This document shows positions 1 to 64,000 of a stretch of DNA of 64,000 bases, in pieces (position 1 is the stretch's first letter; every line of letters starts with the position of its first letter). A program made the position numbers and the translations under genes. Location: positions 28,654,218-28,718,217 of the forward strand of contig NC_134846.1 in the NCBI RefSeq assembly GCF_965363235.1, written 5' to 3'. This stretch comes from Mytilus galloprovincialis. Taxonomy: Eukaryota > Mollusca > Bivalvia > Mytilida > Mytilidae. The notes beneath the pieces are model-generated. The model did no database searches, was not told the DNA's origin, and worked only from the letters and a program-made list of their open reading frames with translations.

Positions 1-401
1 TTAAAAAAAAATACGAATCTGCTGTAGTAGAAAAAATGTAAAAAATCAACAGTGTAAATCAGAAAATTTCCCGTAAAATTTTGACGTCATAAAGAATTCA
101 GAAAATAAATAACGCCACAATGGAAAAGTGTTTGTTTCATGACATCGAACGTTCGAGTGGAATATATTTCCAAATAATAGAAGCGATATGTTGTATTCTT
201 CATCAACATTTATTGGCCCTCTAATATTTACAATTCTGATATTAATATATATTTACAAAACTTTGTTTACTCACTGTGATACGAACTTTGTTAACTCACA
301 GTGATATATTTATTTAAATTTTTTTCGTTAAATGTTTTTTTGAACTTTTGTTTAAAATATCAAACATAATTTGGTATATGATATCTTTTTTTCCTCTTGC
401 T

Positions 402-507
402 AGATTATAGCATGTCATTTTTCATATGGTCCGTTGTATCAGCCCACGACCCATGGAAGTCTAGGGCTGATACCAGGGCCAATATGGAAAATGCCATGTA
501 ATAATCT
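402..507. repeat. Short foldback (hairpin) repeat
   Basis: Two arms of about 45 bases (agattatagcatg... and ...catgtaataatct) are imperfect inverted copies around a short spacer. The inner arms carry ATCAGCCC and GGGCTGAT, and the motif GGGCCAATA recurs in the next hairpin at 762-907. No coding potential is visible. It is best read as a small foldback element or half of a larger one. Confidence 0.6.
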
Positions 508-761
508 GTAAATATTTCAATTTTCTTACTTAACTTTGGAAGTATCGTTATGCATAAAAACATTTGTATAATATTTTTTCAATTAAAGTCATAAAATAAA
601 CAGGTTAAATGATGTGCAATGTTTTGTAACGTCTTAAAGTTTTGAAACAGAAAAAACAGGGCCAATACAGAAAAAAAGCGGGAAAAAAGCTGTATTGGCC
701 CATGGGCTAATACGGGACGTTCACTTCCGGTTTTTAATTCTCTTATAATCATTTAATAAAA

Positions 762-907
762 GTGTTATGGACTGGCTGTTTCTGTATTGGCACTGGTATA
801 GATTCTCGGTCAGCTGTATTGGCCCTCGACCCTACGGGTCTCGAGGCCAATACAGCAAACCTTGAATCTTTACCAGTGCCAATACAGAAACAGCCAGTTA
901 ATAACAC
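762..907. repeat. Near-perfect 146-bp hairpin
   Basis: The sequence from gtgttatggactggctg to cagccagttaataacac is an almost perfect palindrome with its centre near 836 (cctacggg). Each arm contains GTATTGGC twice. Short open frames run through both strands only because the two arms mirror each other. It shares the TATTGGCCC motif with sequence at 660-715 and with the hairpin at 402-507, so the three may belong to one foldback family. Confidence 0.75.
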
Positions 908-1079
908 TATATTATCGCATGCTTCGATTGTTATCACATGCTTTTCTAAAACGTTATCGCATGGCGTTCCGGTGATACTCGGCAAATCCGCAAAATACAT
1001 CTGTCATAATGTCATAATATTATTGCATATTCGGTAATTACTGTTCTCTGCTGTCTTTCGTTTGTCATACGTTATATAT

Positions 1080-2170
1080 ATTTTCGTTTGCCATAGCATT
1101 ATATGCTTTTTGAAAAGTATCATTTATATTTGCCCAAAGATATACGATATTAGAGGGTACGTTAGCTAAAAGATGGACGAAAGATACCAAAGGGACAGTC
1201 AAACTCGTAAATCTAAAACAAACTGACAACGCCATGGCTAAAAATGAAAAAGACAAACAGAAAATAAAAGTACACATGACACAACATAGAAAACTAAAGA
1301 ATAAACAACACGAACCCCACCAAAAACTAGGGGTGATCTCAGGTGCTCCGGAAGGGTAAGCAGATCCTGCTTCACATGCGGCACCTGTCGTGTTGCTTAT
1401 GTGATTACAAATCCGGTAAATAGTCTAATTCGGTAGGTCAAATTCATGAAAGGGAAGGGGATTGTAGTTACGACGTAAGGAACATATCCGATATCATTTG
1501 TGAAACGGTTATTCCATAACGGTCAACCAACTCGTGATGGCGTCCGTAAAATTTACGAAGGGATGATTTCAACTTCACCATTTGGAACTCTTGGTTTAAT
1601 AGCTTCCTTGTGAGCAGTAACCCTCTATCAAGAAAATCATGATAGGAAATGCGAGCACGGGAATATCGTATCAATTGGGAGATATATACCCCGTATGCAA
1701 GTGCTGCTGGAATGTTGCTACTTAGAAATGGAAAGTTCACAATTGGAAAGCTGAAATCATCTCTTTTGTCGTAAAGTTTTGTCTTCAACCGACCCTCATT
1801 GTCAATTTCTAGATGTAAGTCAAGATATGAAGCCGACTTAACTGTATCTGTAGTATCCTTTATCTCCAATTCGATGGGATAGATGCGATCCACATAGTCA
1901 CTAAATTTTGAATTGTTTAGTGAAAGAACGTCATCTATATAGCGGAAAGTAGAGTTAAGGGATATAGCTAACTACGAGTTTGACTGTCACTTTGGTATCT
2001 TTGGTCCCTCTTTTCTTATCTTTTTTCCTAAGAAGTTCCTGCATGAAGTCAGCCTCATAATAATAAAGAAACAAGTCAGCAAGTAGAGGGGCACAGTTTG
2101 TTCCCATTGGGATGCCGTCAGTCTGTTGAAAAAAACGTCCTCCAAACGTAACAAATATGTTGTTAATCAA
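1080..2170 (-). mobile_element. Penelope-like retroelement, broken 3' part
   Basis: Minus-strand translation gives Penelope-type reverse transcriptase pieces: TDGIPMGTNCAPLLADL at about 2060-2120, the catalytic FRYIDDVLSL motif at about 1900-1940, then the C-terminal segment ending in GRHHELVDRYG and SQMISDMF. The sequence from about 1080 to 1470 downstream of the stop fits the non-coding 3' part of the same element, because the plus-strand fragment at 3940-4470 pairs the same coding and flanking pieces. The element is 5'-truncated and has a few breaks, so it is a fossil. It lies downstream of the last exon recognised in the minus-strand gene, probably in an intron. Confidence 0.8.
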
Positions 2171-2338
2171 GAAAAACTAAACTAAACTGCATTAGCAATG
2201 ACGTTCCAGTGTCAACCTGCATATTTAATCGGAGACGTTTAAAAAGATGGATATTTTAAACACCATACCACTAGGGATATAACCTTACCTGACCATTCCA
2301 TCAGTATAAAAATTGTTGTTTTGCAAACCCCTTCGTAC

Positions 2339-2395
2339 TTCTTCTTCTTCTTCATTTTCGGAGACCTCAATGACATCGTACAAGTTTTCTTCTAA
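2339..2395 (-). CDS. Small acidic exon (LEENLYD...EEEEE)
   Basis: Nineteen codons between acceptor ctatag and donor gtacga on the minus strand, phase 0 at both ends. It encodes LEENLYDVIEVSENEEEEE, a Glu-rich segment. It is the most downstream exon recognised in the minus-strand gene; later exons probably lie outside the window. Confidence 0.6.
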
Positions 2396-5300
2396 CTATA
2401 GGTTAAAACAAAGTTATCTATCCAACATAGAGTAATATAGTATGACGACAAATAATTTAACCAAGCTCAAAGAAAAGAGAGAAAGATCGATAGGACGTTA
2501 AACGGTCCCCTTAAAACACTAAGCGCATACTTCGACATCTAACTTGAATATTTAGGTTGTCAATGGCTGTTCTTTATGCTTCATGATCTTAAATTTGGTT
2601 GAAACTAGAATTTAAAATTCAACGCTTAAGAATAAAACTTTTACACAAATATAAACAAGTGTGAAATTTATTATTTGAGTCAAATATGACCCTTCCCTAA
2701 CTTACTCAATTGGAATAGACAAAAAGTGTATTAATTTACCCTTTCGCAAATTCAGATAACAATATATAACAATATTACATGAAATATTAAAACAGTGAAA
2801 AAAGATGAAGGATTCGGCTAACAATTAACCAAAAATGGTAATTCTAAACTCTCTATAAAATACATACGTTATTCTCAATAATTATTGTTTCATGGCTAGC
2901 TGGGCTAGAATCCTGTAATAAATCGAAATGTAGCCATGTAGATCTCTCTGAATATAGCTGAATTATTTATAATAAAGGATCTTACAAATTAATTCAAGAT
3001 ACAATCACAGAAATAATTATATATATAATTACGTCTAAAAAGTTATCAAATACCATGTTTTTCAAAGTGCAGATAAGCTGTGAGTCTATTTCTTTGCATC
3101 ATTCAGTTTATTTCATAGGGTATAAGATTGAGACATATAATACCTAATACATACATCATTGTTATTTACTGCTGTATCTAGCGTCTCTGCTGATTGTGGT
3201 GGGTTGCTTAACTATTTAATAAATAAAACAAAGTGCATTATACGATGAATACATGACAACTTTACTATTACGTTAAAAAAGTGTTTCAGAAACATACTAT
3301 AGAGCAGAGTGTGTTTACATCATATATAACATATTTATCATTTACTATTTAAATTAATCTCCTCATAATATAAAAAAGAAGATGTGTTATGATTGCCAAT
3401 GAGACAACTATCCACAAAAGACCAAAATGATTCAGACATTAACAACTATAGGTCACCGTAAAGCCCATACCGCATAGTCAGCAATAAAACCATATTGTCA
3501 ATATTCTAATTACTTACACTTTCTATTTCTGTGTTCGTCGTCGCTTCACTATTGTTTCGTGTGGTTCTTGAAGTCTAAAAAAAAAAAGGAATTGTTAGAA
3601 ATTGTCGTTACTCGTTCAAATAATCATGTAATTAGAGTCATGATAAATTTAATACACAAACGCATACACACATCAATTATAAATCAACAAGCCCCACCCA
3701 ATACACATAATTAATAACTGTATAATTACCACAGCATGTATAAAATTCATAGCTTCAACAGCAGCAACCCTCCTTGGTCTGACGGTTCTATCTGATCTCT
3801 ATAGAAAATCAGAAATAAGAGATACATGTATATTACTAATTACTATTACATTAATTTGTTCGAATGGTTTATAAACCCCTACAAAATGTGCATTTATTTA
3901 GCTAAACATTAACCTATATTTTGTGTGTGCATATAAACTTACAGCAGTGCTTGCATACGGAGTATATATCTCTAATTGGTGCGATATTCGCGCGCTTGTA
4001 TTTCCTAGGAGTATTTCTAGATAAAGGGTTGCTGTCCACAAGGAAGCTATTCAACCAAGAGTTCCAAATGGCAAAGTTGAAATCATGCCTTCGTATATTT
4101 TACGGACGCCATTACGAGGTAGGTTGATCGTTATGGAGGAATGGTTTAACAAATGATATCGAATATGTTTCTTATGTCGTTAATACAATCCCTTTCTGTT
4201 TTCCTGAATATGACCTACAGAATAAAACTATTTCCCGGATTTGTAATAGCATGAGCAACACGACGGGTGCCACATGTGCAGCAGATCTGCGTATCCTTCC
4301 AGAGCACCTGTGATTATCCGTAGGGGGGGGGGGGGTAGTGTTGCTCAGTCTTTTGTTTTCTATGTTGTTTCTTGTGTATTATTATTTGTCTGTTTGTCTT
4401 TTTCATTTTAACCATGGCGTTGTCAGTTTATTTTCGATTGAGATTTTGACTGTTATTTCACGCCCCTATTCTTTTACAGGTTAATGTCGTTACATTTTGA
4501 TTATTAATTATACAGATTAATTGTAAAAGTGATACACAAGCATTCGTTTATGTTTGGCGCCAATTGGTTATTTACTGTAACAGGATACATCTTATACATT
4601 AACCTTAAAGCGAAGTTACTATTTAGTCAATTACACTTACATATCACCAACCGGGGAACGTTTGTTTCGTTTTGTAAAGAAATCGGTTTATGTCGGAAAG
4701 TGCTTGAAAGGAATGTATAGTCATCAACCTACTTTGTGTTTAATTGTTAATTTTCAGATCATATAGTTTAAGTCAATTACCCTAGGTGATGGTAATGACA
4801 GCATCTGTCTTCGCCTTCTTCTTTGTGAACCCAAATTTGTCTGAAGTGGACATTTATCAATCTGATTAAAATTTGAATTATCACTAAAAAAATCTACGTT
4901 TGCATGATGTATAAATAAATACCATATTTGAATATTTGTGATAATTTAAATTGTGTTCATCAGAGTCGCACCAACAATTTTCATTTTCAGTTTTATTTGT
5001 TATTCTCGTGGTGTTTTGTCTGATGCTTCTTCCGTTTCTGTGTGTGTATTTTTTTTTACTTTTGAAATCATATGTATAGTATGTAAAATTCAATATGTTT
5101 TGCTAATCTAGTTATTCATATTCGAGTAAAAAGATCTTTTATTATGGACTTTCCAAATTGATTTTCCTCTAAGTTCAGTATTTTTGTGATTTTACTTCTT
5201 AAAAGCGTACATCAGACTGGGTTCCTACGATATCTCTCTGACGCCGTCTACTTCTATGGGGTGGTGGAATTTCCTAAAATCAAAAATAATTGTCATTATA

Positions 5301-8300
5301 CCGTCAAACTGATATACATCTTATCATCTATCAAGAGATAATATGATGTCATTTATTTACATTACAACAAATTGTAGTTTTTAACGACCGTCACTAGTTA
5401 TACAGCACTGGCAAAGCTGGTATTCACATTATCTTCTTTATAGGTAACCGATTTTATGTTCTTTTTTGTGAATAAAAATCACAAATTGATAGTTTATAAT
5501 TTGATTCGCCAGGCGAGCGTTTCGCCCACATAAGACTCTGCAGTGACGCTCAGATTGAAGAATTAAGAGAGCAAAAACAACTAAAAATTTGAAAACATTT
5601 GTAGATAATGTGCAGTAAAGTGCAATAAACCACTTTCGATTTCGTCCGTCACCGGAAAAAAAACTCGTCAATTATGCCAGCCTTTATGAAGTCGTTTACC
5701 AGACCTGTTTCCCTGCACTATTAACGTTTATCAAGCTTAATGGTCGTAATTGTGCAGGATTATCTAGATACACAATTTGTTCTGCAGGTACTTAATGACA
5801 ATTCCTTAAAGACAGCAGTGATTTCAATTATGAGAATTCAATTTGCTGAATAATTCTTTCAATATAGCATCATAGTTTTCTAACCAGTCGCTCAACATAA
5901 GAATGGAAGTGACGATGCAACTAAACACCAGAATGATGTTCACTGTTTTGACGGAAATGCATAGAACTCTAAGAAGTTGTCTATTCTATTGATAATTAGG
6001 GTGGCAGCCGCACGGTAGTATTTCCTGGCCTATATGGGATAATAATAGCCTTTCTAGAATTTTGACCACTCTCTAACACTGCAAAACAATTCTCCGTTTA
6101 CATTTAACTGAAGTGCTTTCATTTTACTATTCAGAATGCAGTGATTACAAAATTTAAGAAAATTCTAAAAAATTCATGTTCATCTGTGTGTTAAATTATT
6201 TCATATTTTTCTACCTCAGTTTGGGAAAGTATGTTCAGTTAATGCTGTATTTTTTGTCCAATCACACTGTTTTGATACATTGACCTAAGAAGGGTACACA
6301 AAAAAGCAACCTAATTCTGGAATGCAAATACTACCGTGCCACCTTAATAGATAAACATTTCCCAAAACATGAATCTTACCTCCGTTTGAACTGTGGCCCC
6401 TGAATTAGATGATTCTTGTTGATTCTATAACATATATTTTATGGAATTAAGAAATAGTATGCCAAGACATTTTGGATTTTGTAACTGGAAACATGTACTT
6501 AATGATTTGCGAATTAATTGTTGACGCCGCGAATGGAGACTACATTTGTGATTTGCATTCTCAGTTTTAAAAATGATATTTTAACAGTGGCATTGTTTAA
6601 ATTCAACATATGTTGTTTATCTAGTTATTCATATTCAAATAATAATATCTTCTCAAAACCGTACCTCAGATTGAATTTCAATGTTTTCCCTCTGGCGCCG
6701 TCTTCTACGAGGTGGTGGTATTTCCTACAATCAAAAAGTAATTTTCATTTTTCAGTTTGACTAATATGAAACTTAAAATTGAGAAAGAAAATTGGGAACA
6801 TGTCAATGCGACAACAACCAAACCTTTATTATGACGTAATAACATATACACTGCTTTGTAGGTAACGTAAAGAAGTATAGTTCAGTGCAAATTGATTTAT
6901 AAGTAACAGACAAGCATTTCCCAAAATATGTATCTTACCTCTGTTTGAACTGTGGTCCCTGAATTGGATGATTCTTGTTGATTCTATAAGATATATTTTA
7001 TGGAATTAAAAAAGTATGACATGACATTTTGGATTTTGTAATTGGAAACATGTACTTAATGATTGGTGTCCAATTTGAAGATGTCATATTTATATCATAT
7101 ATAGAGGATTTTGATATTGACTATGGTGATGGATAAGATAGAAATGATTGTAAATTAAGATTTAGGTTTTAATTTCTAACGATGATGGAAATAGTGAAAG
7201 CAACTTTTTTTTGGAAACCTACCATATTTCACAAGTTATTCAATTTGCGAATTAATTGGTGACGCTGCGAAAGGAGACTGCATTTGGGATTTGCATTTTC
7301 AGTTTTAAAAATGATATTTTAACAGTGGCATTGTTTAAATTCAACATATGTTGTTTATCTAGTTATTCATATTAAAATAATAATATCTTCTCAAAACCGT
7401 ACCTCAGATTGAATTTCAATGTTTTCCCTCTGGCGCCGTCTTCTACGAGGTGGTGGTATTTCCTTCAATCAAAAAATGATTTTCATTTTTCAGTTTGACT
7501 AATATGAAACTTAAAATTGAGAAAGAAAATTGGGAACATGTTAAAGCGACAACAACCAAACATGAAAACCTTCTATCCTTTACGGGAAGACTTTACATAC
7601 ATAAATTCAGTTGTATTAGAAAAACAAAATTAGTATGTTAAATTTGATGTATGCCTTTTTGTGCTTCTTCGTTCGTTTGATGTTTTTACAGTGATATTAA
7701 GATGATAACACATTATTGACTGTTGTGCCCCTATTTTTGACATTTTTACTCTTTGAGTATGTTTGTTTTGTTCATTCATCGTTGACAATTTAATGGAATA
7801 TGATGCGACTGTCATAAAAGTGAGGTTTAGCTAGCTATAAAACTAGGTTCAATCCACCATTTTCTACATAAGAAAATGCCTGTACCAAGTCAGGAATATG
7901 ACAGTTGTTATCCATTCGTTTTATGTGTTTGGACTTTTGATTTTGCCTTTTGATTTTTGATTTTCCTTTTTGAATTTTCCTCGGAGTTTAGTATTTTTAT
8001 GTTTTTACTTTTATTATGACGTAATAACATATACACTGCTTTGTAGGTAATGTACAGAAGTATAGTTAAGTTCAAATTAATTTATAAGTAACAGACAAAC
8101 ATTCCGTTCCTCATTAACAAGTTATTCAATTTAGAACGTATTTGTTGACCCCGCGAATGGAGACTTCATCTGTAATTTACATTTTCAGAGAATTTGATGT
8201 CAATTTTTAACTCAATACATGTTTTCCCTAGCAAAATTCGAGTTTCTTTTTTTTTGTGAATGAGTAACACCAATGGGCCTAAGGGTAATCGGCGTAAATG

Positions 8301-11300
8301 GTGTAATAAATAAAGTTGAACCTTTGTATATTTAATGTGGCGTATTGAAATAAACACTGTTCTGTAGGATATGTACAGTAAAGTGCACTAATTCAAATGG
8401 CGTCCTTTGTTTTAGAAAATAGTTTAATGGAAAAAACTTGGTCCTTTTTTTTAGAAGTAGCTAACTTATGGGTTTTGTCACACAACCAAACTTGACATAT
8501 GAGATGTACAAAAATAATTAAAAGTAATAGTAAAAAAAATTTCCAAATGAAAATATTACCTCTGTTTGAACTGTAGCACCCGAATTGTCTGATTCCTGTT
8601 GATTCTAAAACATAATCGTTATGGAATTTACAAAATGTTATGCAATGAAATTTTTGTTGTCACCGATGAAACTTAAGCTGTTCTTTTGCTTTTTTGTGGC
8701 TTCTTTGTATATGATCCGTTCATCCTATATTAACTCTTTAAATTCAAGAGTTTATCTAAAAATGAGGGTACTTTTTATATGGTCTTCTAAATACCGTTTC
8801 GATTCCTAACATCACTGAAGAGACATTTATTGTCGAAATCCGGATCTGGTGTACTAAAGAAATATTGACACCGTATGTTTGTGACACAACATCGTGGCCA
8901 AAAGTCAAGAAACAATTTTTTTTGTATTGAATTTATATTAAGATCCATTTTGTTACATCTTGTGATCAATTTTATTTGGCAATCGCCAATGACAGTCAGC
9001 AGGGTTAAAGAACATCAGTTGTTCGACCTGTTAGTCAAATGCGTTTTGTTTAAATATACTTTTTCATTTTTTTGGTGTTTTGGAAAGTGTTGTTTGTGCT
9101 GTTTTCTACAACGAACCCTTCTACAACGAAATTTGGTTGGCATGCACACGTATAAAAAATGGGGTTTTTATCCAACGCAATCATAGGTTTGAACGTAGTT
9201 TTCAATTTAGACTCGTATATATATATATATGTCTCGATTGTAAGGTTTTCTGCATATTGACTTCTGGTCAAAGTTATAAACGTCGGTTCAAACATTATGA
9301 CGTCGCTGATATGTCCGGGTCAAAGTTATTACGGCTGGATCAACGTATTTGACGTCACAAAGCCATGATATTGAATAAAATGAAGCGCTGAGCAGAGTGA
9401 TATATACAGTGGTATGATCGATAAATAATAACAACTTCTTAAAACCGTACATCAGCTTGGGTGTCTATATTTTCTGGCGGGTACTGTCTACTCCTATGAG
9501 GTGGTGGAATTTCCTGAAATTTAGAATAATGGTCATTATAAACTAGTTTGACTGATAAAGAACTAAACAAGTATAAAGATATGATATGGTTTCATTGGAA
9601 TGCTTAGTTTAATTTATAGCTTCAATTTAACAGAGTTCTGAGGAAGGACATCGGTTGTCCGAAACGATATATATTTTTGCAATGCTTACGTTTAGTGGGT
9701 TATGGTCGCTTAGTGTATAGCATCGGTTTCAGCATACCTTGAGAATTTTGTCAGACCCGTTTTGTCACATTTATAGTACATAAGTATGAAATAAAAGAAG
9801 CGTAAAAACCTACTTCTGCTTTCGATTAACACCACAGTTTTAGACGTATGCGTTGAAACAAATTTATCAGTAAAAGAATCACAAGCAAGAACTTCAAAAA
9901 GACAAAGGATTGAAAGAAAATCATTATTATAACAACCTTTTCTAACTGTTATTTTTTTATTCATTTTACTATTCGTGACAAACAGTCAGCAGTGTTTACG
10001 AACTCCGTTGTTTGAATTTCTAGTAAAAAAAGGGTGTACATATATGTCATTCACCTGATCAAAAGGAGATCTTTCTAACTCAGATTCACTGTCTTCTTCT
10101 TCGTCTAACTGAAAGTATATACTTATGAATTTTCATTTCAAAATTTTTAAAATAAACCTATTCAATGTCCTCCGAACTTGATAAAATTCTATAGTAATGT
10201 TAACCAGCATTCGAAAAATTAACAAAATTGCTATCGTCACCATGGCAACAATGGAAAACTATAAAAATGTTCTAAACCATTGAAGTAGCATTTTCTTTCT
10301 TAATAGAACGCAATCCCGGATATACTTTGATGTCGTGTACAAAAGAGACACCTGTAATTAAAATTTTGAAAATGGTGAACATGAGAACAGCAAGCATACC
10401 AAAATTTCAAATTACTCAAAACCTAGTTTTGAATTTCCATAATAGCTGTCATGAAAACAGCAAAAACCAGTATGTAAAATTTCTAAATCTCCTAATGTTT
10501 TTAAAAGTTACAGAATGATGTTAAGCTGGGAATGTGTGTGCACTTTCTGTTAAAAACTCGTAGAAATGGGGACAACTACTATTGCTTGCAAACGACCCAT
10601 CTATATTTAATCATCATTCCAATGATTGGTGTCCGTGATTATTCTCGTAAACGACTGGACCTATTCGAATGTTACTTTGTGATAACCATAGTGTCATATA
10701 TATGAAGATAATTTGTACACTATTTTAATTCTTAGTATGTGATGTTTTAACGTATGATTACCAGTACTATAGGTGTGTTTGGTCTGATGTAAAGCATCGA
10801 TCTGTTTAGCCTGTGTCGAATGGTCTCGACAGTGTCACCTTCCAACTTTCTAAAGACCATCCCATCGTCCTTGGAACACTTCATCAAGTCAAATTCCTTC
10901 CCAGAAAGGCACGGGAATACCTTTGTGATTTTTTCGACTAGTGTTTGTTTTCTGGCCGACCTTCTTACTTTGATGGTATGTTTCCCTGTATAGGAGAGTA
11001 ACATGTAAAAGACAAATTTTGAAACGATCCGTTTATAAGCGAAATGATGAACGATATTCTGATGTTAAGAGTTATTTTCAAACGTCCAAGTTCTATTAAA
11101 AGTCCTCAGCAAACGGCTCCATGCATATATAATAATTTTGTTATAAACTCATCATAGATACCAGGATTAAATTTTTTGAGACGCGCTTTTCATCTACAAA
11201 AAGCTGAAGTGACGTTTGAATCCAAAAAGTTAAATAGGCCAAATAAAGAACAAAGCTGGAGAGCCTTGAAGACCAAAATTCCTATAAGTTTTGCCAAATA

Positions 11301-14300
11301 CAGCTTGTATACAGTTAATTCATGAATATGACCATATCAATGATAATTTATGTCAACACAGGACTGCTAGGCTGGTGTTACCGTAGGAAAACTAGGAGTG
11401 TTCATAAAAAAATGTTTAATAAAGCTTTATAATTGACTCCACGGGTGTCATTCGGTTTATCGAGAGGAATGAGCATGAAAGAATATATAACGGCGGTCAA
11501 GTATTGAGCGACGATCGTGAAATATCTGGTAACGGATCGTGAAAGACATTTAATGGGAATTCTAGGTCAGATTCTTTAAAAATATTGCTTAATTTTCAAA
11601 ACGCGGAAAAAATCCGAATAAAAAGATATGTCCGTCAAAATGGTTTAACTTCCCCAACATAACTGTGAAATAAGAAAGAGAAAATATGCAGTACTTTATG
11701 AAAAAACACAAAAGGCGCAATGCATGTATATGCAATTAATTACAAATAACACGCTTTTTGTTACTATAATGGTCATGTTTCAGTTCATCGTGATATATTT
11801 GAAATGTAATCTTTGGTGTATCTGATAGTTCAGTAAAATTAAGGTATGTTCTCCTCTTAAAAGCATTAATTTGTATATGAAAACCTTGAATTTGTTGAAT
11901 ATCCATCAAACTTGATCGTGAAAGATCAGGCAACGCATTATTTTGATCGTGAAAGATAATGCGTGACCAGACTTATTACTAGTAATCAGAAATCAGTATT
12001 TCTTTTACCATTTAATAAACCTGAAACTGGTTGAAGCCTGTAACTATTTTGGATAAGGATGAACATTAAAGCTTTTTTTTATTCAACGCTTTACCTCGAG
12101 AGTTAAAAAACAACAACTAAAACATCTCTAGATAAGTTTAAAAGATTCAGCTCTGATAATCGGTCAAGTGCAATTCATGCAGACTTATAGCCAATAGTAT
12201 GGATATGCAACGTTTAAATCAAAATGATATCCATCAAACAAAAAAAATACACTCAAAACAGCATCTTTCATGAGTAATTTGAGATTGAACGATAACCAAC
12301 ATTTTGTGCAACAGTACTTTCTTAAGTTCTGTATATACAACGCAGATGTGGATTGATTTAACTATATACTACAGACTATAGAATACCAAATCTCAAATGC
12401 TGTAATATCTCGTCTGCTTTACTTATGATAGTTAATGTTATGGAACGTCTATAATATCAAGGGTTTTACTAGAAGTGTCAAATGCGCTTAATGCGCTTAA
12501 TGTATTTTTGTCCATCTGGGTACAGATGCGCATTAGTTTTTCCATAGGCCGTAATGGTAACGTTTTCTTCTGTTGCTCAGTCCATATCGTTAACTTGGAT
12601 ATGTGTGATGGCTCGTTTCGAAGCTGAGACATTTTGACATATGTGGTTAAATTTTCGGGGTACGAAGTGGGATTACTTTTTCCGTAAATTAGCAAACCCC
12701 GAGTATCCTTTTGTGATGCGGCTCCTCATGGTAAATAATCCCATTTTTAACACAAAAAGTTCTTTGAAAATTTAATACTTTGAACACATTTAATAGCTCC
12801 ATAGATTTAACACATTTATTCTGTGTTCCCCTACTTTCTAAATTAACTCAAATGGTTAAGCTCATTCACTTGTTTATCATAGAAAAGTGTCAAATATCAC
12901 TACACAGAGAATTTTTGTTTACACATGACTTTTGAGTTCCTCATTTCAAGGCGCATTAGGGATCTTGTCCCATCTGATGAATTAAGCCTTTTCAATTAAA
13001 TTTTATAGTTCGTTCTTATGTTGTACAGTTGTATCACTGTCCCAGACTCGGGGGAGGGTTGGGATCCCAATAACGTGTCTAACCGGTACCCGCCGCATTA
13101 TTAATGTATGTGCCTGTCCAAAGTCAGGAGCCTGTAATTCAGTGGTTGTTGTTTGTTTATGTGTTACATATTTGGTATTTGTTCATTTTTTTAAAACAAA
13201 TAAGGACGTTAGTTTTCTCGTTTTAATTGTTTTACATTGTCACTATGGGGGCCTGTTATAGCTGACTATGCGGTATGGGCTTTGTTCATTGTTGAAGGCC
13301 GTACGGTGACCTATAGTTGTTAATGTCTGTGTCACTTTGGTCTCTTGTGGATAATTGTCTCTTTGGCAATCATACCACATTTTTTTTTTTAAATTATGAT
13401 TGTCAATGGTTAATAAAAAGAGTGCAAGGTCAAATGAACCATGACATACAGATCTCTATGAATATCCCGTAGACCAAATAAATGTGTTCCGATCCTTACA
13501 ATGCCTTAGAAACTGACAAATATAAAAGTTATGCTTGCCAATTAATTCGAAACATAAGGTCAAAAGTATATGAACCCTGACCGACAGCCAGACATAGACA
13601 TCTTTCTATCATTCAATATATCAAATACAATTGACGTCATTATGGTCATTTATGAAACATGCAAACAGACATGAACACCATACACGAAATGCCATGGCGC
13701 TATAGCATACAGGTATATATCCAAAGGCTAGACAACATAAAACGAGCATTGCCGAATGTTGCATGACAATGGGTTTAATGTCAGTTGAAACCTTGCAGAA
13801 GTCGAAAATGTACACCTCACAATTATAACAACAGACACGTATCCTAAAGCTTAACGAATCCGCGAAACTGACTTGACAACAAAAATGAATCTTCATCCAT
13901 GAAATAAGGCAAGTTCGGAGTCAGGTGAATCCTGTCTGACGGACATGTAGTTTATAGGATCCAATATACCAAATGTGGATATCCTATAACTCGTGATAAG
14001 TGAGTACTTTACATGACAATAAAAAACTTCATCCTACAATCATCCAACTATTTTACATTTCATTTTCTGAAAATATTTATACTTTGAAAAGCTTAAACCT
14101 ATTGAGGATGTTGACCTATATAGCTTTTCTCAATACCAATAACAAATATTAACTATGATATAATTGAAGAAAAATTTGAACGTCTTCGTAGCATCAGATC
14201 TTTCACGATCCTTTTCATGATCTTCAAAAATGCGGTACATGATCTTTCACGATCAAAAAAATCCATTTTTGTGTAAATAGTTCTTTATTTACCAAGTTTC

Positions 14301-16042
14301 ATATTATGTTTATACAAAATAACTATAAGAACCATTTGATTAATATAAACAGAATGCCCTTATTTTTATTAAAGTAGGTTTCTAGTCGCATTTGTGAAAA
14401 AAATCATGTTTGTCTACATTTTCTATGTCATTGAAATGTCGAGAAGCAATCTGCCTTTTGTTGTTTTGTAATAACTATGTACTTTTAAAACTGGATATTC
14501 TGAAATACTGATCATAATGTTACGGAAGCCGATAAGGGCCATTCAAAAAAAAAATTATGTCGTAATTACGAAATAGCATGTCGTAATTTCGACATAACAT
14601 GTCGTTATAACGACATCGCTATGTCGTAATTTCGACATAACATGTCGTTATAACGACATCGCTATGTCGTAATTTCGACATAACATGTCGTAATAACGAC
14701 ATCACTATGTCGTTTTAACGACATAACTATGTCGTAATAACGACATCGCTATATATATAAAAGAATATGTATTGTGATTGCCAAGAGACTAAATGACACA
14801 GAAATTAATAACTATAGGTCATCATAATGCCCCCAATAATTAGAAAAGCCTACGCATAGTCAGCTGCAAAAGAGGGGCGAAAGATACCAGAGGGAGAGTC
14901 CCCGAAATGCTGTGTGGCAGACAGTGTTATTAATTAATTATTAGCTCCCTTGGTAAAACTCCAAATTTCATATTTAATGTATTTCATTGTTAAATAATTT
15001 ACATGAAGCTTTTAAAATAAGTATATATTTGTTTATTGCATAGCTTTTGGTATTTGAATTCATTGGTTGAAGATATTTATTTATATTGTAAAGTTTAATA
15101 TTTGCATCGTCGCAAAATGTTTGGTTACCTTCTTTGGTTACCTTCTGTGAGAAACTTATATATTTTATAGATCCCATCGACGTTAAGCATGTTATCAGCC
15201 GTGGAAGGGCTGCATAGCCAGTCAAGCACGATATACATTGCTAATTGTTAGAAGAATAATATGCAAAAATATATGAGGACTAAGATGCAATATTACCAAA
15301 GCAAGCCAAGCGGTCCACCTCCCTATTGATAAGCGCAAATTATAATTGTAATTACGACATAATTTTTTTTTTTGAATGGCCCTTATCGGCTTCCGTATAA
15401 TGTTGAACCATTTTGAAAGACAGTTTTATTTTGTCGTAAATTTGTCTGTGTAATTAATTTTATTACAATATGTATTGACCTTTTATATGTCTTTTCGATT
15501 AAATGTCTTTCACGACCACCAGAACTTTAACAATCGTCGCTCAATACTTGACCGCCGTTAGATATTCTTTCACGCTAATTTCTCTCGATAAACCGAATGA
15601 CACCCTTGAACTTACTTTGATGTTGTTTATAGAAAATATTTTTGTACAATTTATAGGTGACTTTTCTTTGCAAGCTCTATGTTTGAAGACCGTCCTGTGA
15701 CATATAACTGATTAATTTTATACCAACGACATTTGGTCTTGATTGGAAAGTTGAATCATTGGCAACTACACCACATCTTCTTATTCTTTTATTCGTACAA
15801 AATAATGATCTGGCAGTCCTCTAGAAGATCTTATTTTTCATAACAATCATTTCTAATTAATATACTAGTATATGATATCTAAAAGCTTTAACTTACCTAA
15901 TGATTTTTTACTTAAAAGTTTCAGTAGTCCAGGACTACTTTTCATTCTATCTGGATCGTCTAGGCAGACAACCATAAATGTATATGTAGGGTACTTTTTC
16001 TTCCTTTTGGTTAGGTTTGCTGATTGCCTGAACTGTTGAAAC
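2339..16042 (-). CDS. Multi-exon host gene with tandemly duplicated small exons
   Basis: Thirteen exons with consensus splice sites and mutually consistent phases can be read on the minus strand; the gene runs out of recognisable exons at both ends. The first two visible exons (15897-16042 and 10762-10985) join in frame into a conserved-looking stretch, LSKKSLG then KHTIKVRRSARKQ, ending in SMLYIRPNTPIVL. From memory this resembles the N-terminal part of G2E3-like HECT ubiquitin ligases in invertebrates and fish (a FP.L....F.L......LYIRP pattern); no HECT domain is in the window, so that identification is tentative. After it come eleven short exons, all multiples of three in phase 0, that encode a charged, Ser/Arg/Glu-rich, probably disordered region. 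Introns are long and full of mobile elements. The product is otherwise unrecognised. Confidence 0.7.
3374..3495 (-). repeat. Mussel-type dispersed repeat, truncated copy
   Basis: Contains the diagnostic text gattgccaatgagacaac and ctataggtcaccgtaaagc, read here as the reverse of the fuller copies at 12965-13393, 39190-39606 and 62600-62926. Only the terminal part is present. Confidence 0.75.
3518..3574 (-). CDS. Small Ser/Thr-rich exon (TSRTTRN...TEIES)
   Basis: Nineteen codons between a long polypyrimidine tract with AG and a gtaagt donor, phase 0 to phase 0. It reads TSRTTRNNSEATTNTEIES. The strong splice sites and matching phase place it in the minus-strand gene. Confidence 0.65.
3730..3798 (-). 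CDS. Exon RSDRTVRPRR...AMNFIHAV
   Basis: Twenty-three codons from acceptor tctatag to donor gtaatt, phase 0 to phase 0. The first half is Arg-rich (RSDRTVRPRRVAAVE) and the end (AMNFIHAV) is more hydrophobic than the neighbouring exons. It lies between the EIPPP exon at 5211-5273 and the exon at 3518-3574. Confidence 0.6.
3940..4470 (+). mobile_element. Penelope-like retroelement, degenerate fragment
   Basis: Plus-strand copy of the C-terminal and 3' untranslated part of the same family as 1080-2170. The pieces FLDKGLLSTRKLFNQEFQMAKLKS and FYGRHYE align with the other copy, followed by the non-coding block with gcaacacgac and ccatggcgttgtcag. It is older and more eroded than the first copy. 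It sits in inverse orientation about 1.8 kb away. Confidence 0.75.
5110..5205 (+). repeat. Fragment of a dispersed mussel repeat
   Basis: The text attatggactttccaaattg and ttcctctaagttcagtattt matches the 3' part of the longer copy at 7640-8010, which carries ttcctcggagtttagtattt. It abuts the EIPPP exon at 5211-5273 almost directly, so its end lies next to the donor site. Confidence 0.5.
5211..5273 (-). CDS. EIPPP exon, copy 1 (diverged)
   Basis: Twenty-one codons, acceptor ttttag and donor gtacgc, phase 0 to phase 0: EIPPPHRSRRRQRD then IVGTQSD. It is the most downstream of four EIPPP exons and, like the most upstream one (9451-9513), keeps HRS where the two middle copies have RRR. This suggests the outer copies are the older members of the array. 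Confidence 0.7.
6380..6424 (-). CDS. NQQE exon, copy 1
   Basis: Fifteen codons NQQESSNSGATVQTE between acceptor ttatag and donor gtaaga, phase 0. It is near-identical to copies at 6939-6983 and 8560-8604. It alternates with EIPPP exons in the tandem module. Confidence 0.7.
6665..6724 (-). CDS. EIPPP exon, copy 2
   Basis: Twenty codons beginning EIPPPRRRRRQREN and ending IEIQSE, acceptor ttgtag, donor gtacgg, phase 0. At the DNA level it and its flanking intron are almost identical to copy 3 (7403-7462), indicating a recent duplication of the surrounding 0.5-kb block. Five consecutive arginines give a possible nuclear-localisation-like basic patch (inference). Confidence 0.7.
6939..6983 (-). 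CDS. NQQE exon, copy 2
   Basis: Fifteen codons NQQESSNSGTTVQTE, acceptor ttatag, donor gtaaga, phase 0. Differs from copy 1 by a single residue. The duplicated block around it (6938-7560) also carries about 200 bases that copy 1's block lacks (7060-7255). Confidence 0.7.
7403..7462 (-). CDS. EIPPP exon, copy 3
   Basis: Twenty codons encoding the same peptide as copy 2 (EIPPPRRRRR...IEIQSE), acceptor ttgaag, donor gtacgg, phase 0. The acceptor differs from copy 2 (gaag instead of gtag) but keeps AG. Sequence identity with copy 2 extends well into the flanking introns. Confidence 0.7.
7640..8010 (+). repeat. Dispersed mussel repeat, about 370 bp
   Basis: Includes ggtttagctagctataaaac, aatgcctgtaccaagtcagg and ttcctcggagtttagtattt, text I recall as a common mussel interspersed repeat. 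No open frame of note. A short piece of the same family is at 5110-5205. The class (LINE tail, SINE or MITE) cannot be settled from this copy. Confidence 0.55.
8560..8604 (-). CDS. NQQE exon, copy 3 (diverged)
   Basis: Fifteen codons NQQESDNSGATVQTE, acceptor ttttag, donor gtaata (weaker than the gtaaga of the other copies), phase 0. It belongs to the most upstream EIPPP-NQQE module. Confidence 0.65.
9451..9513 (-). CDS. EIPPP exon, copy 4 (diverged)
   Basis: Twenty-one codons EIPPPHRSRQYPPEN then IDTQAD, acceptor ttcag, donor gtacgg, phase 0. It is the first EIPPP exon in transcription order and the most different of the four: the basic run is replaced by SRQYPP. Confidence 0.65.
10055..10108 (-). 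CDS. Acidic exon LDEEEDSESELERSPFDQ
   Basis: Eighteen codons, acceptor ctttcag, donor gtgaat, phase 0 to phase 0. It directly follows the domain exon at 10762-10985 in transcription order. The acidic Ser-rich makeup (DEEEDSESE) resembles a casein-kinase-2-type phosphorylation region (inference only). Confidence 0.65.
10762..10985 (-). CDS. Conserved-looking domain exon (KHTIKV...LYIRPNTP)
   Basis: Acceptor ctatacag and donor gtaatc; 224 bases, entering with two bases and leaving in phase 0. It reads on from the exon at 15897-16042 (G then KHTIKVRRSARKQ), continues VEKITKVFPCLSG, KEFDLMKCSKDDG and ends RSMLYIRPNTPIVL. Mixed hydrophobic and charged composition without low complexity marks it as folded protein. 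From memory, the spacing of FP.L, FDLM and LYIRP resembles the N-terminal region of G2E3-like HECT ligases; I hold that at low confidence. Confidence 0.7.
12965..13393 (+). repeat. Mussel-type dispersed repeat, near full length
   Basis: Starts near tttgtcc/catctgatgaattaagcc and contains gttcttatgttgtacag, gtgcctgtccaaagtcagg, tagctgactatgcggtatgg and ggcaatcataccacattttt. About 430 bp, ending in a T-run. At least ten other copies or fragments lie in this window in both orientations. No tRNA-like promoter boxes were recognised, so the class is left open. Confidence 0.75.
14522..15396. mobile_element. hAT-like MITE with 8-bp target duplication
   Basis: Terminal inverted repeats start ACGGAAGCCGATAAGGGCC and extend about 48 bases, including an A/T run and attatgtcgtaatta. 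The flanks are exact 8-bp direct repeats, ATAATGTT at 14514-14521 and 15397-15404, the length hAT transposases make. The left third is a minisatellite of nested palindromes (acatgtcgttataacgacat, 14575-14750). A truncated dispersed repeat follows at 14763-14870. No transposase, so it is non-autonomous; length 875 bp. Confidence 0.85.
14763..14870 (-). repeat. Fragment of the mussel-type dispersed repeat
   Basis: Contains tgtgattgccaagagac and ataactataggtcatcataa in the same orientation as 3374-3495. It lies inside the hAT-like MITE, either captured by it or inserted later. Confidence 0.6.
15897..16042 (-). CDS. Upstream domain exon (FQQFRQSANL...LSKKSL)
   Basis: Acceptor aattgtag and donor gtaagt. 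The frame reads FQQFRQSANLTKRKKKYPTY, then TFMVVCLDDPDRMKSSPGLL and KLLSKKSLG, leaving one base that is completed by the two-base start of the exon at 10762-10985, a good test that both exons are real. The first base completes a codon from an unseen upstream exon. It has a basic patch (KRKKK) followed by a hydrophobic strand (YTFMVVCL). A search above 16042 on this strand found no convincing previous exon. Confidence 0.7.
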
Positions 16043-16370
16043 CTACAATTTGTGTTTAGACATTTGAAATGAAAAAAAAAGACGAAACCCATACTTATGC
16101 TTAGTTGATATGAACCCGAAAATAAGAGAAGTAACCACGAATCATACTTTGTTCTTATGACTTTCACAGACAGAAATAGCAATGTCAATTGTCAGACATT
16201 TCAAGATTAATATGAATGTTGAATGCATTCTCAAATTTTTACTATAACGTAACTATTTTTGATAGAACACATCGATAGAAGACGAGTCAAAGGGTTTTGC
16301 TCAATCGTTGCTAATTATCCATAATTCTTATATCACTTGCATATCTGTAAATACTTAGATTGGTTGTGAA

Positions 16371-17985
16371 GAATCTCTTAGTTTGCCCAGCCGGCAATAG
16401 GTCAGTTCGACTTCGTTGTAAACGAGGATACCATATCCCTCTTTTAACCCTCTGCTGACAAACTCGTACGGGTCTATTGTATAAGTGCTATGAACCATTT
16501 TAAAGGCAATAAGTACTTCTATGGCAAGCCGTTCTCGTCAAAACTATGTTTAAACCATTTTTCGAAAAATTTACACACTGAGAATTACAACAAAGCACAC
16601 TGAGATTTAAAAACTTCAAAACGCACACTGAGAATTGAAAATTACACACTGAGAATTGAAAATTACACACTGAGAATTAAAAATTTACACACTGAGATTT
16701 CATAAAGACGCACTGAGATTACAAAAATGAAAAACGCACACTGAGAATTGAAAATTACACACTGAGAATTGAAAATTACACACTGAGATTTCAAAAAGAC
16801 ACACTGAGAATAAATAAACTGAAAACACACACTGAGAATTTGAAATTACACACTGAGAATTTAAAATTACACACTGAGAATTTAAAATTACACACTGAGA
16901 TTTGTGCGCACTTTTTATGCGCACATATCTAATTAGCATACTTAATCTGAATCTATTACAAGCTTAAAACAACAAGGGGACATAACTCGTTAGTCCTTCG
17001 ATTTGGTTCCAAATTATTTATAAAAAAAACTTTAGAAATACAAGAACAAGAAAAATACCCACTTACTCTTATTACAAAATATAACCAAATGGTGAAAAAC
17101 TTTATTAAAATTATAAGAAAACATTGGAACAATCTGCAAAAGAATGCAGCCAAATTTTTACTCTCTCACAAAGAAAGTGTCTATTATAGCATATAAACGT
17201 AACAAAAATATAAAAGATTAACTAGCGAAATCAGGAAAACAGTTGGAAGACTTTTGAAAAGGGACCCATGTTTAATTACTGGTAGTAATGATCTGAATTA
17301 TAGGCAACAAACTAACTTATGAATATAAGCGATGTTAGTTCTTGAAATTTATTACGAATGTTGGTTGAAGGAATCGCATTTCATTATAATGACAAGAGTT
17401 CTTGAGATCAAGATATTAATCTGTTGAATTATTCATCTCATGAATATTCATTAGTAATTTGCATATTAATCTCAGTGTGTATTTTTGAAATCTCAGTGTG
17501 TAATTAACAATTCTCAGTGTGTGTTTTTCAATTTATTTCATCTCAGTGTGTCTTTTTAAAATCTCAGTGTGTAATTTTGAATTCTCAGTGTGTGTTTTTT
17601 ATTTTTTTAAATCTCAGTGTGTAATTTCGATTTCTCAGTGTGTTATTTTAGGTTTTTAAATCTCAGTGTGTATTTTTTTTCGAAAAAAAGGGTTTAAACA
17701 TAGTTTTGACGAGAACGGCTTGCCATATACTTCTACCTTTGGTATCATTACCCACGTGGAGAATCACTTAGTTTGGCCAGCCGGAAAAAGTTCATTTCAA
17801 ATTAGTGATATACCAGGGTACCCACCTTACCCTTTCCTGACTAACTCGTACGGGTCAAGGGGATAGGTGCTATCCAGTCTGTCCAGCCGGCAATAGTTCA
17901 GTTCGGCCTCGTTGTAAACGAGGATACCATATCCCCCTTTTAACCCTTTGCTGACAAACTCGTACGGGTCTATTGTATAAGTGCT
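16371..17985 (+). repeat. Three tandem ~115-bp units split by a foldback
   Basis: Units at 16371-16490, about 17750-17875 and 17876-17985 share cagccggcaata, gaggataccatatcc and aactcgtacgggtc. The first and third are very close; the middle one has drifted. The 1.2-kb foldback element at 16520-17727 lies between the first and second. One unit has an open plus frame (WPAGKSSFQISDIPG) but the others do not keep it, so coding is doubtful. Confidence 0.65.
16520..17727. mobile_element. 1.2-kb foldback element with inverted CACACTGAGA arrays
   Basis: Ends are inverted copies beginning TATGGCAAGCCGTTCTCGTC and running through the Pme-like palindrome gtttaaac to a cgaaaaa run. Inside the left arm is an array of a 19-20 bp unit (cacactgagaattgaaaatt); inside the right arm the same unit runs in reverse (aatctcagtgtgt). 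The centre, about 16930-17450, is unique AT-rich sequence. Flanking direct repeats TACTTC (16514-16519 and 17728-17733) look like a 6-bp target duplication. No coding capacity; the long minus frame 16700-16939 is just the translated repeat. Confidence 0.8.
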
Positions 17986-19480
17986 GCGGATCATGTATAC
18001 TAATTATGTTTCTTTATGATCTTGCCACGAGCGGAGAGACAAGTTCTAATTAATTTTATATTTTTGAATTAACAATATCAATCAATATACTGGACAATTC
18101 ATCTGTCAAATATATTAACACGACGACAATTTTAAGAGAAAACATAACTATTTAATACAAATGTATATCAATTCTATAAAAATTGAAAAAAAAATCTGTT
18201 AACCGGGGAGCGTTTTGGGTATTCGGTCGTTTAAACGGTTAACCGGTTAACCGTTTACAACACTACTTTAAACCCAAATAATAGTAATGCAAAAATACGG
18301 TTAAAGTTCGAGCCAGCCTTTTCCCGCCATTTTTTAAAGCTCAAGTTTCTCGAAAGGAGCTCCATCACCTATAAATATTTAGATTATTGTTGTTCCTTAA
18401 CTAGTGCTATTTCAATTCCAAATTCTTGATTTAAAAATTTCCCCTATGAACATCCTTAAGTACCTTCTAGAACAAATTTAAATAACACTTGTTATTTAGC
18501 AAAAAATGACCCAGAATTAACACATTCCCTTGGACACATACACCAAAACCACGTTAAAGCCATATGAAACGAGTGACCAGTGAAAAATAATGTTAATCCA
18601 ATTATTAAACCACTGCATACATCTATCATAAACTTAGTATTCTGTTCACAATTTTATAATTGTTTGCGCATAAATTTCGTAGAATCGTCATTTTTTTTCA
18701 CTCGGTCAGAGTTGTTGTGGCAGGTAGAACTAATTTAAGTTCGTGTTTTGAAGACGAAGTTAAACGATTGTCACCAGTTTGTAAACAATCATCAAAAAGC
18801 ATGGATTTTGAGCACGTGTTGACATGTACAATTAGATACTAGTTTATTGTAGTGAGTCAATGACGGATCTGTGCATATTGCGATCATCGGATCTGATTTT
18901 TACAAGACGGGTCATGCTAACTTTGAATACGGAAAATATGTCGGCGAATTGCTTCCGGAAAGGAAGCAATTAAAAAAGTAAGCTTCTCCTGAATGGGAAA
19001 AATTAAACAATTTTCTTGTGGAAAAGGTATATGTACATACATTTAATAATGAAAGCAATCCATTGTGTTAAAGAAAATATATGCTTTTTTTTTAAGTTTC
19101 AGGTTTCATATGACTTTAACGCAAGTCAACAATTGGCCGTTCATAATTTGGGTGTAAAATAGACCAAAAGAGTAGGTAATTAGTTCCGTCAATGATTGAT
19201 ATTTTGGCTTAACTGTGTTAAAAATAAAGGAATACAGTTAAATGTTGTGAACACAACAGGAACGTTGGTCAATTGTTTGTTTTGATTGTTGTTTTTTTTT
19301 CCCTTTTAAAATAGAGGCAAACAATAGAAATAAACATTACAATCAACATTTGATATTTTGGCGCTCCATAGACATAGAAATATTGCGGACGAGGGACAAG
19401 ACACTTGTGTTTTGTAAGGAGTGCATTTATGAATTGATAGATTACATTTCTATCTAATGAAAAAATGCAATTAATTTTAC
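17986..19480. other. Gene-free stretch with a small palindrome
   Basis: I see no splice-bounded coding exon here. At 18225-18262 there is a clustered palindrome of AACGGTTAACCGGTTAACCG type. The plus frame at 18660-18842 has no supporting features. The minus frame ending near 19514 belongs to the repeat described at 19480-20660. Confidence 0.5.
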
Positions 19481-20660
19481 CATCAAAGACAATAGTTGGT
19501 AGTTGGCGCTCCATACTGGTCGAAAAACGCGGACGTGAAAGAAGACCTACATTTTTGAAAAGTTAACAAACAAAGGAATGGATTATTTAATTGTTTAGTT
19601 TCTTTTGTTACATGGATACCATCAAAGACAATAGATGATAGTTGGCGTTCCATACTGATAAAAACGCGGACGTAAAAGAAGACCTACATTTTTAAAAGTT
19701 AACAAACAAAAGTATTACAAGTTAAATTGTTTAGTTTCTTTTGATTAATTTGCAACATAAATATCTTAACAGTGCAATGAAATAAAATAGAGGTAATAAC
19801 AGACTGATATCAGATAAGGGTTCATATCCGTAGCCAGGGGGGTCGGGAGGTTCGGAAGACCCCCCTTTTTGAAACCAAATAAGCACTGGTTTTTTTTCAC
19901 ACAACTAAATGGGGAGCAATGCAATTAGATTGCGAGTGTAAGTCTCTTAATCAATCTCAAAATGTGTTATGAAAGGGATGATTCCCCCTTTTTCTGAAAA
20001 GTCATATTGCATACAATGTATGTTTGTTGCAATGTATATATATAATTGTTCTCGAAAACACTTAAAGAAAAACGGGGCCAATAGGCAAACAATTTTTTAG
20101 GCATTTAGATTGATATAACTAGAGGATCACGAAAATTTGATATATAAATTCCAAAAACATGACAAGCGACCATCCTTAATGAAAAAATATCGAAGTTACC
20201 ATTAAAAGTTGATAGTTTGCGCTCCATACAAATCACAAGACGCGGACGTGAAAGAAGACCTTGTATTTTAAAAAGTAAAAAAACAAAATAATTATTTTTA
20301 TGGTTTATTTTGTTTTATTTCTTTTCATCAGACAACATAACCCTCTGAATGAGACTATTTGCGAAAGAAATTATTTAACAACGCAAATAAATAAAATAGG
20401 GGGAATAACTGACTAATAAGGGTGATAAGACAATTTTAAAAGTCACGCGGTCAAGTAGTGAAGTAGGCCTACTCAGAAAAAAGGATTTCTGGTTATTTCA
20501 ACATCATTTTTTCTCCACAAAGAAGGGGAGCTTTGCAAACAAATCGCGAATCTAAGTCTCTATTTCAACTCAAAACATTTTTTTTGTGTATTAAAAGGGT
20601 TTGAGTCCCCCTTTTCCAAGGTCAAAGTTGCATCTGATGTATGTTTGTTGTATACCAAAA
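19480..20660. repeat. Old tandem duplications around a GCGCTCCATA motif
   Basis: The block gttggcgctccatac ... gcggacgtgaaagaagacc occurs at about 19495-19560 and 19625-19690 (period about 130), again at 20205-20265, and in weaker form near 19360. Sequence after it also repeats at lower identity: 19910-20040 (agtctcttaatcaa, ccccctttttc) matches 20525-20653 (agtctctatttcaa, cccccttttcc). This indicates a roughly 0.6-kb duplication on top of the short one. On the minus strand the motif can read SMERQLPTIVFDG, but frames are not kept between copies. Confidence 0.6.
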
Positions 20661-20925
20661 TTAACATAGATTATGTAATTTTTATCATTATTTTTACCCA
20701 AGAGATATATTGCCGGTCACATCTTCTTCATCTTCTGGTCGGTAATTTGACCGTAATGAGGCCAATAGTGTTCTAACATTGGAAGCAACTTCTGCGACCG
20801 CCATCTCAGAAGAGTAATTTAGCAATGAATGTGTCAGCTTTCCTTATTGGTTAATCACTAAAATCTAAAATCGTTATAACTTCTGAAAATAGACTTAAAT
20901 GCTTAGTCTAATATGAATTTTTTAA

Positions 20926-21485
20926 CGCGTTAAAATTGCTTTTTCCGCGTTAAAGTTTCTTTTAACGCGATAAAGTTTCTTTTAACGCGTTAAAGTTTCT
21001 TTTAACGCGTTAAAGTTTCTTTTATCGCGTTAAAATTACTATTAACGCGTTAAAGTAGTTTTTAACGCGTTAAATTAACTTTTAACGCGTTAAAGTAACT
21101 TTTAACGCGTTCCAGTATCTTTTAACGAGTGAAAGTTTCTTTTAACGCGTAAAAGTTTCTTTTATCGCGTTAAAATTGCTTTTAACGCGTTAAAGTTTCT
21201 TTTATCGCGTTAAAATTGCTATTTAACCGTTAAAATTGCTGTAAACGCGTTAAAATTGCTATTAACGCGTTAAAGTAGTTTTTAACGCGTTAAAGTTATA
21301 TTTAACGCGTTAAAATTACTATTAACGCGTTAAAGTAACTTTTAACGCGTTAAAGTAACTTTTAACGCGTTAAAGTACCTTTTAACGCGTTAAAGTAACT
21401 TTTAACGCGTTAAAATAGTTTTAAACGCATTCCAATATCTTTTAACGAGTTAAAGTTGATTTTAACGCTTTAAAGTTGCTGTTAA
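20926..21485 (+). repeat. 20-bp TTAACGCGTTAAAG satellite, array 1
   Basis: About 28 tandem units of roughly 20 bases, consensus cttttaacgcgttaaagtta, each with the palindromic core TTAACGCGTTAA. Unit-to-unit changes are mostly in the two bases before the pyrimidine run. It ends at 21485 directly against a LINE tail. The same unit, in the same orientation, forms array 2 at 25539-26070. Confidence 0.9.
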
Positions 21486-21972
21486 ATGTGGAAAAACGAA
21501 TTCAATACCGAAAGGCAATACTTGTATTTAAATCAATTAATGGTAACTATGGTTCCTAACTATTTAGAAGAAAATTTTCATTTTACTGGTATTCAAAACT
21601 TTAACTTACGTTCAGCTGATGAAAAACTATTTAAAAATCTTCCAAAACCAAAAACTTTTTTTTTAAAGACAACATTGACATATTCAGGTTTTCAAATATG
21701 GAACAGTTCACCAAATGAAATCAAAATGAGTGATACACTTGTATCTTTTAAAACAAAATGTTACAAATTTTTTATCAATTGTGCAAAATAATATGCCTTT
21801 TCATTATTATTTCAATAATAATTGTATATTGTATATAATATAAATTTATGATACTGTGTGTACTTATAACTATGTAATTATTATTTTAAGGACTCCCAGG
21901 AAAATAAGTTTTAACTAATGGGATCATCCTCTTGAAATAAAGATTATTTATGTATTTATTTATGTATTTACG
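21486..21972 (+). mobile_element. CR1/L2-like LINE 3' end, truncated
   Basis: The open frame to 21788 reads like the C-terminal end of non-LTR reverse transcriptases: VPNYLEENFHFTG, NLRSADEKLF, then TYSGFQIWNSSPNEIK and TLVSFKTKCYKFF, the familiar 'Y.G..IWNSLP..I....L..FK' tail. About 170 bases of 3' UTR follow, with aataaag and a short (TATTTATG) repeat near 21945-21970, the kind of short-repeat terminus CR1/L2 elements use. The 5' side is cut at the satellite array, as expected for a 5'-truncated insert. Confidence 0.8.
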
Positions 21973-22814
21973 TCAAGATTGATCGTTTATATAGATATAC
22001 AGCGTTAATTTCCATTGCTTAACGGGAGCGTACATTTAAAATGAATAAAATGAATGAAAACTACGGTTCCTAGTTTGTGCATTGTGATAAAAAGTTCATA
22101 TGTATAATTACTTTCATTTGTTTCTTACTCTTTCTTGTGTTGTTCTCGTCGTACTATTGCAAATATTCAATTTCATGACTGCATCAAGTGTTTCTATCAG
22201 TTTACCATAGTGATATCACATGGTAAGGTCAGAAATTAATCAAATTAGCAAAATTTGATGCAGGAATGCAGATATTTTATATGAATTTTATATGACTTAT
22301 TTGAAGATTCATGTAAGTTATAACCTTTGTTGTTGTTTAGAGATTTTATCCGAAGTTCGTATATCCTTTCAACCATTTATTTAGATGTTTTTTTAACGTA
22401 TAGATAGCGCAAAACTCTCACTGCACTATGCTACGGATATACGACATTTTTATTTCGACTAAACGAGGCTGCAAACCTTTTGACTCTTGACCTATGCACT
22501 GTGGGGGTGTCATCATGATACAGTGTGTTCCTTTGTTTATTACCCTGACATAAAAGTATAATTCTAAATTGACCTTGCTTCTGAATATGTAGCATGAAGA
22601 TGTATTGTCATAAGATGGTGAGTCTTGTGGCACGAGAAACTTTATATGATCTTGACATTTGCCGTCATTGTACAACTTGTATATTTTGTTTGAAGTATAT
22701 GGAGAATCGTCTGATTGCACTCATATCCAATATTTTTATATCTATATTAAATATTTAGATATATTTGTATATTTTTAATTGAAAGATCGGTTTTATGTAT
22801 TGGAGTTTGAACTA

Positions 22815-22990
22815 GTACACATTTTGTTATTAAAGGGGCCATCTGAAGTCCGCCGCCGGGCGAGGGATTTTCTCACTATGTTAAAAACCCATTGGTGACC
22901 TTTGACTGCTTTTTGCTTTTTTGTCATGTTACTGTCTCTTAAACACATTTCATATTTCCATTCTCAATTTTTGATATGAAGAATGTTTTG
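22815..22990 (+). repeat. Fragment of the GGGGCCAGCTGAAG MITE family
   Basis: The stretch actagtacacattttgtta, aaggggccatctgaag, gggattttctcactatg and catttccattctcaattttt matches the left part of the element at 48410-49212. No right terminal repeat is present here. Confidence 0.6.
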
Positions 22991-23839
22991 ATCAAATGAA
23001 AACTAAATCTTTTAATTGCCGTGAAAATTAGAAAGAGTATTTACTGCTCTAGTAGCACCATGTACTGCAAGTTGTGTTAGATTGATAATTCAAAATGGTT
23101 CAATCATTTTACCTTGGATTTCATTTGATGGATATGGATAGTCTGTTTAAGCATCTTAAAAATCACATGAAGGTATACGCATATCAATAAACTGAACTCA
23201 GTGCGAAGAACCTTTAAAGTACACTTAGACAAAGAGCTCAATCTAGTGAAACACTTTTTTATGCTGGTCACTGTCTGTTATCAAACTGCACCGCAATCCT
23301 AAAAAAAATATGCAAGTTAATTCTAATTGGAGTAGAATCCAAAGGAAGTAATTAAACCGTTTACTGAAATAAATGTACAATATGTCTATGGGCCACAGAT
23401 GCCCCTGCTTGTGAAAAGAAAACACAAGTAAACTCCACATATAGAAACAGGATTCACGTAATTTTGACTGTTAAGTGACCATAATCTTTGTGTATAAGTT
23501 TCAAAACATTTGGTTTAGTCAAACTAAAGTTAAAGAACAGAAACAACAGATTAAGCATCTTTCCTATCTTAAGTCTACGTGTTGATATTTGTATCATTAG
23601 TATTAGTACCAACTTCATATATCTAATAACTCTTGAACAGTAACAACACCCAATGTCGAACTTGATAGAACTGTGTTATGGGGTAATAAGCATTACGTAT
23701 AAGGTTTATAAAATTTGAATGAGTCAAACTTATTTAAAAAAACGAAAACGCAAATTCAGCATTTTCTATGTTTTTAAAGGAACATGATAAAGTGACGCTC
23801 CCAAATTTTAAATTCATTTTTTTTTGTGTTTGGAAATAA

Positions 23840-24720
23840 CCATTGTCCCAGGTTAGGGAGATGGTGAAGACCCCGCTAACATGTTCAACCCCGCCCTATT
23901 TAGTATGCATGTGCCTGTCGCAAGTCAGTGGCCTATACATTTGTCCATTTCTTTCCTCGTTTGAATTTCGTTTTATCGTGTTTTTTTTCTATGTTGTGAT
24001 GATATAATATTGTTTCATCCGGCTGCAAATGTTTGCACCTGTCCTAAGTCAGGAATCTGATGTACAGTGGTTATCGTCTGTTTGTGTAATTTATACGTTT
24101 TTCTCGTTTCTCGTATTTTATTTAGATTAGACCGTTGGTTTTCTCGATTGAATTGTTTTACACTAGCAGTTTTAGGACCCTTTATAGCTTGTGGTTCAAT
24201 GAAAGCCAAGGCTCCGTATGAAGGCCGTACATTGACCTATAATGGTTTACTTTTATAAATTGTTATTTGGATAGAGATTTGTCTCATTGGCACTCATACA
24301 ACATCTTCTATACCTATTTGCTCATTGTTGAAGGCCGTATGGTTACATATAGTTGTTAATTTCTGTGTTACCTGGTCTCTTGTGGAGAGTTCTTCTTTGG
24401 CGCTCATGCCACATGAGGTGAAGGCTGGGGATACTGCTAGCATGTTTAATCCGCCGCATTCTGTTGTATGTACCTGTCCCAAGTCAGGAGACTGTAATTC
24501 ATGAATTGTCGTTTATTTATGTGTTACATATTTGTTTTTGTTCATTTTTTGTACATAATTTGTCCGTTTCTTTTCTCGGTGCTTTTTATAACTGACTATT
24601 CGGTACGGACTTTCAACGCTCATTGTCGAAGTCCGTAGTGTGACTTATAGCTGTTAATTTCTGTGTCATTTAGTCTTTTGTGGAGTGTTCTTATTGGCAC
24701 TCTTGACACATCTTCTTTTT
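23840..24720 (+). repeat. Three dispersed-repeat copies head to tail
   Basis: Copies at about 23840-23990 (truncated), 24010-24308 and 24310-24720 all contain the cctgtc(gc/cc)aagtcag, ttttctcg and gaaggccgta blocks of the family described at 12965-13393. The last two end in cactcat/cactctt ... acatcttct. Short open frames here are translations of the repeat. Arrangement in tandem is unusual for this dispersed family. Confidence 0.7.
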
Positions 24721-25538
24721 ATTTTATGTATAAGTTTTGTAGTATTTGGTTAAGGCAACTAAAGTTACAACAAAGGAACCCTTTTGTTTTTACGTTCGGG
24801 ACGAACGGACTAGAGTAACTCCGCAGTTTATGCCCCTTTTCTATGGTACCAACACAGAAGTTATGACTAGTGTGCTGGTGCTACCCATTCCACCAGCACT
24901 GTCATTAACACACATACACACAATTTTATTATAAAAATATTTAATCTTCATTTTGATTTGATTCTTTTTGGCCTATAATGATTATATGCATGCCTTAATT
25001 TCACAAGTAGTATCAAATTTGACAAATTTATTGTACATATACATTTTTGTTATATTTTATAACTTATTTTTCAATTAAACTTAAATTGATCAACACTTTC
25101 TTTTTATTTGTCTTTTAAGATTCCGTTTTGAACAAAACGATTTGTGACATATATACTTCACACGTATTTCTATCAAATCTGACATTATTACAAAGCAGCT
25201 ACTAAATAAAATGCATTCGAACTTTAAATGTGAATTTAAATATATATGCAAGTCGTCAACTGGTGTAGTGGCTAGATGCATATATCGTTGGCCAATTGAA
25301 CGACAGGTCTCCAAATTTTGTTGTTTTAAAACGTCTAGAAATATTAACGGGAATAAATAAAACAGAACGACTGAATTAAATAAACCAGGGTTTAGAACCA
25401 GAGTGCCCCGATAGAACCTTATTGCATTCGGAATTCTCATGACTATTTATACCTTCAACGTATTTTCCAAATCATTTATTTATTAAGTATATGTATATGT
25501 ATATATATAATATGTATATATAATATATATACTATAAT

Positions 25539-26070
25539 TTAACGCGTTAAAGTTGCTTTTTACGCGTTAAAGTTGCTTTTAACGCGTTAAACTTACTTTT
25601 AACGCGTTAAAGTTGCTTTTAACGCGTTAAAGTAGCTTTTAACGCGTTAAAATAGTTTAAACGCGTTCCAGTATATTTTAACGCGTTTAAGTTGCTTTTA
25701 ACGCGTTAAAGTTGCTTTTAACGCGTTAAAGATGCTTATAACGCGTTAAAGTTTCTTTTTACGCGTTAAAGTTGCATTTAACGCGTTAAAAAAGCTTCTA
25801 CGTTATGTGCTGCTAATCTCAACATTATCGCGTTAATTGACGAAGATATGACACATCCGGCCATTTCATTTATCATGTTTCGAGTAAAATCTTACGTCTT
25901 AAAACTTAGTTAAGGCGAAAGCAGAAAGTTTTTCTGTCATTTTTTGTAGTGAATTGCTTAACGCGTTAAATTATCAACTAACACGTTAAAAATGATTTTA
26001 ACGCGTTTAAACAACATTTATCGCGTTAAATGTGATTTTATCGCGTTAAATATTAACGCGTTACTTTATC
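25539..26070 (+). repeat. 20-bp TTAACGCGTTAAAG satellite, array 2
   Basis: About 13 units from 25539 to 25800, an interruption of about 150 bases (25800-25955), then five looser units to 26070. The array runs directly into the MULE exon ending near 26090, replacing its expected continuation. Same orientation as array 1, 4 kb away. Confidence 0.88.
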
Positions 26071-26084
26071 GGGTTTTTGACATG

Positions 26085-26228
26085 AACGGCCTTTCATAGA
26101 CTGATGTTGCTTGTAGGCTCTGACCAAACCGTTGTCTTGCACATGACGCCACACAGCTTGCGTCCAGTGAAACACGCACCCCTTGATGCTGACACCAGGA
26201 AAAACACGTCTGATACCAAGCCAAGCAC
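26085..26228 (-). pseudogene. MULE transposase exon fragment
   Basis: Acceptor caattgcag precedes a frame reading AWLGIRRVFPGVSIKGCVFH then WTQAVWRHVQDNGLVRAY. The KGC.FH..QA.W..VQ..GL pattern is the C-terminal signature of MULE-type transposases (the conserved CxxH-like GCVFH). The reading then passes into KQHQSMKGR and the TTAACGCG satellite, so the exon's end is lost. No catalytic aspartates are in this piece. Confidence 0.8.
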
Positions 26229-26779
26229 CTGCAATTGAAATAACAAAATTAAAATCATTATAATGCGTAGTCATATAAACATGCAAAATCTGTATAAATC
26301 ATATATTTCGAGTTATGTCTCATTTTACATGTATGTACCAAATGAATATTACAAGTGCTGTTTCATTCACATATACTAGTGTGATGTCTCATTAACATAT
26401 ACCGACTATTACAACGATTATAACAATGAATATATTGTTCTAGATTTAATACAATATAAGAGATATTCCATTCAATTTCTATATATATTTTAGGTAACAT
26501 TAGAGAAGTCTCATTGGCAGATTATCTATACTATTAAACGAGAAGACCTCATTTTGGGTGTCGCTTCTCCTCCTTCCACAATAAATTGATCATTGTGACT
26601 ATATGTCCTATAGGTACCATGGATAGTCGCATTTGTCATCCATTCTTATGATTATTCAGTTTCGGTTATTTTGGGAGAAAAACGGAAAAAAAGAAGTCCG
26701 GATATGTGTCCGTCATCACTCCGGCTTTTATTCATAGACAACTTCCTCTTCCGTTTATATTTCCAGAAGTTTACATACC

Positions 26780-26805
26780 CAGAGACATATATTTATATGT
26801 CTCTG
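26780..26805. mobile_element. 26-bp palindromic micro-element with target duplication
   Basis: The palindrome cagagacatatat/ttatatgtctctg is flanked by ACATACC(C): acataccc at 26773-26780 and again at 26806-26813. The boundary is ambiguous by one base (25 bp with an 8-bp duplication or 26 bp with 7 bp). A related palindrome is at 47173-47214. CAG...CTG ends and a 7-8 bp duplication are hAT-like. Confidence 0.65.
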
Positions 26806-26867
26806 ACATACCCTATATTATCATGTTTTATTTAAGATTCATTGCCTGAATCGTTATATGTATAAGA

Positions 26868-28065
26868 ATGTTGTCTGTAAGCAACGACCCAGGCTGTGTG
26901 AAAATAAACACAATCATTTTTGATATTATCATGTTTTATTTAAGATTCATTGCCTGAGTTATATAAGAATGTTGTCTGTAAGCAACGACCCAGGCTGTGT
27001 GAAAATAAACACAATCATTTTTGTTATTCATTGTCCCAAGTGTAAGCAACGACCCAGGCTGTGTGAAAATAAACACAATCATTTTTGTCATTCACTTATC
27101 GTCACGTAAATAACGACACAGGCATAGCCTAAATTATTATGTTTTATTTGTCACGTAAATAACGACACAGGCATAGTCTATATTATGTTTTATTTAAGAT
27201 TCATGCAAGCCATTTTCACACTTATTGTCACGTAAATAATGACACAGGCATAGCCTAAATTATCATGTTTTATTTAAGATTCATGCAAGCCATTTTCACA
27301 CTTATTGTCACGTAAATAACCAAACAGGCATAGTCTATATTATCATGTTTTATTTAAGATTCATGCAAGCCATTTTCACATTGCCTGAATCGTTATATGT
27401 TGTCCCAAGTGCAAGCCATTTTCACACTTATCGTCACGTAAATAACGACACAGGCATAGCCTAAATTATCATGTTTTATTTGTCACGTAAATAACCACAC
27501 AGGCATAGTCTATATTATCATGTTTTATTTAAGATTCATGCAAGCCATTTTCACATTGCCTGAATCGTTATATGTTGTCCCAAATGTAAGCAACGACCCA
27601 GGCCGTGTGAAAATAAACCCAATCATTTTTGTCATTCACTTATCGTAACGTAAATAACGACACAGGCATAGCCTATATTACCATGTTTTATTGTCATTCA
27701 ATTTGTCATTCACTTAGGGACGACATCAAAAGATCGATGTAGGATAAAAAACTTAAATCAAATAGTTTGGGGGTGGGGGGGTTAAAATTCTGCAAGTTTT
27801 GTATATCTAAAATCGATTTTTACATATATCCCTATTGGTAAATCAATTTTTACCAAATTAAGTTAAGAGGGGGGGTGGGGGGGGTCAGTGGAAAAACTAT
27901 GTGAATTAAGTTTTTTATCCTACATTGAACTTTTGATGTCGTCCCTTATCGTAACGTAAATAACGACACAGGCATAGCCTATATTATCATGTTTTATTGT
28001 CATTCAATCACTTATCGTCACGTAAATAACGACACAGGCATAGCCTATATTATCATGTTTTATAT
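26868..28065. repeat. Complex higher-order satellite of three modules
   Basis: Three modules are shuffled: one with gtaagcaacgacccaggctg (26880, 26971, 27041, 27588), one with gtcacgtaaataacgacaca (about ten copies from 27112 to 28035), and one with aagattcatgcaagccattt (27188, 27281, 27357, 27531). Copies are near-identical, pointing to recent unequal exchange. The array is interrupted at 27717-27945 by a MITE. It occupies the place of the missing MULE exons. Confidence 0.85.
27717..27945. mobile_element. Harbinger-like MITE, 229 bp, TTA duplication
   Basis: Forty-base inverted ends begin GGGACGACATCAAAAG and continue tgtaggataaaaaacttaa. The flanks are TTA on both sides (27714-27716 and 27946-27948). 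The uninterrupted satellite reads cattcacttatcgtcacg elsewhere (28012), so the empty site can be seen directly and the duplication is three bases, the PIF/Harbinger hallmark. The interior has G-runs and no coding frame. Confidence 0.88.
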
Positions 28066-28084
28066 ATTAAAATAAGTAAAACAT

Positions 28085-28225
28085 GCTCAACTTCATCTAA
28101 AACTACCTCGACCAAAAACTTTGACCTGAAGTGGGACAGACGGACGAGACGGACGGACGACCGAACAAACGAACGCACGGATGCACAGACTAGAAAACAT
28201 AATGCCCATAATTGGGGCATAAAAA
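28085..28225 (-). mobile_element. Hairpin-capped repeat family iv (end fragment)
   Basis: Read on the minus strand it starts after a T-run with atgccccaattatgggcat (a hairpin), followed by a ccgtccgtc-type microsatellite and ggtcaaagtttttggtcg. This is the same layout as families i, ii and iii (T-run, hairpin, CGTC-rich microsatellite) with different sequence. The other end of this copy was not identified; it may have been cut by the satellite at 28065. Confidence 0.55.
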
Positions 28226-28953
28226 TTTATTGTTAAAAGGGAAAATAGTGATTTGGCAAAAATGAGAGTAAGGTGGAGATTAGAGGGAGGCAGGACCTTT
28301 TTCGGGGCGTCGGGATCGGGTGTTTTTAAGCTCGGGATTTGGTGATTGATCCTTACGGGATCCATGGAATATATTTTTCGATTTCGGGATATGAATTTCT
28401 TTAAATTCTGCATCTCAGTTTCATGGTTTTAAGCCCGGGATTTCGGGATCAGGACCCCTCCGATCGACAACCCCTCAAATTAGCCTTAGTCGGTATTGGT
28501 CATTTATACATGATTCAAATCCTACAATTGGCATGTTAATAAGGCTCTCAAAAAAAAAATCACTGATGAATTGTAATAGAAGCATATTTTTTAGACTAAT
28601 AATGGTCTATATATAAGCAGTTACATTTATTTCATGTTTGAAACGGTGCAAATTTTTGATTTGATTTGACTTTTACCAAAAGAAGCATTGTAGCAAAGGA
28701 GAAGAATAATTGTGGTCGTAGGCCAGAAACACGAATATAATTGAATTTAACAGAAAGGAAACAAATATCGGACTTTGGAAAAAGGGAGGTATACCTACTA
28801 TGTAATTCTCCATACATAATATCTTTTGCAAAAAATTACCCTGCAACAGTTCACAAGCTGTATATGCCCGCGATTTCGCGGGTGTGTTCTAGTACGGTTG
28901 AAGTGCTGACTCACAAATTGCAATATTTTATTTTATCTTTTAAATGTACTTAC

Positions 28954-29262
28954 CTTTGCAGCTACTTCTTTATAAATTGGTAGCTTCAGGTCTGCTGGGT
29001 GGGTGTGGTGCTGAGGACCAGCTCTAAAGACATCACCAACTTGGCTTACTGTAGCATGGCAGCGAGTCATCAGAATCACGATGACCAATGTCAAAAGTAC
29101 CATCTAGCGGGTCTATTGGCTGCTCTGGTTCAAGATCTGCTTCTGCCTGTGGTGCTGGCTCTGGTGCTGGCTCTGCTGGCCAATTACGTTGTTCACATGG
29201 TCTGCAGATAAACTGTAAGGCATTGCCCTGTCTGGCGTTGTTGTAAGCTGCCAGTGTTATGC
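28954..29262 (-). pseudogene. PHD C-terminus, acidic linker and half FLYWCH domain
   Basis: Acceptor tttcag at 29263; donor gtaagt after 28954. The frame from the PHD exon continues GITLAAYNNARQGNALQFIC then RPCEQ, supplying the last zinc-ligand pair, and goes on into a Pro/Ala/Glu linker (PAEPAPEPAPQAEAD). It stops in SKPSW. From about 29063 another frame reads CHATVSQVGDVFRAGPQHHT then HPADLKLPIYKEVAAK, the C-terminal half of a FLYWCH zinc finger. The first half of FLYWCH is absent and the two frames are out of register, consistent with a deletion. Confidence 0.7.
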
Positions 29263-29398
29263 CTGAAATTGATATACCATTATTAGTTTTGCAATATATA
29301 CATGTATATAATAAAATATCATTTAAATATTTCTCACACAAGAACTTCATTAATATTTTAATACTTATAATAATGGTAATTTTAACATATATGCAAAG

Positions 29399-29640
29399 TT
29401 ATTTGCTACACAAGAACTGAAATAATATTCTTATACTATAATAATAATAATGAAAGGCAAATCTAGATGTGTTTTCCTTGGTAATGATTATAATGATAAT
29501 AATAATGATGATTATCATAATACTATTATTATTAGACATATAGATGGTAAAGTTATATATGCTTGATATTATTTTTCTGTTTGATAATATTTGATAATAA
29601 GTATAATAATAATAATACTTTGTAATAAGAAAGCAAAACC
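29399..29640. repeat. AT-rich (TAA/TAT)n simple repeat
   Basis: Runs of aataataatgat and tattattatt types between the two MULE exons. The long minus open frame across it (many Ile and Tyr codons) is a product of the simple repeat. Confidence 0.7.
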
Positions 29641-29650
29641 AAAAACTTAC

Positions 29651-29756
29651 CAGTGTCACAGAGTCTATGCTGCCATCTTTCACATGAATCACATGATATA
29701 GCATGCTGGCGAGGTCGGACCTCTCTGTCACAAGAAATACACATATGCACTTCCAT
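29651..29756 (-). pseudogene. PHD-like zinc-finger exon of the MULE gene
   Basis: Starts at ATG 29756 and ends at donor gtaagt after 29651. It encodes MEVHMCISCDREVRPRQHAI then SCDSCERWQHRLCDTG, with CISC, CDSC, H and C in the C4HC3 order of a PHD finger. The last ligands (CRPC) are supplied by the next exon. Splice phase (one base, GGC completing Gly) matches the next exon. Confidence 0.75.
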
Positions 29757-29834
29757 AGTTTTGGGGTAAATGCTTCATGGTTACTGTTACTGTTATATGT
29801 TTTTGGTGGACGACTTACCAATTGGTAATTGCGC

Positions 29835-31320
29835 CCTGGTAACTAAATTTGGAATTAGTCCATTATAGTAATATTTTACTTTAGAGATAATTCCATTTAA
29901 ATAAAAATTAAAGAAAATAAATATATATTCAAGGCGACCCTCTTTGTTTACAGGTGGTGCGCCTTATTAACCTGTACTAGTTTAAACTTATTTTATTAAA
30001 TTTAAATAGAAATAAAACTTATAAAACAAATGAATGGTTTTTTTTAAACTTTTATAAGGGGTTAAGAAATTTGGTTTTTGAGACTTCGGGTTTTGCCCTA
30101 TACTTTTACATCTATTTTTTAACTAGAAGAAAAATGCTGTATGTTTTTTGTTTTTGTTTTTGTTTTTTGTTGGTTTTTTTTCTCCATCTGTGGTTGTTAG
30201 TGTTATTGTTATAAATAACGTATTGTGTCACTTAATTATGTTTGTTTTAATTATGATAGTCAGTTGCTTTGTCGTATTTCTTGAATACTATAAGTAGACT
30301 ATGTTTGTTCAGTTGCCCCAGCCAGTGGTCCCGTGAGAATCGTGTATACGCACTATCTCACGGAAGATACAAACCATGATAGTGTAGGTTAATTGCAACC
30401 TGGAACAAGGCATCGTCGTGTGCTCTGACGGATGATCAGTCAGGCAGAGAACAAGCCAATGTCTAACTCCCGAAATGCAATAACTGTTTCATGATATACC
30501 CCCCCTGAAAATCCAAATTGTATAGATAGAGTAAAAAAAAATATAATAATAATTAAATAAATGAAACTATTACTTATTTTAAAAAAACGGGGCATTCTAC
30601 TTCTAAATTAATTACAAGGGTTCCAGTTTGAATTGTACGGGCTTTTTTTGTCATTTCAGTACAATCGATGTACTTTGCGCTGACTCCACTGTTTTCTAAG
30701 CTTCGTACATGTCAAACTGGATTTAACTTTAACTTAATTTCATGCCCTGTATGTCACGACTACCATGTCTGGGGGCGACCACTGGTTGGCACCGCTAATC
30801 TACATACATGTCTACAAGTAATGCATACGACTTTTTAAATAATTTTGTTTGTTAGTTAAGTTTTATATTTTTATATGTTAGTTGTAGCTTTAGCCTTTAA
30901 ATTGAAATCTGAGTAGAGAAATTCGGTTTTTTGGTTTTTAAACTTAAATGCTAAGGGTACTATAGTAGTACTACCGATATGCTTAAAATGTTTGCTATTT
31001 TATAAAGTCGTAAAGGCACTTATATATTGATACATCTTTTACCCTTTCTGTGTTCCTTTATTTCACAATTGAACTTTTTAATTGACCTTGTAGTGTTGTT
31101 GTTTTATACTTATGTAATCAAACAATAAAAATGTGGGTGTGTTTGATTGGGTGATTGGTTACTAAATCACGTCCTTGTACCTGGGTGTGTATGTACTAGC
31201 ACTGTAGTGTTGTAACACGTGTTTGTGGTGTGGCATTGGTGTTATTGAAGAAGTTGGGTAAGTTTTGTGTTTACATGTTTACTTTATAACCTGTTATTTC
31301 TTCATATTCTTATTTCTTAT
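29835..31320. other. Gene-free stretch with a structured block
   Basis: No splice-bounded exon is visible. The block 30310-30480 stands out from the AT-rich surroundings: it has a stem CCGTGAGA/TCTCACGG with an inner GTGTATACGCAC palindrome, then AGGTTAATTGCAACCT. A second GC-richer patch is at 30745-30825 (ggcgaccactggttggcacc). Neither matches an RNA gene I can name; they may be part of a LINE 3' region. Confidence 0.4.
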
Positions 31321-31563
31321 TCTAGTTTTTTTTTTTTTTTTTTTTAATTTATTACGGATATTATCCTTTCAATGAAAATGTTTAGATATATATATTTGTC
31401 TTTGCATTTCATAGCTTACTTGGACTGCCATTTATAGAAAATTATCTGAACTTATGTATCCCTACCTAGTTCTGTTGTTTGTTTGTTGTTTTTTTTTCTT
31501 TTTTTTCTTTCTTTTCAGAGTTTAATTGCAATTTACGCATTGTTTTATACAAATGTCATATGT

Positions 31564-32430
31564 TTATATGTCCCCTTTTGTGGCATGAATAAAATTAATA
31601 ATGGGTAGGACTGATTGTGCTTTTTCACTAAGCATACTTTGCATCGAAAAAATTGTAACTCCTTGTGCTATTAACTCTTGGAACATAACATTTCTGTTAT
31701 CGCTATATGTAGTGCACTCTAGCAGAAAGTGTTTTGCTGTTTCTGGTGCTCTACCGCAATTTTCGCACATTTCAGAATTTTTAACTCCTATTTTGAATAG
31801 ATGTTTATTTAGTTTAGCATATCCAGTTCTAAGTCTGTACATAATAGTTTCTTTGCGCCTTATCATTTTTGGTAAGGACACCTTAAATGATATTTTTTCC
31901 TTTATTTCATACAAGTGTCTACCCTTTTTGTTGGAATCCCAGCTAGTTTGCCACATAGTTTTAAGTATATTTGTACATAAAGTTTTAATATCTTCTTTAT
32001 ATAGTGGGGTATTTGCGTATATAATTTCATAATTCAAAGCATGTTTTGCTTGCATATCAGCTAACTCATTTCCCCAGATACCTACATGGCTAGGAATCCA
32101 TTCGAGCACGACATTTATACCTGCTTTTAGTAGCGTTGTTATACTATAGTATATATCATAAATAATTAAGTTATTGACCTTTGATAGAGGTCCCTGTATT
32201 GCCTGTAAAGCTGATAATGAATCAACGAATATTACAACATTTAATGGTAGGACATCTTGTATCCAATTGAGTGCAAGGAATATTGCCATAAGTTCGCATG
32301 TAAATACTGATAAATTGTTATGCAGTCTATACCCTTTTTTTATTTTGAATTCTGGTATTACATAGGCACAGCTACCTTTTCCACTATCTGGTTCTTTGGA
32401 TCCGTCAGTATAATTTTTATATAATTTTTA
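31564..32430 (-). pseudogene. LINE ORF2: RNase H domain and Cys/His tail
   Basis: The RNase H fold begins YTDGSK (first Asp) near 32420, then GSCAYVIPEFKI, CELMAIFLAL (Glu), VIFVDSLSALQAI (second Asp) and WIPSHVGIWGNELADMQAK (His and last Asp). All catalytic residues are therefore present. After it comes a Cys/His motif, CENCGRAPETAKHFLLEC, typical of the I-clade C-terminus. It ends at stop 31564. The first 45 residues are out of frame with the RT portion upstream because of a single frameshift near 32416. Confidence 0.85.
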
Positions 32431-34440
32431 TAATAAGTATCAATGAGGATATCGCCCTCGCTTTTGATAAGATGTGGGAGGTCCTTTTTTGTTATAATAT
32501 TGTGTAACTGGGTGCTAACATTGGGTTTAAGTAAGTGCCACGGGGGCTGTGGGCATTCACTCTGTTTATATATAACTTTTGTATCAATATTAAATGTTTG
32601 TATAACATCTTGTGCTATGCAATAGAATGGTTTTTGCTTCTTTTTAATACGGTTTTGATAGTATTGATAGTCAAAATCGTTTTGTAAACTAATTTTAGCT
32701 GGATGGAGATCATCATAACTCATAATATTTAAATATGCTTTTGTAATTAAAGATTTTCTTCTGTCCTCGTAGGGAGGGTCACCCATTTCGGCCTGTAAAC
32801 TTACAAGTGAGGCCCCTTTAATGACACCTGTACAAGTACGCAAGGCCTGCGTTTGTAAACTATCTAGGATCTTTTTTGTCGAGTATGATGCGGTATTATA
32901 AATTTGACATCCATAATCTATTTTGGATCTTATTAACGCTACATATATATTTCGTAGTGTGTGACTGTTAGCACCCCATTTGGTCCCAGATATTACCCTC
33001 ATACAGTTCAACACTTTTGTGCATCTAGTATGTATGTACTGAATGTGTTTATTCCAAGTTAATTTGCAATCAAATATAATCCCTAAAAATTTAACTTCTT
33101 TAACTATTTGCAATATATTGTTTCCAAATTTTAATTTGATATCAGGAATATTCTTTTTTCTATTAAATATAATACACACTGTTTTATTGGTGGATAAATT
33201 GAATCCCCAAGTGTTACACCATTTATAAATATTATTTAAATCCTGTTGTATTTTTTTCTGTAAAAAAGAAATACATTTTCCCGATAACCAGATAGCTCCG
33301 TCATCTGCGAACTGTGACATTTCACAATTTTTAATGCAGTCAGTGAGGTCGTTTACCATAATATTAAAGAGAGTAGGGCTTATGCAGCTACCTTGGGGCG
33401 TTCCATTTTGAAGTATATATATTTCTGAGAAAGTGTCATTAATTTTAACTTGTATAGTTCGATTTGTAAGATAATCACTAACATAAGCAAGCATGTTTCC
33501 TTTAATTCCTAGTTTAATCATTTTTTTCAACAAGCCATGTTTCCAGAGCATATCAAATGCTTTCTGGAAGTCAATAAATAAACCTATAGTGACTAACTTT
33601 TTCAAAAAGCTCTTTTGAATGTCATTGTCTAATCTAATACACTGTTCTAATGTGCTTCTGTTTTTTCTAAACCCACTCTGGGTGGGTGCATACAACTTAT
33701 TTTTTTCTAAATACCATTTTAAGCGATTATTAACTATTTTCTCCATAATTTTATTGAAATTTGAAATTAAGGAGATTGGTCTATATGACAAGGGGTCGGA
33801 GTGGGGTTTACCAGGTTTTATATGTGGGATAATAATTGCATGTTTCCATGTTTTGGGTAGTTCCTGTAAAAACCATATTCTATTAAAAAATAATAATATA
33901 ATACTTAAGGATTTGTTCGACATGTGTTTAAACATATTGTAACCAATTTTATCTTTTCCTGGTGCACTGTTATTAGTGTCATTTAATCGCATCTTTTAGT
34001 TCATTTAGTGTGAACTCTTCGTTATAGCAGTCTGAGTTATCTTTATAGAATTGTACTAAATTAGTATCATTTTTTTCTATATCTGCTTTGTGTATTTTAA
34101 ATTCTTCGTTATAGTTATTTGTACTGCTTACAGTGCAAAATTTTTGAGCTAATAAATCTGCCTTTTCCTTTGTTGTTTCATATATATTATTATTATCTAT
34201 TAAGGTTTCTATTTCCTTTTTCTCAGTTACCTTTCCTAACATTCTTTTTATATTGTACCACACTTTTGATAATTTTGTATCAGTATTCATTGAGTCACAG
34301 TATGATTCCCAACATTGTTTCTGTGTATCATTTATTATATTTCTGCACTTATTTTGTTTCTCTTTATAGTTTTTAAAATCCTGCCCATTACCTGTATGTT
34401 GAGCTTTATTTCTGGCTTTATTTCTACCTTTTACTGCTTT
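32358..34440 (-). pseudogene. LINE ORF2: linker and reverse transcriptase
   Basis: The linker reads VPWWNTNCTKAVKGRNKARN (34360-34480) and KVWYNIKRMLGKV. The RT has SAPGKDKIGYNMF, YRPISLISNFNKIMEKIV, QSGFRKNRSTLEQCIRL, LFIDFQKAFDMLWKHGLLKK, NGTPQGSCISPTLFNIMV, the catalytic QFADDGAIWLSG and the thumb motif VKFLGIIFDCKLTWNKHI. All RT motifs 0-7 appear in order. One frameshift lies near 33990, where DAIK runs to a stop and the downstream frame resumes at LNDTNNSAPGK. Related to mollusc elements often labelled 'jockey-like', but RNase H argues for the I group. Confidence 0.88.
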
Positions 34441-34479
34441 AGTGCAATTAGTATTCCACCAGGGTACAGATGGTTTGTT

Positions 34480-34823
34480 ACTTTTGTTATTATTTTTTCT
34501 GACTGGAATGAACTCCCCAGCGATACTATATTTACTTTTGTGTATCTAATATGTTCTCTACAGTAAATTGCTGTACCACCCCCTTTTGTGTTTCTAACTG
34601 AAAAAGTAGCTAGATTATATCCTTTTATTTTAGTATGCTCTTCTTCATTATTATACCATGTCTCTTGTAGACATATAATATCAGGTATTTTGCTTGATTT
34701 GCTCAATGACCATAGGTATTCTGGACCATGAGCATTGAAACCTTGACAGTTCCAATGAATTATATGTAATGTATTAGTCAACATTTGACTAAGCAGCATA
34801 ATTAATTTTATTATAAGATACAT
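34480..34823 (-). pseudogene. LINE ORF2: endonuclease with internal deletion
   Basis: Begins LHIIHWNCQGFNAHGPEYLW, then DIICLQETWYNNEE (the catalytic LQET Glu) and GGGTAIYCREHIRYTKVNIV. Right after this (about 34515) the sequence jumps to AGEFIPVRKNN, which belongs at the end of the endonuclease/start of the linker. The middle with the GDFN, SP.DLT and SDH motifs is missing, a loss I estimate at well over 100 codons. The frame also shifts at the junction. Confidence 0.75.
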
Positions 34824-34876
34824 TTTAGATTCTTTTTGTATAACTGTATATATATACTACTCATACTTTTCTTAAC

Positions 34877-35900
34877 TTACAAGTTCAATAGCTCAGTATA
34901 GCTGTGCAATAGTTCATCAGTCTTCAACTTTATACCCAATATTTTATCAAATAATCTGGTCATTATATCACAACATTCTATTGGGGATTCTAGTGCTTGT
35001 AGCCTAGTAAATGCTAGTAGTATTAGCAGTGCAAAATCATTTAGACTTTGTTGCTCTGTTATTTTATGGGTATGTATTTTTGAACCTTTGGATTTAGTTT
35101 CTGTTGCAGCCTTAGTGGCTTGACTTGCCCTTTTCTTTTTAACTTCTACAATGGCCTCTTTAATTGTGATTTTATCACTGTAAGCCTTTTTTAATACCTT
35201 TTGTTTTTCTGTCCTAGTAGGACAGTCTTTGTTATTTGCTGCATGTGCACCTTTGCAGTTTATACATTGCACGGTTTGGGAGGGACACTCATTAATGTCA
35301 TGTCCAAGACCACATTTTCTACAGATAACAGCATTTCTGCATTGTTGGTGCATATGACCATATTTTTGACATTTGTAACATTGTATTGGTCTAGGTATAA
35401 ACGGTTTGACTTTATACCTTGTAAACCCTATATTTATGTTTTCTACTAATTGTGCAGTGTTGAAGAATATCTTCAAGGTTTTTGATGGTTTTCTTGTTTG
35501 CGACACAGAGTCATAGTAAGTTAATCTATTGACCTTAGTCACTTTGTAGTCTTTCAACACTCCCAAGACTTCTTCTTCTGTCAAGTCTATAGGAGTGTTG
35601 TATATGCAACCTATAGATGATTCCTGAGACTTGGGAACAGTACATTTTACTTGCCAGTCCCCAAGTCTCTGAGTAGCTAAAATACTTCTAAATTGGTAAC
35701 TATCATTACATTCTATGATGATACCTCTTCTTGTACCGTTTACTTATTTTGGTGTACCATAATCTAGACTCTGTATAAGTCTTTGTATTTTGATTGGATT
35801 TTGCTGGCCCAATTCTACCTCTTGGACTTGCATAATGACTAAGTATTTTTTAGGTTTAGGGGGTGGGGTTTTAGCATGGACCACGGTTTTCGGTTTGCGT
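34877..35900 (-). pseudogene. LINE ORF1 with three CCHC zinc knuckles
   Basis: An RNA-binding Gag-like ORF1 protein. From about 35900 the frame reads KRKPKTVVHAKTPPPKPKKY, then QVQEVELGQQNPIKIQRLIQ, an in-frame stop near 35743, and RRGIIIECNDSYQFRS onward into TEEEVLGVLKDYKVTKVNRL. Zinc knuckles are CYKCQKYGHMHQQC, CRKCGLGHDINEC and CINCKGAHAANNKDC at about 35230-35380, the standard trio in I/Jockey-type ORF1. A basic tail (KKKRASQATKAATETKSKG) follows. It ends at 34877, just upstream of ORF2. Confidence 0.82.
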
Positions 35901-36259
35901 TTCACCGTAGACCTTACTGCTTGGCTAATGCTTCATGGTGATATTTAGCCATCATATATAGCATACTTGTCCAAACACACATGAGATCAAAGGAGCCAAG
36001 CTGTTAAAAACAGTTTTCTTTCATGTTTTTTATTTAAAATCTTCAAAATTTTACTCATACCAAGCTAAATACATGCAGTATTTACATCAAAGCAATTTAA
36101 AACAACAATCATGATTTTTAAACAGAAAACAATAACACCAATTAGGCTGTGTATAAATACAAATTAGCAATAGTCATACATAATTGACATTTGATATTCA
36201 TCAAAATAATAATAAAAAAAATAATCTATTCAATAAATTCTCAATCTTTTTTCAAATAG

Positions 36260-39200
36260 AATACAAGTTTTCCGCAAGTTCTGACCAGGTGTCAGTACAG
36301 CTGACGTGGATCAAGACAAAGGCTAAGGAACCAGAGGCACACTCCAGTAAAGCCAAGCCGGCCCTGAAAAGTAAGCCACCATTCACCAGGAGAAGGGACG
36401 CCAAGCGTTACAACCAGTGGGTGCAGGCCAAAAGCACTGCTGCAACATCGGCTGAGGTCTTACAACACACCACCAAGGTAGACCAGAACCAACAAACACA
36501 CGCCTGGTAAACCATCTAATCTCAACCAAATGGTTTAGACGGAAAAAAGTATTCTGGCACTTCCTGTTGAGCTTTTCTGGTTCAAAATATTGAAAATAAA
36601 CACAGGGTAGGTCGAATTTTCGTCGATTTACTGAAAATCAATGACTTTTTTGTAAATTCGGAGAATGTCATGCCATAGATAATTCATAATTGTAACTAAT
36701 ATGTCTCTTCTTGGTTTAAAATATTTTTAATTGAAGTCACAATCACTTTTCTCATACGGATAATAATGTTTACATTCTTTAAATCCGATAGAACTGCTAT
36801 GATATTAATGACTAGCAAGAAAATATGTCAATTATTTGTATTTTTTTTAGGCTTTACGATAACCACGTCTGTAAATTGCCCAAATATTTTTTTGTCAAGC
36901 CTACTGATACTCTGAGCAGAAAAATAAAAAAAATATAAATGGTTGAGATATAAAGGTATTGGTTGAGTCTTTCTGTCACAATGTTGAGACTTTCTGGTTG
37001 TGCTGTACTATTCGAGTTTACCCTTTTTTACGGTTAACCTGATTCATGTTTTCTGTCTGTGGTAACATAAAATCTAAATACACTCAGATACAATTTTAAG
37101 CATTGCCGATAGAAAAATGCATGCCTTACAAATATAAATAAGATTATTTTACAATGGTTATTTATTAATATGATATGGATGAATTCGATTCCTAACAGAC
37201 ATCAAAATTTATTTAATGCCGAAAATGCGTCCATTTATAAAGAAATAAAATAGTTAAAAACTAAACAATTGAACAGGACCCCTTTTCTAGGTTTATTTTA
37301 TCGTACACATAATTTCAGGTAAAAGGTGGTGATCACTTAAATATGAGTAAAAGATGTCATTTTTGTCATTATAATACTTATCACAAAAAAAATATGATTC
37401 GATTTTAAAATTGCTTTGTAAGTATTATAAGTGACGTCCAACTTAGTGTAATCACAGGTGTTGTATTGAAATAATTAAAACTTAGATGTTTGTTCACAAC
37501 TGCATTCAGGGCAAATCCTTAATATTTGGTAATATTCAGCAACATTTATATTATAACCCGGGCCCCGTCACACTAGGCCGTGATCGCACTACGATCTCTA
37601 AAAATATAATGCTATTGGCGATCGTAGTGCAGTATGGTCGTGTTACGGTCTTGATGAGGTCTTGGAATTCGTGTTGAGAGTAGCCAACTTTTATTAATTT
37701 AAACATGTTCAAAACAATCGAGACTAACATTTTTTTAGCCGTGGAACTGTCAGGATCAGTTCCAGGTTGAACTGTGTAAATCGATTCTAGGTATAGAACT
37801 TACCAATGACCAAATCAGTTCTTGGTTAGAACTGTTCTAGCTAGAACTGTCTTAAAAGTGTCAGTTCCACATTTGTCCGCTAGAACAGTTCTCCTTCAGA
37901 TTGTGACAGGTAATCTCCATTGTATTTACATCTCTCTTTTGATGAAATGAATGAATTTAATGATTATCCATTTCTGAATATTAATTCAGTTTTCTTTTGA
38001 AATATTTTAAAACTGGATTCGACGTAGGTAAATTGTGGGAGATAGTTAGTTTGAACTCTGGCCTGGTCAACTTAAATTCTAAAAAAAAATTATGTGTGTC
38101 TATGCTAAGCATGCGATATCTGCTAAAAACTGTGGCCACACCTTACCAGATAGCTCGAACTAACGCCGAAAGGATAAACAAAAGTTTTACATTTACAAAA
38201 TTTTTGCATCCGTTAGGAGTCCGCGATGTAATGACCAAATAAAACGGACGTGTAATATGCCGAAAAATGGGGTGGAAGAGGAATAAGAAAAAAAAAATAA
38301 TGTCAGAATAAAAAGCCAATAATTTTGCCTGATCATGATTAAGTAGTTGAGCCAAAAATATTAATGATACCAAAGAAAACTAACATACCAATAATTGATT
38401 TTTCTTACGCGATTTGTTCTCAATTTGTATGTATCCGTTTTATTATCAATGTTCTTTCTGTGGTACGATTTCCAATGATACAACTCTCCACAAGAGACCA
38501 AAATGACACATAAAGTAACAACTAGAGGTCGCCGTACGGCCTTCGATAATAAGCAAAGCCCATACTGCATAGACAGCTATAAAAGGCCCCGAAATGACAA
38601 TGTAAAACAATTGTAACGAGAAAACTAACGGCCTTATTAATATATAAAAAAAAAATGAACGAAATTTAAAAACAAATATGTTACACATAAAAAAATAAAT
38701 AAATTCTAGCCCTGGAGATGTCAATTACAACATTCTGTGCAAAACTGCATCTCAAACGCTAGACTTAATTAATCTCCAGCGTTAGAACTTTAATACTAGT
38801 AGTACTTAAAAACACAGCTATTTACTATTTAGACTCTATTACAACCAAAGGCCTCTTTAGAAGCTGCTGTGATAACTACAGACAAGATTAAAATGACTGT
38901 TGAAATGTCAAACAATATACGGCAAGTTTATGAATTTTGACAGTTGTATATGTAATTGATACTAAGCTACACAAGGTCATGTTTTTCTCTGACTGTTTAT
39001 GACGTCTTTACACTAAATTCATTGGATGTTGGATGTGTACGGATTGATAGTTTAGTCTTACCTGCATGATTTTTTAGTGGCTTTGAACTAGCTGTCAGAT
39101 AACTGCGAGTTCTCTCAGATCTGTTCCTATTGTCTTTTTGTTGTCGGGATGTTCAAGAACCCGGCCACGTCCAATTGTATTTTTGTCCATCTGATGAGTT

Positions 39201-42200
39201 AAACTTTTTTAACCCAACTGATTTTTATAGTTCGTTCTTATGTTCTTATGTTGTACTGTTATATATACCACTGTCCCAGGTAAGGGGGGGATCCCGCTAA
39301 CATGTTTAACCCCTCCACATTATTTATGTATGTGGCTGTCCCAAGTCAGGAGCCTGTAATTCAGTGGTTGTCGTTTGTTTATGTGTTAAATATTGAATCA
39401 TATTTGTTTTTCGATATATTTTTTTTTTTATATAAATAAGGCCTTTAGTTTTCTCGTTTAAATTGTTTTGCATTGTCATATCGGGACCTTTTATAGCTGA
39501 CTATGCGGTATGGGATTTGCTTATTGTTGAAGGCTGTACGGTGACCTATGGTTGTTAATGTCTGTGGACAGTTGTCCCACTGGCAGTCATACCACATCTT
39601 CCTTTTTATAGTTGAAAATTTCATTCACCAGAAGATCTCAACATTGCTCCAGAATATCTCAACCGATACCAGAAAATCTCAACATGACATATTTTATAAC
39701 ATATTTAGCATAATGAAATTATATTAGTAAAGAAAAAGAACAAACTATAATTTTATGTTTATAATGTTTTAGAAAAATACTAATTTACTAATATATATGC
39801 TAGTTTATCAATGATATCACTGTCATTTTGTCAATAGCTGACTGCGCTGGCCACATTTACCTGCTGGAGAAAAGTCATTACGATGTCATTTTAAATCCCA
39901 TTCATTTGTGTTATACACGAGACAAACTGTAATTCAAATATCTCTGGCATGACATTCTCCGATTTTACAAAAAAACGCATTGATTTTCAGTAAATTGACG
40001 AAAAGTCGACCTACCCTGTGTTTATTATAAGCTCACCTGGCCTAAAAGGCCATGTGAGCTTTTCTCATCACTTGGCGTCCGTCGTCGTCGTCGTCGTCGT
40101 CTGTCGTCGTTAACAATTTTTCAAACATCTTCTCCTCTGAAACTACTGAATAGATTTGAATGAAACTTAAAAAATGATTGTTCCTTAGATTATCCTGCAC
40201 AAAGTGTGTGCTTCGATTTTTGATCCGTCAAAAAACATGGCCGCCGTTACTTAAAATAGAACATAGGGGTCAAATGCAGTTTTTGGCTTATATCTCAAAA
40301 ACGGAAGCATTTAGAGCAAATCTGACATGGTGTAAAAATGTTCATTAGGTCAAGATCTATCAGCCCAGAAATTTTCAGATGAATCAAACAAACCATTGTT
40401 GGGTTGCTGCCACTTAATTGGTAATTTTAAGGAAATTTTGCAGTTTTTGGTCATTATCTTGAATATTATTATAGATGAAGATAAACTGTAAACAGCAAAA
40501 ATGATCAGCAAAGTAAGATCTACAAATAAGTTAATATGACCAAAATTGTCAATTGACTCCTTAAGGGGTTATTGTCCTTTAATGACAATTTTTCACAATT
40601 TGTTCATCATATTTGCTAACTTTAAAAAATCTTCTCCTCTGAAACTACTGAATGGATTTGAATGAAACTTAGCATGATTGTTCCTTAGATTATCCTGCAC
40701 AAAGTGTGTGCTTCGATTTTTGATCCGTCAAAAAACATGGTCGCCGTTACTTAAAATAGAACATAGGGGTCAAATGCAGTTTTTGGCTTATATCTCAAAA
40801 ACGAAAGCATTTAGAGCAAATCTGACATGGTGTAAAAATGTTCATTAGGTCAAGATCTATCAGCCCTGAAATTTTCAGATGAATCAAACAAACCATTGTT
40901 GGGTTGCTGCCACTTAATTGGTAATTTTAAGGAAATTTTGCAGTTTTTGGTCATTATCTTGAATATTATTATAGATAAAGATAAACTGTAAACAGCAAAA
41001 ATGATCAGCAAAGTAAGATCTACAAATAAGTTAATATGACCAAAATTGTCAATTGACCCCTTAAGGGGTTATTGTCCTTAAATGACAATTTTTCACAATT
41101 TGTTCATCATATTTGCTAACTTTAAAAAATCTTCTCCTCTGAAACTACTGAATGGATTTGGATGAAACTTAGCATGATTGTTCCTTAGATTATCATGCAC
41201 AAAGTGTGTGCTTCGATTTTTGATCCGTCAAAAAATATGGCCGCCGTTACTTAAAATAGAACATAGGGGTCAAATGCAGTTTTTTGGCTTATATCTCAAA
41301 AACGAAAGCATTTAGAGCAAATCTGACATGGTGTAAAAATGTTCATTAGGTCAAGATCTATCAGCCCTGAAATTTTCAGATGAATCAAACAAACCATTGT
41401 TGGGTTGCTGCCACTTAATTGGTAATTTTAAGGAAATTTTGCAGTTTTTGGTCATTATCTTGAATATTATTATAGATAAAGATAAACTGTAAACAGCAAA
41501 AATGATCAGCAAAGTAAGATCTACAAATAAGTTAATATGACCAAAATTGTCAATTGACCCCTTAAGGGGTTATTGTCCTTTAATGACAATTTTTCACAAT
41601 TTGTTCATCATATTTGCTAACTTTAAAAAATCTTCTTCTCTAAAACTACTAAACCAAATGCAACCAAACTTCAACTGAATGATCAGTAGGGTGTATAAAA
41701 TAAAGTTTTTGCTTTATTTTTTATTTCGTCAAAAAACATGGCCGTCATGGCTAAAAATAGAACACAGGGTAAAATGCAGTTTTTGGCTTATATCTCAAAA
41801 ACTCCAGCATTTAGAGCAAATAAGACAAGAAGTTAAAGTATTTATTAGGTCAAGGTCTACCTGTCTTGAAATTTTCAGCCGAATTGGGTAACTGATTTTT
41901 CAGGTATAATGCCCCTGAATTGATGATTTTAAAGAAATTTTGCAGTTTTTGGTTATTATCTTGAATATTATTATAGATACAGATAAACTGTTAATAGCAA
42001 AAATGTTAAGCAAAGTAAGATCAACAAATAAGTCAATTTGACCAAAATTGTCAATTGACCCCTTAAGGGGGCTCGCGGGTCTAAATGAATTTTTTTATTT
42101 AATATAGGATTTCTCTATATTTTTCTATAAATGAACTTTATCTTATACTAAATAGAAAAATGAAATAAAAAAATGGGGTCACCGTTCATTTACGCTCACA

Positions 42201-43450
42201 ATCTGCCTTCGAAAGGAGCATACATTTTTGTTAATATCCTTTTTTTCGGTTGAACTAATAGGAGAAATAGCGGCAATATCGAAATAAAAAAAGAACTAAA
42301 TTACAGAAATCGCTAAAATTTTACAATTATTTAGTCTATGTACAGCTTATTCGAAAACAACAATAAAAAATATAGGTCACCGATGAGTTAAAAAAGATAT
42401 TTCAATTTTTATGCCAAAAAATGGCATTTTTGCACCAAAGGGAGATAATTTGAAGCTTTTTCAATGACGTCTACATTTTAAAAGTCCGCTGGGGCCAACA
42501 CGAATTGATTTTTTGGAATGATTTTTGTACCATATGATAAAGTAACAGCTACTTAAGGTAATCAATAAAATTTGTAATGAAAAATTAATGTTTAATTTTT
42601 TTCTGAAAATCTTATACCCGCGAGCCTCCTTAAGGAGTTATTGCCCTTCAAAGACTTTTTTCACAATTTGTTCATCATGTTGACTTACTTTAAAAAATCT
42701 TCTCCTTTGAAACTGCTGTATCAATTTCAGCCAAACTTAGGCTAAATGAGTTTCAGAGTATCTAGTATAAATTTTATATTTCATTTCCTTGTATGTCAGA
42801 AACATAGCTCCTATGGCTAAAATAGAACATAGGAGAAAATGATTTTTTTTTTGCTTTTGAAGAAAATAGGACGATTCAAAGAACATTTAAATAAATTGAA
42901 AAGCCAAAATAATCATTGATGAGAGATTTAACCAAAAAAATTAAGGTGAGCGATTCAGACTCTTGAGAGCCTCTTGTTTTGAATATTTTGAACCAGAATA
43001 GCTCAACAGGAAGTGCCAGAATACTTTTTTCCGTCTCAACATTTGGTTGAGATTAGATGGTTTACCAGGCGTGAAACAGAAGCCACAACAGCACGAGATG
43101 GAAGCAGGGAGATAGTACCCACAAAGTATCAAGGGGAACCTGAGGGCATTTGCATCAAGACGGACACAGTCATCAGTCCGTACAACCACAGGAAGGCATG
43201 CCATCACCAATACTACCTCCAGCCAACCAAAGACAAAGGCAAGCGATGCCGGATCGACTATGACGAGGGATTCGACCTAGACGATCCCGAGTTGCTCCGG
43301 ACAACTCGACCTCACACACCGCCACTATTGATGCCATCTCCAGAGGCAGTTACATCAGCTCTTTTGATCTTGGAACGGCCAGATACGCCTTATCACACTC
43401 CTAGAAGCAAAGTAAAAGCTAAACGGTCAGCAGAACCAGACAATACGTAG
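36260..43450 (+). CDS. Unidentified exon split by a 6.6-kb insertion
   Basis: The left part is 36260-36498 (acceptor ttcaaatag), the right part 43079-43450 (ending in TAG). Both are GC-richer than their surroundings and in the same reading frame. Left part: YKFSASSDQVSVQLTWIKTK, a Lys/Pro-rich stretch, then FTRRRDAKRYNQWVQAKS. Right part: ATTARDGSREIVPTKYQG, SPYNHRKACHHQYYLQP, then acidic YDEGFDLDDPELL and a basic C-terminus. The region between is a terminal-inverted-repeat element flanked by AAACA. The RRRDAKRYNQW pattern looks familiar from multicopy mollusc and cnidarian open frames, so it may be a repeat-borne gene rather than a unique host gene. I cannot name the product. Confidence 0.6.
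36706..38450. other. Interior of the 6.6-kb element, no gene
   Basis: AT-rich sequence without exons. At 37550-37640 is ggccccgtcacactaggccg followed by a palindrome around gatcgtagtgc, and at 37740-37910 a cluster of AGTTC/GAACTG repeats (agttctagc, tagaactg), both looking like fragments of other transposon ends. Confidence 0.45.
38458..38740 (-). repeat. Mussel-type dispersed repeat, reverse copy
   Basis: Reads tccaatgatacaactctcca, aactagaggtcgccgtacgg, aaaggccccgaaatgacaat and ends at tctagccctggagatgtc. It is the reverse complement of the family in 12965-13393, truncated at its far end. Confidence 0.75.
39190..39606 (+). repeat. Mussel-type dispersed repeat, near full length
   Basis: Runs from catctgatgagttaaac to accacatcttcctttttat and keeps all family blocks (gttcttatgttgtactg, ccaagtcaggagcctgtaat, gactatgcggtatggg). 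It lies 0.5 kb from the inverted copy at 38458-38740. Confidence 0.78.
40027..42978 (+). mobile_element. Hairpin-capped repeat family i, copy 1
   Basis: Starts with the hairpin AGCTCACCTGGCC/GGCCATGTGAGCT, then a gtcgtc microsatellite, then three near-identical 501-bp units (from 40131, 40633 and 41133) and a diverged fourth. It ends with aaggtgagcg, a subterminal inverted match to the 5' GCTCACC, and a final hairpin (actcttgagagcct). The empty target can be read from the other arm of the host element: gtgtttattttcaatatt. The insertion fell inside its T-run and made no long duplication. Non-coding. It resembles a Helentron-type non-autonomous element (HINE). Confidence 0.8.
42067..42629. mobile_element. 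TTAA-flanked MITE inside family i copy 1
   Basis: Inverted ends GGGGGCTCGCGGGT and GGAGGCTCGCGGGT, flanks TTAA on both sides (42063-42066 and 42630-42633). Other units of family i show the empty site ccccttaaggggttattg. A TTAA duplication fits piggyBac or Kolobok; GG-starting ends lean to Kolobok. Length 563 bp, no coding. Confidence 0.85.
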
Positions 43451-43549
43451 AAAGTCCGCAATACCCATAAAGGATAGCCGGATAGAAAAACCCATACATC
43501 ATCATCAAATAGAACAATTATTTGTTATATTCATATGAATACATTCTAA

Positions 43550-43675
43550 TAATTTAACTAAAATTTTAATAAAAAATGGGCGCGAACGTGTAGGGTGCGA
43601 ACGGACTTGGGGGCGAAAATGTGAGGTGCGAACGTGTAGGGTACGAAACTGTATTGGGCGCGAACAAACTGATAG
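43550..43675. repeat. Short gGTGCGAACGTG minisatellite
   Basis: Irregular repeats of gggcgcgaacgtgtaggg, ggtgcgaacg and gggtacgaaactg just downstream of the split exon. GC-richer than surroundings; no frame. Confidence 0.6.
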
Positions 43676-44473
43676 CATATTACTCTTAGTTTCCTTCCCC
43701 TTATTTATATTCACCAGATTTTCCGGGAAACTTGAAAATACAAAAAACAAACACACATTTTAAAGACAAACTGAATGTCCCATCTAACACAAACTCCAAT
43801 CAAAACTGGAATTAATGTTCCGATTGGTCATTTGATAGTAAATCCGAAATGGAAAAATTCAGATTTATCAACAACTTTGCAAAGTATGTATCCTACCGTA
43901 GTCTAAAAATCGGTCACCTTGTTGGTTCGTTCTGTATAAGTGTTTGAACTTATCACACTGGGAAACTATGCATTGGCGTCATTACGCTACTATCATTTAT
44001 TTTTTAGAACATAATTTGTAAAGTGAGGGTACCCAAATTGCACCTATTTTGACCGGTTTTTAACCTACGTTTATTTATGCTTCAGACTAAAGTTTTAATT
44101 ATGTGTTTATTTTAAAGATGTATCATTTTTTACTATATTGGTTTACCAATTTAATTTTGAATCCATATGGAATCATAGAAAATTAGTCTGAACTTACCTC
44201 CAAACCATCAATGATTCTGTAATGATGAGTACCCAAATTGCATCCATGCTGAAATTCGTGTCATCAAAAGGAGAATAACAGAGCTTTTGTTTAATTTCTT
44301 CAAATATTTTGAACAATTGGATATAATACAATCATGCTTACTTTTTAATTTTTAAGAAATGGATTTACCCGATTATGACGGATACTTGTAACATATTGTA
44401 TTTGCTTATTCTAGAAAGATGATGTTTTGATGACGTTGCATGGCGACGTTTCCGTACATTTTGCTTTTTTGGT

Positions 44474-44880
44474 AATGCCCTAAAAAAATATATGTCTGTT
44501 TCCTGCTGCAAAGGCAAATAAATTAGGGTCAGTAGGTCAGGATTTTTTTTTTTATTATTATTATTTTTTCTTTTTTGCACTCCCTTCAGTCTGTTCAATG
44601 TCAGGTTTCGTTGGGTTCCTGTACCCAAAAGTGTGTTAATCTCTTTAAAGAAGCTTTGATTGACTTCTTCTCCCAGTGCCAACATTTTTTAAACCTTAAT
44701 TGTAGCACATTTGTGCTGGGAGCAGCCATTTTTTTTGTTTGGGCATTGTATGATACGGAATCGGACAAGACCGGAAATTTTTTTCTGGAATTTAAAAAAA
44801 AAAGATCTAGGGTCAGGGGTTTTTATCCAGAGTCGGTCGGAAGCAGGAAACAGACATACATTTTTTTTTGGCCCAAACAC
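44474..44880. mobile_element. MITE-like element, about 410 bp
   Basis: Inverted ends share gccc/ggcc, an A-run, and tatgtctgtttcctgc (44490-44515 left; reversed at 44842-44870 right). Between them is non-coding sequence. Short frames on both strands come from the inverted ends. Target duplication not resolved. Confidence 0.6.
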
Positions 44881-45651
44881 TTCATCTGTTGATAAATACT
44901 GTGAATGTTTTGTGTATATCTAAATATTTTTTTACTATTTTAAAAGAGGTGCATAGTATCAAATTATAAAAATACAAATTGTTTAGTCTCTAAGAATTTT
45001 TTTAAAGATTTCCTGTGCTATTTTGCAAAATAGGTGCAATTTGGGTACCCTGACATTAGCTGCAGCCTGCTGAACATATAGCCCATTATGCCGGCAAAAC
45101 CTCAAGCAACCATTTTACTTAAAAGGGGGAGGGGGTATTGATTTTTTCTTTAGCGAAGGGCAAAGAGCAAACAATTATATTAAGTTTTGCACATGTATCA
45201 TATGTTTTTGTATGTCATATGTTTTCGTATCATCAATATTTCATCAGTTTACGCGTATATTGTGGCGGGTTTTTCGGTTTCTATATTTGAAACAACAACA
45301 ACACTACAACTTGACAAACATATTCAAAGTCGCTTTAAAGGACGCTAGTACAAATTTAATAAAACTGACAAGATTAGCCATTTTTATTTAATGCCAAAAA
45401 TATGCCTTTCTAGAATAGTTGTTGAGAAAAATTCTGAAGGATTACATGAAGAACAGCTGCTGGTTGTAGTGTACAAACATGTCATTAGCATAAGTTGTCA
45501 TTAAGTTGTCATTAGCCTAATGCATCATAGAGCTTAATGAAGACTTAATGACACATTAGGTTAATGACATGTTCGTACAACCGGCTGCTGATATGTCGTT
45601 TGCCTGTCAGGCACCAGATTTTCAAGACATGTGACTGTCATGTGCCTTTTT

Positions 45652-46942
45652 AGCTCACCTGGCCCAAAGGGCCAAGTGAGCTTTTCCCATCACTTTGCGT
45701 CCGTCTTCCGTCGTCCGTCGTCTGTCGTCCGTCGTCGTTAACTTTTACAAAAATCTTCTCCTCTGGAACTACTTGGCCAAATTAAACCAAACTCAGCTAC
45801 AATCATCATTGGGGTATCTAGTTTGAAAAATGTGTCCGATGACCCGACCAACTAACCAAGATGGCCGCCATGGCTAAAAATAGAACAAAGGGGTAAAATG
45901 CAGTTTTTGGCTTATAACTCAAAAACCAAAGCATTTAGAGCAAATCTGACAGGGTGATTGTTTATCAGGTCAAGATCTATCTGCCCTGAAATTTTCAGAT
46001 GAATCGGACAACCCGTTGCTGGGTTACTGCCCCTGAATTGGTAATTTTAAGGAAATTTTGCGGTTTTTGGTTATTATCTTAAATATTATTATAGATAGAG
46101 ATAAACTGTAAACAGCAATAATGTTCAGTAAAGTAAGATTTACAAATAAGTCAACATGACCAAAATGGTCAGTTGACCCCTTTAGGAGTTATTGCCCTTT
46201 ATAGTCAATTTTTAACCATTTTCGTAAATCTTAGTTATCTTTTACATGAATCTTCTCCTCCTAAACTACTGGGCCAAATTAATCCAAACTTGGCCACAAT
46301 CATCTTTGGGGTATCTAGTTTTAAAAATATGTCCGGTGACCCGGCCATCAAATCAAGATGGCCGCCACGGCTAAAAATAGAACATAGGGGTAAAATGCAG
46401 TTTTTGACTTATAACTCAAAAACCAATGCATTTAGAGCAAATCTGACAGATGTAAAAATGTTTGTCAGGTCAAGATTTAACTGCCCTGAAATTTTCAGAT
46501 GAATCGGACAACCCGTTGTTGGGTTGCTGCCCCTGAATCAGTAATTTTAAGGAAATTTTGCTGTTTTTGGTTATTATCTTGAGTATTATTATAGATAGAG
46601 ATAAACTGCAAACAGCAATAATGTTCAGCAAAGTAAAATTTACAAATAAGTCAACATGACCGAAATGGTCAATTGACCCCCTAAGGAGTTATTGTCCTTT
46701 ATAGTCAATTTTTAAAAATTTTCATAAAATTTGTAAATTTTTATTAACATTTTCCACTGAAACTACTGGGCCAAGTTCATTATAGATAGAGATAATTGTA
46801 AGCAGCAAGACTGTTTAGTTAAGTAAGATGTACAAACACATGACAATCACCAAAACACAATTTTGTCATGAATCCATCTGCTTCCTTTGTTTAATATTCA
46901 CATAGACCAAGATGAGCGACACAGGCTCTTTAGAGCCTCTAG
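45652..46942 (+). mobile_element. Hairpin-capped repeat family i, copy 2
   Basis: AGCTCACCTGGCC/GGCCAAGTGAGCT hairpin after ctttttt-type T-run, a cgtccgtcgtc microsatellite, two ~500-bp units, then gatgagcgacacaggctctt, tagagcctctag and a T-run. This shortest copy shows the whole layout in 1.3 kb. The 3' end is a hairpin followed by CTAG, the form of canonical Helitron ends (CTRR). Confidence 0.8.
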
Positions 46943-46949
46943 TTTTTCG

Positions 46950-48400
46950 TTTGTACCCGTAGTATAAACCAGCGAGTTAAAATTAACAGGGTTCTTATAT
47001 AAAATGGTTGTTCAAACTCCATTCCTTCAATATTCTATTGACGATTTTTTTTTATACATCCTTAATCATGTTAATGCATAAAGATGAAAACAGTCTTAGC
47101 TTAAATTTACATTTAATCACAAATTATGAAAACTGCATTTTAAATTCAAAAAAGTATTGTCTTTGGTAAAGTCAGAGACATGTATACTAAATTTACTGTA
47201 TTTATATGTCTCTGGTAAAACCTAAGTGCCAATCTGAAAAAAAATTCACAATGTTAAAATTTTGAGCACAGTAAACATCAACAAAAAACTATTCACAGGT
47301 TAGTTTTATTACTGAAAAGAACTAGATAACTTTTTTTATGATTCAATCAATTACCAGAACCATGACATTAGAAAATAATCTTTTCTGGATTTTATAGTCA
47401 TTTCCTGTCCGTGTACAAATGGTGTACAGATCAAATTTTTACTTTATGAGAAACATAGGATGGCTTTTTTTGACATACGTAAATCGCAAAAATAATTGGA
47501 AATAGTAAAAAATCGTACTGAGCCATGACATAAAAGTCTAAAAACATAAAAACATTTGACAGAACATGCTTTTAAAATTTGAGTACGCAAGTGAATAAAA
47601 ATTCAACAGTGATTACCCCAAGCAGTGAAAATTGTTATTAGTACAGAAACACATCACACGAGGATAATTAACACTATAAGGTATCAGTTCTGGAAATCTC
47701 CAAACTCTGTAACGATAACGAATTTTGGTAATAGTTACGAAATTAATTAAGTTAATTTATTTGGTTTTGGCATTTATAAATAAAAAATGGCATGCTGGGA
47801 ACAATTTCAGACGGAACTGTAAACAAATTTCTAGAATTCTGCCAGGTAAAATTAAAATCTATCTACCGGTTGAAGAAAACCAATGTCAAATGTTCCATAT
47901 TTTTCATATTTATTTATAAATGCAAAAACCAAATAAACACTGAAGTTAACGAATTAGTTAACATGGTTAATGTTTCAGTTAATCAATTCGGTAACTGTTA
48001 CCAAATTTGGAGATTTTCAGAACTTGTATGGGAAAAATCTGGATTAAGAATATTTATTTTTGTCATCTGCTTGACCATGTTGACCAGAATATTTGTTTTC
48101 ATCAAATTGTGGATCAGATTTTTTTGGGGGAAAAAAACATAACCCCAGCCTCTTGAAGTTAAATGGATGTTCCCTAAGAGCTACGATCACCCAGATAGTA
48201 TTGATTTTTTTAAAATAAAATCATATTTTCGACTCAGTTACACATTTTAAATAACCATGTGCTGATTTCAAATACAATTTATAATCATGAATGTCCATGT
48301 CAATCAATTTTGTGATTACTTGGACAATACTATGAGCCTCAGTTTTCTACCTTTATTACATAAGGGGGTCTCCTCAAACATGTTTCTGAAGTTCCTTGTC
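46950..48400. other. Gene-free AT-rich stretch with one small palindrome
   Basis: No exon is visible. At 47173-47214 lies cagagacatgta ... tatatgtctctg, a palindrome related to 26780-26805, with GGTAAA on both sides. The overlapping plus frames 47725-48142 have no splice or family support. Confidence 0.5.
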
Positions 48401-48409
48401 CATTATTAC

Positions 48410-49212
48410 TGAACTAGTATACATTTTTGTTAAGGGGCCAGCTGAAGCACACCTCCATGTGCAGTGGCGGATCCAAAACTTTTCCTTAAGGGGGAGGGGG
48501 CTCCAGTCATGGTTCAGTGATTCCCTATATAATCAACCAAATTTTTCCAATGAAAGGGGGTGCCTGGGCCCCCAGGACCCCCCTGGATCCGCCTATGGTG
48601 TGGGATTTTCTCACTGCATTGAAGATCCATTGGTGGCCTTCAGATGTTATCTGCTACTTGGTAGGGTTGTTATCTCTTTGGCACACTCCCCATTTCCATT
48701 CTCAATTTTGTAATACATGTACTCGGAAACTTAAAATTCTTTAAATGAACATGATGAATGTAAACAGTTTGGGATGTTGTCTGATCAATTATTTGCATTA
48801 TTGGTAATTATTTTGAAAACTTTATGCTCCAGTCATGGTTCAGTGATTCCCTATATAATCAACCAAATTTTTCCAATGAAAGGGGGTGCCTGGGCCCCCA
48901 GGACCCCCCTGGATCCGCCTATGGTGTGGGATTTTCTCACTGCATTGAAGATCCATTGGTGGCCTTCAGATGTTATCTGCTACTTGGTAGGGTTGTTATC
49001 TCTTTGGCACACTCCCCATTTCCATTCTCAATTTTGTAATACTCGGAAACTTAAAATTCTTTAAATGAACATGATGAATGTAAACAGTTTGGGATGTTGT
49101 CTGATCAATTATTTGCATTATTGGTAATTATTTTGAAAACTTTATGTATAATAGAAAATCCCTCATCCAGAAGCATGATTCAGCTGGCCCCTTAACAAAA
49201 ATTTGTACTATT
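48410..49212. mobile_element. TIR element with recent internal tandem duplication
   Basis: Ends are inverted: tttttgttaaggggccagct at 48423 and its reverse near 49180-49200. Inside, a block of 326 bases (48501-48826) is followed by a near-identical copy of 320 bases (48827-49146); the only clear length change is six bases at gtaatacatgtactcgg versus gtaatactcgg. The first block is preceded by cagtggcggatcc and both blocks carry ggatccgcctatgg, remains of a second small TIR element nested inside. Frames repeated in both blocks are not genes. Confidence 0.75.
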
Positions 49213-49279
49213 TCAGTGATAATGGACATCATACTCTGAAATATATAAATGAACTAAAATTTAAAATCGAACAAGACTG

Positions 49280-49370
49280 AAAAGGCCAGAGGCTCCTGAC
49301 TTGGGACAGATGCAAAAATGTAGGGGTAAGACATGTTTTCTGAGATCTCAACCCTCCTCTATAGCCAATT
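49280..49370 (-). repeat. Dispersed-repeat fragment (reverse)
   Basis: Contains ggctcctgacttgggacag and agatctcaaccctcctct, the middle of the family described at 12965-13393 in reverse. Confidence 0.6.
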
Positions 49371-49714
49371 TTGAAAAAAAAAACACAGCAATACGCACAG
49401 TAAAACTTTTTTTACATATATTTAGCATTTTTTAGGGAAACTTTGGTGACTAAGAAATCTTGTATGCAGCAAAAATGATCAGGATGACAACAAAAAATAT
49501 TTTAAATTACATTGATTCTGGACTACAATATTGCATAGTGGCCATGGTAAATGTTAAAATATATCTTGGTGAGCGACATTGTCTCATAGACCCTCAAGTT
49601 TTGAAGTTTTGATTCTTTCATATTGAAATAAAACTACTTCTGCCATCAAAATATCTTATATGATCTACACTTATTTATAAAAGTTTATGTGTACCATATC
49701 ATTACTTATTACAG

Positions 49715-49851
49715 GCAGTATTCAAGTTTTGTATGATGACAACTTAGGTTTGATAGATTTTTACCCATCATCAAATACTGGAGTTGTGTACATCACAGAA
49801 GCTGAACTTGTCTCAAACAGTTATAGGAGAAGATTGGCAAAGCTTAGAAAG
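49715..49851 (+). CDS. FAAP24: FAAP24 exon: first half of XPF-like fold
   Basis: Acceptor ttattacag, donor gtaaaa. After two bases completing a Gly codon it reads SIQVLYDDNLGLIDFYPSSN and TGVVYITEAELVSNSYRRRL, then AKLRK in phase 0. The D-FYPS..GVVYITEAEL...YR(K/R)RL pattern matches human IKLIFEDGLTPDFY and LYVTEADLVAGNGYRKRL. The previous exon must end with one base. Confidence 0.88.
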
Positions 49852-51614
49852 GTAAAAATAAGTTACCTCAACAGTTATAAGGCCATGGGATCTATTGCCA
49901 CCACTTTGGGTCTTTTCTCTGTACATTTTCTTTAAAAAATCTTTCTCTGAAACTGCTCAAAGGATTAAAAATAATTGTGTTTGCTGTCTCTACAGGATGT
50001 CTGCTTTTTGTTTGTGATTTTTTTCCAGTTTTAAGAAATCCCCTGAAATGTTGATTAAAAATGATTCTATTGGGCCAAGGAAGCTGTTGGCATCAGTTAA
50101 TGAAGTTATTGTCCTAAAACTCCTTTTATGAATATTTTTACCACTTTTTAGCTCACCTGGCCGAAAGGCCAAGTGAGCTTTTCTCATCACTTGGCGTCCA
50201 GCTTCCGTCGTCGTCGTCCTGCGTTAACTTTTACAAAAATCTTCTCCTCTGAAACTACTGGGCCAAATTTAACCAAACTTGGCCACAGTCATCATTGGGG
50301 TATCTAGTTTAAAAAATGTGTCCGGTGACCCAGTCAACCAATCAAGATGGCCACCATGGCTAAAAATAGAACATGGGGGTAAAATGCAGTTTTTGGCTTA
50401 TAACTCAAAAACCAAAGCATTTAGAGCAAATCTGACGTGGGTAAAATTGTTCATCAGGTCAAGATCTATCTGCCCTGAAATTTTCAGATGAATCAGACAA
50501 CCCGTTGTTGGGTTGCTGCCCCTGAATTGGTTATTTTAAGGAAATTTTACTGTTTTTGGTTATTATCTTGAAAATTATTATAGATAGAGATAAACTGTAA
50601 ACAGCAATAATGTTCAGCAAAGTAAGATTTACAAATAAGTCAACATGACCGAAATGGTCAATTGTCCCCTTTAGGAGTTATTGCCCCTTATAGTCAATTT
50701 TTAACCATTTTTCGTAAATCTTAGTCATCTTTTAGAAAAATCTTCTCTGAAACTACTGGGCCAAATTAATCCAGACTTGGCCACAATCATCATTGGGGTA
50801 TCTAGTTTAAAAAATGTGTCCGGTGACCCAGTCAACCAACCAAGATGGCCACCATGGCTTAAAATAGAACATGGGGGTAAAATGCAGTTTTTGGCTTATA
50901 ACTCAAAAACCAAAGCATTTAGAGCAAATCTGACATGGGTTAAAATTGTTCATCAGGTCAAAATCTATCTGCCCTGAAATTTTAAGATGAATCGGACAAC
51001 CTGTTGTTGGGTTGTTGCCCCTGAATTGGTAATTTTAAGGAAATTTTACTGTTTTTGGTTATTATCTTGAATATTATTATAGATAGAGATAAACTGTTAA
51101 CAGCAATAATGTTCAGCAAAGTAAGATTTACAAATAAGTCAACATGACTGAAATGGTCAGTTGACCCCTTTAGGAGTTATTGCCCTTTATAGTCAATTTT
51201 TAACCATTTTTCGTAAATCTTAGTAATCTTTTACAAAAATCTTCTCCTCTGAAACTACTGGGCCAAATTAATCCAGACTTGGTCACAATCATCATTGGGG
51301 TATCTAGTTTAAAAAATGTGTTCGGTGACCCGGCCAACTAACCAAGATGGCCGCCACGCCTAAAAATAGAACATAGGGGTAAAATGCAGTTTTTGGCTTA
51401 TAACTTAAAAACCAAAGCTGTTAGAGCAAATCTGACATGGGTAAAATTGTTCATCAGGTCAAAATTTATCTGCCCTGAAATTTTAAGATGAATCGGACAA
51501 CCTGTTGTTGGGTTGCTGCCCCTGAATTGGTAATTTTAAGGAAATTTTACTGTTTTTATACGACCGCAAAATTTGAAAAATTTTTCGTCGTATATTGCTA
51601 TCACGTTGGCGTCT

Positions 51615-51649
<35 letters not shown>

Positions 51650-54600
51650 CGGCGTCCGAATACTTTTAGTTTTCGCACTCTAACTTTAGTAAAAGTGAAT
51701 GGAAATCTATGAAATTTTAACACAAGGTTTATGACCACAAAAGGAAGGTTGGTATTGATTATGGGAGTTTTGGTCCCAACATTTTAGGAATTAGGGGCCA
51801 AAAAGGGCCCAAATAAGCATTTTCTTGGTTTTCACACTATAACTTTAGTTTAAGTTAATAGAAATCTATGAAATTTTGACACAAGGTTTATGACCACAAA
51901 AGAAAGGTTGGGATTGATTTTGGGAGTTTTGGTTCCAACAGTTTAGGAATTAGGGGCCAAAAAAGGGCCCAAATAAGCATTATTCTAGGTTTTCGCACAA
52001 TAACTTTAGTTTAAGTTAATAGAAATCAATGAAATTTAAACACAATGTTTATGACCACAAAAGGAAGGTTGGTATTGATTTTGGGAGTTTTGGTCCCAAC
52101 AGTTTAGGAATAAGGGGCCCAAAGGGTCCAAAATTGAACTTTGTGTGATTTCATCAAAAATTGAATAATTGGGGTTCTGTGATATGCCGAATCTAACTAT
52201 GTATGTAGATTCTTAACTTTTGGTCCCGTTTTCAAATTGGTCTACATTAAGGTCCAAAGGGTCCAAAATTAAACTTAGTTTGATTTTAACAAAAATTGAA
52301 TCCTTGGGGTTCTTTGATATGCTGAATTTAAAAATGTACTTAGATTTTTAATTATTGGCCTAGTTTTCAAGTTGGTCCAAATGGGGGTCTAAAATTAAAC
52401 TTTGTTTGATTTCATCAAAAATTGAATAAATGGGTTCTTTGATATGCCAAATCTAACTGTGTATGTAGATTCATAATTTTTGGTCCAGTTTTCAAATTGG
52501 TCTACATTAAGGTCCAAAGGGTCCAAAATTAAACTAAGTTTGATTTTAACAAAAATTAAATTCTTGGGCTTATTTGATATGCTTTATCTAAATATGTACT
52601 TTGATTTTTGATTATGGGCCCAGTTTTCAAGTTGGTCCAAATCAGGATTCCATATGAAATATTGTGCAATAGCAAGAAATTTTCAATTGCACAGTATTGC
52701 ACAATAGCAAGAAATATCTAATTGCACAATATTGTGTAATAGCAATTAATTTTCAATTGGAGTTATCTTTCTTTGTATAGAATAGTAGTTGATAATATAT
52801 GTTGGAAATTTGCCAGACATGACTATGATGTCATTTTCTATTTTTATTTGCCAATAACTTTATGTAAATGACTTCATTGGAAATTTGCCAATATAAAATG
52901 TTGCTGATGAAGCTTTTTTTCCTTATCTTATCTAAAATGTTTTTAGATAATGTATGTTGGACATTTGCAAGACATGACTATGATGTCATTTTCTATTTTT
53001 ATTTGCCAATAACTTTATGTAAATAACTTCATTGGAAATTTGCCAATATAAAATGTTGCTGATGAAGTTTTTTTTATTGTTTTATACAATAAACAATGTA
53101 TATTCACTTTTACTACCAACCAATCTTTACCATTCAGTGATAACAAGCACTTTATTTTACATTTTAATATTTTATGATGTATTTAAAAGAGTAGTTATTG
53201 TTGCAAACTCCATTAGAAATTTGAATTGATATCAGTTTTGGAAAAAGGGAAACGGGGATGTGAAAAAAAGGGGGGGGGGGGGTTAAATTTTTCTCATTTC
53301 AGATTTCATAAATAAAAAGAAAATTTCTTCAAACATTTTTTTGAGAGGATTAATATTCAACAGCATAGTGAATTGCTCAAAGGCAAAAAAAAACTTTTAA
53401 GTTCATTAGACCACATTCGTTCTGTGTCAGAAACCTATGCTGTGTCATGATCAACTATTTAATTTTAGATTTAAAAAGTTTGAAGAAGAAATCTTTAATT
53501 GATTTGTAAAATCTTGACATTTGTTTTGTGTAAAAAAAAACCATGTAATGTCAAAAATTTGATCACAATCCAAATTCAGAGCTGTATCACGCTTGAATGT
53601 TTTGTCCATACTTGCCCCAACTGTTCAGGGTTCGACCTCTGCGGTCGTATAAAGCTGCGCCCTGCGGAGCACCTGGTTGGTTATTATCTTGAATATTATT
53701 ATAGATAGAGATAAACTGTAAACAGCAATAATGTTCAGCAAAGTAAGATTTACAAATAAGTCAACATGACCGAAATGGTCAGTTGACCCCTTTAGGAGTT
53801 ATTGCCCTTTATAGTCAATTTTTAACCATTTTTCGTAAATTTTTAGTAATCTTTTACAAAAATCTTCTCCTCTGAAACTACTGGGCCAAATTAATCCAGA
53901 CTTGGCCACAATCATCATTGGGGTATCAAGTTTAAAATATGTGTCCGGTGACCTGGCCAACTAACCAAGATGGCCGCCACGCATAGAAATAGAACATGGG
54001 GGTAAAATGCAGTTTTTGGCTTATAACTCAAAAACCAAAGCATTTAGAGCAAATCTGACATGGGTAAAAAAATTTATCGGGTCAAGATCTATCTGCCCTG
54101 AAATTTTCAAATGAATCAGACAACCTGTTGTTGGGTTGCTGCCCCTGAATTGGTAATTTTAAGGAAATTTTGCTGTTTTTGGTTATTATCTTGAATATTA
54201 TTATAGATAGAGATAAACTGTAAACAGCAATAATGTACAGCAAAGTAAGACCTAAAAAGAAGTCAACATGACCAAAATGGTCAATTGACCCCTAAGGAGT
54301 TATTGCCCTTTATATAGTCATTTTTTTAACAATTTTCACAAAATTTGTAAAATTTTACTAACATTTTCCACTGTAACTACTGGGTCAAGTTCATTATAGA
54401 TAGAGATAATTGTAAGCAGCAAGAATGTTCAGTAAAGTAAGATCTACAAACACATCACCATCACCAAACCACAATTTTGTCTTGAATCCATCTGTGTCCT
54501 TTGTTTAGTATTCACATAGACCAAGGTGAGCGACACAGGCTCTTTAGAGCCTCTAGTTTTGTAAAAGAAGATAACTTCATTGGCCATGGTCTTCAAATAA

Positions 54601-57600
54601 TCTTCCTGATGGTGCTAAAAAGTTACAAATTAACAATATGTAGTATAAGACATCTTATTTATAGTTCATTGCAGTTTAAGTAATTGGCATATAGATGCAG
54701 TATTTCTTAACAATATGTGGCATACCATGCAAGATGACCTCTGACCTTGACCTGTGACCCTCTTAAAAACTGTTCAGAATCTGAAACATATTAATTCTGA
54801 ACTGCCATTTCAAAACCTTATTGATGTACTATAGATTTTGTATATCGTGGGTGTGTGGGGGTCATACACCACTGCCTCATTTCATCAACTGTTGAACATG
54901 TTGAAAACAGTGAAGATTCTCTCCTCCCATTAATCAAATAAATATTCTTTTTTGCCATGATATATTTTCAGTTCCTGAATTTGTTTGTATGACAATTCTT
55001 TTACTGAAGTGACTTCTAGACATGAAAGGGAGAAATTAGTTTGAATTCACTGTAATAAATAATATGTGACATTTTAATAGAGATGACATTGTACATCATT
55101 TAAAAAGTACAGGAAGGCTTTGGCATTGAAGAATATGAAATATTAAAGTTCAAACAATGAATATAGACTTAAAAAAATAGGTTTCTTTTATTTGATTACC
55201 TTATTTATTACCAAAAAAAGAAAGAATTTGAGCACTTAAAACTTTAACTATATAACTTTTAAATGAACGTTAAGAAAATATTCCTTGTTTAAACATATTT
55301 CATATTCTTCAATGTCAAAGACTTCCTGGATTTTATAAGTGACGTAAAATGTCATCTCTATTAAAGCGTCACATCTTTCATACTACACTTGGCTTTAATC
55401 AATCAAAATGAAGCATTAATTCTCAGCAGGGATATTAAAATGGCTGCAAGATTGAAAGTGTATGCATTTGTTGGTCTTTTAGAGATATGTCATTTGGTTA
55501 GACAACTGAAAGCAAGATAGAGTTGAGTCTGAGATTCTGTATTAATGTTGAAAGGTTTGACACATTAAATAATTAAGTTGATTGGACATAAAAGAGTGCA
55601 TTGTTGGATTAGCACCATATTATTTAGCACAAAACTGGAATCAATTCCTGTATCAATAAGTTAATGCAATTGATTAAAATTTATTTACAAATCATGTCCG
55701 TTATAATAAATATTCAAGTTCACAAACATATCTTATTTCTCTGATTTGGTATTTCAAATTAGAAATTCACTTTTTGATTATTTCCATGCTTACAAACACA
55801 CAGAGAGAAATACTGGTTCTTAATGTTATCCTATATCAATTCTATCTCACCTAGTCCTACCAATGAAAAGCAAAGGACAGGACTAAAGATTACAAACAGT
55901 GCAATAACAAACAGTCATGACAGTTGAATTCCACATTTTGTTCTATAACAGAGCAGGGGAGATAACAAAAGCTTATAATCTGTTTTTATAGGCTAACAAA
56001 TTGAAGTAATAGAGAGGAGAACAGGTACCACTAAACACTTCAGATATGTATATTTTTATTATAAAAAAAAGAAGGCAACAGCAGTCAATATATTACAGCA
56101 ACTAAAACAAAGTTTATTGTTGTTTTTTTTTATAAACTGAACTTAAATGTTATAATTAAATTTAAGAATGCCAGACATGCATTTATTCTACAAATGACTC
56201 ACGAGTCATGTGAGTGGGAGAGAGTATAACCATAAAGTTTAGTATTATAAAATAGCTTGTGATTGTAGATACAACCATGACAACTAAGAACCAGTATTTC
56301 TCTCGTTGTAAGACCTTTTTGTACTATTTCAGGCCAACATGATACCTATTGTTGTGATTGTAGAGTCAACAAAGAACCAGTATTTCTCTCGTTGTAAGAC
56401 CTTTTTGTACTATTTCAGGCCAACATGATACCTATTGTTGTGATTGTAGAGTCAACAAAGAACCAGTATTTCTCTCGTTGTAAGACCTTTTTGTACTATT
56501 TCAGGCAAACACGATACCTATTGTTGTGATTGTAGAGACAACTAAGAACCAGTATTTCTTTCGTTGTAAGACCTTTTTGTACTATTTCAGGCAAACACGA
56601 TACCTATTGTTGTGATTGTAGAGACAACTAAGAACCAGTATTTCTCTCGTTGTAAGACCTTTTTGTACTATTTCAGGCAAACACGATACCTATTGTTGTG
56701 ATTGTAGAGACAACTAAGAACCAGTATTTCTCTCGTTGTAAGACCTTTTTGTACTATTTCAGGCAAACACGATACCTATTGTTGTGATTGTAGAGACAAC
56801 TAAGAACCAGTATTTCTCTCGTTGTAAGACCTTTTTGTACTATTTCAGGCAAACACGATACCTATTGTTGTGATTGTAGATACAACAAAGAACCAGTATT
56901 TCACTAGTAGTTACACCTTTTGTACTGTTTCAGGCCAACAAGATACCTATTGTTGTGATAGGAGAGAGAACTAGAACAAGCAGTCAGTATTTTTGTTCCC
57001 TTCAGAAGTTTTGTGTTATGGAACTTGGATTTTCATTGATACCAGTCCCTTCACAGAAAGAGGCAGGAACATTTCTAGCTCAAATGGTTAGTTTGATACA
57101 AGAAAAGTGTTTTTTTTTTTGCTTAACATGAAAGGTTTCTTGCTCTTAAATCAAAATGCTATACTTCCAACTTTATCTGTTTGTAAAATTTAAAGAATTT
57201 TGTTCCAAATTGACTCAGATACTGAAAATATTTAGTACGTGGTAATGTGTATTATTCCCAATCAAAATTACAAAGATTTGCTACAAGTTTTTCATTACAA
57301 TATTTTTTAGAACAAACATAGCTTTGTAGTTTAAACGTTAATCATGTTAATTGGTTTCAGTTTTTGTCGAGCCTGCAACTTTTGTTGCAGAAAGCTTGAC
57401 ATAGGGATAGTGATCCGGCGACTACGTCGGCTACGGCGGCTATGGTGGCGGCAGCGTTAGCTAACTTCTTAAAAGCTTTATATTTTAGAAGGTGGAAGAC
57501 CTGGATGCTTCATACTTTGTATATAGATGCCTCATGTTACGAAGTTTCCGTCAGTCACATGTCCAATGTCCTTGACCTCATTTTCATGGTTCAGTGACCA

Positions 57601-59896
57601 CTTGAAAAAAAAGTTCAGATTTTTTGTAATGTTGAATTCTCTCTTATTATAAGTAATAGGATAACTATATTTGATATGTGCGTACCTTGCAAGGTCCTCA
57701 TGTCTGTCAGACAGTTTTCACTTGACCTCGACCTCATTTCATGGATCAGTGAACAAGGTTAAGTTTTGGTGGTCAAGTCCATATCTCAGATACTATAAGC
57801 AATAGGGCTAGTATATTCGGTGTATGGAAGGACTGTAAGGTGTACATGTCCAACTGGCAGGTGTCATCTGACCTTGACCTCATTTTCATGGTTCAGTGGT
57901 TATAGTTAAATTTTTGTGTTTTGGTCTGTTTTTTTCATACTATATGCAATAGGTCTACAATATTTGTTGTATGGAATGATTGTAAGGTGTACATGTCTAG
58001 CGGGCAGATGTCATGTAACCTTGACCTCATTTTCATGGTGCAGTGGTTATAGTTAAATTTTTGTGTTTTGGTCTGTTTTTTTCATACTATATGCAATAGG
58101 TCTACTATATTTGTTGTATGGAATGATTGTAAGGTGTACATGTCTAGCGGGGAGATGTCATGTGACCTTGACCTCATTTTCATGGTTCAGTGGTCAAAGT
58201 TAAGTTTTTGAGTTTTAGTCTTTTTATCTAATACTATATGCCATAGGTCAACTATATTTGGTGTATGGAAATATTTTATGATCTTTATGTCAGTAGCGCA
58301 GGCTTCTTTTGACCGTGATCTCATTTTCACGGTTCATTGCACAGTGTTAAGTTTTTGTGTTTTGGTCTATTTTTCTTAAACTATAAGTAATAGGTCAACT
58401 ATATATGTTGTATAGAAGCATTGTTAGCTGTACATGTCTGCCTGGCATGGTTCATCTAACCTTGACCTCATTTTCATGGTTCATTGGTCTTTGTTTAGTT
58501 ATCTTGGTTAATGTTAAGTTTATGAGACAGTTGTAATAAAGCTTTATACTAAGGACTATTAACATAATATCAATGATTAGTATAGATGGCGAGACATTTC
58601 AGCATGTGCACTCTTGTCTACATAAAGTTAAATTTATGTCTCTTTATTGTTGTGGGTACCAATTTTCGATGATTAAATTAAACTTAGATAATTGTGGATT
58701 ATTAATTTAGTTGTTTAGCTGAGGTCTACATGCAAGACTATAGAAAATTTGTTATTCGTTGAACAGTTAATTTTGTGGTGTACCTTTACCCACAAAAATT
58801 GGTATCCAACGAATAATAATGAATCCACAGAAATAAGATGAATACACTGGTAGTTAGTAATTGTATGCTGTTATGCCATTTAAAAGGTTTGAAAACAGAT
58901 TTGATCAAAAGTTTTCAGTTGAAATTGAGAACTTGAGTGTTTTGTACTTTTCAGGTCCATGTTGAAGGACACAAGGAGACCAATCCATTCACCAAGAAGA
59001 AGAGATCAACACCTTTAGATCAAGCTTTGTTAGCTTCTGTTAAATCTATACCTAAACTAGGAGAAGTTAAATCTAGAATGTTATTGGAAAAGTTTGGAAG
59101 TATGTAATAGAAATTGGCATAGTATTATTTGTTATTGATACATAATATTTGGATTTCCTGGGTCAATAATGAATGTTTAACTTAGTATGATTTGTTTACA
59201 GGTTTGTATGCATCAATAAAATCAATAAATTTTTTACTCAATCTACATATTGGCACCCACAAACATAATCATCTACAGTTCTTGAATTTTTAATGAAATT
59301 GAAACACATCAACAAACTCAGGGACATGTAAATTTTGTTTAGTTTAAGATTAGCATTACATAATATCTGATATTGTTTTAAGAAATAAGTAAATGATTTA
59401 AATTGTCAGGGCATGTAATTTTATTAAGTTTGTCATGGACTTAATTAGTAAGTCATAGATCATTTTTGGTTCTTTTCAGGTAAGTTGTATTGCATTATTG
59501 TTACCATGGTTACTAATTCATCTAATTTAAAATAAATAAATAGGGGAGTTGGGTGGATGGGCTGTTGTTGTTTGGATGCTGGTATCTGGGTCATTTTGAA
59601 TTTAGGAGGTCCCTGGTAATATCCAAAGACTTGAAACTGGTATTGGCTGCAACAAGGTCCAAAGTACATGAAAACAAACTCAAACAAGTATCAAGTCTTG
59701 GACTTCAGGGACTGTCAGTCACTGCAGGGTTCTCATTAAGGATTTTGGAAGGCGAGTTGTGGACTTGTCATTTTTGGCCATGGTGAGTCCTAACAGTAAG
59801 AAAATATTTCATTTTCTTTCTGCATTAAACATTTGATTACAAATCCTTATTATCTTATTTTCAGGTCTCCAAGCTATAAGTAAAGCATCCATTCAA
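49715..59896 (+). CDS. FAAP24: FAAP24, Fanconi anaemia core complex subunit (partial)
   Basis: Four exons align in order with vertebrate FAAP24 as I remember it, about 215 aa in human: 49715-49851, 56934-57086, 58955-59098 and 59866-59896, with matching splice phases. FAAP24 pairs with FANCM, has a catalytically dead XPF-type nuclease fold followed by helix-hairpin-helix motifs, binds single-stranded/forked DNA and brings the core complex to stalled forks. The visible exons cover the nuclease-like fold (DFYPSSNTGVVYITEAEL, VVIGERTRTSSQYF, MELGFSLIPVPSQKEA) and the first helix-hairpin-helix (SVKSIPKLGEVKSRMLLEKF). The first exon (NEKWRGS-like N-terminus) and the end of the second hairpin were not located. 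The 7-kb second visible intron is packed with repeats. Confidence 0.85.
50150..54556 (+). mobile_element. Hairpin-capped repeat family i, copy 3
   Basis: Same ends as copy 2: AGCTCACCTGGCC/GGCCAAGTGAGCT hairpin, and caaggtgagcgacacaggct with tagagcctctag at the right. Internal ~500-bp units start near 50235, 50740 and 51235 and resume at 53865 after a 2.1-kb insert of family ii (51558-53677). It lies in a FAAP24 intron in the sense orientation. Confidence 0.82.
51558..53677 (+). mobile_element. Hairpin-capped repeat family ii, nested in family i
   Basis: Begins after a T5 run with the hairpin atacgaccgc ... gtcgtat, then a gtcgtc microsatellite (51600-51650), then about three 161-bp units (tttatgaccacaaaaggaag) and further short duplications (52790-53075). 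Near the 3' end tgcggtcgtata is the reverse of the 5' start, followed by the hairpin gctgcgccctgcggagc and acctgg. The empty site ctgtttttggttattatc is present in neighbouring units, so the insertion is into a T-run with no long duplication. Confidence 0.82.
54557..55063. other. FAAP24 intron sequence, no feature
   Basis: Unique-looking AT-rich intron. It includes tgacctctgaccttgacctg (54733), a familiar phrase of family iii repeats, but no full element. Confidence 0.4.
55064..55378. mobile_element. 315-bp foldback element in FAAP24 intron
   Basis: Arms of about 95 bases: gtgacattttaatagagatg and cattgaagaatatgaaatat on the left recur in reverse at 55290-55378. Identity is about 85 percent by eye, with a 120-bp spacer. 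No coding. Confidence 0.75.
56258..56932 (+). repeat. 86-bp tandem array of partial FAAP24 exon copies
   Basis: Seven units carry the block gatacctattgttgtgatt at 56341, 56427, 56513, 56599, 56685, 56771 and 56857, spacing exactly 86, preceded by a partial unit from about 56258. The real exon at 56934 has the same block 85 bases after the last one. Each unit holds the polypyrimidine tract and AG acceptor (ttgtactatttcag) and the first ~20 codons of the exon (IPIVVIVE.TKNQYFSR). A gtaaga donor-like site follows. Read from a decoy acceptor the frame ends in a stop in the next unit. Confidence 0.88.
56934..57086 (+). CDS. FAAP24: FAAP24 exon: second half of XPF-like fold
   Basis: Acceptor gtttcag, donor gttagt, 51 codons in phase 0. 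Reads ANKIPIVVIGERTRTSSQYF then CSLQKFCVMELGFSLIPVPS and QKEAGTFLAQM. Matches human GIVVVEKTRMSEQYFPALQK and LDLGMVLLPVASQMEA. Chosen over the upstream repeats because only this copy continues in frame to the conserved ELGFSLIPV part. Confidence 0.88.
57366..58616 (+). mobile_element. Hairpin-capped repeat family iii
   Basis: After a T5 run it starts gtcgagcctgcaac/gttgcagaaagcttgac, a hairpin, followed by a cggcgactacgtcggctacg stretch. Then come about seven units of ~145 bases with ccttgacctcattttcatgg. It ends near ggcgagacatttcagcatgt and gtgcactcttg. The plan matches families i and ii with unrelated sequence. It sits in the FAAP24 intron between 57086 and 58955. The 3' boundary is approximate. 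Confidence 0.7.
58955..59098 (+). CDS. FAAP24: FAAP24 exon: linker and first HhH hairpin
   Basis: Acceptor cttttcag, donor gtatgt. Reads VHVEGHKETNPFTKKKRSTP, then LDQALLASVKSIPKLGEVKS and RMLLEKFG, leaving one base. NPFTKKKR matches human NPLLGKKR, and SIPKLGEVKSRMLLEKF matches QIPGVGKVKAPLLLQKF, the DNA-binding helix-hairpin-helix. Confidence 0.88.
59866..59896 (+). CDS. FAAP24: FAAP24 small exon: start of second HhH
   Basis: Acceptor tattttcag, donor gtgagt. The single base from the previous exon completes Ser, then LQAISKASIQ, matching human SIQQLSNASI. It leaves in phase 0. The expected continuation (ELEQVVG.AVA..I..FF in human) was not found between 59897 and 61200. Confidence 0.78.
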
Positions 59897-61199
59897 GTGA
59901 GTATGTTTTCTAGAAAATTGTTGAATATTTGAGAAAAGAAACTAGTAAGTTGTCTACTGGTGGCAATACTGTTGGCCTACTTAAGTTGACAGTAGACAAC
60001 TTACTAGTGTTACATAAATCCCAAAAATGAATTAAAATTGTACGAATCTCTACATCGATTAAAGCAAATATACTGAGTGCCAATATATAAGAACCACTTG
60101 CATCCATTTTTTTTATTTGATAATTATATTATTTTCACCAATTCTTCTTTAGAATTGAACAAATGATCTTATACTTGGCTCAATATATTTAAAGTAATCT
60201 CATGTTGCTCTCTCAATTATATATATTTTTATTTTAACCAAAATCAACCTAGAAAATTTACAAATTTGATTGTACCTTTAAATTTGTATCATGAAGAATG
60301 AAAACTGCACAAATGAACAAATTTTAGATAATAAGTATAAAATTAAACCAAAAAGAATTTGAAAAGTTTTAAGTGTCATATGTTTGAATTTGATATACAT
60401 GTTTAAGTCTGAAAATTGAACCCAACAGTGTTAGAGTTAGATTTCTATGCTGACAAATTATTGTGCCACAACAAGTTTTGATCTTGCAAGTTTGATACAC
60501 TACAGAACCAATCGCTTAGCCTCATGCCAGGCACTCTGGAAAACTCGACCACAATTGTTATATTAAAAAATAACTTCAATAGTTGTAGTGTTACTTGTCA
60601 TGTAAGGAAAATCTTGAAATAGACATGAGACATGAAAGTTAAAAGACAAAAAAAGCTATCATTTTCCAAATCTATAGGATCCCTTGAATGAATCGAGAAG
60701 GTCATGCTGATGGTTTAACACTGAAGTGCATGTTGTTATTATGACAAGAATTTTTCTGATGGCTACACTGAAGTTATATGGTGGTAACACTGAAGTCTGA
60801 TGCTCTACACAAACTATGGTACATTTGTAATGCTTTTCATGTCAAATTAGATGTCAATTTTTATGTTAGAAGCAATTTTTATGTTAGAAGCAATTTTCCA
60901 GGTTTTAAAGTTGATAAGGGGATTAGATAAACTGCTAATGTAGAATTATATCCACATGTAGAAAATCAAAGAGGAGGGATCTCTCATTTAGTATGCAACT
61001 GATATTTAGGACAGCCATAGACCATGAATAATGAGTAAATTTATATACTAACTATTGAAACAATCTATTTTACATAATAATTGCAGGTCTGTAAATTTTA
61101 AACAAACAATCATACAATAAATAGACCATCTCACATCAGCATTCAAACCATCACACTTCAGGTAGAGCATCACCCTTCAGTGTCCCCATTGCACCTCAG
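59897..61199. other. Downstream of FAAP24, with one short hairpin
   Basis: At 59940-60007 two 18-bp arms (ctagtaagttgtctact and its reverse) flank a 30-base loop. Candidate acceptors at 60677 and 60899 lead to short frames (DPLNESRRSC and VLKLIRGLDKLLM) that do not resemble the FAAP24 C-terminus. Tandem gttagaagcaatttt occurs near 60868-60895. No other feature. Confidence 0.45.
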
Positions 61200-61310
61200 A
61201 GTTGCAGTAGGACAACCGGAAGCGCCTGAGTAAGGATTTCAGCGCTCAGTGATACGGTTCACTAGACGACGTTGTCAACACGTAATGGCGGCCATTATTT
61301 GACGTCGGAT
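61200..61310 (+). promoter_or_regulatory. TATA-less promoter-like block
   Basis: A GC-richer island in AT-rich DNA with an ETS-type site ACCGGAAGC (61215-61223), the palindrome AATGGCGGCCATT (61284-61296) containing a YY1-type ATGGCGGC, and a CRE-like TGACGTC (61300-61306). Clustering of these three is typical of housekeeping promoters. It precedes a donor at 61411 and so probably drives the next plus-strand gene. Confidence 0.55.
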
Positions 61311-61411
61311 TTGGCATTCCTCGTTGAAAGTTGCATTTATGACATTCTTGGATGCTTAAACTTATTTGTGCCACACAACATAAAAGATAAAGCATTATCC
61401 AGATATTGCAG
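61311..61411 (+). other. Putative non-coding first exon
   Basis: The sequence after the promoter block runs to cagatattgcag followed by donor gtaatt at 61412. It contains no long frame, which suits a 5' UTR exon joined to the exon at 63196. The start is a guess. Confidence 0.4.
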
Positions 61412-62599
61412 GTAATTATTTTCAAAGAAGTCGTATCCCAAGAAATGATCTAAACGGCAAAAATAAAGTGTAAAATAATATGAAACATGAATATTGAAAT
61501 CCAAGTTTTCATCATTTCCTTTTCATGTAATGAATTTACTATTTATCACTTTTATCATTTTATTACATTCGGATTTCGGTCTGGGGTATCCGCCCTTGTC
61601 TCTGGAAATATTATACCCACTGTCAACATCCGTTTTCAAACTGGACAGACAAAATTAAAAAAGTGTTCTTCACGATCTCCATGGAAATAATTCACGCTAT
61701 CACTTTGTGAACATTATAAACCTGAAACTGCAAATACGGACCAAAACGAATCAAATTTGAAAGCGTGGATGAAAATTGATCATGTTTCATGCCGACTGTA
61801 AGTTCTCTAAAAAAAGGTAGTGGGTTGGGTGGGTACTCCATGAATTTTGCTGCACGTCAACTGGTCAAAGACGTCCATGTACTAAATCATTAGAATGTAA
61901 GACATATTCACTTTAACTCTTGGCTACTTTATACCTGGTCTTATATAAATAAATTCCCATTTTATCTGGGAACAATTAATTTTATCCTCATTATAAACTA
62001 ACTATCTAACTAATTTTATTCAGGATAAAATCCAGTACAAAAGGATCATCGCTGAAACACATGAACACATATAAAAACATATACAAAACAAAACAACAAT
62101 AAAACATAACAGCCAACACTTTTGACACTTATAACAACATGAACAAGCAAGAGACAAAACTCATTATATGTTTATGTGTTAAGAATCAGAATGTATTGTG
62201 TATTGTTGTCATTATTGCCCGTCAGGGGGCTTTAATTGGAAAATAAAGAATTTTGAACTTTTATATGTCCCAGATTTCATTTATATAATACATGTACACT
62301 CAAGTTTAATATTTTATCTCTAAAAATTAAATCTTTTATGAACACAAATTGATACAATACAAAGGGAAAGGAATTATAGGCTCCAGTCATGCTTCAGTCC
62401 CTATATAATCGACCAATAAAGTCATGACAGTGGTGGTTCCATGATTTTAATTGAGAAAAACTGGGTTGTGAATGCCCCCAAAATGTATATAATTTTAGCT
62501 TGTATAGTACATGTTATATATTTATGTACACTATAATATAATTGAATATAAAAATGTTAATGAAAGGATTGTTAACACTCAAATCTGCTCCATGTTATG

Positions 62600-62926
62600 A
62601 TATTAAACATTGTTATCTAACATGTTTAACACCACCACATTATTAATGTATGTGCCTGTCCCAAGTCAGGAGCCTGTAATTCAGTGGTTGTCGTTTGTTT
62701 ATGTGTTACATATTTGTTCTTATTTTTTTCATAAATAAGGCCGTTAGTTTTCTCGTTTGAATTGTTTTACATTGTCTTATCGGGGCTCTTTATAGCTGAC
62801 TATGTGGTATGGGCTTTGCTCATTGTTGAAGGCTGTACAGTGACCTATAGTTGTTAATGTCTGTGTCATTTTGGTCTTTTGTGGATAGTTGTCTCATTGG
62901 CAATCATACCACATCTTTTTTTTTAA
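62600..62926 (+). repeat. Mussel-type dispersed repeat
   Basis: Contains gtgcctgtcccaagtcagga, cgtttgttt, tagctgactatgtggtatgg and caatcataccacatcttttt, same family as 12965-13393. Lies in the putative first intron of the next gene. Confidence 0.78.
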
Positions 62927-63195
62927 TATTATACCTAAAAAATAAATTTTCAAGACTTGGAAATATTTTCTTTGCCCATTATTGCCTTTAACTTTTATGT
63001 ATTGAGCAAAATGCTTGAGGCATAATTATTTATAATACTTAGTAAAAACATTTATTTTCTTGGTAATTCATATGGCAAATTTGTATTAATGTGTTGATAA
63101 TAACAAATATATTAATGCAAAGTTTAATTTTGCTTTGAATAATTTAGTATATAATTTATTTAGTAATTGTATGTTCATTTGCTTTATATTTACAG

Positions 63196-63406
63196 GAAGG
63201 AGAAAGATGTTCACTATGAATAAAAAATTCAGTACATAGGACTGTTATATATCAACAAAAAACACTTGTACGTACATGTACATGTGTATGTGTGATATAC
63301 ATACAACAAGAAAACAGTAATCAAATGGAATGTCAAGGACCAGTGTCCAGTAATGTTGAAAGCAAAATGATTTTGATAGAAACAATAGGACTAGAATATA
63401 TTAAGG
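63196..63406 (+). CDS. Putative start exon of the next gene
   Basis: Acceptor atatttacag and donor gtaagt bound 211 bases. An ATG at 63325 opens a frame MECQGPVSSNVESKMILIET then IGLEYIKG that runs to the donor in phase 1; stops lie upstream in frame, so this would be the start codon. An alternative is that 63196 is a FAAP24 terminal exon (EGERCSL then stop, with aataaa right after), but it lacks the second hairpin. The product is not recognised. Confidence 0.4.
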
Positions 63407-63906
63407 GTAAGTAATCCAAAAGTGTCTGTTTAGGGTAAAAACAGTCAGTTATTTACAGTGTGCTATGATTTCAATCCCACAAATATGAAACAAAAACATA
63501 ATATACATGGTATGCAGACTGTTTTCATAAGGGAATAGACTGAAAATATCTACATTTAACAGTCAGACATAATTATATACTAAATTATTCTTTTTTATAT
63601 ATAAAAGTTGCCAATGGAATAAATTGAGGATGGAAATTGTAATTAATGAGATATAGGTAAAAGAATCATACACAGACTTTAAGGCCGAATGGTATTCTTT
63701 TAATAGTTTAAAGATTTTATTCTGTTATCTATGCTGTATAAATGTCAAGAAAGTTACATTTGGATTTAAAACCTAATTTCAAGAATGAAGGGTACCATAA
63801 TTTAAATTTAATTTATGATAAAAAAAACAATATAAGGGAATTAACTCTTACATGATGTGCATCATATCCATGCAAATGAAGCGTTTTAATAAATCTGACC
63901 ATTTTT

Positions 63907-64000
63907 ATACGACCACAAAAATTGAAAATTTTTTGGTCGTATATTGGTATCACGTTGGCGTTGGTGTTGTCGTCCGAATACTTTTAGTTTTTGCACTCTA
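63907..64000 (+). mobile_element. Hairpin-capped repeat family ii, 5' end, cut by window
   Basis: T5 run, then atacgaccac ... ggtcgtat hairpin, ttggtatcacgttggcg, a short gtcgtccg stretch and atacttttagtttttgcact. It is a second, independent copy of the family nested at 51558-53677 and confirms that family's 5' terminus. Confidence 0.8.

Follow-up and report, generated by a model that had tools for sequence, protein, structure and literature searches.

The four repeat families of the window, the whole 64,000-nucleotide stretch of Mytilus galloprovincialis DNA analyzed here, are probably HINEs or HINE-like elements, which carry no genes and travel as passengers of Helentrons, Helitron relatives that bear an endonuclease. 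Family i was most likely moved by a Helentron lineage that we call lineage A; for families ii, iii, and iv, Helentron drivers are assumed by analogy. The elements have exact ends, and empty sites for three countable insertions show T-run targets with nothing duplicated other than, at most, two Ts; the same plan recurs in a Rep-bearing Helentron lineage, lineage C.

Family i is present on the plus strand as three copies and a diverged 3′ end (49568 to 49598) with no matching 5′ end nearby. Copy i-1 (40030 to 42976) opens with a hairpin (40030 to 40060) and a CGT repeat (40080 to 40110), continues through an array with a period of 500 bp (40119 to 42070) and an inverse copy of the tip starting at 42945, and ends in CTCTTG followed by TTTT; its 3′ hairpin is mutated, and the copy is interrupted by a TTAA-flanked element. 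Copy i-2 (45652 to 46942) has a 5′ hairpin, a CGTCCGT repeat (45698 to 45736), a 500-bp-period array (45737 to 46774), an inverse copy with one change (GATGAGCG), and a 3′ hairpin, and it ends in CTCTAG followed by TTTTT. Copy i-3 (50150 to 54556) is split by a nested family ii element; its array (50228 to 51557) has a period of 499 bp, with undamaged units at 50540 and 51039 that supply an empty site, and its 3′ end (54525 to 54556) reads CTCTAG followed by TTTT. The original prediction had set the three tips at 40027, 45652, and 50150; the last two stand and the first moves to 40030, where the expected T-run is in fact TTATTATA.

The family ii element nested in copy i-3 is a full copy (51558 to 53676, plus strand) with a 5′ hairpin, 11 CGT units (51616 to 51649), arrays with periods of 159 and 135/260 bp (51669 to 52642), an inverse copy (TGCGGTCGTATA, 53640 to 53651), a weak 3′ hairpin, and a CCTGG end; TT follows, and then the interrupted family i unit continues. 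A second family ii 5′ end (63907 to 64000, plus strand) is truncated where the window stops. Family iii (57366 to 58616, plus strand) has a 5′ hairpin (57366 to 57400), a GGC-rich stretch, and a 147-bp-period array (57723 to 58489), and it ends in GGCGAGACATTTCAGCATGTGCACTCTTG followed by T. Family iv is represented by a minus-strand 5′ fragment (28087 to 28220) that carries a T-run, a weak ATGCCC/GGGCAT hairpin, and a CGTC-rich stretch; a search of the 64-kb window for its 3′ end found none. The internal arrays claimed for families i, ii, and iii were confirmed. The claimed GTC-rich microsatellite near the hairpin was found in families i and ii (CGT ×10, CGT ×11, and CGTCCGT ×5.6 in the window), but family iii has a GGC/CGG-rich stretch instead. 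Overall, the shared layout is clear in families i and ii; family iii lacks the inverse copy, and family iv is complete only outside the window.

Folding against shuffles gave z scores of −4.0 to −5.7 for the palindromic 5′ tips of families i, ii, and iii in the window and of an intact family iv copy from elsewhere. The family i tips pair over 12 to 13 bp with a single mismatch (z, −5.2 to −5.7), the family ii tip at 51557 to 51597 scored −4.0, and the intact family iv tip scored −5.1, versus −0.85 for the weak 6-bp hairpin of the window fragment. Inverse copies of the first 16 nt were sought in roughly the 3′-terminal 60 nt, and the best match was compared with those in 5,000 shuffles. The family i match of 8 nt was equaled in 16 of 5,000 shuffles in each of two copies, the family ii match of 11 nt in none, and the family iv match of 9 nt (the intact copy from elsewhere) in 7; these results bear out the inverse copies proposed for families i and ii. 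In family iii no inverse copy was found, the best match being 4 nt, which 4,205 of 5,000 shuffles attained. The 3′ hairpins, also predicted for families i and ii, fared less well: by folding energy they are modest in copies i-3 (z, −2.1) and i-2 (z, −1.8), no better than shuffles in families ii (z, −0.8) and iv (z, −0.2), and absent in family iii and the mutated copy i-1. The 3′ hairpin of the lineage C Helentron is clear (z, −2.8 and −3.7), and that of the lineage A Helentron is weak, slightly better than shuffles (z, −1.1).

The genome has 138 matches to the Helitron Rep domain (PF14214), some of which are pieces of one locus. Among the best 30 Rep loci, 28 carry the Helentron motif (RGSPH) and the other two the Helitron motif. 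A Rep-bearing element with the same end plan, which supports the predicted Helentron origin, exists in the gene-bearing lineage C: it has a palindromic tip, a 16-nt inverse copy (0 of 5,000 shuffles), a 3′ hairpin, and Rep motif 2 in its Helentron form (FFRTEFQQRGSPHIH, both of two loci). The last 58 residues of the lineage C gene had no Pfam match. A lineage C tip also lies about 11 kb downstream of another Rep locus (L015), possibly as a chance insertion. In a further lineage, L023 and its relatives, Rep motif 2 is likewise of the Helentron form (FYRVEFQQRGSPHTH), and one copy is readable, in pieces, as OTU, DUF6570, Rep, PIF1 (PF05970; E, 6.2e−27), and Exo_endo_phos (PF03372; E, 1.1e−8). 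Upstream of the L023-lineage gene is a stretch resembling family iv, which was considered as the 5′ end of that element and rejected: it possesses both family iv ends and is found inside both L023-lineage copies read, and is therefore a nested, decayed family iv element.

Lineage A has a Rep above the Pfam cutoff, and its last 81 residues match Exo_endo_phos_2 below the cutoff (19.6 versus 27.4 bits; E, 8.5e−4). Its 34-bp end shares 30 of 34 bases with that of family i, and the four differences form two compensated pairs of a 6-bp stem; the family i hairpin is preserved in lineage A through paired changes. There are 32 exact genomic copies of the lineage A 34-mer, and 29 of these have a Rep on the same strand no more than 25 kb upstream (27 at 6.4 to 7.8 kb), a count based on 28 Reps of one profile class plus 4 others picked by hand; assigning each copy to the nearest of the 138 Reps by absolute distance gives 27 of 32. 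Conversely, 26 of the 28 Reps of this class have the 34-mer downstream. The near-identical ends, the compensated pairs, and the position of the copies downstream of Rep single out lineage A as the probable driver of family i. Across their final 60 bp the two are 68.9% identical, below the 80% subfamily rule given in the published account of Helentrons that we draw on (PMC4067079). One lineage A copy, A75, appeared to start with a family ii tip, combining a family ii 5′ end with a family i 3′ end; we dropped this reading because L107, together with the corresponding array in A76, reveals that a family ii copy is nested within A75 in its 5′ region. No drivers of families ii, iii, and iv were found in the stretches examined of the Helentron lineages, which in lineages B and D to I stop short of the 3′ end.

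The strongest competing explanation, to which we give a considerable chance somewhat short of even, is that each HINE family has its own Helentron and that the common plan is an inherited end structure, not the mark of one machine moving unrelated passengers. Consistent with this, the tips of lineages A and C differ, non-autonomous relatives accompany each of the two, and L023 represents a third end type. A HINE of lineage C (L096) is 90% identical to its Helentron over 1,290 bp, and the family C passenger and Helentron C share 91.7% identity over the last 60. Against it, only about the last 34 to 36 bp of family i match lineage A in the parts of lineage A examined. Because at least two lineages have separate ends, no partner was found for families ii, iii, and iv, and family iii has no inverse copy above chance, the single machinery originally proposed for all four families is not established.

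It is unlikely that the families are canonical Helitrons rather than Helentron passengers. Canonical Helitrons end in CTRR, a rule that the CTAG ends (family i and Helentron A) and the CTGG end (family ii) obey, and two of the 30 Rep loci carry the Helitron motif. However, the CTTG ends of copy i-1, families iii and iv, and Helentron C break this rule, and insertion into T-runs, the inverse tip copies and 5′ palindromes of families i, ii, and iv, and the Helentron motif of lineage C all argue against canonical Helitrons. The ends are of the CTNG type, except that the L023 lineage ends in TTGG.

Less probable still, and already disfavored, is that the families are foldback elements or MITEs that depend on a DDE transposase. 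Inverted tip copies do occur near both ends, and empty sites, read from sibling repeat units for family ii in family i, Helentron C in family ii, and family iv in family i, revealed T-run targets with two extra Ts in all three countable insertions, as a TT duplication would leave; family iii yielded no empty site. Such a duplication could apply, since two duplicated Ts and two element-carried Ts look alike. Yet nothing longer than TT is duplicated at these sites, the inverse copy sits about 28 to 48 nt inside the 3′ end, ahead of the hairpin, and the same ends are found on Rep-bearing elements. Ordinary dispersed satellite arrays with a coincidental layout are the least credible reading: a layout scan of the window exceeded chance only modestly (6 matches, 4 of them the named tips, whereas 60 shuffles averaged 1.07 and reached at most 5), but the reality of the families is settled by genome-wide 3′-end counts (1,730 for family i CTCTTG ends, 1,656 of them followed by TT; 5,071 for the exact family i 34-mer; 2,613 for family iii; 0 in reversed controls), and clean empty sites or exact ends refute this reading for families i, ii, and iv.

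The Helentron/HINE reading is supported by the tests set out in the original prediction: no fixed-length duplication beyond the two Ts, the shared end plan of lineage C, and the family i 3′ end on lineage A. Elements of this kind, such as oyster Cg_HINE and Pearl, are already known. As described for Crassostrea gigas (PMC7492417), Cg_HINE comprises several unrelated families on one plan: a 5′ subterminal repeat and its inverse, a GTC-type microsatellite, a central satellite-like array, a 3′ inverse repeat and palindrome, and T-rich targets with no target duplication. By description the mussel families are broadly alike in these features, with apparently different sequences. The authors of that account were unable to link Cg_HINE to an autonomous Helentron, whereas mussel lineage A shares the family i 3′ tip. 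Pearl, and MgE of M. galloprovincialis, with arrays of about 160 bp, were later recast as non-autonomous Helentrons (PMC7492417); they too resemble our families by description. Helentrons and HINEs of mites, mosquitoes, and flies, including DINE-1, are reported to have palindromic subterminal repeats, a 3′ stem loop, T-rich targets, a variable number of terminal Ts, and the S of RGSPH in Rep, with HINEs outnumbering the partner that bears the genes (PMC4067079), features broadly shared with the mussel elements. Passengers in that account derive from their partners by deletion and retain high identity to them; the HINE of lineage C fits this pattern, whereas family i resembles lineage A, in the parts examined, only at the tip. 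We found no bivalve passenger-driver pair in the portions of the published literature consulted, and no paper on FAAP24 with Mytilus.

In the mechanism that we favor for these passengers, a Helentron Rep would nick adjacent to the palindromic 5′ tip, at the T-run, and a helicase would peel one strand away with replication following behind. The 3′ hairpin and CTNG end would halt the run, the freed strand would be joined into another T-run, and the tandem arrays would be body sequence carried along. We propose tentatively, with a little less than even confidence, that a Helentron may move passengers sharing little beyond a 3′ hairpin tip read by its fold: lineage A, with 28 Reps of its profile class, may drive family i in its thousands of copies, the bodies of which show no relationship to the parts of lineage A read, with a small hairpin, CTNG, and T as the common ticket. 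A 34-bp end that is common to a Rep-bearing lineage and more than 5,000 passengers, and whose hairpin differs by paired changes, points to a candidate driver and to a recognition signal that can be tested, with a bearing on how satellite-like repeats are scattered across mollusc genomes.

The window holds three copies of family i with both ends (40030-42976, 45652-46942, and 50150-54556) and a stray, diverged family i 3' end at 49568. Family ii is present as a full copy (51558-53676), nested in the third family i copy, and as a second copy (63907) that runs off the end of the window. Family iii occurs once (57366-58616), and of family iv the window contains only a minus-strand 5' fragment (28220 to 28087). 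These noncoding repeats had been proposed to share one layout. Folding far beyond shuffles (z, -4.0 to -5.7) is seen for the palindromic 5' tips of families i to iii and for that of an intact family iv copy from elsewhere, and internal arrays were found where expected, with units of ∼500 bp in family i, ∼159 bp in family ii, and 147 bp in family iii. GTC-rich microsatellites come after the tips in families i and ii, and close to the 3' ends of families i, ii, and iv, the tip recurs as a short inverse copy beyond the level of shuffles. The common plan does not fully extend to family iii, which has a GGC-rich stretch in place of the microsatellite and an inverse copy no better than shuffles, or to the family iv fragment in the window, whose tip folds near the shuffled level (z, -0.85).

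A scan of the window for the layout gave 6 matches, whereas 60 dinucleotide shuffles averaged 1.07 and reached 5 at most; four of the window matches correspond to named tips, and the scan criteria missed those at 40030, 57366, and 28220. Copy number provides stronger evidence: genome-wide counts of 3' ends were 1,730 (CTCTTG type) and 5,071 (CTCTAG type) for family i and 2,613 for family iii, each with 0 hits for the reversed control, and family iv gave 3,450 candidates at first look, 40 of which were scored.

Other features of the window were also noted. The first family i copy contains an element at 42067-42629 with inverted ends GGRGGCTCGCGGGT and TTAA on both sides, which resembles a piggyBac-type passenger. 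An 86-bp unit repeated 8.2 times (56279-57086) carries a 3' splice site and exon start and ends at a real exon, 56934-57086. When this exon is joined to the one at 58955-59101, the product has a match to the FANCM pseudonuclease domain (E, 2e-13). These exons probably belong to a FAAP24-like gene, and family iii is located between them. A ACACACTGAG-type unit forms two arrays in opposite orientations, ∼560 bp from each other (16567-16904 and 17464-17677), and two further arrays at 20920-21485 and 25538-25790 have a 20-bp unit based on the palindrome TTTAACGCGTTAAA.

The family i 3' end is common to all 30 fetched loci, drawn from the best 40 scored of 1,303 candidates, with sequences diverging beyond it; one locus is the window's own copy, and two others, L059 and L060, have a flank in common. 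The query contained TTTT, so the Ts after this end were partly selected, but TT also follows 1,656 of 1,730 ends when they were not. The family i 5' tip is common to 8/8 loci and preceded by T in seven and by A in the window copy. Target duplications of fixed length, which the original prediction held to speak against rolling-circle transposition, were sought at empty sites. Filled versus empty sites have 7 versus 5 Ts where family ii interrupts a family i unit, 6 versus 4 where a lineage C Helentron lies in a family ii body, and 7 versus 5 where a family i unit contains family iv; in a fourth case, family iv in one lineage C copy and absent from another, the T-runs are too diverged for counting. 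Nothing fixed was seen beyond two Ts in the three countable cases, but these Ts may reflect a TT duplication. A search for a family iii empty site found none. CTNG before T marks the defined ends of families i to iv and of Helentron lineages A and C. Helitron 3' ends follow the CTRR rule, to which these ends are close.

Judged by their sequences, families i, ii, and iv behave as putative HINEs, nonautonomous passengers of Helentrons; family iii, whose inverse copy is no better than shuffles, is HINE-like only. The genome has 138 matches to the Rep domain PF14214, certain matches being fragments of the same locus. Rep motif 2 has the Helentron form in 28 and the Helitron form in 2 of the best 30, by the criterion of PMC4067079. 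One copy of the L023 lineage, read in pieces, encodes OTU, DUF6570, Rep, PIF1, and endonuclease domains; its 3' end, a 9-bp hairpin and TTGG followed by Ts, is unlike those of families i to iv and is the exception to CTNG before T. At two copies of this lineage (L071 and L074), the next unit opens and closes with the same 9-bp hairpin, as if the Helentron end were tandemly repeated. At L069, the region N-terminal to Rep in the Helentron protein contains an OTU domain (E, 1.8e-10) together with a match to the herpesvirus tegument N-terminal family (E, 1.8e-6), perhaps two deubiquitinase-like domains. In two further lineages (L085 and L087), open frames after the endonuclease look OB-fold or RPA-like by eye, with only below-cutoff Pfam matches (HIN, E of 0.0015; Ssb-like, E of 0.029).

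A Rep-bearing element with the predicted end structures was found in lineage C, whose ends and Rep were both read. Its 5' end, taken from a copy (C6) inserted in a family ii body, starts with AAGTCTCCCAAACAAAGTTTGGAGACTT, after which come a stretch rich in T and CTT and a tandem array; its 3' end, located where the Rep-bearing copies C2 and C6 diverge, has the tip in inverse orientation over 16 nt (5' tip of C6 against 3' end of C2), a 7-bp hairpin, and CTTG. The 32-bp 3' tip has 777 copies at ≤2 mismatches (reversed control, 0), three of which were fetched. One (L096) has both ends inside ∼1.5 kb, too short for the Helentron gene; over 1,290 bp, it shows 90% identity to the 5' part of the lineage C Helentron. 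Another (L094) has matches to the array and the 3' end of this Helentron, and the third (L095) is the 3' end alone, adjoining other repeats.

The lineage A 3' end, AAGGTGAGCGACACAGGGTCCTTGGACCCTCTAG, was read in 5/7 copies; for the other two, an exact copy is located beyond the downstream limit of the fetched region. After the five ends come TT and then differing sequences, one of which resembles a family i unit by eye. The 34-mer has 32 exact copies (control, 0): 29 have a same-strand Rep within 25 kb upstream (27 at 6.4 to 7.8 kb), three have none in that range, and 26 of 28 Reps of the lineage A profile class have a copy downstream. The pattern was derived from lineage A, so this link is expected if the 34-mer is the element's end; the 34-mer is shown to be the end of lineage A and almost exclusive to it. 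The family i 34-mer differs from it at four bases, which are both sides of two pairs in the 6-bp stem. In their final 60 bp, family i and lineage A are 68.9% identical (≤58.8% in 500 shuffles); the first and third family i copies are 65.0% identical. The folding energy of the lineage A hairpin has a slight edge over shuffles (32/200 as good), and the endonuclease match of this lineage is below the Pfam cutoff. A comparison of family i with four lineage A stretches, which cover a minor part of the gene and none of the 5' end, gave no further similarity. In two lineage A copies with unlike 3' flanks (A75 and C13m; L092, L107, and L105), a family ii copy is joined at the same point to the Helentron 5' region; this nested family ii copy seems to have been carried along with the Helentron.

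The common tip, the paired stem changes, and the copy numbers point to lineage A as the likely, putative driver of family i. No driver for family ii, iii, or iv was found among the Helentron ends read. Families ii and iv are nested in Helentron copies, which demonstrates common targets but not common machinery. The plan is already described in PMC7492417 for oyster Cg_HINEs, where it recurs in families of unrelated sequence, along with central arrays and T-rich targets; the authors of that study were unable to relate an autonomous Helentron to these elements. Neither a bivalve passenger-driver pair nor a pair alike at the tip alone was found in print, in a coverage with few subscription journals. 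Mite, mosquito, and fly have known Helentron partners, and their passengers are, according to PMC4067079, deletion derivatives; mussel family i, by contrast, resembles the lineage A stretches compared at the tip alone.
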